64,000 nt of DNA from Nereocystis luetkeana (lineage: Eukaryota; Sar; Phaeophyceae; Laminariales; Laminariaceae), in NCBI GenBank assembly GCA_031213475.1, contig JARUPZ010000016.1, positions 9,564,270 through 9,628,269 of the forward strand. The letters are read 5' to 3'. A model generated the notes under the pieces. That model was not told where the DNA came from. It was given only the letters and a program-made list of their open reading frames with translations, and searched no databases. Below, piece by piece: positions 1 through 64,000 of the stretch. Position 1 is the first letter of the stretch; every line of letters starts with the position of its first letter. Made by a program: the position numbers and the translations under genes.

Positions 1-1990
1 ATCAAGTGGAAGTAAGACTATGACAAATATAAGTACGTTTATTTAAACAGTTACTGCTGTGTAGCGGTAAATTCAAATATGAATGTATCGTTATCGTGTA
101 CGATAGCACGAGGTATACGCCATACGTACAATTTGCACACCTCGGATAACGTAACACTCGGATAACATGGGGCCTAACACAGGAACGTGGTAACGTACAT
201 ACCAAAATAGTGTTAGCACTGGAGGAGCGATCGCGGTAACGCGGTAACACAGTGTTGACTGGGAACACACGAGCGTGCACACACCTTAACCTTGTGTTGC
301 TGCTCGATCTCGTCCAGCTCTGGTACAGTAACATTATGATATGCCCGTGATCAGTCCCTAACACTGCTGTAACGCAGTGTTAGGCTTTGACCAAACGCGT
401 GCGTTGTCACTCTAACATGCCCAGATCGATATCCTCATATTTACTATTAACAAGACGATACTATAATGTTCCTGTCGACGCAGCGTTAGACATAACACAC
501 TAACACACGTAGTGTTACCCTCAGGAGGAATGTTGTACTTAACAACATAACGCTACCATGTTCGCCAGGGCTACTAACAGTACGTTATCTGGACCCCCCG
601 TCTGATTGCCTCAGGTTCGGATAACGTATCACTAAACGTGCGTTAGATACGTTACAGTCTTAGCTTGCCCATACGTACCAATGTGTTAGAATGTTAGCCT
701 ATACCAGGTATGCGGAAGTCTCTCTAATATTATGTTACGGTGATACCGTCAGTAAAGATATGGGGGGGTAACATTCCGTTATATACCGTGTTACCATAAG
801 AATCAATCCTGGTCTAACATTATATTACTGGGTTACCGTTGGGGCCGAAGTCGTTCTGACGTAGTGTTACAACGTTACCCTTTGGATCTTCCCGAGATCT
901 AACACGTGTTTCCTGTGTTATTAATAGTTAGTGGTAAAGCGGCGTGTGGGAGTAACATGACGTAGCCGTGTTATCCAATTCCGCTGACATCCCAGTAGGG
1001 GATACCTACAAAAAAATACCCGAGGGGGGAGGATAGCATGGCATCCCCTAAAAAACGCCTCCATATTTAAACCCCCTAAACAGGGGATATTTAGGAGAGA
1101 TCCCCGCAAAAAAACGCCCAATTTTTCACTGTAAACCCCGCCAGTACGTTATCCATCTACAATGTAATCTGCGCACTCGTACGTACGAGCTAACACGACA
1201 GTAACCTATTGTTGATGTTAGATTGGGGGTGTACGTTCTCTGTTAACCTCACTACGTACATTGCATACGAGCTAACACATTAATGAACATGAAGCTATTA
1301 ATAGTGTGTTATCGATATTTTACGTTAGTCGTTCGGCGTACGTTATGGCAGCAAGACTAAGACTTCCGTTAACACCCTCTCGTAACGTCGCTCGATACTA
1401 CGGACTGCTGCTGCGGCTGATACCGTAACATAATGTTGACGTTGTATTGACCATATATAGACGTCATCCCTCTAACGTCTGTTACGATAGCCACTAGGAA
1501 TTCCACTAACACACTAACATACCGGTAGATATTAATAGTGTTATGTACGGGTTTGTTTGGCCGTGTACGTTATCGTATAAAGGATATTACGGTAGAAAGT
1601 AAGAATCCCGCTAATACACCAACATATCGTTATTTGCTACGGACTGATGTCGCTAACACGGTAACCTAATGCTAACGTTTAATTGACCGTGTACGTTATC
1701 CCTTCAACGTGTGTTACGATAGCCACAAGGAATTCTGCTAACACGCTAACATAGTGTTACTCGCTATGGGCTCCATACCCTAACACCGTAACACATATAC
1801 TGCGGTCAGTACGGGATCAAGGTAACACTCTAACATTACGTTACGCGATCGCCCGCCAATATCGTAACACACCAACACTATTTTATCACAAAATCCAGAA
1901 AGTTGTCAACGTAGTAACATAACGTTACGGGGTTTTTTCGCTGACGCCTAACATGAACATAAAAAACGTTAAGTGTTACGTTACCCAAGG
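1..1990. repeat. Degenerate TAACA/TGTTA-rich satellite-like region
   Basis: This AT-richer stretch has no credible coding sequence. The words TAAC and GTTA recur about every 20 bases on both strands. Longer blocks repeat at roughly 235-bp spacing: the word GTTACGATAGCCAC occurs near 1480 and again near 1717, each followed by an AGGAATTC-like word and paired CTAACA words. This is seen in the sequence. A decayed tandem satellite with a monomer near 235 bp is my inference. It may continue beyond the left edge. Confidence 0.55.
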
Positions 1991-2315
1991 GGTGCAATTT
2001 TTACCTCGTATCGTTCTAGCATCGGGGTATATATTATCGTATTGTCGTCCATATTTGCGGAACAAAAAAACGCGGCAACAAGATAGTGGCTTATTGTCCT
2101 CGCCGCTATATCAGGGGCCACTATCTTAGGGGTGAGATAGTGGCGAGAGTCCCCTTTATGTTGGATTTTCACATCTTGGGAACTTTAGTGGACTAACATT
2201 GGTTTCCATACGGGGTGTGCACCCATTGCGTTTGGCATCATGTTGCTGAGATGAAGATGAAACAGCCACAAACCACAAAGTGGTACCATAACGTCCGGTC
2301 CTAGTGGAGGTGTCA

Positions 2316-2688
2316 ACACCTCGGACAGATGATGATCTCTGCTGCACCGAGATCGTACAGATCAGTATGTTGGGACACACCGGTACCGATTATGTATATA
2401 GATCCTGCATATTCAACAGATCATCCCGTGGAAACGTATGCAGCTCACGAAGACGGTATCCGTACCAGAGTACAATGAATGTGCTCACAAACCCTAGTGC
2501 ACGAAATGCTACAATTATTAATAGTAACACGGCCACATCCTGCGGCGGAAAAGGCACAGATCGTTCAGACCCCTTCGGATCAGCCCCGTGGAAATATGTA
2601 CCAGGTACAGATTATGCAGATCCATGAATATGGTCTGTGTGGTCTGTGTGACCTGTAGATAAATCTGATCGGTCCGACGTGTGGAGGT
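2316..2688. mobile_element. GATC-rich inverted-repeat element (MITE-like), copy 1
   Basis: The left end reads ACACCTCGGACAGATGATG and the right end carries the inverse, GATCGGTCCGACGTGTGG. The interior is rich in AGATC words. Related copies lie near 10635-10880, 43572-43837 and 60443-60740, with more diverged ones near 6720-7038, 38012-38280 and 50395-50545. It encodes nothing visible. A non-autonomous DNA transposon is the simplest reading. Confidence 0.5.
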
Positions 2689-2732
2689 TTCGTGTGGAAC
2701 TCGCAGCCTACCTCGACATCTTGGCACGTAAT

Positions 2733-2925
2733 CCAAAATATAAAATCCTGGAACTGTTATTGTATACCAGGTACCAGGTATCTCGTACCTGGTACGTACG
2801 AAAATACATACGTGTACGCGCTAATCCAAAATATCAAATCCTGGAACTGTTATTTTATATCAGGTATCTCGTACAGGTATCTCGTACCTGGTACGTACGA
2901 AAATACATACCGGTACGCGCCCTCC
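2733..2925. repeat. Tandem duplication, unit about 94 bp
   Basis: Two adjacent copies share the block from AAAATAT-AAATCCTGGAACTG through a CGTACGAAAATACATAC segment. Both contain TACCTGGTA words, and copy 1 has an extra overlapping pair of TACCAGGTA. The copies differ around those words. Non-coding. Confidence 0.7.
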
Positions 2926-3558
2926 GGTCGCCCTGCCGTGGTACGTGGTATGGGGAATATCAAGTACCCGTACGTGGTATCAATACCGGGCATCCGTAAG
3001 TGGTATAAAGACCAGGCACCTGGTACTTATGGTACAGCAAATATGTACTGGTAATTGGTCCGTATCACACCTGTGATTAAACCAAAAAACAGGTGCTTCG
3101 CCGAAAAGTGTGCCTGCTGCTCCAGAGCTACTGCGTTCGAAAATCCCCCCCCCCAAGTGAACACTTTTTTATCTACCACAACAGAAACAAAACAAACTCA
3201 CCTGGCACGGCTGCTTTGTACTGGTAAGTACTCGTGTCGCCTGTGGACAGCAGTGTGTACGCACGTACGTAGCGCACTACTCCAACAGTATGCGACACCA
3301 CTTAACCCTTTTATATCTGCGATTGTCCTTACTATTAATCAAATATATCACTCTAATTTCAATTAATTTGCCCCCGACATGGGAAAAGCCAGTCCTGCGT
3401 AGAGGGGTCAAGAATCTCTTGTTTTGGGCCAGACTCCAATTCTTATGCAAGACGGGGTGTGTCCTACTCTAAATTTCAGAATAAAAAATGTCCACATTCT
3501 TAGTTTCGTCCTAAATTTCAGCCTCAAAATATTAACTCCCAAAATGGTCAAGTGCTGC

Positions 3559-3585
3559 CGCGTACGTACGTACGTACGTACGTAC
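3559..3585. repeat. (CGTA)n microsatellite
   Basis: A short run of CGTA repeats lies just upstream of the first recognised MUS81 exon, in the presumed intron. Between 2926 and 3680 I see no exon I can assign. Confidence 0.8.
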
Positions 3586-3680
3586 TGTATACATATGATA
3601 CCGGTACACCAACTCTCCTGGGCGGCTGCATATTTTTTTTTTGTTATTGTTCCTTGCGTCTCGCTTCTTCCTGCCCGCAG

Positions 3681-6600
3681 GCACGGGGTGAAGCGTGCCA
3701 TGAAGTCCGTCAAGCTCTATCCCCTTCCGATCACAACCGAGGCCGAGGCGTGCGCCCTGGAGGGGGTGGGCCCCTTCATCGCCCGCCGCATGCTTCTTGG
3801 CCTGGCCACCTCCGCGGCGGTGAATGGCGAGGTCGACAGTCGCGGCCCCCCGGGGGGCCCGGGGGACCCGGGTGGGCCCCCCAGGGCGCTTGTTCGCGGC
3901 GCTCGTCACGCTGACAACGACGAGAACATCGGCCCGTTGGAGTCATCATCGTCGGCGTCTTCTCGAGGAGGAGGCAGTAAAAACAAACGCGACGATGTAC
4001 GCCTCCGCGGCCCGCAACCGCGGACACAATTCCAAGCTCACTCTTCCTCCAGCTCCGACCCCTCCCGCTACGACCCGACGCTGCGCACGGCCCACGGCGG
4101 AAGACCCCGTGGCGCCAACAACTCCGAGCGGCCTTTGTCCCTAGCCTCCAACTTGTCGGCGCTGCGCGGTGATGCGGGTGGCGGGCGGACCCCGGACGTT
4201 ACGCCCAAGCGTCCAACGTCGCGCGCAAGGACAGAGGAAGTGGGCGATGACGTCGGGAGGGGCGTGTCGTCGCAAGCCCCGTGCTTTTTTTCGGGGCGCT
4301 GGAAGGCGCTGCTTGTCGTGGACAACCGCGAGCACGAGTTCATGTCTATGCAGGTAAGGGGAGGGAAGATAGGTCGTGCCTTGAGTAGATAAGTCCGGTA
4401 TGATAGGAACTCGCGCTTGTGATGAGGCATTCCGTCAGTTGTGCGCGCTGAATGGAAGGCAAGTAAAACAAGGACAGAGACTTTTGAAGTCGGACGGCTT
4501 CAAATGTTCTTGTAGGGTCTCCGCCTTCACCCAACTCACGGAGGATAGTGAGCGATAAGGCATGCCCTCTTTATGTATTTTAGACGGCCGTGTATATTGG
4601 CAACTCGCTTCCCTAGAAAAAAAAAAACGTTTTTCCTGCAGTTGCTCCATGGTTCGCAGAGAGGGCAGAGCGTAATTTTTCAACGCAGGTGGCGGAGACC
4701 CCCCACCCCATGCAAAATCCTTTCGTAGGCATTGATAACAATGTAACCCACCATGAGGCGTACCGAATTTAGGGGTTTTCGACACCTTGTGGGATTTGCT
4801 ACGCTGTTCAACGCCTCCACAAGGATTGGTTTACACCCGCATTGTGCAAGGGGGGGGGGGGGGGGGGGGGGGTCCCAGCCACCTGTAAAGCTATATGGGT
4901 CTCTGTGTTGAGGGGGGGGGGGTGGGTTGCAGATGGCAGATGTGAAGGGTGGCGTTGTGCGACTGTTGTGGGTGTTTTCCCTCCAGAAAGAAAAAGTGTC
5001 TGCAGCCAGCGCCTTCGCCCCTTTTGACGCTCGTGTACTACCGTGCGCACTTTCTTCTTCCAGTATGAGATCCGCGTCTTTGGTCTTGGAGGTTTTGTCA
5101 CTTTCTGTACAGGCGCCGCTGCCCCTTTACTGCTGCTGCTGCTGCTGTAAATATCGCGCACTACAGTTGCGAGTAGGTTTCCCTCCAAACGTGCGTGCAG
5201 TTGCTAAAGTGGTCTTAGCGGAGGAGGAGGAGGAGGAGGAGAAGAGAGCCGCGTGTTGTATGATAGCTCTGCGTGACCGAAGCCTGCGGGCGGAGGCCTT
5301 TGTTTTCGCCGACGGTTCATGAAATAGATCCTGTGCCCTTCCGTATGCTTTGTATGTACGCCTTGTGGAATACGCCTGTCTCCAGTCCGCCCTGCTGCAA
5401 AAGGGAGTGCCGTGCGAGACGCGACAGCTCCCCCTCGGGGACATGCTCTGGGTCGCCAGGCGCGAGGATAACCCCACATCCGAAGTGCTGCTGGGGTATA
5501 TCGTCGAGCGGAAGACGGCCTCGGACCTCGCCAGCAGCATCGTCGATGGCCGGTGCGTTCAGTTTTGTCTCGAAGTACAGAAGTATCTAAAGAAGATGAA
5601 AAGAATCAGCTGCTGGATCGAGGACTTCGTCTACTGTAGAGCTCATCTTTGCAAGCTGTGCGTGTGATACTTATATCGCGTGTACGGCGCGTTCTGTATG
5701 ACCTCATGCAGTATATATATATACACTCTCAAGTTTCGAGATATACGTACTCTGTATCCATCATGGAGGGGAACAAAACCCGGAGTTAACCCGTTTCCTA
5801 CTGCGAACCTGACCATAGTCTAGTCCCTACCGGGTGGTATCTTTATATCACAGAGGCGGGTGCGGTTATCATTGCGTCATCCATTTTGGCGGTGCACTGT
5901 ACAAAAAAACAAACTATGGCTGTAATTTCCATATACCTCCACGACGGTGTTGCAGCCCTACAGTAATAAAGGGGTTGTCAAGGCACCTCAGCTTATGAGA
6001 GGCCGGGATCGACAATTTGGTCGAAATTCATCCTTCTTTTTTTTTTTGCAAACGGCTTGCGTTCGTTTTTTGTGGAGCTTTGTCTCCTCGACAGATGTGG
6101 CGCCGATCGTTTCGACGGAGTGCGCGCAGCTGCGCGGTGTCTGTTGCGCCGCCGCTTCTGCTCTTGCTCCAGAAGGCGAGGAGTTGCTCCGCTGGCCTCG
6201 ATCGGGTGATTTTGTCCCTTTACCGCTGCCCGCCCGTTTATCAGGCAAAACACTTGGAATTAGAGAGAGGACAAATTTTAGGAATTGGGAAAAGGTTGAG
6301 TATCACCCCCTTCAAGACGGTAGCGAACGCCAAGACGCGATTATTGCTTTGTCTTTTGTTTTCTCCCGTCCGGGCGTGTTTTTAGGAAACAACTGCAAAC
6401 ACGTGGGTGTGAACAAAGCATTGGTAGCAACGTAGTTTTGTGTGTGGACAAAGTACGGGATGCCAATCGGGCTGTCCCCGGAGCGATTCAAAAAAGTTTG
6501 ATCAACATGTACTGCGAACCGTGAACCGCTCCACGGTCTACCCTCCCTCCCTCCCTCCCGGGGCCAGAGCAGAGAGAGCATCGTGGAAATGGCACAGATA

Positions 6601-7977
6601 TTCTCGTTTAATTCACCCTCAGGGGAAATGGTTGAAGTTATTTGTGGCTGGTGCCCCCCAACGGCGTGCGATCCTTGACCCGGACACGGTTGAGAAAGTT
6701 GCACATATCTGGCAGATCAGATAGGATCATATAATATCCTCACTCAATGATCTAGATCTTCCAGAGAAGATAGACATGCCCCTGGTCTGTATGACCTAGC
6801 TCGTCTTGCCCGGTGGGAGCCGTATAATCTGCGTGATCTGCTTACACTGTACCAGGTATGACCTAGCTCGTCTTGCCCGGTGGGAGCCGTATAATCTGCG
6901 TGATCTGCTTACAAGGTTGGAACTGTACTGTACAGATCCTGCACTACATTTCATAACGGCAGGCTAGGATCTAGATTGTGTAGGTCATGATCTATCTGTA
7001 GATCGTGATATATCTGTACATGATCTGTCCGACGAGTGGAAGTTTGGTGGCAAGACTCGCGACCTTTGTCGCTGAAACGTGCTCTCTAAATCGCGCACTC
7101 CCCTGCGCCCTCACACCGCGACAGGTACGACGAGCAAAAGCGACGCCTCAAGCTCAGCGGCCTCCGGCGCCGCATCTACCTCGTCGAGGGAAACCTCAGC
7201 CACCAGAACAAGCTCCCGCCCGCCACCCTCCGCACGGCCCTGGCCTCGTCGCAGGCCTCGGGAGGGCTTGCCGTAGTGCGATGCGCTAACCTCCCCGAGA
7301 GTGTAGCCTTCCTCGCTCGAACACACCACCACATAGCTTCACTCCTTGCGGAAGCGTGTGCTCCTCGACGCGGTTTGTGGCCTGGGAACGAGTCCGCCGA
7401 AGCCTCGGCAGGGAGTGTGTGCGCGGCTGCGGTGTATGGAGGCGGTGGGGGGGGGGGCGGGGGGGAGCGAGGTTATGGTGGGAGGGGGGCTCTGTTGCGC
7501 CCCGCGATGACATACGGGGAGTACGTGCAAGACTGCGCGAAACGCGCGAAAAGCACCACCGTGCGGCGGGTGTGGGGCGCGATGGTGCGGCAGGTACCTG
7601 GGTGCAGCGCGGCGAGAGCGGAGGCGATCGTCCGAAGGTTCGATTCCCCCCTCGGGTTTCTGTTGGCCCTCGAGCGCGAGGCGGAGGACGGCGGGGGGGG
7701 ACCGGGTACGACAACGACAGAAGGGCGGCGAGATTGCGGCCACGCCGAGAGAACGAAGAGAGGCGAGGAGTTGCTGGCGGGGTTATCGTGCAGCGGGGGG
7801 GCTGGGACAAACAAGCTCCCGCAGCCGCTGAGGCGGCTGTTGTGTCGGCTGTTCGTCGGAGAGAGCGAGCGTGCTCCCGAGGGGGGTGGACTGGGGGATG
7901 ATGCGGCGAGGTTAGAGTCGGAGGAAGAGGACAGCGAGTGGGGTATAGAACCGATGAGTCAAGATGACCCGTATTGA
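3681..7977 (+). CDS. MUS81: MUS81 crossover-junction endonuclease, catalytic subunit (5' end not found)
   Basis: MUS81 with an EME partner cuts branched DNA such as 3' flaps, stalled forks and nicked Holliday junctions in the nucleus. Exons: 3681-4353, 5386-5552, 7125-7977. Exon 1 follows a pyrimidine tract and CCCGCAG, and opens with the N-terminal helix-hairpin-helix (VKRAMKSVKLYPLPI, then EGVGPFIARRML). It ends in the ERCC4-type nuclease fold (LLVVDNREHE). Exon 2 continues with LPLGDMLWVAR and the catalytic IVERKTASDLASSIVDGR. Exon 3 carries KRRLKLSGLRRRIYLVEG and the C-terminal HhH region (VPGCSAARAEAIVRRFDSP), ending in TGA at 7975. Phases join cleanly, and the split codon at DGR/YDEQ matches the family. 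The initiator exon is not identified. A glycine-rich insert (around 7435-7490) and a Ser/Arg/Gly-rich linker (3840-4290) are low complexity. I see no winged-helix domain in the linker, where family members usually have one. Confidence 0.9.
5132..5149. repeat. (CTG)n microsatellite in MUS81 intron
   Basis: Short CTG run in the first recognised MUS81 intron (4354-5385). The same intron holds a G-run of about 22 at 4850-4871 and a GAG run near 5221-5240. Nothing else is assignable there. Confidence 0.8.
6792..6912. repeat. Tandem duplication in MUS81 intron, with and without TACCAGGTA
   Basis: A block of about 58 bp starting TATGACCTAGCTCG is present twice, 65 bp apart, in the intron 5553-7124. 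The upstream copy begins CTGTATGACC and the downstream copy CTGTACCAGGTATGACC. They differ at the junction by exactly the 7 bases CCAGGTA after TA. Confidence 0.9.
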
Positions 7978-9730
7978 ATGTGTTTGTATCTGGTATTAGG
8001 TTTTCCGTTGTTGTTTGTCTCAGTGCAGGACACGTTCCGTTTTTTTTTATTGTTTTTTTTTCTGCTCTGGTGCTTTCGTTATTTACTCTTTTGGTCCGCG
8101 ATTGTGTTGGTGTTGGTTGCCATTTTCAGGGCATCGACAGGTGTTCGACATGGCGAGGAGAAAGTCTCACTGATGAAAACGCAGGTACCCTCTGATTTGT
8201 TGCGACAGACCCAACGTGAAAAAACGCCAATACTTGAGCAAGCCGACGGCTTCATTCATACGTCGAAGCTGGCGTCGCTTTGCGGAGACGCAAGGTCTGC
8301 TCGGACTCGGATGCGCTACACGGACCCTTTTTGGAAATTCCAGAAGGCGACAGTGTCGAAAGTATGTTACGATTACAGCCTCGGTCACAGAAGGAGCTTG
8401 GGCTGTTGGGACAGGATACCACCTGAAGTGTCCCAACTGAGTTACACGGCATTGGCAGCGAATGGCACGGCTTAACCTAACTTGCTGCGCGCTCACGCTA
8501 GATGGTCGGAAAAAACACCGAGTTATACTTGTCTTTTTTCGGTCGCTTTACCTGGGGTTCAAAAGGGTTGTTGAACAACCTTAGTACTGCAGTGTACATG
8601 TACCTAAATTTGACTCTAGTCCCAAGTGTTTCGTCCCCATAATGGGAGTGCAGTCGTAGGGGGCTTACGAAGCGTTTCTATATCAAACGTAAAAGCAGCC
8701 AAAATGGGCAACAAGTCGGTACAAACCTTGAGCGTCGTTTGCCGATGGTGCCACGTACATCCAGCACGTGTGATATCTGTTCGCTACGAATATATGATAC
8801 TCATGCCGGTACCAGTACGCTGGTGTTGCAATCTGCTATCTTTTTGTGGGATGTACTACCCCATTGTAAGTCAACGAATGACTGTGATCCCCGTCTCACA
8901 CCCTTCGCCACTATTAATGCTGGGATGAGTTATGACCCTGCATGGAGAGGAACAGTGCGACAACACCGTGCCCCCCCCAAAAAAAAAAAAACGTGTCGCT
9001 ATCATCGAAACGATAAAAAAAAAAGAAAAAAAAGTCAAAACATAAAAGCAACGCTCGATCATGAGCAATGGCGGATAGCATATTAGGTCCAGGATAAACT
9101 AGCAACTCGATCCGTTCGAATATCGGATTTCAGTCGTTCAAGGAACGTTTTGGTACTCCAGGAAACTGAATCAATCCAATCCGTGCTCGAAATCGAGGCA
9201 ATATGAGCATCTCCGCCAACCTACACCGTAGAAAGTGGTCCCGAAACAGCCGCCACGAGAGCATCGCAGACAGCGCAGCAGCAGTGTCAACACGGCGTTT
9301 CTACAGTGCCAGCATCACTAAAAAAAGCAAGTCAGAGATCTCGAGCAACACCGCTAAAAGCAGCCAGAGAAATTCGAATACCCCTTTCAAGCAGCCGGAT
9401 AACTTTTGAGCAACGGCGCTACACAACAGCACTGCAAGCAGTCAGAGAAATCGAGCGATGCATCTTGAGTGCGTTGCGACATTCTCCATCTAACTGCACT
9501 ACAGTACTACAGCAGTGCCAAACATGCCGCCTTACACCAGCCGGGGGAGAATCGCGCGGTTAAATGCGTGCGTACGGACTGGGCCAAGGCATGACCTATT
9601 CTGTACACCAAGGCACAAAACCGCGCTTCTTTTCGGCAGCCTTTGGTACCTATTTTTTTAGACCGCAAAAATCATCCCACACTAATTCCAAGTAATTTCC
9701 CCAAAAACACGTGATGTTGGTGCAGTTCTT

Positions 9731-9824
9731 AACCCTTTCAGAACCGCAGTCCCGTTTTGGGGACGGACTACTTAGAATTTGAGTGGTTTGTCCCCACAGT
9801 GGGAAGTGCGGTGCTAAAGGGGTT
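9731..9824. mobile_element. Fold-back element, AACCCTTTTAG family
   Basis: About 94 bp, nearly a perfect inverted repeat. The left arm has AACCCTTTCAGAACCGCAGT and the right arm ends GTGCGGTGCTAAAGGGGTT. Best preserved relative is 37094-37188. No coding capacity. It resembles a MITE. Confidence 0.7.
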
Positions 9825-10634
9825 AAAGGCATTCTTAACGTCTTCGGGGACCCTTGCATGTAAAGCGACCAAAAAAGAACGACGAGCTTGCGACCTTCGT
9901 CAAGGGACAATAAAAAATTGCAGCAGTACAACAAATCGCCGTGCTGCGCGGGTGTCGTCGTACAGCTCCTGACACTATCGAGCGGGACACATTATCGCCC
10001 CAGCAACGCCCGGGCTGCTTCGTGCCGGCCTGTTTATGCTATGCGTACCCGTCACATGTTTCCGACACTTCTGCCCCTATAGACGATCAAGTCTCAAAAG
10101 GGTCCACGACAAGAATAAAACAAAATCCATTGCCCTAGCTTTTGCATGCGCCGAGGGGCAACGTGTCGCCCACAAGCAAAAAGACCTGCCGTACATTCCA
10201 CCCGCAGCAACCGCTTAAAAAAAAAAACATATACGAGGGTGCGCTCGCTGACAGACGCCCCCGCTGTTTGACATGCTCGATAAAAAAGACTACAGCCCGC
10301 TTTCGGTGACATCGAAACAAAAAAAAAAACTGCAACGAACTTCATGAAAACACCTACCTGGTCTATAACTAGCTACCGACTAGAGAGCGCTCGGGGCCAA
10401 CGGCATTACCTCGGTCCGCTCTGCGTAGCGCTGTACTCGTCCCGTTAACCCGACCCTTTCGTGATCTCCCAACACCTTCCAAAATTTTAATTTTGCCCAT
10501 GTACCGAGCGTACGGACGGTCCCAAGTTGGATACAAGGGTGCGTCGGCGGCAACCGCGTGATATTGAAGGCGCTGTGGGGACCCACATAAGGCGACCAAA
10601 AAATAAAACGATATATGTGCGCTCCCTAAGCTTC

Positions 10635-10880
10635 CACACATCGGAGACATCATCTACAGATAGATCATCTATAGATCTTAACCCGCCGTCATTAGATGTT
10701 GTGTAGGGTCTGTGTAGTACAGATCCAACCCAGGAAGCATGTCCTAGAAAATGCAGGTCGGACAGCTCCCACCCGGCGCAACATGAACTAGATCATACAA
10801 ATCAGGGATAGATGATCTATCTGATCTATCTGCCTTGAAAGCTCTAGATCATAAACTGGGGGAATCGACGATCTGCTCAA
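10635..10880. mobile_element. GATC-rich inverted-repeat element, copy 2
   Basis: Starts near TTCCACACATCGGAGACATC and contains ATCCAACCCAGGAAGCATG and CATGAACTAGATCATACA, also present at 43680-43760 and 60545-60620. The right end is less clear. Confidence 0.5.
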
Positions 10881-11500
10881 TGATGCGCGCGGCAGTGCGA
10901 GAACGACACACTCCCTCCGCGCGTGTCGAACAGCTAGCTAGCTCCTTACGTTCCACCTCGGACACCCCCCCCCCCCCCCCCCCCCCCCCGCCCCCCCCGA
11001 CCCCAGCAACCCCCGGCTGCTTCGAGCGGCCGAATGCTACCCCCAGCAACCCCCGGCTGCTTCGAGCTGCCGAACGCTATCATACTGCTGCTGTTGTGGT
11101 CGAAATTTGTGCCCCGACACCTCTTCCCTCTGAGGTCTCAAAACGGTTTGGCAACCCTCTTTAGGACTGCCCTCCCGTTGTGGGGACGAAACGCTTGAAA
11201 CTAGAGTCAGATATAGGTTCCCGCAGAGAGCTCCACTAAAAAGCGTAACCGCGCCTTCGGGACGAAACATCACTCTTACGGCAGGCAGGCCGACACTCGT
11301 CCCCTTATCCTTCTCAAATCCCCCAAGAGGCCAGCGCGTGTTTCGCTACCTGGTACAATAAAAAAAGAAATGTGGTACACAGCCACGCTTGCGAAGCCAG
11401 CAGGGGGGCAGACGGATTTTGTGACCGCCCGAAAAGTAAGCGGCGTCACAGACAGCCGTCAGTTGCCGTGCCAGCAGAGAGGCACACCAAGGGGAGGAAT

Positions 11501-11551
<51 letters not shown>
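11501..11551. repeat. 51-base G homopolymer
   Basis: An uninterrupted G-run continuing into an impure G tract to about 11564. It lies 38-88 bases downstream of the CYP51 stop codon on the opposite strand. Length may be unstable or mis-assembled. Confidence 0.95.
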
Positions 11552-11588
11552 CGGGCGGGGGGGGTTAGGGGAGGCGCACCCCCCAAGC

Positions 11589-12183
11589 TCATGCCGTCTT
11601 CTTGGTGTATCTGACGTTGCACTTGCCCTTGGGCCCCACCACCATGGCCTCGAAGTTAGCCGGGGGCAGCTCTCCCACCATCTCGATGTCGTACTCGCGA
11701 AGGAGCACCGACAGGATGGTCTTCACCTGCGAAACGCGTTCGTGAATCAATCACGGTGTCGTTAGTGATAGGTGGGGCCCATGGACCCATTCATACCTTC
11801 GGTACCAAGCGAGACGGGACCGAAACTTATGAGCGGGCTCTCTACCCCACCGAGAAAAAAAAAACGATTTTGTTCGACAAATAAAAAAAAGTGGAATTCG
11901 CGCAAACCGATGCGCAATCCCACGGGCCAGGTACGTACGAGTATAGGCTGTATGACGAATAAAACTATGAAATACGAAAGGGAGTGCAATGTATATGCAT
12001 ATATTGGTATACACGGGAATATATATAATATATATATATTGGTATATACGGGGGTGCAGTATTTACATATAAATATATTGGTATATATACGGGAGTGCAG
12101 TATATACATTGAGATATATCAATACATCGGTATATATCAAATATATCAATACATTGATATATATCAAATATATCGATACACTG

Positions 12184-12215
<32 letters not shown>

Positions 12216-15200
12216 TGGTATATATACAGGAGTGCAATATACCGGGTATATATGTTGGTTTATGTACCCCGTATTCGGTAGGTCCCCAGTTGAGGAGAGC
12301 CTCGTCAGCTATTAAATAGGACATATTGGGCCCAAAAGTACCCCCCCTACCGCACTGCAGAGGCATACACCGCACTGTAAAGGCTTAGATGGGTCCACGT
12401 AAAAAAGTGCGTAGGATAGATAGTCAGGGACCGCAAGAAAATGGGAGGTGCAGTAGATTTCCGGCAAAAAACAAGCACACGGGAGTGTGCAGTGCAACGC
12501 ATAGACACAACGTGCCATGTACTCTTTGCGCGCGGGCGGGGGGGGGGGCGGGGGGGGACAAGGGTAGCGGATTACATGGCTCGCCCTTCACTTGCGCCGA
12601 ATGTTGATAAATACCAGGGCTTTTCGCGGGTCAGGTCAAACCTCACGGGTCGGGTCGGGTCGGGTCGGGTCAGCTGACCCGACCCGACCCGCGATTTTTT
12701 TTAGGTATGCTGACTTGACCCGACCCGACCCGCGAGATTTTGAAAGCCTCTTGACCCGACCCGACCCGACCCGACCCGTGAGATTTGAAAATCTCTTGAC
12801 CCGACCCGACCCGACCCGCGAGATTTCGAAACCTCCTGACCCGACCCGACCCGACCCGCCACTTTCCGACTGACCCGTGAGACACGGGTTTCATGCGGGT
12901 CGGGTCACCTTGACCCGCGAGACCGTTTATCTTGACCCGAAGGTTCGACCCGCGGATCTGGCCCGTGCGTGGGCACTTCAAAAACAATTTAGTGTTCATT
13001 TGACTGCCCCGGAGCGATGTATGACCTGGCTGTAGTAGGTATGAATGGATGCGGGCATGCGTATATGAATTTGGCGGTGTTTTAATGTCTGAATATGATG
13101 CCGAAGGGGTGTTATGGAGTATTGGTACGAGATAAGCCTTTGGGTAAGAGAGCGGGAAGTTATTCAAGTGTCGGGTCCGCGAGCCGAATGCGCGGGTCCG
13201 ACCTGCGGGTCAGCAAAAAATAACTCGCGGGTCATGCTGGCCCGACCCGCGAGTGACCCGCTTCTCGCGGGTCATGACCTGACCCGACCCGTAAGCTTTT
13301 CATCACCTCTTGACCCGACCCGACCCGACCCGTGAGATTTGAAAAACTCTTGACCCGACCTGACCCGACCCGCGAGCTTTGAAAAATTCTTGACCCGACC
13401 CGACCCGACCCGTGAGATTTTGAACACTTCCTGACCCGACCCGACCCGACCCGTGACATTTTGAACATCGAGTGACCCGACCCGCGGGTCGGGTCATGAC
13501 CCGCGAAAAGCCCTGATAAATACATATCGTTTCGCACGCAGGCAGGCAGGCAGGCAGGCAGGCAGCGAAAACTAACTGGCCATTGATCCTGCGGGGTCGT
13601 CGTCTCCCCCTCCCGTTTCTCTCAAGCGCATCTTGAAAAAAAAACTTCCATGATGAAAAAAAAAACAGAAAAAAAAAACAAAAACAAAGTCAAGGATAAA
13701 GCTGCGAGCTTCGATCAACGACTGCCTCAAAATCTCCGAAAGTACCGATAACGCCAACGCTCCAGCGCAGCAGCGAGCATCAAGACTCGCACCTGCACGA
13801 AGGCGAACTGCTGTCCCATGCACTGGTGCATCCCGGCGCCGAAGCCCAAGTAGGCGAAGGGCTGCTTGTGCTCCTCTCTATCCGGCCCGAAGCGGTCTGG
13901 GTCGAACTGGGATCGTCACAAACAAAACAACGTCGACGAAAAAACAGTGGGAGGCGGCGGCCGGGGGGGAGGGGGGGGGGGCTGTGGCATCGGCATAGTC
14001 CCCTTCGCATCACGGTATTACCGAGGCCATCTAGTAGAACTGTGGTTAGTTAGCCAAGCCCAACAGAAACGCTTGCTACGGGTGAGTCCGTGCACGAACA
14101 TACACGATACAGCAGTGGTCGCGATATAGTGCCGATTGAGTAGCGTTATAGTGCCGATTGAGTAGCGATTGAGTAGCGTTGTAGTGTCGATTGAGTAGCG
14201 TTATAGTGCCGATTGAGTAGCGTTATAGTGCCGATTGAGTAGCTTTATAGTGCCTGGTATACCGCTGTCGTGCTTGTGAAACCGCTTGACTTCTACCTTC
14301 TACACGACCAACCAGTGTGGCAGTATGGTGTTGGTAGTGTCGATGGCCGTTATAGTGACGATCATGTCGGCTGGCGCATTCCACACCGGCACTATAGAGG
14401 GACCACTATTACGGGGGAACATAGTAAATAGGACCAAACATTAATAGTAAAAATACGGACATATATACGTTTTTGTGTGTACCATAGGTCCTATTAACCA
14501 TGGCCCCCCGTAAATACTGGAATGGACACACACAAAACAAACACCCGGGAGCTCCCAATCCCACAGAATCGTTTGATATGGGCCAGTCAGTCAGAGGTCA
14601 GAGGACGAACACAGGCGACGACGTACACCACAGATACGTAGCAGTAGCGCTTGTCGTCCGCAAACACAGCACAACACTCGAGCACATCGCCAGCAAAGAG
14701 ATTCTAAAATTGGCGCCCTCCTCCCCCGACGCGAAAAAAAAACAAAAACAAAGCAAAAAAATGCGAGAGCTTTTGACGGCGCAACAGTTATCCATGTATT
14801 CCTGCTGTGTAAAGCATACCACGCCATACTCACCAACCCCTCATTACATCTCCACTCCTAGAATATAAGATCAGACGGTAGGAGATAGGGTTGCGTTTTA
14901 AAAGTCAAGTACTCTAATTTCAACCATTTTGTTGAAGCTTGCCCTCCGCACTTCCTGCTTCCCAGGCGGTCTCCGATGTCGAACGAGATTCGAGGTCGAT
15001 ACACTAGCGATAAAACATAAACAAAAAGGACGATCATACTCGATACGACCTCGATATTTGATAGATATGAAGCCTTCGGCCAATATCTGCACAAAAACAC
15101 GGGAGGGGTGCCATGGGATGGAGGGCCGCAAAACACGATGTTCGATATGATACTCGAAATCCCGATTATTCAGTATATCGAAATCCCGATATTTCGGTAT

Positions 15201-17573
15201 ATCGAAATCCCGATATTTCGATATATAGAAAGTCCAACATATGGAAACTTTCGATACGATATCCAACACAAGGCCTCACCTTCTCGGGGTCCTCGAACAC
15301 GTCCGGAAGGCGCATGGCCACGTACGGGGAGGTCCCGACGTAGTGCCCCTTCGGCACCGTGTAGCTCCGGCCCTTGGAATTCACGGTGAAGTCCTTCTTC
15401 GCCATGCGGAGGAGGAGAACCTTCGAAGAAGTTTCGCGGGGCAGGGAGCGAGCGGCAAGGCGGGGGGGGCGTGGGGTAGTATCGCATACCGATAAGAGAA
15501 CACCAGTACTGTATGTAGTGCTTACGACTCCGCGCAGCCTCGAAAACGGTTGACAGCCCACACTGCTGTTGGGTGTACTCGTGAAATCGGTGTCGAGATG
15601 GATATGAAACGGTAAGAAGGGATACGTAGAGAGAACAGGCGTGTCTATCTGTATTTCTCTTTGATGCTTCAGAGCACCACGAGGTGCCGATCAGGCACTC
15701 CATAGCGACACGAAATAATACGTGTACACGTACGTACCTTCGGAGTCCTAGCAATATGGGCATCCATGCATCAGCACCCATTCTACAAACCAATTCATGA
15801 ACACCCATTCTATAAAAACCCATCCCGGCCCAGTCCTTCACACCAGAGTCAGTGCTGAACATGGTTGACAGTCCGGTTCATTCCGAGAATTTTCCCGGGC
15901 GGTCGGGATTGGGGATACGATATAGGTTGGAAAAAATGGGCTCGTAGTCTTAATTAACCCTCTTACTATTACGAGGGACCATAGTAAATAGGACCTACCT
16001 GGTATGATGTAACACAAAAAATCTAGATATTTACCTACTTTTACTAAAAATAGTAGGTCCCCTATTCACTATGGTCTCTCTTATTACTGCGAAAATGACT
16101 CCGCGCCAACTCCAAGTAGTTTATCCCCCTACATCGTGGGTGCAGCTCAAAAAGGGTCCAACTCAAGCATAGTCCTATTGAGTTCGTCCATGTCGTGGGC
16201 CATAGCAGCCAAAATATATACAGTGAGTGGCGAGCAGTCGGGAGCAAGACACCAAGAACGAGACGCACCAGAGGCGGGTACATGCGGAGGGTCTCGCGCA
16301 TGCAGTTGTGCAGAAGGTCCATCTCGCCCAGGTGCTCCCAAGTAAGTGGCGTGTCTGGGTCCTTGAGGACCGTCTGCTGCTCTTCCAGGAGCCGGGCCAG
16401 CAACTTGGGGTCCCTGAGAAAACCCGGGTTTCGAAGTTTCAAGGGCGTTTCGGGTAGAGGTGGCAGGTGGGAAGGTTGGCAACGGGAGTGAGCTTGTTTG
16501 GTTTGTCAGACGGATAAATGGAAGTGCCAATTCTCGCAACCGGTTTTCAAATGAAAGAGGGCCGGTAGTCTAGGCAAACCAATACTACTACGAAAACTGG
16601 GTTTCCTAGCAAGGCATGAAACGTTGGAAGCCGGCATTCGTCTAACGTCACCGGCTACTTGACTTGAACAGGTTTAGGTTTGCATTTGCTGGTGGCGATT
16701 TCAAATATGGGCGTGTACACGTGCACACTTTACGAGTACCGCCGGTTTATATGTTGGCGTTGCTGTGGTATAAACATGTCTAAAGCTTCGACGCTACTCG
16801 CAGGCAGATGCACCACAACGTTTGCGCATCGCCGATAACCCATAAGGCTGCCCCAACAGCACACCCGTGACTGCCAACGACCTCTATAACCTGCCAACAA
16901 TCCAACTGAAACCCAAGGCAGATAACGGAAACACAACAAGGTGCGAAACGCCTACATAGTGACGTGGAAACCCTGACGACGAGGGGAAGGACAGGCTCCA
17001 ATCCATTCTACTCGCAACTATTTCGGCATGAGTGGTCGTTGTAAGATACTGAAAGTAGCCTAATTGGGCTGATTTTCGAGCATCGCAGCAAAATTGTAGA
17101 ACGATTGGGGGGGAAACTAGGGAGCGTATTTGCCCAGCATGATCATTTTCCAGTAAAAACACACAAAAACAACAAACCAAACAGCAGAATGGATGAAGAG
17201 TCTAGGGGGGAACAACAAACCATCAATCGACAAGCAGCACAGCACCCCCACTTCGTGCCGCTTTTCGTTACCTGGAGGCGAGGAGAGAAGTCCACGTGGA
17301 AGTGATGGAGGAAGTGTGCTGGCCGGCGAAGAGGAGCGCGATGAGCAAGCCCACGATCTGGTCGTCCGTGTTAACGGTGCTGTCCTTGTACTTCATGTCG
17401 ACGAAAACCTGTGCCGATTACCGCCCGCGTGTTTCCAGGTTCGTCAGCATGAGCGAAGCAATGAGAGGCTGATGTACCTACCGCCACATATACACTGCCT
17501 TCATGCCCAAGGACTCACGACTTTAAGATAACGTGATCACAAAGATGACAACAACAACAACAACAACAACACC

Positions 17574-17641
<68 letters not shown>

Positions 17642-20600
17642 ACATTAAACAAATCAGCACCAAACGCGGAATCGCCTCACAATAACCCGCGGTGTGTCGA
17701 AAAGCGGCCTACAGTAGTTAGCGCCGCTCCCGGGCACGTGTGAACTGCGAATACCCCTTATGGTACCCTTGTAGCAAGACGTGAGCAACACCCCTTGCCC
17801 ATTTATATTATATATATATATATATACATAGCGCCGACAGACCACATCAGCTCGACGGGACGGACAAACATTTATCGGGGAGTTGCCTGCTATATCCGGA
17901 TCTGACCGCGATTTTTATTGCGCACGACTGCCTGGAAAAAAAGTTCGTTCTGTTTACGTCGGCGGCTGCTATTATTGCCGTATCACACGGGTGATAAGAT
18001 AAACACCGGGTGATAAGATAACACATGGGTGATGAGATAAACACCGGGTGATAAGATAAGACACCGGGTGATGAGATAAGACAGAGGGTGATGAGATAAC
18101 ACACCGGATGATAAGATAACACACCGGTTGATAAAAATAACACACCCCTTAGACGAAATTCCGAGTCGACTTTCTCCGGAACAACGGGGGCACAAAACAA
18201 CCACATTGGAGAATGGCGATTGGGAAGATCTCATCCACATGTTTGCATGGAGAAAACTCGCTCGGCGTATTCAGTACGCCCTTCCCGTTGTCTAGAAGAA
18301 TAAGCTTGGAAAATCGTCCGAGGGGGGTGTGCTACCTTATCACCCTAGTGTGATACGGTATACAAACAACCATAGTGACGGCTGCCGACGCAGTGTCAAT
18401 CAAGCAACAGGAGGTCTAGTTTTTTGTACGCCGATCTCCCGCAACAAAAACACCACCAAATGATGTCGTGCATATTCCTTGACAATCAAAACATAAGGCG
18501 GGTCGGTGTGACGTCGTCGTTACGGTCGGTACCTGCAGGAGGTCGGTCTTCTCGACAGTGGATGAGCCAGAAGCCTGCTCCGCCCTCCGGTTCCTGATGA
18601 CCGAAGAGAGCAGGGTCACCATCTCCTTGCGAGCCTGATACACAAGACATCAACAACACCACACATGAGAGGTAAAATGACAGATCCAAGTATCACACCC
18701 CGCTTGCTAAATATGAGTTTTCGACGAATATTTCGATCTCACAGCTTAAGAATTAGGTGTTTTATTAAAAAAAATAAAAGTCTACCAACACAGCCACACA
18801 GGACTGCACACCTTTGAAAACGTAGCACTACAGGAGTTGCTTCGTGATCCCCCTATATATAGGCCCCTATATATAGGCCGTGTTTTTACGCTGACTAGAG
18901 TATCCGACGGGTAATACTAATATATTACCGGCCAGACTGCACAGACACTTCGAGGAACACGTCACCGAAAATCAACCTAGGACATATTTTGAAGTGGTTC
19001 AAATGGACAGGAGAGCAACTAAACGCGACCGTGAAGACCGGCGCTGAAGCGGGAGAGCGTCGGAGGGGGCGAGAGAGCATGCGAGAGAGAGAGGGAGAGA
19101 GAGGGGGGGGGGGGGACAAGAGGATAGGATGGAAGAGAGAGTGGGGGAGAAGAGCCGAGCCTGTCGGTGCATCTGTGTGGGTTAGCCTGGTACGCCCTTC
19201 CATTTTTCAGCAATCCCCTCCGCCTCCCTCTCTCTTTCCGTCGCCACACGATCTGTTTCCTTTCGACAACACGTCGCACCCCCGCAAAGACTGCTGCCGG
19301 TCGAGCGTTATGCTCTCAACAATTTTGGACTATTGACACCCGTAGTGCGCAGTAGCCACCGAATGAAGCGGCACAAAAAAGGGGGCCCAACAGGAAAGAA
19401 TACCACCGATGTATCGCATGTATTCGCAGGGTGAACGAACGACGGGAGCCATCTGCTACCCGAACGAAAAAAACACACACACAAAACAGAAACCAGTATC
19501 CATTTTTTTTAGCTGGAAAAACGTCAAGACGAACCCACACGGGCATCCATCCTTCCTCTCTCCTCTCAGCGCAGCAAAAAAGCAGGCCAGCAAAAATGGC
19601 AAAGACCGATCCGCAGAGGAATACCCCCCCCCCCTTCCGAAGCGCAAGAGGCAAGCCAGCAACGAACAGGGTGAGGTAAAGACTGGTGCAACCCTCACGC
19701 TTTTAGTAGGGCAGTCCCGTTTTGCAGAAAAAATACTTGGAATTACGGTCAGATATATGTATCAAGTGCAAAAATGTGCGGCACTGAAAGGGTTAACGCG
19801 TCACACGCACCTTACCGCCTCTGAAGTGGGCTGGGACAGGGGCGAACGAAAATACAACCACATGCCGAAACAAAAAAGAAAACACACACACACACGAACA
19901 AAAAAACACGACCCAAGAACAAACCAACGACGGTAAAGCCAACCCGTTATATCTGTAGAGAGACATCCCTCTTCCTCCCCATCCGAAAAAGCAAGCCAGC
20001 GACGCACGGCACATGCTAATGGTGAGACGCACCTTGTCGCGTCTGAAGTGCGCGGGTACCGGGGCGTGGGGCAGGAACACCGACAGCGGGGTCATGCCCT
20101 CGTCCAAGTCGTGGAACAGCCGAGCCACCTCCTCGAACAGATTCTCGCGCACGTCGTCTCCGTGCAGGCATCGCGAGGCCGTCAGGATCGTCAGCTCGGA
20201 CAGAGCAGAGAGCAGGTCGATTTCACCCTGTTCCAAAACGAAACACAAGCAAGCGGGACCAGAAACGAGACAGATGCGCAGCAGGCGCCAGCGTCACAAC
20301 ATCACCTTTTTTTTGCTTTTGGGAGAGGAATGAACTAGGTCCGGCAGCAAAAACGAGGCTATGAACGCAAGGCTTTTAATGTCACAACGACGCAGACAGT
20401 TTTTTTTAGGATGGAGGATACCAGACATGAGGCAAGACGCGAGCACGCGCCACAACGACACTGTCAGCCCGAGAGAGGGGGTCGATCGGATCCCGATTGG
20501 TCCGGAGGCTGAACTGTCGTTTGGACCCTTGGGTGCGAACGCGAGCAGCGTGGTGCGCCCGGTGAGGTACCGAGGGCAGATTTTTTGGGCGTCTAAATCG

Positions 20601-23600
20601 AGACAGGCCATTCGTCCACATACTACACATGAAGTACTCTCCCTATCCCCTACAAGGGAAGCACATCGAAGACATCGTCGGGGGGAGGGTCGACGGATCA
20701 AGTGGGACGGCACGTGCGAGAGGCGTGACAGGAACCCGCCCATGTGCGTATCTCTCTGCGTGTGATGAACGGACGAGGCGATGGTACAGTAGTAGCAAAG
20801 GCGTTATCGCGTATACACGAGGTGTCGCCCGAGAAAAGGCCTACGGAGTCGCTTTCACTTGGCGTCGCGACGGCGTGCCGGCGTCAGCCGCGGAGCCCTT
20901 GTTTGTAAGTACACGAGACATTGCCGGAGGTATTCATGTACAGGTATGTAACGACACTGTCCCCGGACGGCGAGAACAAATAAACTCCACCAACCATGGC
21001 ACATCGTATCGAATACGTCTTTGCCCTCCATCACCTTGTCGCAACAAAAACGTAATATTTTTGCGCTGATGCCGAACGAGACAAAAACGTGAAGAAGAAA
21101 AAAAACGCACACATACATAGTCGCTGTCTCTCCGCTTCTTAGTGATAATTCTTCGAAGACTCTCGCTCACCGAGGCACCCCACGACTTCAGGAAATTGCG
21201 CGTCTCCTTCTCGATCATCGGCACGTACGACTTCAGCCGCGCCGTGCGCAGGCCGTAGGCCATGTGCTGCATCTGCTGGTTGCGTTTTTTGGGGTCCGCG
21301 GCGTACACCACGTCCGCCCCGAACACGGGCTTGGTGTACCGCCCGTACACTTCGTTCTGACTCATGGTTTCGTCCTGCGGCGATCGCGAGGCGAGTGCTT
21401 CTTCGGTTAACATGACAGCTGAACGCGAGGCGAGTGCTTCTTCGGTTATGACTTGACGACTGCGGTTATAACATCGATAGCGTTAAAATGCTCGCTTGTC
21501 TGATTCGACGCATGTTGCTGTGTTTTTTTGTGCGCGAGCTCGGCCACGACACTATTGCATGCCTTTGCATAAAAGCTCGCAATGCTGGAAACACGTACGG
21601 CTACACTTACGCAGTATTTCGAGGTAATTGCGCGTGTGCCTTGTGATACTTCCTCCCTGCAAAGCACGTACGGCTACTCTTACGAAGTACTTCGAGGCAC
21701 TTGTACGTCTACCTTGCGTTGATGGAAGTATGCATCATGCATCGTACATTTCTACATGGTAGACGAGCAGGTTGACGAGCCCCTACAAACACGAAACTCC
21801 GCAAAAGTATCAGGGCCACGTGCGCGTTGTCTTCACATGAAATCGTCCTTTCTACCCAGCTTCATCAGTACACCCAGTGTCCGTTCTGATTCCTTGTCCT
21901 AGAGAGATACTGCGTACGCACAACCAGATGAATCCGCGAGAGCAAGGCAAGGCAGCGGCGCGATCATGTACGTGCTCGTAACCAAAACTCTACACCGCCC
22001 GTGCAACAGGCACGCAAAAAAACTAGAAATGCTGCTGCTATGTATTATGCTCCTGTAGCTGCACGGCCAACTCATGTCACTGGCGTTGTTTTTCTGTGTT
22101 GTGCTCGCTACGAATAGGCATTAGGTTCGTCGTAAACACTTGGGACATGTCTCGCGGGCGTTTCGTTTACCTTTTCACAATCAACAATCGGCAGGCGAGA
22201 GGAAAAAGTGTTCCGTGCGAAGGCTGCTGTGCCGACTGCGTACTTGCGTATTTATCGTCAACTCACGTTGAGCTTGAAAAACGGCGCCTGCGCCTCCGGA
22301 CCGACGAGGAAGGTGATGTTCTTGCCCATCATTGGGACGGTGAACACCGCTCCATACCTGCCATGACCCGAGGCAGTGTACACAGTGCAAATCAACTCAT
22401 CAGCAGGAGTCTTTCACATGGTGCACATGGATGCATCCATCGAGCAACAACACGAGGCAGAGTAACGGCAGCAACAGGAGCCGTGTACGCATCGTGTAAC
22501 AGCACGAGGCAGAGTAACCGCAGCAGCAGGAGGCTTTCGTATTGTGCGTGCATCGTGTAGCAACATGGGACAGAATCACGGCATCAACAGCAGTATCTCA
22601 TACCTTGGTATGGTGCGGTGCATTAATTGTGCCGCACACGAGGCACTCCACAGCAACAGGGGGGTAAGGTCTATGCCGTGCCACACAAGAGGCGCATCAA
22701 CCGGAGTCTTCCACACGGTATTAGTCCATGCACACCGTGTTTGACAACACGAGGCAACAAGAGTCCTTCGCACGGTAAGTGTAAATACATGCATCGTGCA
22801 ACAACAAGGCATTACCGCAGTAACAATAGATTCATACCGTACATATGCCTCACACACACAAACAGTTTCCACGGCAACAAGAGTCGAGAGCGTTATCACA
22901 AGGTGCATGCATCGCTCGCTTGTCATTCTACTACAATATGTCCCGTTTTTTAGTGTGTACTTGAGCACTTGGATCCTAGACGTCAACTTTCGCGCCGGGC
23001 CACCCAATGGAAAACCCCGATGTGCCTTCTAGTATTTATTTTCCATCGCATCCATCATCTTCGCCCGTTTGGTACCTGCCCCTCCAAGTCGTAACTCAGA
23101 TCCGGGGTCATATATTACGGGTGGCCATAGTAATCAAGACCCATCATTGACACAAAAAAACTGCATATTCCAGTACTTCTACTAAGCATATTTGGTCCTG
23201 ATAACTCTCTTCCCCCGAAATAGAAGGCTTTTTCCCCCCCTCTCCACCACCGATATGCGCCTTGCATTTTTATTTCGAGAATGGTTCAGCCCTTTCCTTC
23301 CTCGTCGGCTCGCGCCGAAGCGTGCCTAGCCACGCTACGACAGTAGTACAGTATACTTGAACCTGATGGAACTTTAAATCCGCACGTACCCTCGACTATT
23401 TAATACTACTAGCGCTGCTGTAGATTTAGACACGAACTGAACAAAAAATTCTCCATGCATTTGTATCGTGAAAATGCAGCTCTTTATAGGTACCAGGTAT
23501 GCGGTTGGTCGGAGCCCCTAACGAACGCGCCTCGTTCAGAGTTCATGGCGCAGTCGTTTGTTTTGTCGATTGAGGTATTGATGTCTGTCGACGACTCGGA

Positions 23601-25597
23601 ATCTTGCCGCTTCGAACTAAACATTTGGATGAGTTTTTCTCAAGCCGATATTTGCCCAACATCTGCCCCATAATTGTTCGTTTCGTGTTTTTCTCGAGTT
23701 TGGAACTTTAGGTTTGAAGAATCGTGCTCATAGCAAGCGATATTGAATTTTCTGGCGGATGTCTTTGAAGTTCAAAGTTCTATGGAAACGTTGTGTTTCT
23801 ATTGTCATCATTCTAAGGCCAACCAATGTGGGAATGGTTTGAGCCGTGATTTCTGTTTTTTTCAGCCATCTACGAAGCCCCAAAATTAGAACCGTCTAGC
23901 TTTGGGACAGGAAATCATCCAAAAATATATACCAGGTATCTCAGTTGCAAAATCAGCGAATCCTCTCAGAACGGAGCCCAGTTCCTAGCGGTCTCTCGTG
24001 CCTCTCGAAACCGAGAGTTACTTGAATTTTGTGCGCTGTCACTACAGCATTAGTACTACAGCCCATGTGCCGAGAATATCCGTCACCCACGCCAAAGCAT
24101 CACACCCTACGTCGAGCTGTACCTATTATACGGGCTATGGCGCTTGTCTATTAATAGGATATGGCTTATCCCTCACATGGAAGCGATAGCAGCAGCAGCA
24201 GCAGCAAAGAGCAGCAGCACCACCATCACCAGCAGCAATGGCGATCCGACGTCTCCGTCGAAAATCCACCACTACCTGGATGCCGAAACCACGCTCGCGA
24301 CGGCGCGGCGGCCGTCGGCTTTGCTTCCTTCGACGGAAATAAAACCAACCAATATTTACATAGAACCAGCTTCCAAAGTAAGAAGCCATAATAACATACC
24401 TGGTACCTGGTACCTGGTAGTACGATGGTCATTTTTTCCTCGTGCACATATTTTTGGTTCCTCGACACTAAAAAAAAAAAACAAGCGCCAGAAAATCACG
24501 GCTCAAAAATTGGCCAAAAAAAAAACGAAAAATAATCTTTCTTTCAACAAAAGACGCAAGTACTCGCAAGATACCCTGGGACTGGTACGAGTACCAGGTA
24601 CGCGTACACTTTTTTTTTCTCTCTTTTATTACCCTGGTATCTCTTTTTTTTTGTTTTGAGCGAAGGGGCCACGGGGGCGACAGGATGAGAGCCTCCGACC
24701 CCGACGAAATTATTCCCTGAGGGGCATGCCTCGCAAGATGCGCCATGCAATCACCGCCTCTCCGCGTGTGCTGCACTGCTGAGCTGGCCACGGTCTCTTA
24801 TGACAGTGGGCATGCAACGAGGTGGGCTTCAGTGTCGAGCGAGTGAGAGAAGTAAGCTACTGCTGTTCTTCCCTCCCATGAAGCATCGATGACTTTTGCG
24901 CGAAAGCCCAACCGCTGGTATCATCATCACACACAAACGGTTTGGGTTGTTTGCTTGCCGCGCGGCCTCGTACTGGATCTATTATTGATATTAATAGCAG
25001 AGTTTCTCGTTTCTTCAGGGATACGCAGCCGTTTGGTGACATTTTCGAAGCAGAGAGAGAGACACACGCGAACAGTGGACAGTTTCTGACAACACAGCGC
25101 CTGATCAGAACAGCCCACCACAAACCGCTCACATAAGGTGTGGTGTGCTCTCAGTATCCACCGTGGGCCGGGTGGTTCTCCGTCAGCGTGCGACTGCTGC
25201 TGTCGCGGGTCGTTTCTTTCAAATGCCTCGAACCAAAAGTATTCCAAGAACCAAGAGCAGCAGCAGCAGCAGCGCCCATCTCTGCGTATTTCCGCATCTT
25301 CAATTAACCGCCTCACAACTAATCAGCAAGCTACTACCGTCTTGTAGCGAAGGACGATATGCAGGCAGGCGGTCCCGAGGCATGCTGAACTCACTTGTCA
25401 TAGCATGCCTTGATCATGTTGAGAGGACTCCTGAGGAAGGCAGCGATGTTCCCGAGGACCGGCAACCCCATCCTGACCTGTGGAGGGGCGTCTTTCGGGC
25501 TTCGTCGCAAGGAAGACATCAAGGCCAGAAACACACACGCAATCAGCGCTCCTCCAGCAAGGAGTGCCGTCTTCGGCATCTCGCGTACCGCTTCCAT
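11589..25597 (-). CDS. CYP51: Sterol 14-alpha-demethylase, cytochrome P450 CYP51
   Basis: CYP51 oxidatively removes the 14-alpha-methyl group in sterol synthesis, anchored in the ER membrane. Ten exons, 5' to 3' on the minus strand: 25597-25395, 22357-22267, 21374-21171, 20227-20033, 18634-18533, 17408-17272, 16413-16269, 15420-15280, 13906-13793, 11726-11589. They total 1470 nt, or 489 aa, the normal family length, with all phases consistent and GT-AG borders throughout. Residues 1-35 hold a hydrophobic anchor ([16 protein letters not shown]). Then come [19 protein letters not shown], the I-helix [12 protein letters not shown] (about 293-304, the CYP51 signature), the K-helix ExxR (ETLR, 351-354), [12 protein letters not shown], and the haem loop [10 protein letters not shown] with ligand Cys435. 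Introns reach 3 kb and are packed with repeats. It is convergent with MUS81 and divergent from the AIM24-family gene. Paralogous assignment is unlikely given the I-helix motif. Confidence 0.96.
12000..12265. repeat. AT-rich tandem repeat, TATATTGGTATATA type
   Basis: In CYP51 intron 9 (13792-11727). Units with TATTGGTATATACGGGAGTGCAGTAT alternate with pure TA tracts and ATATATCAAT words. Non-coding. Confidence 0.8.
12615..13515. mobile_element. Non-autonomous hAT-type transposon built of GACCC repeats
   Basis: A 901-bp element in CYP51 intron 9. The left terminus CAGGGCTTTTCGCGGGTCA is matched by an exact inverted copy at 13497-13515. The 8-bp direct repeat ATAAATAC flanks it at 12607-12614 and 13516-13523. 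An 8-bp duplication and a CAGGG terminus are hallmarks of the hAT superfamily. Internally each half carries blocks of repeated GACCC, separated by short spacers such as GTGAGATTTGAAAA; the left block also begins with the reverse complement GGGTC. No transposase is encoded. Copy number elsewhere is unknown, but a degenerate relative sits at about 45156-45330. Confidence 0.88.
13541..13566. repeat. (CAGG)n microsatellite
   Basis: A run of GCAG/GCAGG units immediately 3' of the hAT element, 230 bp from CYP51 exon 9. Non-coding. Confidence 0.8.
14117..14253. repeat. 22-bp minisatellite in CYP51 intron 8
   Basis: About six units of GTTATAGTGCCGATTGAGTA plus GC, with one shortened unit. Related GTAGTGCCG words occur near 59270-59440, both times leading into an ACCACTATTACGGGGG end, so the minisatellite may be linked to that element family. 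Confidence 0.85.
14406..14516. mobile_element. MITE, CTATTACGGGGG family, copy 1
   Basis: A 111-bp element with terminal inverted repeats CTATTACGGGGGAACATAGT at the left and the inverse ACCATGGCCCCCCGTAAATA at the right, each followed inward by an ATAGGACC word. Other copies: 15966-16086, 23112-23220 (nested), 32173-32284, 47436-47554, 59829-59936. No coding capacity. Confidence 0.8.
15150..15235. repeat. Tandem ATATCGAAATCCCGATATTT repeat
   Basis: Four units of about 24 bp of a near-palindrome (TATCGAAATCCCGATATTTCG) in CYP51 intron 8, 45 bp from exon 8. Confidence 0.8.
15966..16086. mobile_element. MITE, CTATTACGGGGG family, copy 2
   Basis: About 121 bp in CYP51 intron 7. Left end CTATTACGAGGGACCATAGT, right end the diverged inverse. 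It contains TACCTGGTA directly after GGACC, where the copy at 59829 reads GGACCTAAGG. This is a filled/empty pair for the TACCWGGTA word. Confidence 0.78.
17547..17642. repeat. (CAA)n microsatellite
   Basis: About 32 near-perfect CAA units in CYP51 intron 5, 140 bp upstream (in gene sense) of exon 6. Confidence 0.97.
17990..18145. repeat. 21-22-bp minisatellite (ACCGGGTGATAAGATAA)
   Basis: About seven imperfect units with the core GGGTGATAAGATAA in CYP51 intron 5. Non-coding. Confidence 0.9.
22366..22830. repeat. Imperfect tandem array (ACACGAGGCA...CAGCAACAGGAG)
   Basis: Units of roughly 60-70 bp with the shared words CAACACGAGGCA, AGTAACGGCAGCAACAGGAG and GCATGCATCGTG, in CYP51 intron 1 directly upstream (gene sense) of exon 2. 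Confidence 0.75.
23038..23335 (-). mobile_element. SINE copy interrupted by a MITE
   Basis: The two halves (about 23038-23111 and 23221-23335) match the SINE at 26400-26743 on the same strand: AACTCAGATCCGGGG, then TTTATTTCGAGA, CTTCCTCGTCGGCTCGC and GTGCCTAGCCACGCT. A diverged CTATTACGGGGG-family MITE lies between them. It is more diverged than the other SINE copies and lacks the head. Confidence 0.65.
23503..23780. repeat. Dispersed repeat, copy A
   Basis: About 280 bp that match 58064-58340, from GGTCGGAGCCCCTAACGA through CGGAATCT-GCCGCTTCGAAC and TTTTTCTCAAGCC to TCTTTGAAGTTCAAA. In CYP51 intron 1. No clear terminal repeats or coding sequence; type unknown. Confidence 0.7.
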
Positions 25598-26399
25598 TGG
25601 CTCCGGTAGTTAACCCCGCCGCTGCTCGAAACCACTTGGGGTGTAAACAAACTGTTGTTCTTGTTGTGTTTGGTTTGAGGCAAACAAAGGAGTTCCATTC
25701 GACCAAAACAAAATGTATACGTAGGGGACAGGGAAATCGGAAGTGTTGTAAGAAGGTTGCGCCGCCACTGCGCCACCAGGCGCACAGCGCACAGCTCACT
25801 AACTTGCACCCCCAGCCGGCTGTGATTAGGCGCTAGACTGAGATATGTTAAATGCTTTAGGCGTGAGATGGGCTGTTGAGGCATTTTGCCAGCGAGCAAG
25901 GGTGGGCTGCAGCAGTGCAAGGCAGTTCATGCTCTTGTTGACGTGCTGTCTGGCGGCTGTCCATGGGCTCCAGATGGAGAAGGTCAAAGGGAGTGGCTGC
26001 CTCCAGGTTACGTTCAAGGTGTGGTCCCTTTTTATCCCATAGATAGAGCGTTTGACCGCTGGATGCAAAATAGTGGACGGACTTACTCTGCTACTGCTGT
26101 GTTGGACACGACTGCTGTACAGCTCTGCATTATCCACGGCAGTTATAAGCAAACAGATGAAACACTTGAAAAAAGTCCAACAGCCGAAGAAAAGATGCAA
26201 GAAACAGCAACACGCAGGACGAGCGACCGTGATCGCTGCTTGAAAACTGGCTCTCTCATGTCTCGCCTTGTTTGACCTGGGGCCGTTTGATCACCGCACA
26301 AACTTGCTGCTGTAGCTCGGCGTTCCACGGATAGTTATGACATATTCGTCGCAGAGATGCGCTGTCCCATCACTTGTAGATAAATTCAGCAGTCGATAG

Positions 26400-26743
26400 T
26401 TTTTTTTTTTTTTTTTTTTTTTCATCTCATTCATTATCTTCGCACATCTTCTTCTCTCTCTCCTTCCAACTCGTAACTCAGATCCGGGGCCACATAGCAG
26501 GCCCTTCTACCCCCTTCCCGCTACGGTACGTGCCTTCATTTTTATCGCGAGAAGATTTCAGCCTTTTCTTCCCTCGTCGACTCGCATCGAATTGTGCCTA
26601 CCCACGCTGCAAGGCGCTCTCAACAATTGAATCCTTTTTTATTTTTGCAAATAAAGTCAAAGTCCGACCCACTTGGGGCTCGAACCCGAGACTCAAACAA
26701 GTAGAATTCGAGGTTAACCACTTGAACCACCGGGGCGACCGGT
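26400..26743 (-). mobile_element. tRNA-derived SINE, full-length-looking copy
   Basis: Reading the minus strand, the head has a Pol III A-box-like TGGTTCAAGTGG (26729-26718) and a B-box GGTTCGAGCCC (26687-26677). A tRNA-unrelated body follows (CGCGATAAAAATGAAGGCAC), then an A-tail of about 23 (T-run 26400-26422). Body matches: 38485-38683 (5'-truncated), 23038-23335, 57060-57390 and about 31485-31665. The acceptor and T-stem do not pair well enough for a functional tRNA. Confidence 0.82.
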
Positions 26744-27122
26744 TAGTGCCATAGTTCAATTCGCCACACAAAGTTCGGTGCACTGCTCGTGCGTCCGAGT
26801 ACTCGTAGGGATCGATTCCAGAACCAGACCGAACATCAGCATTGTCGTTCTGCGTGTCTGTTGCCGACTGCTGCTGCTTGCTCTGTGCCACGTGCCACGC
26901 GCGAGATGTTTTACTCAATGGAAACGGTTACTGCAGACAGTAGTGTTTACTACCACCTGGGGTATAAATTGTCGTCCACCGCTGCCTGTTACTTGGATGG
27001 TTACGTAAAGCGCTGTTGTAGCGCCGTACACGTACTTGTTGATGGTATTTTTTTTAACGTCGTCCATCCGTGCGTCCGGTGCAGGTTTTCTCTGGATATC
27101 AGGTCCCGTATCCGTAGATTGT

Positions 27123-27573
27123 ACCGCCTCGTTACACATGCTGGTAAGTTAAAGGTCGCCCAAGGTCTACCACCCCGTTCCGTGTAGGCCCGACGTACCG
27201 ACCCACCTTGCCTGGTGAGTCTTCCACACCACAGCCACACGAGAGGGAACTTGCCAGGGGCACCGACCGCCCCATATTGTCGTCGTCGGATTGGCTTCTT
27301 TCATCAGAGTTGGTTCACAGCGCGCGACGTCGTCAGCTGTCAGCGCTGCTGGACGTTTTTTTTTCCGCTGGCAGCTGACAACGTCGCCCGCTACGAACCA
27401 ACACTGATGGAGGAGACCAAGCCGACGACGCCAAGTCGGGTGGTGCCCCCGACAAGCTCTCTCTTGTGTGGTTGTGGTGTGGAAGGCTCACAGAGGTGGG
27501 TCGGAACCTCGGGTCTGCACGGAACGGAGTGACAGACTTTGGGGGACCTTTAGCTGGTGTGTAACGAAGCGGT
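27123..27573. repeat. 450-bp fold-back (long inverted repeat)
   Basis: Two arms of about 215-235 nt are imperfect reverse complements around a short T-rich loop at 27353-27365. Matching pairs run from GTCAGCTGTCAGC/GCTGACAAC at the centre out to CCGCCTCGTTACAC/GTGTAACGAAGCGG at the ends. If transcribed it would form a very long hairpin. It could be a fold-back transposon or a small-RNA precursor. It shows no coding signal. Confidence 0.8.
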
Positions 27574-27945
27574 ATGATCCAGGGGACGGGGGGGGCTGGT
27601 ATTCCCAAAGATCGGCTTTTATTATTGTCCGTTTCTCCTTCCGTACTCTAACGTGTTTTCGGTTGTCCTTTAGAGCCAGATACTGCTGTATCATATCACA
27701 GACATGTCTCTTAAGACATGTCTACCCCGTGGGTAGAATGTGTAGGCAGCCAATTTTTTCACGTCACCTCTGAGACATGTCAACGCTGGTTATTTTTCGA
27801 TGTTGGCATGTCTTTGACCAGTGGCATCTACCGGCACGCTCCAACAAGCGTCGGCATGAACCTAAAAGAGGCGATACTTTTATTTTTCCTGCTTTTGTAA
27901 GGCTATCTAACTAATCTGTGTCTAGTATCTATTAATAGTATCTAG

Positions 27946-29238
27946 CGTATTATCTCACCGAACAAAAAACACCCCGAGAGACTCAACCGCCAAACTCTTG
28001 CCCTGTCGTTGCCTCAGGCCGGTGACAGCGCAAAGGTCGACCCTCGGTGCATTGTTTCCCGAGGCGCTGGTCTGGCGGTCCGGCCCCCGGACGCGCTGGG
28101 CCAAGGAGGTCTCCTCAAAGAGCTCAAAAAAAGGTTGCTCAAGGTTCAGGGAGAAGACCCTCGACGAGATCCGTTGCGAACGATAGCCAACACGATGGCC
28201 TCTAACGCCACAGACTGCCTTCTGGCCCCGCAATTCCCGGGCGACATCGCCCTAGTCTCCCTCAGCAGCGACGAGCCTCCAACCCCTCCTCCCGTGGTAA
28301 GACGCCCGCGAAACCATTCCGGCCGCCGTGGGGGGAGCGGCAGCAGCCGCGGTCGTCCCCTGCGAGGGTCCTCGGCGGCTAGAAGAGAGGGTAGGCCGTC
28401 ACCTTCAGCAGCGGACACTGAGACTCGAAAGATTAAGCTTGTGGTGACATCGCAGGCTCTGGTCGCGGTTGGCGCTGATGTTATGGTGACGCCTTTGGCG
28501 TCTGGCGTAGGGGCGCCAAAAGGTTCGGTGGCCCGCGAAGCTCGGGCTTCGCCGATGGGCTATCTGTCCGTCTGTGAAGGACGGGGAGCGATCGCTGTGG
28601 CGGCATTCGGGCGACTTCGAACCGTGCGGCTGAAGGCCGGGCAGAGGAGACTGGTGGACTCCTCTCGCGTCGTCGGCTGGACGAGCGGTGTAACCCGCCT
28701 CGCTGGCCAAGGGCGCGCGTCGGGAAACCCTGACGGAGGCGGGGGCGTTCCGCCGGTAACGAGCTTCGTCGGACCCGGGGTTGTGTACGTTCAAACCCAC
28801 TCTCTCTCGGGTCTGAGGCGGTTACTCTTGCCGCAAGCAGCAGCTTCTTTGCAACAGGGAGGGGGTTCTGGTTTCAGGCGATTTGGTCAGGCGGGAGGCA
28901 GGAGGGGGACCTCGCGGCGTGCAGAGGTCGGGCTTTCTCTCAAGAGAGGGCTGGCGAAACGGGCGAAGAACGGGGCGAGGAGGGCGGCTTTGGGCCTGGC
29001 GTTTTTTGGGGTGTATGTTGTGGTTTACTCTTTGGTGACGGCCTTGTTGCTGGAAGGTAGGGAGGGGCTTTCTAACGCACCTCGGCACGCGGTGCAGGTC
29101 GTGCGCTCGCTTGCGAAGGTGTTGCGACGCCTCGCGGTAGTGATGCTTAAGCTTGGTAGGGAAGAGTTGTGGGGGACGGAAAGAGGCGGGGCTCGGGGTG
29201 TGGCTTCACTACCAGCGGAAGTCCCGACGGAACGATAG
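27946..29238 (+). CDS. AIM24-family protein (5' end uncertain)
   Basis: The AIM24 family (PF01987) is a beta-sandwich family. The yeast member sits in the mitochondrial inner membrane and affects cristae organisation; roles elsewhere are poorly known. The frame is open from 27946, right after a TAG that could be an acceptor, to TAG at 29236. Family-like segments in order: LALSLPQAGDSAKVDPRCIV, GGLLKELKKRLL, LLAPQFPGDIALVSL, KLVVTSQALVAVGADVMV, GYLSVCEGRGAIAVAAFG, QRRLVDSSRVVGWTSGV and SFVGPGVVYVQT. These fit the three-sheet order of the family, including the final GxGxVYVQT-like motif. After it comes a basic region and a predicted membrane helix (LGLAFFGVYVVVYSLVTALL, from about 28990). The N-terminal targeting exon is not found. 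Convergent with NOP9. Confidence 0.68.
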   Translation, partial: RIISPNKKHPERLNRQTLALSLPQAGDSAKVDPRCIVSRGAGLAVRPPDALGQGGLLKELKKRLLKVQGEDPRRDPLRTIANTMASNATDCLLAPQFPGDIALVSLSSDEPPTPPPVVRRPRNHSGRRGGSGSSRGRPLRGSSAARREGRPSPSAADTETRKIKLVVTSQALVAVGADVMVTPLASGVGAPKGSVAREARASPMGYLSVCEGRGAIAVAAFGRLRTVRLKAGQRRLVDSSRVVGWTSGVTRLAGQGRASGNPDGGGGVPPVTSFVGPGVVYVQTHSLSGLRRLLLPQAAASLQQGGGSGFRRFGQAGGRRGTSRRAEVGLSLKRGLAKRAKNGARRAALGLAFFGVYVVVYSLVTALLLEGREGLSNAPRHAVQVVRSLAKVLRRLAVVMLKLGREELWGTERGGARGVASLPAEVPTER

Positions 29239-30034
29239 CATGAAACACGGTACGGTTGTGATTCATTTGTACGCGGAACTATTTTACGTATTAGACAGAG
29301 CGATTAGTATGGATGACAGCAATCACGATTACGTGATATTCCAGTGCAGTTTTTTAATGTCCCCATGGCAGCTGCAACTGCGCGATGTGGGGGTTTCTTA
29401 GGCTGTTGGTGTGTCTTTGCAGTGCGTCAGGGCACTAACTTGCAAGTCAACTGTCGTTATCGCTGTCTAACGGAGGGAAGGGTTATCAGCAGCACGTTTG
29501 TGGCGAACGTTCCATATAGTAGAGGTGCCTGCGGGACAAGAAATAATGACTGCAGCAGCGAGAAAAGCAAGAAAACCGTGTCAGAGACGGACAACCATTA
29601 TGTTGTGCTCGTTGCCAAGAAGTAAGGAAGAGCGTGACGTCTTCCTTTGCTTCTACATTTGCGTGTCTGCCTGAGGATGTACCCGGTGCAGTACTGGACT
29701 GAGTCGTGAGACTTTGGATAAGTTATTACGGACCATTTCATGGCGTGGTGCTTCGACATTCGACATTCCTGGGCATTACGAGTGGCCGAAAGGCCGCCAG
29801 TCTCGACACTTCAAGCGTTCGAAAAAATGAGCAACGTTATGAACGAGGACGGGTCCATTGCCCGCTTAAGTACTTCCAACATTGGCTTTTCCCCACCACT
29901 TCCAAGCCAGCAACGAAGTAGCACCATCAACCGGAGAACACTCAGAACGAAGGAAAGCCCCCGCTAGTACTGCTAGTTTTCCTGAGATCAACCTGGCACA
30001 TTGCGCTGCAAATAACACGATCAATGGAAAACAC
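29239..30034. other. Intergenic region between convergent AIM24-family gene and NOP9
   Basis: About 800 bp with no recognisable exon or repeat. It would contain both 3' UTRs. Confidence 0.6.
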
Positions 30035-33000
30035 TCAAAACAAACGGAAGCCGCCGCCACTGTTGGTTTTCTTGCGCTTTTTCTCCGAGCCCTTCTCGGA
30101 GCCAGCCACAGTTTTCGGCTCAGTCCCCGCGCCCCCATCCTCCGCTTCTTGCTTCGCTAAGACGCCCACGCTTCGCTCCGAGACCGAGTCTACAGTCACG
30201 GCTTTCGCTTCTGCCTCTCCCTTACGTCTCTTCTTTTTTTTCGTTGCGCTGTCGGTCGCGGCAATGTGAGTTGCCACCCTCGCGGGAGCTTCCTCCACTG
30301 CGGTCTCGCGCGGTGTCGCGTCCCCTCCCCTCTCGGTGCTACCCCCGTCCGGCGCAGAAGCTTTCTTCTTATTTTTCTTCTTGTCCTTCTTATTGCCCTT
30401 CTTGTCCCTCTTGCCGGCCGCCACCGCCGCTTGCCCCTCGGCTGACACCGATTTCTTGGTGGCGTCCACGACAAACGACAGGTCGGCTTCTCCTTTTCCC
30501 GCCGCGCCCTCCCCCCCAACCCCCTCCCCCTCCAACTGTTCCTCCTGTCGCCTTCTCTTTTTCTTCTTCGGAACCGGGTCTGCCCCTTCTCCTACTTCCC
30601 TAGCCTCCTTTGCCACTTTCCGCGAAGACTTTCCCCCCCGGCCAGAACCATTTTCCGCTGCATGCTCCCGTGTTTCCGACCCTCCCCCACCCGTTTTCGC
30701 GGGTGTTTCCACCGGAGTTTCCCCTTCGGTAGCGTTACGCCCAGCCTCCGGTGCAACGCCACTTCGATCAGCGGCGTTGGCGCCTTCCCCCCCCCCCCCC
30801 CTCCCCGCCTTTCGACGACTTTCCTCGCTTCCCCCTCCCTCTTTGTCGTCGGCGCTTGTCCTTGCCATTCCCCCCGCCCTCGGCGTCCCCTTCGTCCCCA
30901 TCGCCTTCCACCTTCTGGGTGCCAAACGGCGACGGCGCGAGGGTAACGCCTCCACGCTTATTGGCGGCAGACCCGCCCCCCCCCTCGTTAATTACCCCCT
31001 GCCCTTTGTCTCCCTTGCCAGACTTGGTTGCCGATTCCACTGCGAGGATTTCCGTTAGCATCTTGGAGCGGTTGTCCCGGTTCTTGAAGGCGCCCTCCCA
31101 CTCATGCGGCGAGCGAGAAAAACGTTCCACCATGCACTCCGTCAAGACGGATCGCCCGGAAGGGTAGCCGGACATGCGCGAGTTCGCCTGCTCGCCCGCG
31201 CCAGCCAGTTCTTCCGCCATGACCCTGAGACAAAAGTGAAGGGGTGGGGTGGGCTGGTTGGGTTTGTTCGACTTAAAGAGGCAAGGCGACAGCGGCGGTG
31301 GTGGCGATCGTCGCTGCACTTACGAGTGTATAGTATTATTGTCGTTATCTGAAAACAGAATTTACGCACTGCTATCAAATGACGGGTTGTATACATTGAC
31401 TGACCCCTGAAGGACCGGACTCCTGTTTAGGGATACATTACTTGAAATTAGTATTGTTATTAGTGTGTTTACAGTATAACTAAAAGTTCAAAGGCGAGAC
31501 CGCCAATTGGCACAACTTTACGAAGATCGACGAGCTGCGAGAATGTTGCACCCTGGCCGAGAAAAAAAGATGAAGGCAAACACCGCGGGGGAAAAGGGAA
31601 GACCCCTGTAGCCACGGCTACTGCTATAGTCCAGAATGCTGCTGAGGGCAAAACCTCCTGATTCCTGATACTAATAATATTGCGAGTTCAGCTAGAAAAC
31701 AAAAGCGACGAGAAAAAGACGAGAAAAACACGTTACACATACGTAGCGTGGAAGCTTGGAGTTTGACGCAGTACATCACCGCCTTCATCGTCGCGGGGAA
31801 GAGTGGACAAACACTGTGCGACGGCGGCCTCCATCTCACTACATGGTGCTCGTCGCATGTGACCTGAAGCGGTACCGTGCATCCAGTATGATAACATACG
31901 CACGTGCCCACGAGGACGTAGCGAGTGCCTCGCAAATTGGGAGACGCGCGTATGCAGAACTATTCTACTTGACGCTTACATTACTCCTCTGCGCCGACAT
32001 TCGGTGAAGGCCCAAGCTACGGTAGGGAGTACCCTCACGTTTACTACCGGGTTTAGGACACTACGAAGGAGGGGCTGCCCGGTACCTCACTCAAAAAACG
32101 GACTGGAAACATGGCGATGCATATCGCGACAGAAATAAAACAACAGCTAAAAAAAAGACTTCTTGCGAATAACTATTACGGGGGACCATAGTCAATAGGA
32201 CCAAAATATTGCTAGTAAAAATGGTTAAATATATAGGTTTTTATGTTTACCATAGGTTCCACCAACTATGGTCCCCCGTAATAGGGTAGTCACTCGCGCA
32301 AGCGGCCCTGGGCCGCTGAAATAAACCCCCCCAAACACGTTTCCCCTTCCCGTGGCCTTGGTCTGTATCATTTTCGGACCCGAAGAAGCAACGCTGCTAC
32401 ATGCCTGGTACCTGGTACGTACTGATACGAAAAAAAAAATTACCACAACTTTACCAACTCCCCTACGTCCATCCCCACCTCTTCTCCTTCATGTCCACCC
32501 CTCGGAAGCACTTCAGCAGGATGTGCCACGCCACGCGATCGCACGCCATCGCCACCAGATGCCCCCTGAACGCTCTCACGATAGATCTTCTCGCGTCTTC
32601 CGCGGGCCTGTTCTTTCCCCTGCCCCCCCCGCCCTTGCCCGCCGCCGCCGCCTCCAGGATCGGGTCGAGAAGGCACCGGCTGCCCATGTTGTCGCGGGCG
32701 ACAGCAGCAAGAACCGCTTCCGGTAACGCTGCTACGGCTTTGAGCACCGGAGCTGCCACCGGTGGCTCGAAAAGCAAGGCGTTTTGAACGATACGCGCCC
32801 CAGGAACGTTCAAGAACAAGCGGTCCAGTCCTCCTTCCCCAGGAAGGCGGGGACTCAACAGCGCCGGAACCCACTCTCGCGCCGCCCGGAAGGCGTCCAC
32901 GCTAGGGGACGTAACCCCCCCTTCCCCGCCTTTCGCGTCCGTCGTCACAGCTTTGTCGCCGTCAGTCGGTGGGGGGGTTGGGGATACACCCGTATGTCCG

Positions 33001-34972
33001 GCCTGGACGGCGCAGGCGATGTCTTCGAGGAGCTTGGCCTGAGTCTTGGGGTTGAGGCTCAGGCGGACGCAGGCTTGCGCGGCTCTCCACAGCACGCCAG
33101 CCCGACGGGATTTGAGGAGGTCGGAGGCGTTTTCTCCAAGGGCTGCCACCATTTTTTCAGCCAGCGCCTTGTCATCCGCTCGCTGTAACGCCGCCTGGAT
33201 CAAGAAATTGGACACGCCGTGCTCGCAGAACTCGAGGAGCCTGGGAGACACGACGGGATAGAGGGGGAACGAAGCGGTTAGATAGGATGGAACCACTATT
33301 CATACTGCTGTGACGCGGTTTGCCTTTGTCAAAGGAATATCGATGCCTAGCTGGCAAAAAAAGCAGCGTCCGCACGCCAAAATTGTTTCAACGTGGTCAT
33401 AAGATGGCCGTGATGGTTGCTCCCAGCGTTTCAAGGGTTCATGATCAATACCAAAACACATTCCTGCAACTACACACTACGTACGCTAAACCCCATCGCG
33501 GCCAGCAAAATGTTGCCTTCTCTACAGCAGTACGTACGCCGAAGGCCGTTGTATAAGTCACAGCACCAGTTTACAGCACCGGTAAACCCTCCTAAAATTC
33601 CACCCTCAAGTCTTTGGGGATTAACTACTTGAAACTAGAGTGGAACAATGTTTGCGGGAGTAAGATGGTTCGTTTGCACCGTCGCTGTTCGCACGTTTCG
33701 TACTCTGCACCTCATCCAATCCATCCATACTCTGTGCGATGTCTATATACGAAAGGCGAGCGCCAGGTCAATGCCGGCCGGAACACCGGACAAGGAAATT
33801 CAAGTTTTGAAGGACATTTACGGGGACACTCACTTGCTCTCGAAGCACCGGTGGTACAACTCCTTGAAGAAACCCTTCGGGGACAGCCACAACACCGCCT
33901 CCAAGAAATGGCTCGCCGTGTTCTCCCCCGATATGGCGTACACCACCTGCACGCTCCGCTCGTCGTTCTCCCACTCGAGCGTCTTCATCACCAACTTCAT
34001 GGCGTCGGAACCCTGTTCCAACGCGGGCAGTCTCCCAGAATCCGGGTCCACCGCTAGGTTACCGTGAACCCTCAGCAGCATCACCATAGTCGGGCAACCG
34101 AACGTCCCACAAGCGAGCGCCTGGAGCTCGCCCGGCGGCAGAGCCGCTAGCTCGGACGTCACACCCCCTAAGGCCGTCTCGAAAGACCGCGGCACCGGGT
34201 ACTTGAACGGAGTCGACCACTTCTCCAATGCTTCGGGGTCGACAGCGGCAGCGGTGTGCCCTTTGCCTTTGCCTTCTGTAGCAGAGCTAGGGTGACCCGC
34301 ACCACCCGCCGATGAGCCATGACCTCGACCGCCGGGGCCTACCGCTGTGCCGATAGAGTGGGAGTGGCGAGACTGCCGGCCGCGCTTCTCGGTGAGGATT
34401 GGTAGACCCCCGAGCACTTGCAGGAAGCCTCTCCCCACGTGACTGCCGCTGACGTCCGCGAGCAGCTCTGCCCACGTCCCCGACAGCTCGGACACGAGCG
34501 AGATTACGACGTCTTGCATAAGGCTGACCTCCCGTGGATCGCCTGCTGCTGTTGTGCTAGGCTCTTCTCCTCTGTATGCGTCATCATCGGAGACCTCGGC
34601 TTCGATGACCGCGCCGGCAACGCTGAGAAGGGTCTGCAGGACGTGCGAGGAGTACCGGTTGTTGGCCAAGCTGAGCATGTACCCACCGCAGCGGCTGAGC
34701 ATGACTCGCAACTGCAACGGCGTGAGGCGACGGACGATCTTCTCCGCCACCACGCTGCCCTGGCGGTCCTCCATGATGCTCGCCGTCTGGTGCTTGAGCT
34801 CTTCGAGGATGTTGTCCATCATTTGCTCGCGCCCGACATCCTCGTCCTCCTCCTCGTCTCTCCCTCCGTAGCTGTGGTCATCCTGAGCGAACTTGTCGAT
34901 AACGGGCTCAACCTGCGAGAGGTACGAGATGGTCTCCTTGGCAGCGCGTCGAGGATGCGTCCATTCGGCCAT
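30035..34972 (-). CDS. NOP9: NOP9-like pumilio-repeat ribosome-biogenesis protein, apparent frame break
   Basis: Nop9 is a nucleolar pumilio-like RNA-binding protein of the 90S/pre-40S pathway. Minus-strand exons: 34972-33834, 33240-32479, 31224-30035. ATG at 34972 (MAEWTHPRRAAKETISYL) was chosen over upstream in-frame codons because it opens the conserved domain. Exon 1 contains pumilio-like helices (EDRQGSVVAEKIVRRL, CGGYMLSLANNRYSSHVLQT) and HFLEAVLWLSPKGFFKELY. Exon 2 has CEHGVSNFLIQAALQRADD, GARIVQNALLFEPPVAAPVL and DRVAWHILLKCFRG. Exon 3 has GYPSGRSVLTECMVERFSR and NRDNRSKMLTEILA, then a Lys/Glu/Gly-rich tail ending KKRKKTNSGGGFRLF. Splice phases agree at both introns. The exon 3 frame stops just after a 15-base C-run (30787-30801), while the +1-shifted frame stays open to 30035. 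Either the run length is wrong, or a 46-nt intron (30995-30950) restores frame, or the tail is truncated. Confidence 0.85.
31485..31665 (+). mobile_element. SINE fragment in NOP9 intron 2
   Basis: Matches the body of the plus-strand SINE at 57060-57390: GATGAAGGCAAACACCGCGG, GTAGCCACGGCT and GGCAAAACCTCCT, in the same order. No A-tail and no tRNA-like head are seen, so it is a fragment. Confidence 0.6.
32173..32284. mobile_element. MITE, CTATTACGGGGG family, copy 3 (best preserved)
   Basis: 112 bp in NOP9 intron 2. The ends CTATTACGGGGGACCATAGT and ACTATGGTCCCCCGTAATAG are perfect inverses over 20 bases. Confidence 0.88.
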
Positions 34973-35384
34973 GGCGGCAGCGACCCAGCACTGGCTGCTG
35001 CAGCTGCTTGGTTCTCTGAAGCACACGCCCGACTGTAGTTGCAGTCAGTGGCAGCGTGGCGGGGATATTGCGACGCTGCTGCAGCTTACAGCTGTTGCGT
35101 TGTAGACCCTGTGTCCGTGTTGTTCGTGGTTCCTGGGCCACGAGACTGTGAAAAGCAGGGGATGAAATGGTATATCCCCCGGAACGAAACCGCTGTTTTT
35201 ACCTCCTGAACTCTGCCTTCATCCCGGACGAACCAAGAACCAAAAACACCAGAACACGTGAACATCACGTGCGTTCATTGCCTTTGTTTAGCTCTAGAGT
35301 GACGAGGACACTCTACCGCACCAATACAGCAGGGCAGCCGAGAACGTCACAAATAAGTCACTCCTTCATCAATCTCTTCTGACC
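34973..35384. promoter_or_regulatory. Shared upstream region of divergent NOP9 and MDH
   Basis: Only 412 bp separate the two start codons, so both promoters and 5' UTRs must lie here or overlap. CTGCAGCAGC-like words are present, but no motif can be assigned with confidence. The role is inferred from layout alone. Confidence 0.5.
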
Positions 35385-38300
35385 ATGTCGGCTATCGCTC
35401 GTATCCAGCCGCTCGCCAAGTTGGCTACCCCCATGGCTTCGAAGGCCTTGGGCGTGTCTTCCTCCCGTGGGTTCACAGGCACGGCCCGCGCTCAGAACAA
35501 GGTACTCGTAGCAATTGCTCGCTCCTGGTATACTCTGGAGTTGGAAACACGTCGCTCCGCAACAACATGCGGAAGCTGCCTCCTGCCTCAGTCTGAGCGG
35601 AGTCCTTGTGCAACTGAGCGAAGGCGTGGTGCTGTTGTTGTTCTTTCTTCATCGATTTGCCACTCTTGCAGACGTTGCTGCTTTTGCTCTTCCTGGGGTC
35701 GGCGCGAGTCAAGTCAGCAGCACCGCACTTATACGAGGCGCTTTCTGTTGACCACCTTCGTCCCATATCTTGCCTCTCACCCTGTGCATTTGCGCTCGCG
35801 CCGTCCTGGGCCTAGGTGACTGTGGTGGGCGCCGCGGGTGGCATCGGACAGCCAATGTCCCTCCTGCTGAAGCTCTCGGGCAAGATCGAGCACCTCTCCT
35901 TGTTCGACATCGTGAACACTCCGGGGGTTGCTGCCGACATCTCCCACTGCGACAGCAAGGCCAAGGCAAGCAAGCAACCTCGTCGAGAGTGCTCTTTCCG
36001 CACCGAAGTACCAGGCATAGTAGTTAGCCGCACTTCTGCTGTGCAACACATGCTTGGCCGGGTACACAAGTGTCGAGCAAGCCGGGGCTCAGTGGACCAA
36101 CGGCGTTTGCGATTGGCACGATCTAGTCTGTCTGTTGACCACTTTTGCCTTGCTTGGTCTTGCACATGTGCAAGAAGGTCTCCGAGCATACTGAACAGGA
36201 ACTGTCTGGAACTGGCTATTTCATACCTGTGGTACCGTGTTTCATTCTATTTTTTCCCCGATTTTTCAACCAATCCTCCAGCCGTAGCAGCACGCACGAC
36301 TTCTGTACCGAGGTGCTTCGAGAAAATCGATAAGCTGCTGGACTGCCGCAAACGCACGCTACCGGCGCACTCGGGCAGGAACGAGAGTAGACATGCTGCT
36401 GAGGTCTCGCGCAGGGCGGCCATGCGAACCTATTGATATGAGCAATCTCGAATACGGGATGAACAAACCTTTTTTCTTTTTATCGACTGATGCGAGACGG
36501 ACGACACAGTGTGTCATACAACAGCAATGCCATCAATAGCTGTGCGACGAAGGCGGTTGCCATGGCGACAAAATTCAGACACGGCAACAAAAAGTTGATA
36601 GAAAATGTATGGATGTACTGAGTAGACGCCATACGGCAGTGCCAGGCACGAGGTACCACATCGTGCGTACGACATGATCTTCAACTGGGTGCGACGTTGG
36701 AACCTACGGACGTGCACAGGTCACCGGGCACAAGGGGGCCGAGGAGATGGGCGCAGCTTTGGACGGCAGCGACATCGTCGTCATCCCTGCCGGTGTGCCG
36801 CGCAAGCCGGGCATGACTCGGTGAGCGCATGCACAGACAGACGTGCTCGTAGGGCCGGCAGGACGCTTGTCGAGATTCGTGCATACGTCGATCTCCTGCT
36901 CTGGTTGTAGAAGGATTTTGTGACGTGTCGACTTGTAACGGTCCAAAATGCGCCGCATGCCGCATGTGACAATTGGCCCGCCTAGCCCTCGCTTTTGGCT
37001 CTCGGGGCAGTTTACTTGCAAATATGCTGCCCGTACATAGCAAACCGCGATTGAGCCCCTTGACTGACCGCACACTAAAGCTACGGTATCTGTTAACCCT
37101 TTTAGGGCTGCAGTCCCGTTTTGGAGAACAAATTGCTTATAATTTGACTGGTCTGTCCCCAAAACGGGACTGCGGTTCTAAAAGGGTTGAGGTCCAAAGA
37201 GGCCTTGGCGTGCCCAAAGGTACGGGTCTCATATTGTATACTAGTGACTTGTGACGGTCCAAAATGCGCCGCATATGATGATCAGCCCGCCCTGCTCTCG
37301 CTCTCGAAGTACTTCAGAGCTCCAGCCTACTTAGGTTCTGTCCTTCCCCTGAAAGCCAATCGTATCGTGGCGTAGACCTATTAATAGTACGTACTGCAGA
37401 GGCTGGCCGCGGAACTCTGCGAAGGCTGGGCTGAGGTTCGAGTCTGGGTATCACACCGTCAGACTATGTTTCCATGTTTTGTTTTTGTTTTTGAGGGGTG
37501 ACGTGAAAAAGGAACCGCCCAGGAACTGCGATGCTAACGAGCTTTATTACTGACCGTACTTGGCGTAAGGTACTGCACTAATAGCACCATTCGGGAATTG
37601 CTGAACCGATCGCGCGATAGAAATAGTGGCAGAGCAGGAACGGGGGTAGGCCATCGAGGAAAATAAGCCCACCTTGTGATAATCGGGTCGGATTTACACC
37701 GTTACTGTAGATTCGGCCCAACCTGGTCGACAACTTCTCTACAGTAGTAGGTGCTGTATACGTACAACCTCTGTTTGTTTTTCATTCTTGACAGTCGGTG
37801 CTGCTACAGTGCTACGGAACGCATAGCGCGATGTGTCTACGTAGCGTCCATGCGATTTTCGATGTGCTTTGAAACGTTTTGGGAGGGGGGGGTTCTGAAC
37901 AGTCGGTCATGGCGCGCTGGGCTCGAGATCTAGTAGTGACAGCAGTTGTCCTGTCTTTCTGCAGTCGAATTTTTCCTCGACGATCGGCGCAATTGATGCG
38001 CGCATGCATATAGAAAGGGCAGATGATGTAGATGTTCTAGGTCCTCTCCTTGCCGTTAAGAGATGTTGTGCAAAGGCGTCGTCAAACGGATGTTCCACCC
38101 AGCCAACATGCGCGCAGGGGCCGTGTCAACAGATCCCACCCGACAGTACATAGTATATCTTCTACAGATCTTGTCATTCAGAGATTTATCTCCCCGGAAA
38201 TCCTGGATCATGAAATGGGGATCTAATCGGATCTGATCTGATCTGATCTGACCTGATCTTATCTTATCGACCCGATGTGTGGAATAATGCCCCCACTTTC

Positions 38301-41300
38301 TCACCCCCAGCGATGACCTCTTCAACACCAACGCCTCCATCGTCAAGGGCATCGCCGAGCAGTGCTCCAAGAGCTGCCCGAACGCCTGCTTCCTCATCAT
38401 CTCCAACCCTGTCAACTCGACCGTGCCCATCTTCGCGGACGTCCTCAAGGTGCCGGCATACGTATTTGATATATTTATTTCAGTTTTTTTTTTTTTTTTC
38501 GCTTATCCCATTTATTATCTTCGCCCATCTTCTTCTCTCTCTCCTTCCAACTCGTAACTCAGATCCGGGGTCACATAGCAGGCTCTTCTACCCCCTTTCC
38601 GCTACGGTACGCGCCTTCATTTTTATCGCGAGAAAATTTCAGCCGATTCTTCCCTCGTCGACTCGCATCGAATTGTGCCTACCCGTTTAGTATATATGTA
38701 CAATAGTTATGTAGTTACGTATTTGGTTATATGTTTGTTTTCCTTGAAATTATTCCAAATACCTCAGCTGCAAGCTGGAGTTTCGACTGAATTCTCGACA
38801 TCACCGTGTGTGTGTTTTACATGAATACGTCAGCTGTGAGTTGAACTGATTCACAGGTCGATACTCTGCTTTGCAATAGAGTTGCGTGCTACATCGGCCG
38901 CGCAAATTCTGTACCTCTCTGTCCCGCAATATAATGATCGTGTGGATGAAATGCTACAATGCAAACGTCCCTTATATCGAAAGACAGAGTGGCATTTATA
39001 GCACTCTGATTTGTGGGGCGCCAATATATTCAATTTTAAAGGTGCATCACATTCTGCCGTACGAGTTGGCTGGTCGACTGTATTGTACTCGCAGTCTAGC
39101 ACTGTATGAGTCGAACGTTCGAGGGTGCTGTTGGTGTTGTTGCAGTACGCGCCAAGTGTTCGAGTGTACCAGTAGAGTATCGTGCACTGGTTGCGGTATA
39201 TTTGGTGTATTCGTGTGTTGTGCAGCTCTACAATAGTATTTAGCATTTTTCCCGAGATCCCCTGCTCCCCCGTTTCGGGTTGTGGCGTTTCTGCTGGCAA
39301 CTTGGTGTTTTCTCTCATTGAGCGGCGCACCAGGGTGTACTTGCCGTGCGGAGCTTCTATCCGCTGCCGCTTTGCCGCTGCACCGCCCTTCGGCTGAGAT
39401 ATGAGGCTGATTCCGTCGGCAGGATCCAAGCGGTACCGATTATTCCAGTCTCAGGAGTGTTGTAGTTACCCCACACGCCATAACTAAGGCACAGCAGTTG
39501 GGAGTCGTAGAGTTTTCTTCCGCTGCATGCTTTTGGTTTTTCTGTGGACGTCTCAAGCGCGCCTAGAAGTTTCCCGCGTACATGACTTCCGCGCAGGAGA
39601 CCTCTTGGAATCGTAGTGCGTGTTTATTTGTCCCTCCGCTTCGCTACCAGACGGGTGAGGTACGAATCTCATACCGTTGGCAAGATCCGAAGGGTACCAG
39701 ATATGCCCATGCTCAGAATATCGTAGAACCTTAAGGCGCAGCTGGAGTTCGTAGAGGTTTCATCTACAGCGTGTTTTTGATCTGCCTGCGGGTATGCCCA
39801 ACCACGTCTGGAGAAATCCCGCGTGAACGTTGTTCTCTTCGCAGGAGTTCGTTTCGCGTCGCAGTGTATGTGTGTGTTGTTTTTTTTTCTTACCGCGTTC
39901 CCTCTGCGCTTTTTCCCTCGCCGCCATATATGTCTGCGCTTCCTCGCCGCGAATTTCTGGTGTGCGAAACCGGCAGGCGAATGGCGTATACAACCCTAAG
40001 AAGCTCATGGGCGTGACCACCCTCGATGTCGTCCGCGCCAAGACGTTCGTGGCGGAACACCAGGGTAAGTTGGCGTTTTGCTTTCCTTCTCAATATCGTC
40101 CAGATACGTGTTGGTTATAGAGAAGGGATAAGCAGGGTAACAGGGTGATGCTGAGGCGTCCTACGATACGGGTAGCAAGTCTCGGGCCGATTTTTTTGCC
40201 TTCCGACGGCAGTCACACCCCTATCCTTGCACGTGTCCATGGTCATTTATGCTCGGCACGGTTCCACCTCTGATGCGGGCGGGCGTGTTTTGGTGTTGCG
40301 CGGGACAGGCATGGACGTTAACAAGATGAAGGTCAACGTCATCGGAGGACACGCAGGCACCACCATCATGCCTCTGCTATCGCAGGTGATAACACAACCT
40401 CCACCTTCGCTGTTGCCTGTTTCCATTTACGAGTAACCCCTTTTAGCACCGCACTGTACAGAATCGCATAGTCATATTTTTAAGTCTAGTTCCAAGCAAC
40501 CCGTGCCCCATATGGGGGTGCGGTCCTAAAATGGTCAAGCTTTACGTTTGACCCGTCTGACGGCTGGCACAAAATCAATGGGAGTATATATAGATATATG
40601 TATATATGTCCTACACTAACAGTTAGCGCGCTCGAGGTAGATATCACACAGTTGCAAAGATGAGGTTCGACGAAACCCTCCATCTCACAGCTGCCGATAT
40701 ATTTTTCTTCTTTTTTAAATAAATATATATATTATTGATATATGTAGATGTAACAGGATATACTCGTAATTACAAGTGTTGATAGTCGAGGCATACTATT
40801 TGCTGTAAGGGTGGCATTTTTTTTTTCTGAAGCTATGAGGAACTCTACACTATTAGTAAGTCACCCAACAACCGACTTTTTTTCTAAATATTGCAAGCTA
40901 AGCCCGATACACCATCAAATGGGCTTTTGCATATAGTGCAATGCAAAACATATCGCATGCAAATACCAGGTATGCAATAGTTGGGTGGCTCCTCAGTTCA
41001 GGAACCCCCGTCGGTGAGAAATGTCTGGGCTTGAACGTGCAATCCCTAGTTGCAATCCCTAGTTGCAACCCCTACAGTAGTAGCCAGTTTTCGACACGAG
41101 CTACGATGGAGGTACTGTACCTTATTTTGGCCATGATATTCCTGACGGACGGATGGGCCTTTCTCATCTACCTGGTACAGAACTCTGCAACATCGTTTAG
41201 ATTTGGCATTAGTTTTCGGTAAGAGACCCGTTTTCGGGCCGTAGGGATTGATTGCTCATCAGGTACACTTTATGAAAATCCGTTGTTGGGTGACTTACTA

Positions 41301-44300
41301 TTAATATAGAACTCCTCAATCAAGGACGGACCCTCAGAACTTTCTCAGAAAATTGCAGATGCACCTCTACCGTGGCATGGGCCTACTGTCCCCAACAAGG
41401 TGGTTGCAGTTGCAGGCAGGGCGCGCGTGCTACGGTAGGAGTGGCAACTAAGGATCTCTACACCGTGTACCAGGTACCTGGTATATATATATATATAAAA
41501 ATATAACACGCAAAAGAACACAACCACCCCTGCTGGGATAAATTTCACAGCCCACTTTTCTCCAAAGCCAGGGGGGGGCAGGCGGCGCACACAACGAGAT
41601 ATTTATTTCGACGCCTCGCTCGGGGTTTGCACTCTCCCTCCCGTTGTCGCGGAAACCGGCTTCCGGATTCCGCCCGAGGAAGTGTGTTATCCTACCTGGT
41701 ACCTGGTATGTATCACCCGTGTGATGGTGCCATTCTATTCGGGAAACCTCCACCCGACAGGCTACGCTTTGAATATTTGTTTAGCTCAGCCCCCGTGCAG
41801 TATCCCATTGGGCTACAGATCATGAGACTCTAACGATTTGGATAGTTCACATCATCGGGTCCGAAGAGGCGCAATGGTTGGGTAACTCCTTAGTTGAGGC
41901 GCCCCGTCAGTCACAAACGGTTTGGGCTCGAAAGTGCAACCCCTCATTGCGGCTCCTCTACCGTAACGCGGCTCACTGTAACCCCTAGTTGCAACCCCCC
42001 TACCGTAGCACGGCTCGTTGCAACCCCTAATTGCAACCCCTCTACCATAGCGCGGCTCACTGCCACCCCTATTTGCAACCCCTACGGTAGCACTGCTCAC
42101 TACACCCCCCAATTGGAATTCCTCCCGTAGCACGGCTGACTGCAACCTCTAATTGCAATCCCTACCGTATAGTGGCTCACGGCAGCCCCTAATTGCAACC
42201 CCTACCGTATAGTGACTCTCTGCATCCCCTAATTGCAACCCCTACCGTACCGCGGCCCACTGCAACCCCTAATCGCGACCCCTACCGTAACGCGGCTCAC
42301 TGCAACCCCAAATCGCGACCCCTACCGCAGCACTGCTCACTACACCCCCTTATTGCAACTCCTCCCGTAACGTGGCTCACTGCAACCCCAATTGTAACCC
42401 TACCACAGCGTGGCTCACTGCAACTCCTAGTCGCAACCCCTACCGTAGCGCGGTTCACTGCAACCCCTAATTGTAAACCCTACCGTAGAGTGGCTCACTG
42501 AAACCCCTACTGTAGCACAGCTCCTTGCAGTCCCTAATGGAAACCCCTACCGTAGCACAGCTCCCTGCAACCCCTAATTGCAATCCCTACCGCATAGTGG
42601 CTCACCGCAACCCCTAAGTGCAATCCCTACGGTATAGTGGCTCACTGCAACCCCTAATTAACCTCTACCGTAGCACGCCTCGGAGGTTTAATTTTAGTTT
42701 TATCCCCCGGTCCACCGGAGGATCAAAGAGATTTTTCACAAACTCAAACGCGTTTTGGGTGCACGCACGCACGGGTAACAGGTGAAGGGCGCTAAGTTCA
42801 CCGAGGAAGACATTGCCGCGCTCACTCACCGCATTCAGTTCGGGGGCGACGAGGTGGTCCAGGCGAAGGACGGGGCCGGGTCGGCCACTCTTTCGATGGT
42901 AAGTAGTACGCCAACTGTTGTTGGTGGTGGTGGTGGTGGTGGTGCTTGTGATGGTGGTAGTTGGTGGTGATACTATTGTGGTGTTGGTGGTGTTGGTGGT
43001 GGTACTTCCTGTTGTTGTCGTCGTTGGTGTTGTTGGCGTCGTCATTGTTGTCGCTGCTGTCGTTGTATTTACAGCTCATGACAACCTCCTGCACTCGGCG
43101 AGAGTTGTATGCTTGGGTACGGCTTGGTGGTGGTATTGGTCGTTGTTCTTGTCGTTGTTATCGTTATTGCTGTTGTGTGTACTAGCTCGTGACCAGCTCC
43201 TGCGCTCGGCGAAGGCTGTATGCGTTACCCTTACAAAATTGCAGTCCCGTTTTGGGGACAAGCCATTTAAATTCCAAGAAGTTTGCCCCCCATGGTGAGA
43301 CTGCAGTGCTAGAAAAGGGTCGAGTACGACTCGGTCCAGCTTGAACGATATGGTTGACGTATACTAATACTTGACATTAACCTTTTACTGTAGTACTGCA
43401 CTGGACATAAACCTCAATCTTACCCTACTCTAGTTCCAACCATTTCGTCCCCACACAACGGGAGGACAGCCCTAAAGACCTAAACGGCTTAAACACTATT
43501 ACCCGTCGCCCTAGCCGCGACCGCCTGGCGAGAAACATCGCAATGAGGATGTAAGGAGGAGTTAATATGTTCACACCTCGAACAGATCATCTACATATCA
43601 TGATCTACCTATTTGCGCGAGATCATCTAGTTCCTCTCGTCCCGTTGTGAGAGGTTGTGTAGGATCTGCGTAGTACAGATCCAACCCAGGAAACACGGGC
43701 TAGATAGATCATGTAGATTATACGGGTCCCACCCGGTAACATGATGAGCTAGATCATACAGATCGTACAATATCGGGAATCAATCTGTGTTGAATTATCT
43801 AGACCATGAAATGGGAATCGATTATCTCCCGAGGTGTTTTTCCTCCAGAAGACGATGAGCCGTGACGTTTCCCTCCATAGTTGCCGTCGCGATCCACGTC
43901 CTGCACCTCACGGCGCTTCGCACTTGGTGCGAGCAATGTCTGCCTGGTCGGAAGAAACCCACAGTATACTCCGTCCCAGCGTTTGTTGGGATGCGAGAAG
44001 GGTCTATGGTCATACGACTACAGCCATGCATGGCGTGAGTACACCCCCCCCCCTCGCGCCTCCTCCCCGCGCTTCTACCGCAGGCGCACGCTGGGGCTTA
44101 CTTCGCGGGCAGGGTGCTCGACGGGCTGAACGGCGTGAAGAATGTGAAGGAATGCACGTTCGTTGACTGCGACCTCACCGACGCGCCTTTCTTCGCCTCT
44201 CCGGTGAGACAGTGATCATGTTGTGAGCATATAGTTGGCGTTACGTGTTCGGGAAGCGGGGACGAAAGGACGAGCTACAACCTCAGCGAACGACTCCCTT

Positions 44301-45148
44301 GTCCGTTGTGTTGGGTCGCTGGACAGATGTACGATGTGTCGGACTTAGCCGCGCGATATCTGATTGATATGTGACGGGGTTGTTTTGCCGGTCTCGCCGT
44401 GGTCGAAGCGGGAGCCCGTTGTCGTGTTTACCGCCTGGCATGCTTTGCTGTGGAGATATTCCAGGAACTCAAGGTCTGGATACACTCGTGAACTCAACTT
44501 TTAGACACGCGTAAAAACGTTATCGCGACGCATACCTGCAGATTTCCGTCTAAAGTTTTCGAGAGCATCAGATTATTTGGATTTTGGCAGGGGAGCCCGG
44601 CGCGGTGGATACGTTTTCCCCGCGTGATCGATCGCTTGCTCATTTTTTTTTTTGGCATTTGGGGAACTGTAGCCTGCCGTACGGCGTGCACCTCGCACTA
44701 CTGTGCTGAGTGCTTCTTACGATCCACTCGTGTATGCTCTGTATGTGCCACCTAATATTGGCAATTTTGCTGTGCCAGCACTATAAATTATCATGCGTTG
44801 AGCGCGTGCTCCGATCCACACGCATAATAGTTTGCATGTGTTTCCTAATTTTTGCAGGTGTGTTTTCCTGTGCCAACACTCCTGTGCGGTCGATCCACAC
44901 GTTGCGTAGTTTGCATGTGTTTCCTACTGACATTTGCGGTTTTACTGTCTCCTTCTGTTGCCTCTCGTCACCCGCACCCCACCGCAACGTACCGCGACAC
45001 GCTGTAGTGCACGCTGGGCAAGGATGGTGTGTCCAAGATTCACGGATTCAGCAACCTGACACCGTTCGAGCAGTCATTGGTCGACGACAACGTCCCGGGG
45101 CTCATCTCTATGGCCAAGAAGGGCTCCGACTTCGTCAAGAACAACTAA
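35385..45148 (+). CDS. MDH: Mitochondrial malate dehydrogenase (NAD+)
   Basis: Interconverts malate and oxaloacetate with NAD in the mitochondrial TCA cycle. Nine exons: 35385-35501, 35816-35965, 36720-36820, 38311-38449, 39977-40064, 40309-40385, 42782-42898, 44084-44203, 45008-45148. They total 1050 nt, or 349 aa, with every phase consistent. Exon 1 is a basic, Ser/Ala/Arg-rich presequence without acidic residues ([20 protein letters not shown]...). Then come the Rossmann loop GAAGGIGQP (44-52), [17 protein letters not shown] with substrate arginines 117 and 123, [17 protein letters not shown] (Asp186, Arg189) and [11 protein letters not shown] (catalytic His213). The C-terminus KNN is not a peroxisomal signal. 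Intron 2 starts with GC (AAG|GCAAGC) rather than GT, a GC-AG intron. Introns hold a 481-bp MITE and a 42-bp minisatellite (intron 6). A hAT-related repeat begins 8 bases after the stop codon. Confidence 0.97.
37094..37188. mobile_element. Fold-back element, AACCCTTTTAG family (best copy)
   Basis: 95 bp, almost fully self-complementary. Left arm AACCCTTTTAGGGCTGCAGT with CCCGTTTTGG; right arm CCAAAACGGG with ACTGCGGTTCTAAAAGGGTT. In MDH intron 3. Other members: 9731-9824, about 19687-19797, about 40434-40538, 43226-43320, about 43380-43480 and 47551-47641. Confidence 0.85.
38012..38280. mobile_element. GATC-rich element, diverged copy, in MDH intron 3
   Basis: Contains GCCGTTAAGAGATGTTGTG, CCCACCCGACAGTACATA and ATCATGAAATGGGGATC, comparable in order with 43640-43820, plus a short GATCT run (38226-38265). 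It ends about 30 bases before MDH exon 4. Confidence 0.45.
38485..38683 (-). mobile_element. 5'-truncated SINE copy in MDH intron 4
   Basis: Over 180 bp nearly identical to 26400-26600, including the T-run (38485-38500 on +), AACTCAGATCCGGGG and TCGTCGACTCGCATCGAATT. The match stops abruptly at 38683, so the tRNA-like head is absent: typical 5' truncation. It begins about 35 bases downstream of MDH exon 4. Confidence 0.85.
40434..40538. mobile_element. Fold-back element, AACCCTTTTAG family
   Basis: Left end AACCCCTTTTAGCACCGCAC, right end GGGGGTGCGGTCCTAAAATGG. In MDH intron 6. Confidence 0.65.
40837..41317. mobile_element. 481-bp MITE with 42-base terminal inverted repeats
   Basis: The left arm (GAGGAACTCTACACTATTAG, then TAAGTCACCCAACAAC) and right arm (GTTGTTGGGTGACTTACTAT, then ending GAACTCCTC) are inverses at about 85% identity. 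In MDH intron 6. The interior has three TACCWGGTA words and short GCAATCCCTAGTT repeats resembling the adjacent 42-bp array, suggesting the array seeded from or into this element. Confidence 0.72.
41935..42665. repeat. 42-bp minisatellite (CTACCGTAGCGCGGCTCACT...)
   Basis: About 17 imperfect units with the core GGCTCACTGCAACCCCTAAT followed by TGCAACCCCTACCGTAGC. The period is 42 at 41961, 42003 and 42045, and somewhat variable later. It fills MDH intron 6 up to about 115 bp from exon 7. Confidence 0.92.
42915..43060. repeat. GGT/GTT-rich trinucleotide tract in MDH intron 7
   Basis: A long impure run of TGG, TGT and GTC triplets starting 15 bp after exon 7. The GTAAGT donor sits just before it. 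Apparent protein reading through it is a by-product of the triplet repeat. Confidence 0.85.
43226..43320. mobile_element. Fold-back element, AACCCTTTTAG family
   Basis: 95 bp. Left arm contains GCAGTCCCGTTTTGGGGACA and the right arm ends GACTGCAGTGCTAGAAAAGG. In MDH intron 7; a second diverged member follows at about 43380-43480. Confidence 0.7.
43572..43837. mobile_element. GATC-rich inverted-repeat element, good copy
   Basis: Left end TTCACACCTCGAACAGATCA and right end TATCTCCCGAGGTGTTTTT are inverted. The interior matches 60443-60740 closely, including CAGATCCAACCCAGGAAACA and ACGGGTCCCAC. In MDH intron 7. Confidence 0.7.
43870..44040 (-). repeat. CATGCATGGCCGTAGTCG repeat family, inverted copy
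   Basis: Reverse-complement match to 59500-59650: CATACGACTACAGCCATGCA, GCCTGGTCGG and CACCTCACGGCGCTTCG. It ends about 45 bases before MDH exon 8. Other copies: 50075-50110, 59473-59825, 61200-61380, 61493-61846, 62265-62345. Confidence 0.7.
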
Positions 45149-47194
45149 AATACACGGGGGCTCTTCACGGGTCATGACCCGGCCCGGGGGCGGGTAGGGT
45201 CAGCAACTTTTCGAAAGCTCCCTGGTCGGGTCTGGGTGGGTTGGGTCGGATCCGGAAGTTTTCACACTCTCACGGGTCGGGTCGGGTCAACCCCGACCTG
45301 ACCCGCGAGCTCTATAACCCGACCCGCGTACAACAGCGATAAGCGCGCACCAAAAAAACGGTTCAGGAGAAAAACAGCCTAGCAGAGAGAGGGTAGGGTG
45401 CGCTCCTCTTGGGTTGACGTTTTTTGCCCGCGAGTCCTCCATCGTCCCCGCGAAAAATACAGCCAGCTTTACCCGCATTGAAAACAGCGGTGCCCTCGAT
45501 GCGTCTATCATTCCCCCTAAGGCCATATGCCCTTGCTCTTGATATAAATGTTCAACCACTGCGAAAGCAACCCTGCACCAATTCCAAGTTTAGGTTGTCC
45601 GAAAAAAAAAACGCCGGTTGGTACAGCTCTGTTCGGGTTCAAGATGCGTTGATCATGCCGCCCGAGGGCAATCCTCAAGGCTAAGATACAGGCTGACTTT
45701 GTTGACGGCCGTGATTGGTCGAACTCGGGCGTTTAGAGGAGCGGCAAGCGGGATGAATAGGGCGAGAACGCGGGGCGGCAGGGAGTCATGCCCTACGAGT
45801 CATGTATGTGCTCATGTGGATGTGTTCTATTAAATGGACCCCCCCTGACGATTGAGATGCCGCCGATCCCCTGTATGCTTTGGGGCACACCGAGTCTCCC
45901 GCGCTCTCTCCTGTCGCGTGACCTTGCACCCCAACGATGTTTTGCCCGGTTTTGTTTTTGTTCGTGGAGGGCCCGTCGGTAAAAGAAGCGTTGCGAGGTT
46001 CTTGTTTGTGTTCTTGTTTTAGATCTCGGGGGGCTCGGGCTCGATGTTGGTCGTCCGTCCGACTTGAAGCAATAGTAGTAGTGTTGTGGCAGTAGTAGTA
46101 CTGTAGTGCCGTGACAGCAGTATTGATACTACTACTGTAGTACTGTGACAGCGTGACAGCAGTAATTGTGCTGTGACGAGGTGAATATTTCGTTCTTTGC
46201 GGGGGGGGGGAGGAGGGGAATGGGTGGCAGGGATTTTTGAAGCTAACGATTGGTAAGGCTTGGGGAACATGGTTGTTGGTGTAGCTGGAAAAACGCAGGA
46301 CGCGAAGGCGGGGGGTGAGTGGGGATGATGAAAGGTGGGAACACGGGGTACTGGGTATCGGCGGGGATGCTGTTTACTCGCTACCTGGATACTGCGGCCG
46401 CTTGTAGAGCAGTACGGCGGATAAGCACAAGCACGGTCCATAGGTAGCGATGTCCCGCTCTCGCTTGGTCGGGGCACGCAAGCGGTCGATATCCACAACA
46501 GGGACGACAAAATGAGGGAAGAAAGAAGTCCGTGTAACGCAGAAAAAAAATTGGTAACGATTACCTGGTGAAACATGTCTGCCGAAAGGCTTCAAGTTTG
46601 TAGTGTAGTTTGCCTGTTTCAATGCGCACTTGAATGTAGAGGGCGTGGCCAGACGTCTTCTTACGGCAAGTGCAAGGGAAATAGGATCGCTGCGTTTACT
46701 TCGGCGAAAATTGGTCGCACACCAAACCCCAAGTACTTTTTCCTCCAAAACAATGTAGTTCGTAAGGGGTTAAGGTTACCCAAATGGGAGGACGCATCCG
46801 CCCCCTCAAAACCCCAAAACAATATCAAGCACACAGCAGATGCCAACGGGCCCCCTCCGATACCACACGTAGAAAGAGCACCTGGCACAAAGCGCGATGC
46901 GCTCTAACTACAGCACAAGGCGCCGCGGCACGCCGACCAGCCCCCGCCCCGCCGCTGCTGCTGCCGCTGCTGCTGCCGCTGCCGCACGCAGTGGTATGGA
47001 ATGAGGTAAACTGCGGGCACCAAATACGTTTGGACGAATCACTATTGGATCGACGATCGATCGAAGCATCGACGGTCAATGGGTAATCAATCGCCGATCA
47101 ATCGATCGGCAGACTCAGAAACTATTATTACCGAATCAACAACCGAACAGTGCATCGATGATCGCCAATCGGCAGTCAATCGCCCACGAATCGA
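45149..47194. other. Intergenic region between convergent MDH and UTP25
   Basis: Contains a hAT-related GACCC remnant (45156-45330), a short AGTAGTAGTACTG-type triplet zone (46070-46160), a partial fold-back match near 46690-46780 and a CTGCCG triplet zone (46950-46990). A minus-strand open frame near 46021-46576 resembles nothing I know. No gene supported. Confidence 0.6.
45156..45330. mobile_element. Degenerate hAT/GACCC element at the MDH stop codon
   Basis: The left end GGGGGCTCTTCACGGGTCA matches 15 of 19 bases of the hAT terminus at 12615. Diverged GACCC/GGGTC blocks follow. No matching right terminus is visible. It starts 8 bases past the TAA and so likely forms the MDH 3' UTR. Confidence 0.6.
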
Positions 47195-50100
47195 TCAGCA
47201 GAATAGGAATGTGTTCTTGGCGGAGCCCAGCATGTGCCCCGCGCGGTCCTCGCCGACGATGCGCTCCAAGCTGAGGCGCTCGAACCTTGTGAAGAGGGAC
47301 AAGCATGTCACCGCCGCCACAGATTCAGCCTCCTGCGGCCCGACATAAACAGGAGGGGGAGACGAAGACGATGGCGGGGCTGTGTGGAGTCAAGCCTTTT
47401 CGCCGAGATAACTCTTGGGACATCAACCCTTTATACTATTGCGGAGGACCATAGTAAATAGGACCGAACATTGTTAGTACGAAATAGCAAAATATGTAAG
47501 TTTTTGTATGGACCGTAGGTTCTACCTGGTATTTAATATGGTCCCCCGTAATAACTACTGCACTGTGCAGAACACACGTATTTCACTCTACTTCTCAAGT
47601 AGTTTGCCCCAAAAACGAGAATGCAGTCCAAAAGGTGTTAATATTGTTCGTGTTCGAATATGTGTTTGTATCGGTGGCCGCATCCGCCATGTATTAACCC
47701 CCTTTGGCACTGCGCCCACGTTTTGGGGACAAAACTACTTGGGCTTAGGCTCATTCTTATCGGAGAGCTTTTTCTCCAGAATTTCCAAAGTCTGGAAATA
47801 TTTGGACATATGTATCAAGATACGGAGGCGTTCTGTCACTTTTCGTGAAATTCTCCAGAAGCAAAAAAATAAGGTTTGTTCAATTACACATATTTGGAAA
47901 AAACAATCAGAAAAACCTGGAAGATTAAAAATTTGCGCCAAAAAAACATGGAAACTATGGGGGAAAAGCTCTCCGCTAAAAATGACCTTAGAGTGGACCA
48001 TATTTTTCCGGTATAAAGTTAAGAAACGCATGTCACGGTAGGGAGGTAGCAGCTATATTTTTCCGAGGCTCCTCGCTTGACTCGAGTATGAAGCACAGCC
48101 CCTCGAACAAGAATTAACCTGATAAGAATAAGAACATGAAGCTTCCCACTGCGGGGGGCGCTAAGAAAATTGGACTAAGAAATAGTGTTCGGCGGCGAGC
48201 GCTACACTAAACCCTACCAGGTACCTGGTATACAATAGTACCCTATGCTCAAAGGTTGTTCAAAGAGGGTATCACGGCAAAAGGTTCTAAGGGTTAACTC
48301 CATTTGTTCCTAGCTGTTTTTTGTTGGCGGGCCCACACTGAAATCAACCACAAAAGGTTCGCAGGGCCGACTTCTGATCTTGCTCGCATGACGGCAGTTC
48401 ACAGTTCACGGAAATGTTACACCATATTGGCACTGCTCGTGAGTGCGTACGACCGTACAGATATTTGTGATACGGCGGTGATGATCGTGGCGACGATGAT
48501 GATCTATCGCTCCTATCGCTCACGGCTACAGCAGCAAGACATTCCAGCCCGTGGTCACAAGGCATTAGGCAGAGGCTCAACGCCCCAGAGCGGGCAAAAC
48601 CATCGTTGTATCTACGAGAAATTGCTGCGTACCGTACTCGTAGAACGTACACGCGGAGATGACTATTCGGAGAAAAGTACCCTGTACCCCATACACAATA
48701 AACACCCGGAGGGTATTGGTACATCACATGGGTCCATGTATGAAACACATTTTTTTGCGGAAACAAAGCTTTCTCTTCGGGCCGCCGCCGGTCTTCCCTC
48801 AAGCTCTCTAGCTGCGTGGCACGCAGGGGAGGCCGCGTGTACACCCAAAACACTTGACCTCGAGAAAAAATCAAACCGCAACCCCCTCGACAAACCCAGG
48901 CATGGGATAGGAACTCGATTATAGGTCTGAGTGGAGCGGATAGGGGTTCGAACGAACAACCTATGAATCAAGAAATCCCACCTCGAGGAGGTTGACCATT
49001 TCGGGGTAGAACTGGGGGCACTCGGGCAAGGAGTAGAAGATCAGGTGGTGGATGCCGCGGATGCAGTAGCGATTAAAGAAGTGGGCGCGCCCCGTGTAGA
49101 GGAGCAGCTCGCGGTCACCCCTGAAGAACCTCGCTCGAGACCTAGCCACCTTCCACAAACACATACACACACACGTTTTTTTCGATACAGACGGAGAGGC
49201 GGGGAGAACAGGAAACGGTTTCGGTTAAACGTGTCATGTATTTTCACCGAAACAACAAACAAACGTTTTGCGCACTTACTGATGAATTTCCATCGAGCAG
49301 TCGTGGTCGAGGAATGCGTTGAAAACGAAAAAAAAGGCACGCAAGCGACTTGAACCAGAAAGCTGACCGACAGGTCCAGCGATTTTCACGCGGAACTTTG
49401 CGAAACATCACTGGGGGGGGGGGGGTGTACTCACTTGTTGCTTGCCTTAGTAATTTGACCATTGACCACGCATCCTTTTCGAGACGGAGCACCGTTCCTA
49501 CTTCCTACTCCTGATAGAGACACCTCCAACGTTTGGGCGCTCAATACGTCGTTTCCATACATTTTGTAGAAACGTTTTCCTAATTGTATCCGCTTCCTGT
49601 TTTCGCCACCTATGGCCACCATCAATCTCCTAGGATAGCGATAGTTTTCTCGGCATCTAGTGTATCCCACTCCTCCACGTCGCATTCGTCTATTTCCCTC
49701 ATGCCCTCTTCTAGCGCATCCCGTTCCTCCTTGCACGATTCACAATTCTCCTAACATGTGAGTTATACTCTCTGTTGCGAGTAGTTCTACGATAGAGGTA
49801 GCACATTTCCGCTATTTTGTTTCTGAAAGACGGGTTCCTTGAGCCCAAATCGTCGGAATGTCAAATCTTGATTTCGAAAAAAAAAACGTTTTGTAGACTC
49901 GGGCCATGGGATTATTCGCCGCGATGCATTTAAATTTTTGCTGAAGTCAGTTTTCAGAAGAGGTAAGGAGCTCCTCAAGTGAGGAGCCTCAGAAAAATTA
50001 ATGTGAACCTCTATCGTGGAACGCCTCTTGCTCTGCCACACGGACAGGGCAGGAGGTAGGGGTACTCGATATCATGCATGGCCGTAGTCGTATGACCATA

Positions 50101-53100
50101 GACAACAGGGGGGGGGGGGGGCACAAGTCATGCAGCATACGCAAGAGCTCAGCAATCTACAATCTCCCCCTACCTTTTTTCTTTGCGGTACGTGGATTGA
50201 AAGGCCACCACTTCCCCCATAGATCCGTAGTAGACAGAGCAACACCCAACCATCGCTCCTATGCAAACGTCTGAGTCGTGCTGGTAATAGCAGTAATTAC
50301 CTAGTAATAGTACTAATGGAATAGAGCTCCTTAAGGTCTAATGAGGAACGCCAGAAAAAATCAGGTGGAACCTTACCGTATAACGCGCCACAGAAACAGA
50401 CCCAACCCAAGAAACATGTGCTCGTACTGTAGATCATGCAGACCTTATATCTCCCACCCAGTGTAGATCATGCAGATCATACAGATCAGGGATCTATCTA
50501 TCTGCCTTGAAATATCTAGATCACCAAGCGGGAATCGATTTTCTGTGCGTGCAGTGCACCATTTCCTCACCTCCGAACCTCGAGAATACTCGTGCACATT
50601 CACAACGCTGGCCTTGTTCCTCATGAGGTGGTTTCTCGCTCGCACGTAGTCGAAGTAAGACGGGATGAACACCGCCGTGTGAGCCTGCTTCGCCCTCAGC
50701 AGCTGCGGCAGGACCGTCCCCACGAAGTACTCGAAGCGAGCGTCATCTTGGGCAGCGGGCGAGTCACACGGGACTCGCTGAAACACCTGACCAACACGCA
50801 CAGGTAGAGCAGGGTGCCGGGCGTTGTGTACACTACTGCTGTGAGCCAGTTGTCAATACCATCACATGGCCGTGCGGGTATCAACTCAAACGACCGCAAG
50901 TACAACTACAAATCCACCCCAACAGCAGCACGCGTACGTACATGAAGTACATACGAGTATCAGACGCGTGTTTGCCTTATAGGGATGGCACCTAATTATC
51001 GCAGGCTCCTGTATAGGGATAGCACCCAGTCTATTCTAGGCTCCTTTGCTTGAGGTGCGCTACGCCACCCCCAACGACCGACTCAGAAAAAAAACTACTA
51101 TACACAACCACATGGGCCACAGACATCTACATATCACGAAGAATGTTGTACAATTAGACACGTCGGACCCGAATATATCGGGTAGCTCTTCAGCTAAGAA
51201 GCTCCGTCAGCCAGAAACGGGTGGGCTCAAAGGCGGAACCTCATCACCTGCTTGGCCTGAAGGGCCACCTCGCAGATGTGCCCGTCTCCGGCAGGCCGGG
51301 AAACCTTGACGATGCCGTCGTGATTCCGGAGCTGCTTGGACACCAACGCGTTTAGGTTAGGGTCCTGCTCATGGTCGGCGAGGCAAACAACGAGGTCACA
51401 GAGAGGCGAAAACACTACGGCCTGTTAAAACTATGCGAATTTCAATTGCAAAGGTTCGGCCAACACATGAGGTTTTTCACATACAGTACATACATGCATT
51501 ACAATGAAACAGCTACGTAGCCGACCAAAATAAAATGAAATGAAACACCAAAGGCATGAAGGCGACACAAAGCAACAACTCCAACGCAACCTGACCAAAC
51601 CCAAACGCCGACGACTATATAGGCGACCAAACACGAACTGTCCATCGTAGCACGACGCGGCACAAGAAAAAAAGCGATAACCCGAAAAAAAAAAAAACAC
51701 ACACACACACCACACACCTGGTAGGTACTAAACACGAGCGTCTGCCGGAAAAGCCGCCCCTGCTCGTGCAAAAACAGCGGCCGCACTCGCGAAAAATCAG
51801 CGCGCGCGGCTCGCTCCCCCGAGGGGCGCGCGTTAAGAGCCGCAGCCAAGTCCGGCACGTACGCCCAGTTCTGCATGAGAAACACGTCCGCTCTGTCCAT
51901 GACGCAAACCTCCACGCTCGACAAAAAGTCAGAGTCTACCCCGCTCCCCTCTCCCCCGCCATCGCCTCCTGGCACGCACGCACGGTGCAGCGCAACTGGT
52001 GACGCGATCACGATGTCGCTGTTGTAGAAGTCGCAGTAGAGGCGCACCCCGACCCCCTTGCCCTCTCCAGGCTTACCCTTGCCGCCCCCCGGGGACAGCG
52101 ACAGGCCGAGGGTGAACATGTCGTCGACGTTGCGCCCCCCCCCGAACAACGCCTTCCAGTCTTCGGGCTTTCGCTCCAGTACGGCTTTCGCTCGCTGCGC
52201 CCTAGCGTCCCCTTCTCCAGCCCCGTCTTCTCCCGACACCTCCGCCGACTCGTCCTCGTCGGTCGGCCCGTACTCCTCGTCAAAGCGGTCCTTGTTGATG
52301 ACCACCGTCTTGGGTCCGAGCAGGCCGATCATGATCTCCACCACCTCGTGGGCGAGGCCGCGGAAGGGCAGCAGGATGAGCACCTTGGGGCGGGTAAACC
52401 CCTGGTCCCGCTGCCAGTCGTCCGACTCCGACTGCACCGTGGTGTTTCCTGCCAAAGAGGCGTCGCCAGAAAGGGTTTTCTTGCCGGCGGCGCCACCCGC
52501 ACCCGGACCCCCCCCCGCGCCCCCTCTCTTAGCGAGGGAAGGCTTTCCTTGAGAGCCTTGACTCCCGTGGCCGTTGCTCGCCCCCTTTTCTCCATCGGCG
52601 GTAGCGCCGCCCGATGCATCGCGGGCCAGCGCTTCCGCCACTCTCGTCTCTTCCGCGGCCTTTCGCAGGCGAGCGGTGTGTCGGACGACCCTGCGCTGCG
52701 ACGTGAGCGCGTGGTTGAGCGCGTGCAGGGCGTATGAACGACGTATAGCGTCCGCGTCCTCATCGCGCCAGCCGCAGTAAAGCATGTCTCGGTACCCCGT
52801 AAGCGGCGGGAGGATCAGGGACTGCAGCTTCGAGGCCGCCCCGTCGTTGCACGCGTTCCACCCGTCCGCGAGGGAAGGTAGCACGCCCAGCTCTTGCGAC
52901 AGGCTCGCTCTCTGGGCTAAGGGAGGGGGCACGTCGGCGCCGCCGGAAGCCGAGGCGGAGAGTCCCATTGCTTCCCACTTGCCTCGAGCCGTGCGGGGGA
53001 GCGGCCTGAAAGAAGGACGCCCCGACGGAGAAAGGAGGCCCGCCGCTTGGTCTGCGGAAAACACCGGGGTGGAGACGAAGTGGCGGCAGAAATCGTCTCT

Positions 53101-54563
53101 GCCACGCCCGTCTGCGGTCTTGCCCGCACGCGCGAGGAGGAGGAGGTCGTCGTCTTTATCGGTGCCGAAGTCTTCGACTGCGGGGTCGGCTCCGGCGTCG
53201 TCGAAGCCGTCCTCCTGGTCTGACGACCCTTGGGTTTCGCTGGGCGTCGAATCGAGTCCGTCGCTTTCTTCGTCCATCGCTTGGCGTTCCTCTTCGTCCA
53301 AGGCGTTTTTTCCGCCTTCCTCCTGCTGGTTGCCGTCCCCTTCCTCTTCTTCGTCGTCCTCCTCGTCACCCTCATCTTCGACGGCGCTGCTGCCGCTGTC
53401 GCTGCTGTCGCTGTCGCCCTCGTCCCGCCCCTCCCTTTGCAAACGCCTCGCTACAACGGCAGCAGCAAGGTCCCTGTCCCCGCCGCCCGCCGCAGACAGT
53501 CTCGAGCTGCCCACCTCCAGCGCAGACAGCAGCTTCTTGTAGCTCAAGAGGCCCGCATCAAACCCTCCGCTTGCCTCCTCCGCTTTCGCCCCCGCCTCCT
53601 CCTCCTCCTCCCCTCCCCCCCTTGCTTGCCCCCTGCCTCCCTCGTCGCTGCTGTAGTAGAGGGCGTCCCTGCCGTCGGATTGGGCAGGGCGCTTGCTGCG
53701 CGACCTTTTTCTTCTTTGTGCTCGTGGCGTGGCCGCCAGCGCCTTCGCCGGCTCCTCGTTGGGTTGGCTCATGCGATGCCGTTGATCGCGGTCTTTGGCC
53801 CTGTTGAGCTCTAGAATCTTCACTCGGCGCCTGCGGTCTTGGGTCTCCTGTCGTAGGGAGGGGGCGGTCGAGGGTGGGCGGAGAAGCGAAGTTGGCGGAG
53901 GGTGTGAGGCGTGGGGGGCAAGCGTCGCTGCTATCACACGAGTACAAGGAGGGATGGAGAGGTGCCGCAGAAATCATGCATGCCTGGTCTATGTACATGA
54001 AAGGATGAAGTTGCGTTTTGGACTGGCTCCGGTGTTTACGGGTGCCACATACCTGGTGCAAGCAGAGGCAGCTGAAAAGCGGCAAAAACAGGGGTATCAT
54101 ACTGTTAATACGAGTACTGCTGTACAGCACTGCCGCCGTACCATGTACGAAATACAGGTACTGCTGTGTGTCACAAGTCACAAGGAGTACCAGGTACGAT
54201 GGGAGTAAGGCTAGATCGCTTTGGGACCGCATATCCTACGATATAAACGCCAAGTTGAATGATACAACGGTGAACTACGGACATAGGCGAACGACGCTAA
54301 TCGAATCACTGTCCAGGACAGTCGACCACTTCCACCCGTTAGTGGTGGTATCCCACGCACGAGGCTGCGCCGAGACCCAATACGAGACTGAGCCCGAGAC
54401 CGACCTGGGTCAACCGTGGTTTCTTCTTCCTTGGCTGGTCGTCGTCCGCGCGTGCTGCGTTCTCATCACCCCATTTCGAGGCACCCCCTGCGCGCGGCTT
54501 GCCCTTGCCACCTTTGCCTTTTTTGTTAGACTTCCCCTTCGGCCCTTTCCCACGGTTTCCCAT
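47195..54563 (-). CDS. UTP25: UTP25, U3 small-subunit processome component (DEAD-like fold)
   Basis: UTP25 (vertebrate DIEXF/Def) belongs to the nucleolar SSU processome that makes 18S rRNA. It has a helicase-like fold without canonical ATPase motifs. Six minus-strand exons: 54563-54405, 53847-51718, 51364-51248, 50786-50571, 49149-48982, 47332-47195. They sum to 2928 nt, or 975 aa, and every junction is phase 0. Exon 1 is Gly/Lys-rich (MGNRGKGPKGKSNKKGKGGK). Exon 2 has a long acidic Ser/Asp/Glu region, then PKVLILLPFRGLAHEVVEIM, RLYCDFYNSDIVIASPVAL, DRADVFLMQNWAYVPDL and RQTLVFSTYQ. Later exons give DPNLNALVSKQLRN, IPSYFDYVRARNHL, ELLLYTGRAHFFNRYCIRG, HHLIFYSLPECPQFYPEMVN and the terminal LFTRFERLSLERIVG...NTFLFC. 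All are diagnostic of the family. Divergent from the sigma-factor gene. Confidence 0.96.
47436..47554. mobile_element. MITE, CTATTACGGGGG family, copy carrying TACCTGGTA
   Basis: About 119 bp in UTP25 intron 5. Left CTATTGCGGAGGACCATAGT, right ATGGTCCCCCGTAATA. Near the right arm it reads GGTTCTACCTGGTATTTAAT where the copy at 14406 reads GGTCCTATTAAC, a 7-bp insertion at TA. A fold-back element (about 47551-47641) abuts it. Confidence 0.8.
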
Positions 54564-54912
54564 GCTAGCTCAAATAGCTGGCAGCACGAGTCCTCGGAGC
54601 ACGTTAGCGAGTTGGGATGAGCTGTGAGCTGTGAGCTGTGAGTAGACAAGGGTTTCGCTCTAATTTGGTGGCGTTTTGGTTCCAGATGACGTGGAGATGG
54701 CAGAGGTGCCTTTTAGAAGCAGCTAAAAGGCCACGACACTTCGCAAACAACTGCGAGTGCGGTTCCACCCGAAGCCGGGGAGTACGCCCGAGTGAGGCAA
54801 GTTCCCAAGTTCCGTTGCTGGATTCGAGTTTCATCCCTGAGACGTGCCCTGTCGGTGAAGTCTACAATACGAAAACCATCGGGTTGCGCCTGGGGTGCTA
54901 GGTCGGGGCTCG
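54564..54912. promoter_or_regulatory. Shared upstream region of divergent UTP25 and sigma factor
   Basis: About 350 bp between the two ATG codons, containing a threefold GAGCTGTGAGCT-type direct repeat (54619-54643) next to the UTP25 side. Promoter function is inferred from layout; no box can be assigned. Confidence 0.5.
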
Positions 54913-57900
54913 ATGCGGCTAACAAGCCTGCATGCAACCGTGCTGGGCCTCACTGCAGCCCAAGCGGGCAGCGTGGAGTGGACTAGAAGGAGGGGAGGGG
55001 GTGCGAGAGACGGGACCGCTTTCGTGGCCTGTCTCAGCCCAAACACTTGCGTGCGGCGGGAGAGGGATGACGGTTGGTCGCTCCCGCAGGGGCGAAGACA
55101 TCTGCATCGACCACGCTCCTCGTCAGGAGGACGAGGGGAACTGTCGATGAAGGACGTTCGAGTGGTGCGAGCACCGGAGTTCGTCGGGGCAAGACTCCGC
55201 AATGCGGCTGGGGGGAAGGGGTCTCTCGCTCGCTCGCCGAAGGCTTACTGGGTGAAGAGTCGGATGGGACTGGACGGGGAGGACATGTCTTTCGATGACC
55301 TTGCCGAGGCGATGATCACGACCGATAAGACGCTGGGGGTAAGCAAGGAAAATCGTCTGGCGAGGGCCAAGAGCTTGCGCCATTTTCCTCTTGAGGTGAG
55401 TGTGGGAGAGCCAACATGATCTCGTCAAACGTCGAAAGAACATGAAAACATGACGAGATGGCCACGATCGCGATGGCGCCGTCCGGAGTTCAGCGCTCAG
55501 TCGCTCGATGGCGGTGCGGTGCTGCGCGGTGCGCTTCGCCTAGGCAGTCACGAAGCTGAAAAACAAATCCGTTGAGGGGGCAAAGCCGGGTTGGTTTGCG
55601 TCTTGAGACCAGCTTTCCGCAATACCTGTGGCACCAATTTTCCCAAATTCCCAAGTACAGATACTCGTACGTAGTCAACATCCGCCGTCGTCCGAGCTTG
55701 AGGTCAAGCTTGAAGTGCGCCTATATACCCGGCTGTCCAACCACCAAGGGCAAAGGCAGGCTGCGATTCTGCGATGCGTTTTTTGTTTGTGCAGAACGAA
55801 GGCCCAAGGTTTGTGTCCCTGATGTGATGTTCTGTCTTTGTGCGTGTGGAGTTTTGGATTGAAGTGTGAAGGTTGCTGCGCTGGGCACAGACGAATTATG
55901 ACGAACCAGGGGGTCAGACCTTTCTGTCAGCTCTTATTATTTAATACGGAGTACCATGGTAATATTTTACGACAGCAGCAGTTGTTTACTGTTGGTTTAA
56001 ACAGTAAAGTATCGTATGCATACTCGTACTACCGGTATGTACCTGTCGTCATGTCGTGAAATACGAGTACGAGTACGTGTACTCGTATACAAGTTCGAGT
56101 ATTCACATACCAGGTACCTGGTAAATAGATGTAGATCAAAATCTAAGAACAAACCCAGAACAAATTCTGCACACCCCGGACAGCTCATGAGCTAGCTCAT
56201 CTATCGTGTGTAGCTCAAGCTTCGAAAACATGTGCGGATGAGCTACCGCCTATAGCTCAAGCGGGGGGAAACATGTGTAGCTCATGAAGCTCGTATAGCT
56301 CATCTCGGGGGCAGATGAGCTAGCCCATGTAGCTCCTATGGCTCACTGCAGGACATATATGTTCAGATGAGCTATCGTGTACCTGGTATAGCTCAAGCTT
56401 TAAAAACATGTGCGGATGAGCTACCGCCTATAGCTCAAGCCGAGGGAAACATGTGTAGCTCATGTAGCTCGTATAGCTCATCTCGGGGGCAGATAAGCTA
56501 GCTCACGTAGCTCCTATAGCTCAGCCTGGGAAAATGTGTGTAAATGAGCTATCTTCTACCAGGTATAGCTCAAGCCTTCAAAACATGAGCAGAGGAGCTA
56601 CCACCTATAGCTCAAGCGTTGAAAGTATAAGTATGTGCAGATGAGCTACCGCCTATAGCTCAAGCCGTCAAAACACGTGCAGACGAGCTACCGCCTATAT
56701 CTCAAGCAGGGAAAACACGCGCAGATGAGCTATTGCCTATAGCTCACCCCAGGAGAACGTAACCAAAAATCATGCACACAGTTCATTGTAGCTCTTTCTC
56801 GGCAACACATGCGAGTAAGATGAGTGGCTAAAAAGCCCACCCTCCGGGACTAGTACGTATGAATAGGAATAATATGGGTTGTACAGCTTACCATGCGTAC
56901 TTGATTTCAACGCGGTACGAGCAACAGCTTTAAGATTCACTAAGATGACAAAAATGTTGATATCATTTTTATAGCATATATTCGAGCGCCTTGTGGTATG
57001 GATGGTGACGGCTGACAGCTGCTGTAGACGATAATTCAGATTATGTTGGGTGTCGACCTATTTATCGTTGGCTTGGTAGGTGGTCCGCGTGCCTATCAAG
57101 ATCAATTTCGCGGGTTCAAGTCCCACCGAGTGCATGCTCGTAAGGGCTTTTTCTTGCATGAAAGAAATTGATTAGCGGAAAGCGCGAGAGCGTGAGTTAG
57201 CTACCTTCGATGAAAATCGACGAGCAGTGGGAGCGCTGAACCCTATGCGCGATAAAAAATAAAGGCACGTACCGGGGGGGAGAAGGGTGGACACCTGTGA
57301 CCACGGCTTGTCCAGAAGGTCGTCGAGGGTAAAACCTCCTACGAGTTAGGCTGGAAAGTGGAAGTGATATTAAAAAAAAAAAAAAAAAAATCGGAACAAA
57401 AACAGATCCGATCTCATATAAGATCACATACTACTGCTGTACCTGGTATGTACAAGTATATATGGTTGTTTGTATTGATATCTTCTGCGTACGTGTATTG
57501 GCCACAAAAACGATATCAACTATAAATTTGGGGCTTAGACCTATGCCAATGGAAACGCGAAGTCCAAAAGTTTTTTTTCAAACATACCAGGTATTGCTTT
57601 AAAAAAACAGTCGAAAATTTCCTCGTACCGCCGTTGTGGGAAAAAAGAGAAAAAGGGTTTGATTTTTTTTTTCCCCCCAACGGCTGCAGGCGGCGCAATT
57701 TGTTTTTTCTGCTTGGAAATTGTCAACACGCTGATAGAAACCAGCTCGTGCGACGGTCGACGCTCGATCTCAACATCGACACAGCCCACGGGCAACCCGC
57801 TCGGTGTCCGGCAAGGCCAACGAATATAGATGACGGCCTCGAAGATATCGGGTGGGTCCATGGTCTAGGGGGCGAGAGCTTGCCGGCGGCGTCCTACGGT

Positions 57901-58663
57901 ATCCTCCCAAACCTGAAAAAAAGTCTATTTTTTGCCATTCGAGACGGATGGAGAAGTGTTGTCTTCTGTTTTGTGGACACCAGGGGCCAATTGTTTTTTT
58001 ACCATACGCCTGGTCAGCTCCCGCCACATGACACCGGCCATGATGTCAAGACGGTGGCCCTAGGGTGGGTCGGAGCCCCTAACGAGCGCACTCCGTTCAG
58101 AATTCATGACGCAATCGTTGGTTTTGTCGATCGATGCCTGTCAAGGACTCGGAATCTCGCCGCTTCGAACCAAAGATGGGCCCGAGTTTTTCTCAAGCCC
58201 ATGTTGGCCCAACATCGGCCCCAGATTTGTTTTTTTCGGGCTTTTCCAAAAGTTTGGAACTTTTTTTTTTTCTAAACGTGCCCATAGGAAGCGTGTTCTA
58301 AAAAATTCTGGAGGGTATCTTTGAAATTCAAACTTTTCATTGATACTTCGCTTTCCCACTGGCATATATAGGTCTTACACCGTCTAGGTACGGGTAGGAT
58401 CGTATTACGTCCGTGCTTTACGGCTCCTTGCATTGTAACCCTTGTATATATTAATAGTAGGACTCCAAGATAAACCCAATCACGCATCATTGGTTGTTGC
58501 GCTTGTCGTCACTAAAATATTCGTCAGTTTTCTACACTTGGTTCGAGGGTTTGATGGGACGGGGGAAAAAAACATACTCGTCGTACGAAGTACCCGGTAC
58601 GTATTTTGCAGGCACCTCATGTGCCTCTGATGGCCAGGAAAAATAGTAGTAGTGGTAGTAGTG

Positions 58664-58732
<69 letters not shown>

Positions 58733-61700
58733 TAGTATGGTAGTGGTAGTGGTAGTGGTAGTGGTAGTGGTAGTGGTAGTGGTAGTGGTAGTGGTAGTAG
58801 CAGTAGCAATAGTAGTTGTTGTTGTTGCTGTAGTACAAGGGTGAACTTGTACTGAAGTGAAAGTTCTCGCTTATACCAACGTAAGTAAAACAGACAAATC
58901 TAGAGTCTAAAGCATAGTACGTACGTAGATCGATCCGATTTATATACCCGGTGCACCAATAGCGCCCCCCGAGGTCACGTCAATGTGCCTGTTGCCAGTT
59001 CGTTCGTTTGAAGTCGGCGGCGTGACCGTCAGCCTATCACGGTTTCACCGCTGCGCGTGGAAGCATCGCACAAGCCCCACACCGCCGCCGTTGCTATGGC
59101 AAACCATCGTTGTTTATCGTGTTTTTTTGTGTCAACGCAGCGGAGCCCCAATCTCCTGACGAAGACTGAGGAGATACAGCTCGGGAGGAAGGTGCAGGAG
59201 CTCTTGCGATGGGAACGAGTTCGAAGTTTTCTGGAGGTGAGTCACGCCGTGAGGGAGGGGTGCAGTAGTGCCGGCTGCCGCTGTATAGAATAGCGCCGGT
59301 GTGATGTGCGCCAGCCAACAACACCGCCCTTGTAGTGCCGACCGGCACTAACGTGCTCGGACCGAAGGCCAAATAGAGTGTTCCATTCGTGCCAATCGAT
59401 TTGACGGCACTACAGCGGGCAACCGGCACTACGCAAGCGGTACTATCGAGGAACCACTATTACGGGGGAGATGTACTCGATAGGAGAGATGTACTCGACC
59501 TCATGCATGGCCGTAGTCGTCTGACCATAGACCCTCGCATCCCTACAATGCCGGGACGGGGCATGTCGGGTTTTCACCGACCAGGCAGACATTGCTTGCA
59601 CCAAGCGCGAAGCGCCGTGAGGTGTCCGGCGAGTCGCATGAAGGGTGAGCTGCATCCTACTATTAATAAGAATCGCTTGTGACGCGGACTTGCATATGGA
59701 TGACAACTTCAATGAGTTGATTTAATTTCCGGTGTAGGCAATTCCAGAGACAGCAATGGGAGTACTATGTAACTGCCTCTTGGGTGCCTTACCTTGAACA
59801 CTAGGTGATACGATCATTCCCACTTGTGCACGGGGGGGGGCATATTAAATAGGACCTAAGGCACACACAAACAACTACATGTTTCGTTATTTTTTCTATC
59901 AAGATTGGTCCTATTAACTATGGTCCCCCGCAATACTGTATTCCTGGCATAGTTTTACTACTCGTATACTGCTGGGCGCCCACACCTACCATCCGGACGG
60001 GTGCTTAGATCGGATTTCTCGTGCTAGTCGCGGTGTAGTCAGTAGCTGGCCTCCAAAGGGGTTTGTATATATGTATACAAGGTATACCTTCGGAGGCGTT
60101 CGGACGTGGGGTGAGGGGGGAGGCACGCTGAGATCCCGATGACGTTTTCGTGCAGCCTGAAAAATTGAAAGCTCCACCAGCTGTTGAATTTTTTAAAAAC
60201 CTGTCTGTAGAGCCCAAAAAAAAAGGAAACCGCTGGCCGCGCACGACTCTTTTCACTACTTCGGAATGTATCCCACACTAAGTCCTAGTAGTTTGTCTCC
60301 AAAAACGTGGGTGGCGGAAACCGTGGAAAACGACACCGATTGATTTGTATACCCCAACGATCCTTACATTTACATCGATAGTGGGGTACGTGCGACGTTT
60401 TTCACTATTGCAAAATCTATCCCAACACTAATTAACACCTCTAACAGATCAGATGGATCACGATCTATCTATCGATCTATAGTACGGATGATCTAGTTCC
60501 TCGCCTGCCGTTGTGAGCGGTTGTTGTGCAGGGTCTGCCTTTTAGGGCAGATCCAACCCAGGAAACATGTGCTACAGTAGATCGTGCAGGTTATACGGGT
60601 CCCACTCGGCAACATGAGCTAGATCATACAGATCATGCAGATCAGGGATCTATCTATGTTGCTCTGAATTATATAGATTATGAAGTAGGAATAGTCTGCT
60701 TATAATCTGTACACGATATGTCGATGATCTCTCCGAGGTGTGCAGTAATTCCAAGTAGCTCTTGTCCCAAAAACGTGGGTGACCGAAAACCGTGGAAAAC
60801 GACGCCTATTGGTTACCATGCTTTTTTTTTATTTGTTGCCGTTAACCTCCATCTCAACGCGCCGCAAATCTCGCCGCACCGGGAAAAATCGCTACCGACT
60901 GTCGACTATGCATCGTGACTGGGAACTTTTGAAGACGAGGTTGGGCAGGCCGCCGACGATGGAAGAGTGGGCGGTAGAGCTCGCCGCGCTCGACGGCGCG
61001 GAGGAGATAGAGCGGGAGCTCAAGATAATGAGGGAGGCGAGGGAAAGGATGATCTCGTGCAACCTCAGGCTGGTTTTGCACATCGCCCGGAAGAGCTTTT
61101 ACTCCGGGGGGTCGGGCGGGCTCAAGGTGTGTTGAATACCTGGTATTTATAGTCGTTTTTGTAGCGGAAGGGGGGAGGGGACGGGAGTTGTTTTGTTTTC
61201 ATGTCATGCATGGCCGTAGTCGTCTGATCATAGCTCTAGGAGGAGCAGGAGGTTGGACGGGGGGGGGGGAGGGGTACTCATTATCATGCATGGCCCTAGG
61301 TTTATGACCACAGACCCTCGTATCCCTACAATGCCGGGACGGAGCACGTCGGGTTTCACCGACCAGGCAGACGTTGTATGTTGACGTTTTTTGGCGGGGG
61401 AGGGGGCGCGGGCTCAAGGTATGTTGGCGGTAGAAAGCGGGTGCTCAGGGCGTGTTCGCGTTTTTAGGCGGGGCGCAGGGGGGGGGGTGGGTGTACTCGA
61501 TAGGAGAGATGTACTCGATCTCATGCATGGCCGTAGTCGTATGACCATAGACCCTCGCATCCCTACAATGCGGGGACGGGGCATGTCGGGTTTTCACTGA
61601 CCAGGCAGACATTGCTTGCACCAAGCGCGAGGCGCCGTGAGGTGTCCGGCGAGTCGCATGAAGGGTGAGCTGCATCCTACTAAGAACCGCTTTTGTGAGG

Positions 61701-63569
61701 CGAACCTGCATATGGATGACAGCTTCAATGAGTTGATTTAATTTCCGGTGTAGGCGCTTCCAGAGACAGAGACAGTAATGGGAGTACTATATAACTGCCT
61801 CGTGGGTGCCTCACCTTAAACACTGCGTGATACGATCATTCCCACTCGTACGGAGTAAAGGTTATTTACCTCGCACAAATGATCTAACCTGACGACCAGC
61901 TGTGGGCGACCGCCAAGAAAAAAAAAAAACAACGGTACCCTGGTTGTCTAGCTCACGTAGTGAGCGGCAGGTTTTACTGTGTCGTTGCCAACCGACGCCA
62001 ACCCAACGGGCGCGGGGGGGGGGGGGGGGGGGGGAAGCAAAAGTGATGATGTTTTGGGGCGCGGGGGGAGGTGGAGGGGGGGCTCAAGGGTCGTTGACGT
62101 TTTTTAGCGGGGGGGGTGGGGGGTTCAAGGTGTGTCGGTGTTTTGTGGCGAGGGGGGGGGGGGGTCTCAAGCGGTGTTGCCGTTTTGTAGCGAGGAGAGG
62201 AAGAGCTCAAGGTGTGTTTGGCGTTTTTTTAGTGGGGCGGACGGGGGGGGGGGGGGGGGGGGTACTCGATGTTGTGCATGGTCGTAGTCGTATCACCATA
62301 GACCCTCGCGCCCCTACAATGCCGGGACGGAGCACGTCGGGGAAGGGGCTCAAGGTGTGTTTGTCCTTTTGTAGTTCGGAGAATAGAGGGCTCAAGGTGC
62401 GTTGGGAGTTCGTAGCGCGCGGGGGGGGGGGAGGGGGGGGGGGAGGTGCCAGAAGATGAAGAGAAAAACGATTGGTGTTTCGATACGTTGAAAGCTTCGA
62501 TTCTACAGTATATCCCAACACTATTAGTGTAGTATTCATGCTGTGATCGTTCGTTTCTACAGTATGTAACACTTTTAGTACCAGGTATAATAGTACTCAT
62601 GCTTGTGTGTTGTTGGTTCATTTTTTCATTTTGACTGTCTCCAGGTTGGGCTGGACGACATGATCCAGGATGGCACGGCTGGGCTGGTGAAGGCGGTAGA
62701 GAGATTCAACCCGGAAAAGGTGCGACGGCAGAGCTTCACCATCATGGGAAGCCCACCGCTTCTCCTTTGTAACCCTACCCACAGTACTGTTCCGGCGGTC
62801 ATAGCCTAGTTCCTACCATCGTGACAAAGTTGGGTCTTCTTCTCCATAACCCTGTCGGCATTACTGTACCGGTGGTCATGGTCTCATTCGTTGGCGGCAA
62901 GCCACAATATTACAGCGTGTCTTTCGGGTTAGTGCAGTGTCGGTCGTTCGTGAACCTGAAGGCCGCCTACGACGCATGGGCGCGGCATCTTGGGACACTC
63001 TTGTATTGCTTCGCCGTCCCTGCTCTCGCTGGGAAGCTATCAATGGCGCGCATCTTACAGATCATGATCTAGATCATCCAGATCATCGATCGCCACTTCA
63101 TGATCTAGATCTGTCAGGGCAGATACGTGCCTGGATCGCACCACTGGATGTGTGGGGGGTTTTGTAGGGTCCACGAGGTATGCTCACCACGTGGGGCCGA
63201 TGTATGATGATACCACCCAGCTTTCAAAGCTGAGCACGGGCGACTCCATCGGTCGATTTCACGGCTGGGGGTGCCTTTGATATTCGTGTTTATAGCTTTT
63301 TTGTAACCGTCCGATCCTCTCTGGCTCTTTCTCTTTCTCTCCCCCCCCCCCCACAAAAGGGTTTCCGGTTTAGCACGTACGCCTCATGGTGGGTGCACCA
63401 GGGGATACACTTGGGCCTCGCGGAGTCCGGGAGGCTCGTCCGGCTCCCCATGAACATGCACACCATGGTGTGCCGGGTGATTCGCTTGCAGTCCAAGTTG
63501 TTGGAGCAGCTGGGGAGGGACCCTACCGCCGACGAGATCGCGATCGCGAGCGGCCTCGGAGTGGAAAAG
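54913..63569 (+). CDS. Plastid-type RNA polymerase sigma-70 factor (3' end beyond window)
   Basis: Nuclear-encoded sigma factors direct the bacterial-type plastid RNA polymerase to promoters. Five exons seen: 54913-55395, 59141-59236, 60935-61126, 62645-62719, 63360-63569, all joined in phase 0 (352 codons so far). Exon 1 starts at ATG with a signal-peptide-like MRLTSLHATVLGLTAAQA, then a basic stretch with TAFVACLSPN, as expected for plastids reached through the ER. Exon 2: NLLTKTEEIQLGRKVQELLR (region 1.2). Exon 3: LGRPPTMEEWA and NLRLVLHIARKSF (2.1). Exon 4: GLDDMIQDGTAGLVKAVERF (2.2). Exon 5: GFRFSTYASWWVHQGI (2.3-2.4), then QLGRDPTADEIAIASGLG (region 3). A GTGATG donor follows; region 4, the -35 reader, must lie past 64000. 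Exon 3 uses TTGAAG as acceptor with a weak pyrimidine tract. Confidence 0.92.
56175..56775. repeat. Hairpin minisatellite (GAGCTACCGCCTATAGCTCAAG)
   Basis: About ten units of 45-75 bp in sigma-factor intron 1. Each centres on a small inverted repeat GAGCTA...TAGCTC, and many are followed by AAAACATGTGCAGA. Two units carry TACCTGGTA (56381) or TACCAGGTA (56553) exactly at the TA that the other units have empty. Confidence 0.92.
57060..57390 (+). mobile_element. tRNA-derived SINE, plus-strand copy
   Basis: Head with A-box-like TGGCTTGGTAGG (57069-57080) and B-box-like GGGTTCAAGTCCC (57112-57124), body GCGATAAAAAATAAAGGCAC shared with the other copies, and an A-tail of 19 (57372-57390). In sigma-factor intron 1. 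Confidence 0.8.
58064..58340. repeat. Dispersed repeat, copy B
   Basis: Matches 23503-23780 over its whole length, with shared blocks TCGGAGCCCCTAACGA, GGAATCTCGCCGCTTCGAAC and GAGTTTTTCTCAAGCC. In sigma-factor intron 1. Origin unknown. Confidence 0.7.
58641..58812. repeat. (GTA)n and GGTAGT microsatellite
   Basis: About 30 GTA units followed by about ten GTAGTG units. In sigma-factor intron 1. Confidence 0.97.
59473..59825. repeat. 353-bp dispersed repeat, copy 1 (CATGCATGGCCGTAGTCG family)
   Basis: In sigma-factor intron 2. About 90% identical to 61493-61846 in intron 3, from GTACTCGATAGGAGAGATGT to ATACGATCATTCCCAC. Carries TATTAATA at 59661-59668, where the other copy has only TA. Confidence 0.9.
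59829..59936. mobile_element. MITE, CTATTACGGGGG family, copy adjoining the 353-bp repeat
   Basis: Right arm GGTCCTATTAACTATGGTCC is well preserved. The left end is blurred by a G-run, followed by ATATTAAATAGGACC. In sigma-factor intron 2. Confidence 0.7.
60443..60740. mobile_element. GATC-rich inverted-repeat element, good copy
   Basis: Left TTAACACCTCTAACAGATCA, right GATGATCTCTCCGAGGTGTG. The interior aligns with 43572-43837. In sigma-factor intron 2, ending about 195 bp before exon 3. Confidence 0.7.
61120..62425. repeat. Repeated GGGCTCAAGGTGTGTT units in sigma intron 3
   Basis: The last bases of exon 3 and its donor (GGGCTCAAG|GTGTGTTG at 61118-61134) recur in variant form at about 61407, 62079, 62121, 62164, 62198, 62347 and 62389, usually followed by a GTTTTTTAGCGGGG-like segment. 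Long G-runs lie between. Several copies keep a usable CAAG|GTGTGT donor sequence. Confidence 0.85.
61493..61846. repeat. 353-bp dispersed repeat, copy 2
   Basis: In sigma-factor intron 3. The counterpart of 59473-59825. At the site of TATTAATA in copy 1 it reads CATCCTACTAAGAACC. Confidence 0.9.
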
Positions 63570-64000
63570 GTGATGGTCGGGGGTGGCTGGGTGTGCATTG
63601 GCTGTTTTGAGGTCGGGTGCGTGTGATATGTTTGCGGGATTCTCTGTATTTTGTGTCTGGCTTAAAGAGCGTTTTGTGGCTGGACTTTTTGTTTTTTTGG
63701 GTGTTAAGTACAAGACCTGCCGGTAAGTCAGTTAGTTGCCTTGCTACATGAGTTAGTTAGTTGGCACTCAACTAATAACTAGCCTTATCAACGAAGTCCA
63801 GTCAAGGCATGCCTTACGCACAGGCCTACGGTAGTCGGCTTATTCCGCCGCCCAACTACTGGTATAACTAGCCTTGATAACTAGCCTTGCCAATGAAGTC
63901 CAGCTTCAGCCAAGGCATGCCTTAGTCACAGCGCTAGTTGGCTTACTTTAGCCACCCAACTAGTAACTAGCCCTTTTAATGGAGTCCAGCCAAGGCATGC
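63570..64000. other. Sigma-factor intron 5 (incomplete) with GGCATGCCTTA repeats
   Basis: Non-coding to the window edge. From 63720 a loose tandem repeat has CCAAGGCATGC at 63803, 63911 and 63991, interspersed with AACTAGCCTT words. Unit spacing is 108 and 80 bp. Confidence 0.65.

Follow-up and report, generated by a model that had tools for sequence, protein, structure and literature searches.

Excision scars of transposons are normally too short for counting. Tc1/mariner elements produce overhangs of 2-4 nt, and the ends of Mos1/mariner read CCAGG. The target duplication is the 3-bp TWA in PIF/Harbinger elements and 8 bp in hAT elements. In the portions of the reports used here, the overhang given for Sleeping Beauty and mariner is three nt, and local hopping is described for Sleeping Beauty (PMC7827188). 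The Sleeping Beauty footprint, TAC(A/T)GTA, arises from 3-nt overhangs by a logic like that of the word TACC(A/T)GGTA studied here (PMC3432063, PMC7827188, as far as the parts used go). The two have in common flanking TAs with the element's terminal bases in between, a palindromic core and an A/T centre (same parts, PMC3432063); they differ in the core (3 nt in Sleeping Beauty, 5 here), in that neither an element nor a DDE_3 transposase was found here, and in an extra preference here for TA at 7 bp.

In the window, the whole 64-kb stretch of DNA analysed, exact TACCWGGTA occurred 34 times (16 A-centred, TACCAGGTA; 18 T-centred, TACCTGGTA), grouped in 27 runs. The two words jointly were expected about 0.4 times (0.37-0.91 under Markov orders 0-4), confirming the claim of the initial annotation that about 34 stood against about 0.5 expected. 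TACCSGGTA was present only twice. Among all palindromic 5-bp cores whose centre may vary, the outlier was CCWGG, with 34 occurrences in the window (runner-up 5) and 65 in 21 own-genome stretches (runner-up 15). In 25 own-genome stretches (247.5 kb), TACCWGGTA was found 73 times against 2.6 expected, 4 of the 25 having none, and TACCSGGTA 8 times against 2.6. The genome-wide count called for in the initial annotation gave 182,395 words in 465 Mb, compared with 1,744 for the reversed-pattern control; the enrichment is thus genome-wide. The same annotation had placed no word in a recognised exon. This held for the six window ORFs with Pfam matches (0 of 34 words; one match, HHH_8, was below the Pfam cut-off); however, the exons are known only in part, and 10 of the 34 fell in further ORFs (150 aa or longer), nine of them lacking a Pfam match and one (62579) having a sub-threshold match only. 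A UTP25 protein encoded in the window points to a brown alga, or something closely related, as its source.

The flanks of the runs were compared with paralogous repeats, as had been proposed. For 11 of the 16 runs with a spanning paralogue, at least one paralogue carried just the TA, without a gap; of the control TA-N5-TA words, 21 of 243 passed the same test (Fisher, 5e-8); by the best paralogue alone, 6/16 scar runs and 8/243 control words were clean. The unit inserted was usually, where paralogous repeats lacked the word, 7 bp (CCWGGTA) at one TA, in agreement with the clean 7-base insertion claimed at the outset; insertion at TA with TA on both sides is a Tc1/mariner trait. Clean insertion was not seen in five of the 16 spanning comparisons, and the clean call at 2885..2893 was additionally a tandem-duplicate misregister, this TACCTGGTA scar being the tandem-duplicate copy of the one at 2786..2794 (TACCTGGTA; paralogue not clean). 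The scars duplicate TA only, not the TWA of PIF/Harbinger, and carry a constant 7-bp insert at TA, not an 8-bp duplication of the hAT type.

The TACCAGGTA scar at 6850..6858 had an empty paralogue at 60576-60644. One TACCTGGTA scar (15996..16004) lay within the MITE copy 15973-16080, of which empty copies occurred in the window and in genome samples, with one of the 18 spanning paralogues passing the strict criterion; another (47523..47531) lay within a MITE end, also with empty copies (5 of 16 passing). The 443-bp inverted-repeat element 40854-41300 contained a TACCAGGTA scar at 40964..40972 and a TACCTGGTA scar at 41169..41177. In a 178-bp tandem array, some of whose units have no scar, a TACCTGGTA scar was found at 56380..56388; the TACCAGGTA scar at 56557..56565 occupies the matching TA of another unit and is not independent of it. 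The other single scars were TACCAGGTA at 702..710, 2599..2607, 23491..23499, 23930..23938, 24592..24600, 54188..54196, 57585..57593 and 62579..62587, and TACCTGGTA at 11347..11355, 32409..32417, 57440..57448 and 61137..61145. Several of the coordinates listed initially were off by 1-13 bases (11343 is 11347, 15989 is 15996 and 57427 is 57440).

Scars within MITEs and tandem repeats, and insertions clean relative to paralogues, argue against the word being a protein-binding or chromatin motif under selection. A short palindrome spread genome-wide, with no occurrence in the six Pfam-matched ORFs tested, would suit such a motif; however, its half-sites were close to background (57 of each, where 44 and 46 were expected), and one-mismatch relatives of the word (127 against 66 expected) showed the excess of decay at each of the nine positions. 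Selection on a binding motif is very unlikely.

Repeated events at the same TA, suspected initially from overlapping runs, were borne out by TA-sharing runs of two scars at 2765..2780 (centres A,A; within a 99-bp tandem duplication, paralogue not clean), 41468..41483 (A,T; a perfect 16-bp palindrome), 41693..41708 (T,T), 48215..48230 (A,T) and 56108..56123 (A,T), and of three consecutive scars at 24397..24419 (T,T,T). Secondary tandem units numbered 9 among 105 events, against about 0.65 expected. The centre was A or T, as proposed, and balanced (43 A, 56 T); centres also mixed within tandem runs (AA 3, TT 3, AT 3). Tandem slippage of a heptamer, as in the degenerate (TACNTGG)n arrays of some bacterial MAGs, is extremely improbable as the origin of the word. 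TACCWGG heptamer arrays do exist in bacterial contigs and share the unit; however, they are arrays, often degenerate and mostly in one orientation, whereas 82 of 90 runs in the alga are single units at dispersed places, which slippage cannot seed. Bacterial contigs with three units (40 stretches) were rejected as heptamer arrays, and viral contigs with two tandem units (9 stretches) looked like chance matches.

Four findings point to excision footprints: the word is enriched, it is inserted cleanly at TA, its centres are balanced between A and T, and events recur at a single TA. Judged from these sequence patterns, TACC(A/T)GGTA is probably the footprint of a TA-specific cut-and-paste DNA transposon with CC[A/T]GG ends. 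To this extent the excision reading of the initial annotation stood; the Tc1/mariner element with CCAGG ends that it invoked did not turn up in the 311.5 kb searched. What the data show directly is the insertion of 7 bp at TA, a word either whole or absent, its A or T centre, decay spread over every position, the clustering and the target signature. As to mechanism, an element with CCAGG (or CCTGG) at both ends would enter a TA and duplicate it; excision would leave each flank with a 3' overhang of five terminal nucleotides; these two CCWGG overhangs would anneal through four G-C pairs and one A-A or T-T mismatch; and ligation with mismatch repair would leave two TAs with CCAGG or CCTGG in between. 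Recurrent events at a single TA would yield TACCWGGTACCWGGTA, and a mobile element of low copy number could over long times leave over 10^5 scars behind, with few or no elements left. Such a mechanism would work like that of Tc1/mariner, a candidate family for the element. Mos1/mariner shares a terminal CCAGG adjoining TA; however, a three-nt overhang (PMC7827188, in the part used) would give CCATGG or shorter joints, and in 311.5 kb the blunt 3-nt joint TACCATGGTA was found 3 times (0.3 expected) against 73 TACCWGGTA (3.05 expected; words within 300 bp counted once). The joint TACCAGGGTA was found 10 times and TACCTGGGTA once, each against 0.9 expected. The counts of TACCAGGGTA, TACCTGGGTA and TACCATGGTA deviate from the simple model. 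The 5-bp core is dominant and 3-nt-style joints are rare; the 5-nt stagger is putative.

The search for TA-flanked elements with CCAGG or CCTGG ends, which had also been suggested, revealed no TA-adjoining inverted-repeat element with CCWGG ends in 311.5 kb (less than 0.1% of the genome), and within that sample no element whose terminal bases match the core, a match that Tc1/mariner would predict. Both ends had to lie within one stretch, at least 40 bp apart (at least 50 bp in one listing, limited to the 70 best of 140 TA-flanked pairs). The two pairs that passed the inverted-repeat search were tandem scars paired with one another. The 118 half-sites had no convincing common extension, the commonest being GTA (the TACCAGGGTA variant; 11/118). 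Among the extensions, one repeat occurred three times in stretch L057, and CCTGGTTTATAT was common to L068 and L081. L081 (2208) also holds a 25-bp CCTGG...CCAGG piece between two TAs, which we read as two putative decayed scars; it may alternatively be a tiny element remnant.

A transposase search had been proposed as well. PF13358 (DDE_3) had 0 matches in the genome by an exon-by-exon search (30 candidates) in which introns could hide the domain and the control matched in 3 of 14 genomes; PF01359 (Transposase_1, mariner) had 0 matches, and its control likewise matched nowhere, which makes this zero uninformative. No Tc1-type protein motif was detected by regular expression in 274 kb and no transposase by Pfam among 30 window ORFs, and a self-alignment catalogue of indels yielded little. 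PIF/Harbinger DDE_Tnp_4 had 57 genome matches, which show domain presence only and are not tied to the scars; its copies sit in segments of more than 10 kb, 99.7% identical at the two places compared, with no ends within reach. The source element is missing, extinct or rare.

The window has a single inverted-repeat element with CCAGG ends, the CCAGGGC element at 12615-13515; it reads better as hAT-like and was rejected as the source. Its left junction is TACCAGGGC, which would suit the word being an end or target of this element; however, an exact 8-bp target duplication, ATAAATAC, lies just outside CAGGG...CCCTG, so that the TAC belongs to the flank, and its own two ends aside, no TIR match in the window exceeded 16/20. 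We give this origin hardly any credence.

The roughly 100 scars against zero source elements in 311.5 kb, with no DDE_3 match, would also fit a process that adds the 7-bp CCWGGTA at TA directly (by templated synthesis, a short duplex or a self-propagating micro-element), never involving a larger element. The occurrence of tandem units suits this, as does part of the target signature, which over 96 runs comprised YR outward (58% vs 31%), a TA at a distance of 7 bp, matching the phase of the unit (28% vs 8.7%), and a first base other than A (94% vs 81%); TA neighbours occurred also at 14 bp. However, the TA excess was present at 2 and 4 bp too, so 7 bp is not the only favoured distance, and the 5-mers between the motif and the adjacent TA were diverse, not decayed copies. 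A single template would not give the mixed centres within tandem runs, and a second scar class of this genome has its counterpart in a TA-flanked MITE that is still extant. Direct addition is accordingly unlikely. The preferred target of Sleeping Beauty, AYATATRT, is similar to the YR-outward signature, though not on the two sides together: the Sleeping-Beauty-like TRT context was found in 16% vs 6% per side and on both sides together in 1/96 vs 0.9%. Scars were locally clustered (25 pairs less than 300 bp apart, against 11 for random TAs), comparable to the local hopping reported for Sleeping Beauty (in the part of PMC7827188 used).

No paper on the TACC(A/T)GGTA scar was among the matches listed in a search judged by titles and abstract openings, which does not establish its absence from print; "mariner" and "Tc1" had 0 occurrences in the main text of the brown-alga genome papers word-searched. 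If the excision reading is true, a 9-bp scar about 100-fold over background in 465 Mb makes transposon excision readable as a fossil record, rare in recording the past movements of a cut-and-paste element now unseen, and one assembly would suffice to measure rates, the choice of targets, local hopping and how repair turned out. The question arises of what became of the element that left about 180,000 scars; brown algae are perhaps unusually good at excision. Near-obligate or programmed excision of TA-bounded, CCWGG-ended elements in the brown-alga life cycle (about 180,000 scars, almost no elements), or else element-free 7-bp insertion at TA, is a speculative but conceivable extension, to which we give a small chance.

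The second scar class, TATTAATA, was found 93,112 times genome-wide against 10,689 for its control, and was clean relative to paralogues in 4/7 cases against 29/237 for the control. Its window copy, TA-TTAA-TA at 59661..59668, is a clean 6-bp insertion at TA relative to paralogues. An extant TA-flanked MITE with ends TA|TTACGGGGGACC matches the TATTAATA scars in its ends and, by a hand count over a list of 21 MITE ends, in its flanks. This TTACGGGGGACCATAG MITE resembles the presumed source of TACCWGGTA in TA insertion, a short palindromic scar and tens of thousands of scars; it differs in that elements are still present and in its core, TTAA, which would be joined on TA microhomology. On sequence grounds, the TATTAATA scars with their extant MITE are an internal positive control for the scar reading.

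The initial annotation reported about 34 TACCAGGTA/TACCTGGTA words (TACCWGGTA) in the window (G000:C16:9564270-9628269), several of them at positions wrong by 1-13 bases. The exact count was 34 (16 + 18), falling into 27 runs, each a single word or several words sharing TAs. Over-representation was confirmed: 0.37-0.91 occurrences were expected for both words jointly (Markov orders 0-4), and the z-score ranked second, after a C/G homopolymer, among 9-mers with at least 8 occurrences. The C- or G-centred form occurred twice in the window. Genome-wide (465,085,209 bases), the suggested enrichment check gave 182,395 TACCWGGTA vs. 1,744 for the reversed pattern. In 25 sampled stretches of the same genome (247.5 kb without N), TACCWGGTA occurred 73 times and TACCSGGTA 8 times (2.6 expected for each); 4 of the 25 had no TACCWGGTA. 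CCWGG was the leading core of the form X-Y-W/S-Y'-X' between TAs, both in the window (34; runner-up 5) and in 21 stretches (65; runner-up 15).

Each run with full 60-base flanks was collapsed to a single TA and searched in the analysed sequence (88 runs from the window and 21 stretches; control, 1,012 other TA-N5-TA words). Spanning paralogues were available for 16 of 88 scar runs and 243 of 1,012 control words. Insertion was termed clean when at least one paralogue had TA and nothing more at the site, lacked gaps within 8 bases of it and matched at 11 or more of 16 flank positions. The clean insertion at TA described initially was recovered in 11 of 16 scar runs vs. 21 of 243 control words (Fisher 5e-8), or in 6 and 8, respectively, when only the best match was used. 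At 2885, the seemingly clean insertion stems from a register shift within a tandem duplication; without this site the count was 10 of 15 (3e-7). Scars 56380 and 56557 lie within one tandem array and represent at most one event. The five runs that were not clean were 2765, 2786, L052_782, L055_4322 and L066_9110 (L, sampled stretch). Scars 15996 and 47523 lie at differing TAs in separate copies of one MITE family; because of small gaps in the flanks, only 1 of 18 paralogues of 15996 passed the strict criterion.

TACCWGGTA behaves as a scar rather than a binding motif. In the own-genome stretches, left and right half-sites numbered 57 each, close to background (44 and 46 heptamers expected), and one-mismatch forms were in excess at every one of nine positions (127 vs. 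66 expected). Arithmetic on mismatch counts gave an average divergence of ~6%. The claim that no scar falls in an exon held for the six Pfam-matched ORFs (0 of 34); 10 of 34 lay within further ORFs 150 aa or longer (nine scars in ORFs lacking a Pfam match, one in an ORF with a sub-threshold match only), and coding avoidance is therefore supported only in part. UTP25 is a long Pfam-matched ORF on the minus strand (51499-53937); its 23 relatives (top identity 73%) include Ectocarpus, Scytosiphon and Sphacelaria proteins with 57-66% identity, which places the window in the nuclear genome of a brown alga or a near relative. Further window genes are AIM24, NOP9 (split into two parts) and a fragment of lactate/malate dehydrogenase.

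The Sleeping Beauty footprint is TAC(A/T)GTA (PMC3432063); it arises when the 3-nt overhangs produced by staggered cutting undergo end joining (PMC7827188, PMC8151067). We propose the same joining logic here, with a 5-base self-annealing core instead of 3-nt overhangs; by this logic the stagger would be 5 nt. CCAGG or CCTGG overhangs would anneal through four G-C pairs with one central mismatch, and thus would give CC(A/T)GG with a random centre. Scar centres were 43 A and 56 T. A CCA 3-nt overhang would instead yield blunt CCATGG joints. When words <300 bp apart were taken as one, 311.5 kb contained 3 CCATGG joints (0.3 expected) vs. 73 annealed forms (3.05 expected). In the same sequence, TACCAGGGTA was enriched (10 vs. 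0.9 expected), TACCGGTA occurred 12 times (5.1 expected) and TACCAGTA/TACTGGTA 23 times (9.7 expected); TACCTGGGTA was not enriched (1 vs. 0.9 expected), and joints with both overhangs filled numbered 0. TACGAGTA and TACAGTA likewise exceeded expectation in own-genome samples.

Target choice was assessed in 96 runs, with 4,183 local TAs as the control. A was rare as the first outward base (6% vs. 19.5%), and the second base was a purine in 70% vs. 49%. TRT context was found on 16% of scar sides vs. 6% in the control, with no enrichment on both sides at once (1 of 96 runs vs. 0.9%). An additional TA lay 7 bp off at 27.6% of scar sides (control, 8.7%), and on both sides in 11 of 87 runs (~1 predicted from the control rate). 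TAs 2, 4 and 14 bp off were present at 38, 41 and 32 of 174 sides vs. 16, 15 and 16. The 5-mers between scar and neighbouring TA were diverse, indicating that these TAs do not derive from decayed scars. Neighbouring scars <300 bp apart formed 25 pairs vs. 11 for random TAs in the same stretches; a shared intergenic bias could be part of the cause.

A second TA-flanked palindrome, TATTAATA, which serves as an internal control, occurred 93,112 times genome-wide vs. 10,689 for its reverse. Its window sites (919, 1296, 1530, 2516, 24149, 24989, 27930, 37379, 41299, 58449 and 59661) are dispersed and mostly C/G-adjoined. Insertion was clean at 4 of 7 testable sites vs. 29 of 237 control TA-N4-TA words (p 0.007); at 59661, the 6-bp insert TTAATA was seen in 4 of the 6 alignments listed for the site (14 of 335 alignments listed). 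A MITE family of ~100 bp with TTACGGGGGACCATAG ends and TA duplication is present at 14413-14509, 15973-16080, 23119-23216, 32180-32277, 47443-47547 and 59834-59929, and some copies abut via one TA. By hand count of 21 listed ends (two being one junction of abutting copies read from both strands), TA lay directly outside TTA or a variant in 19, and ACTA directly outside in 7. Outward GT was found at 34 of 118 TATTAATA sides vs. 5.5% of all TAs, the same preference as in the MITE flanks. Excision of the TTACGGGGGACC MITE probably produced the TATTAATA scars; with the MITE extant and the flanks matching, this genome thus shows both an element that inserts at TA and what is likely its scar. Joints of this class were TTAA (49 vs. 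1.9 expected), TTAAA/TTTAA (14 vs. 1.3), TTA/TAA (45 vs. 27.7) and TTATAA (1 vs. 0.15), a spectrum that fits microhomology joining of short overhangs.

TACCWGGTA had been tentatively attributed to a Tc1/mariner element with CCAGG ends. The scar logic is shared; membership is not established, because neither an element with these ends nor a DDE_3 domain was found. No CCWGG-ended, TA-flanked inverted-repeat element with its ends 40 bp or more apart within a single stretch was detected in 311.5 kb (one pair listing held the best 70 of 140), and DDE_3 had 0 genome-wide matches. Element density in the sample is therefore below ~1 per 100 kb, vs. ~1 scar per 3 kb. Direct insertion of a 7-bp unit at TA, involving no element at all, seems improbable to us beside excision of a TA-specific transposon with CC(A/T)GG ends. 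Such a transposon, if long-lived and low-copy, would leave many scars and few elements; a burst followed by extinction would equally give many scars and no elements. At L081:2208-2236, a 25-bp piece (TA-CCTGG-15 bp-CCAGG-TA) carries a scar core at each end; we take it for two decayed scars in preference to the remnant of a tiny element.

Transposase_1 had 0 own-genome matches, but the control likewise matched nothing. DDE_Tnp_4 had 57 matches in the genome, and one such gene (in L083, L084 and others) has at least 7 equal-scoring copies. The segments surrounding two compared copies are >10 kb, 99.7% identical and extend past the compared region, representing recent spread of a large element. 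A hAT-like non-autonomous element (12615-13515; ends CAGGGCTTTTCGCGGGTCA; interior rich in GACCC repeats) has ATAAATAC on both sides as an exact 8-bp duplication (12607-12614 and 13516-13523).

No report of the TACCWGGTA scar was found in the literature searched, coverage of which was incomplete; we regard as new the self-annealing core of 5 bases, the copy number of 10^5 and the preference for a further TA at 7 bp. Tandem arrays of TACCWGG and related heptamers were observed in bacterial MAGs (Chitinophaga, Acidimicrobiia, Planctomycetota and others; L010-L049), in 40 stretches vs. ~0.03 expected by our own estimate.
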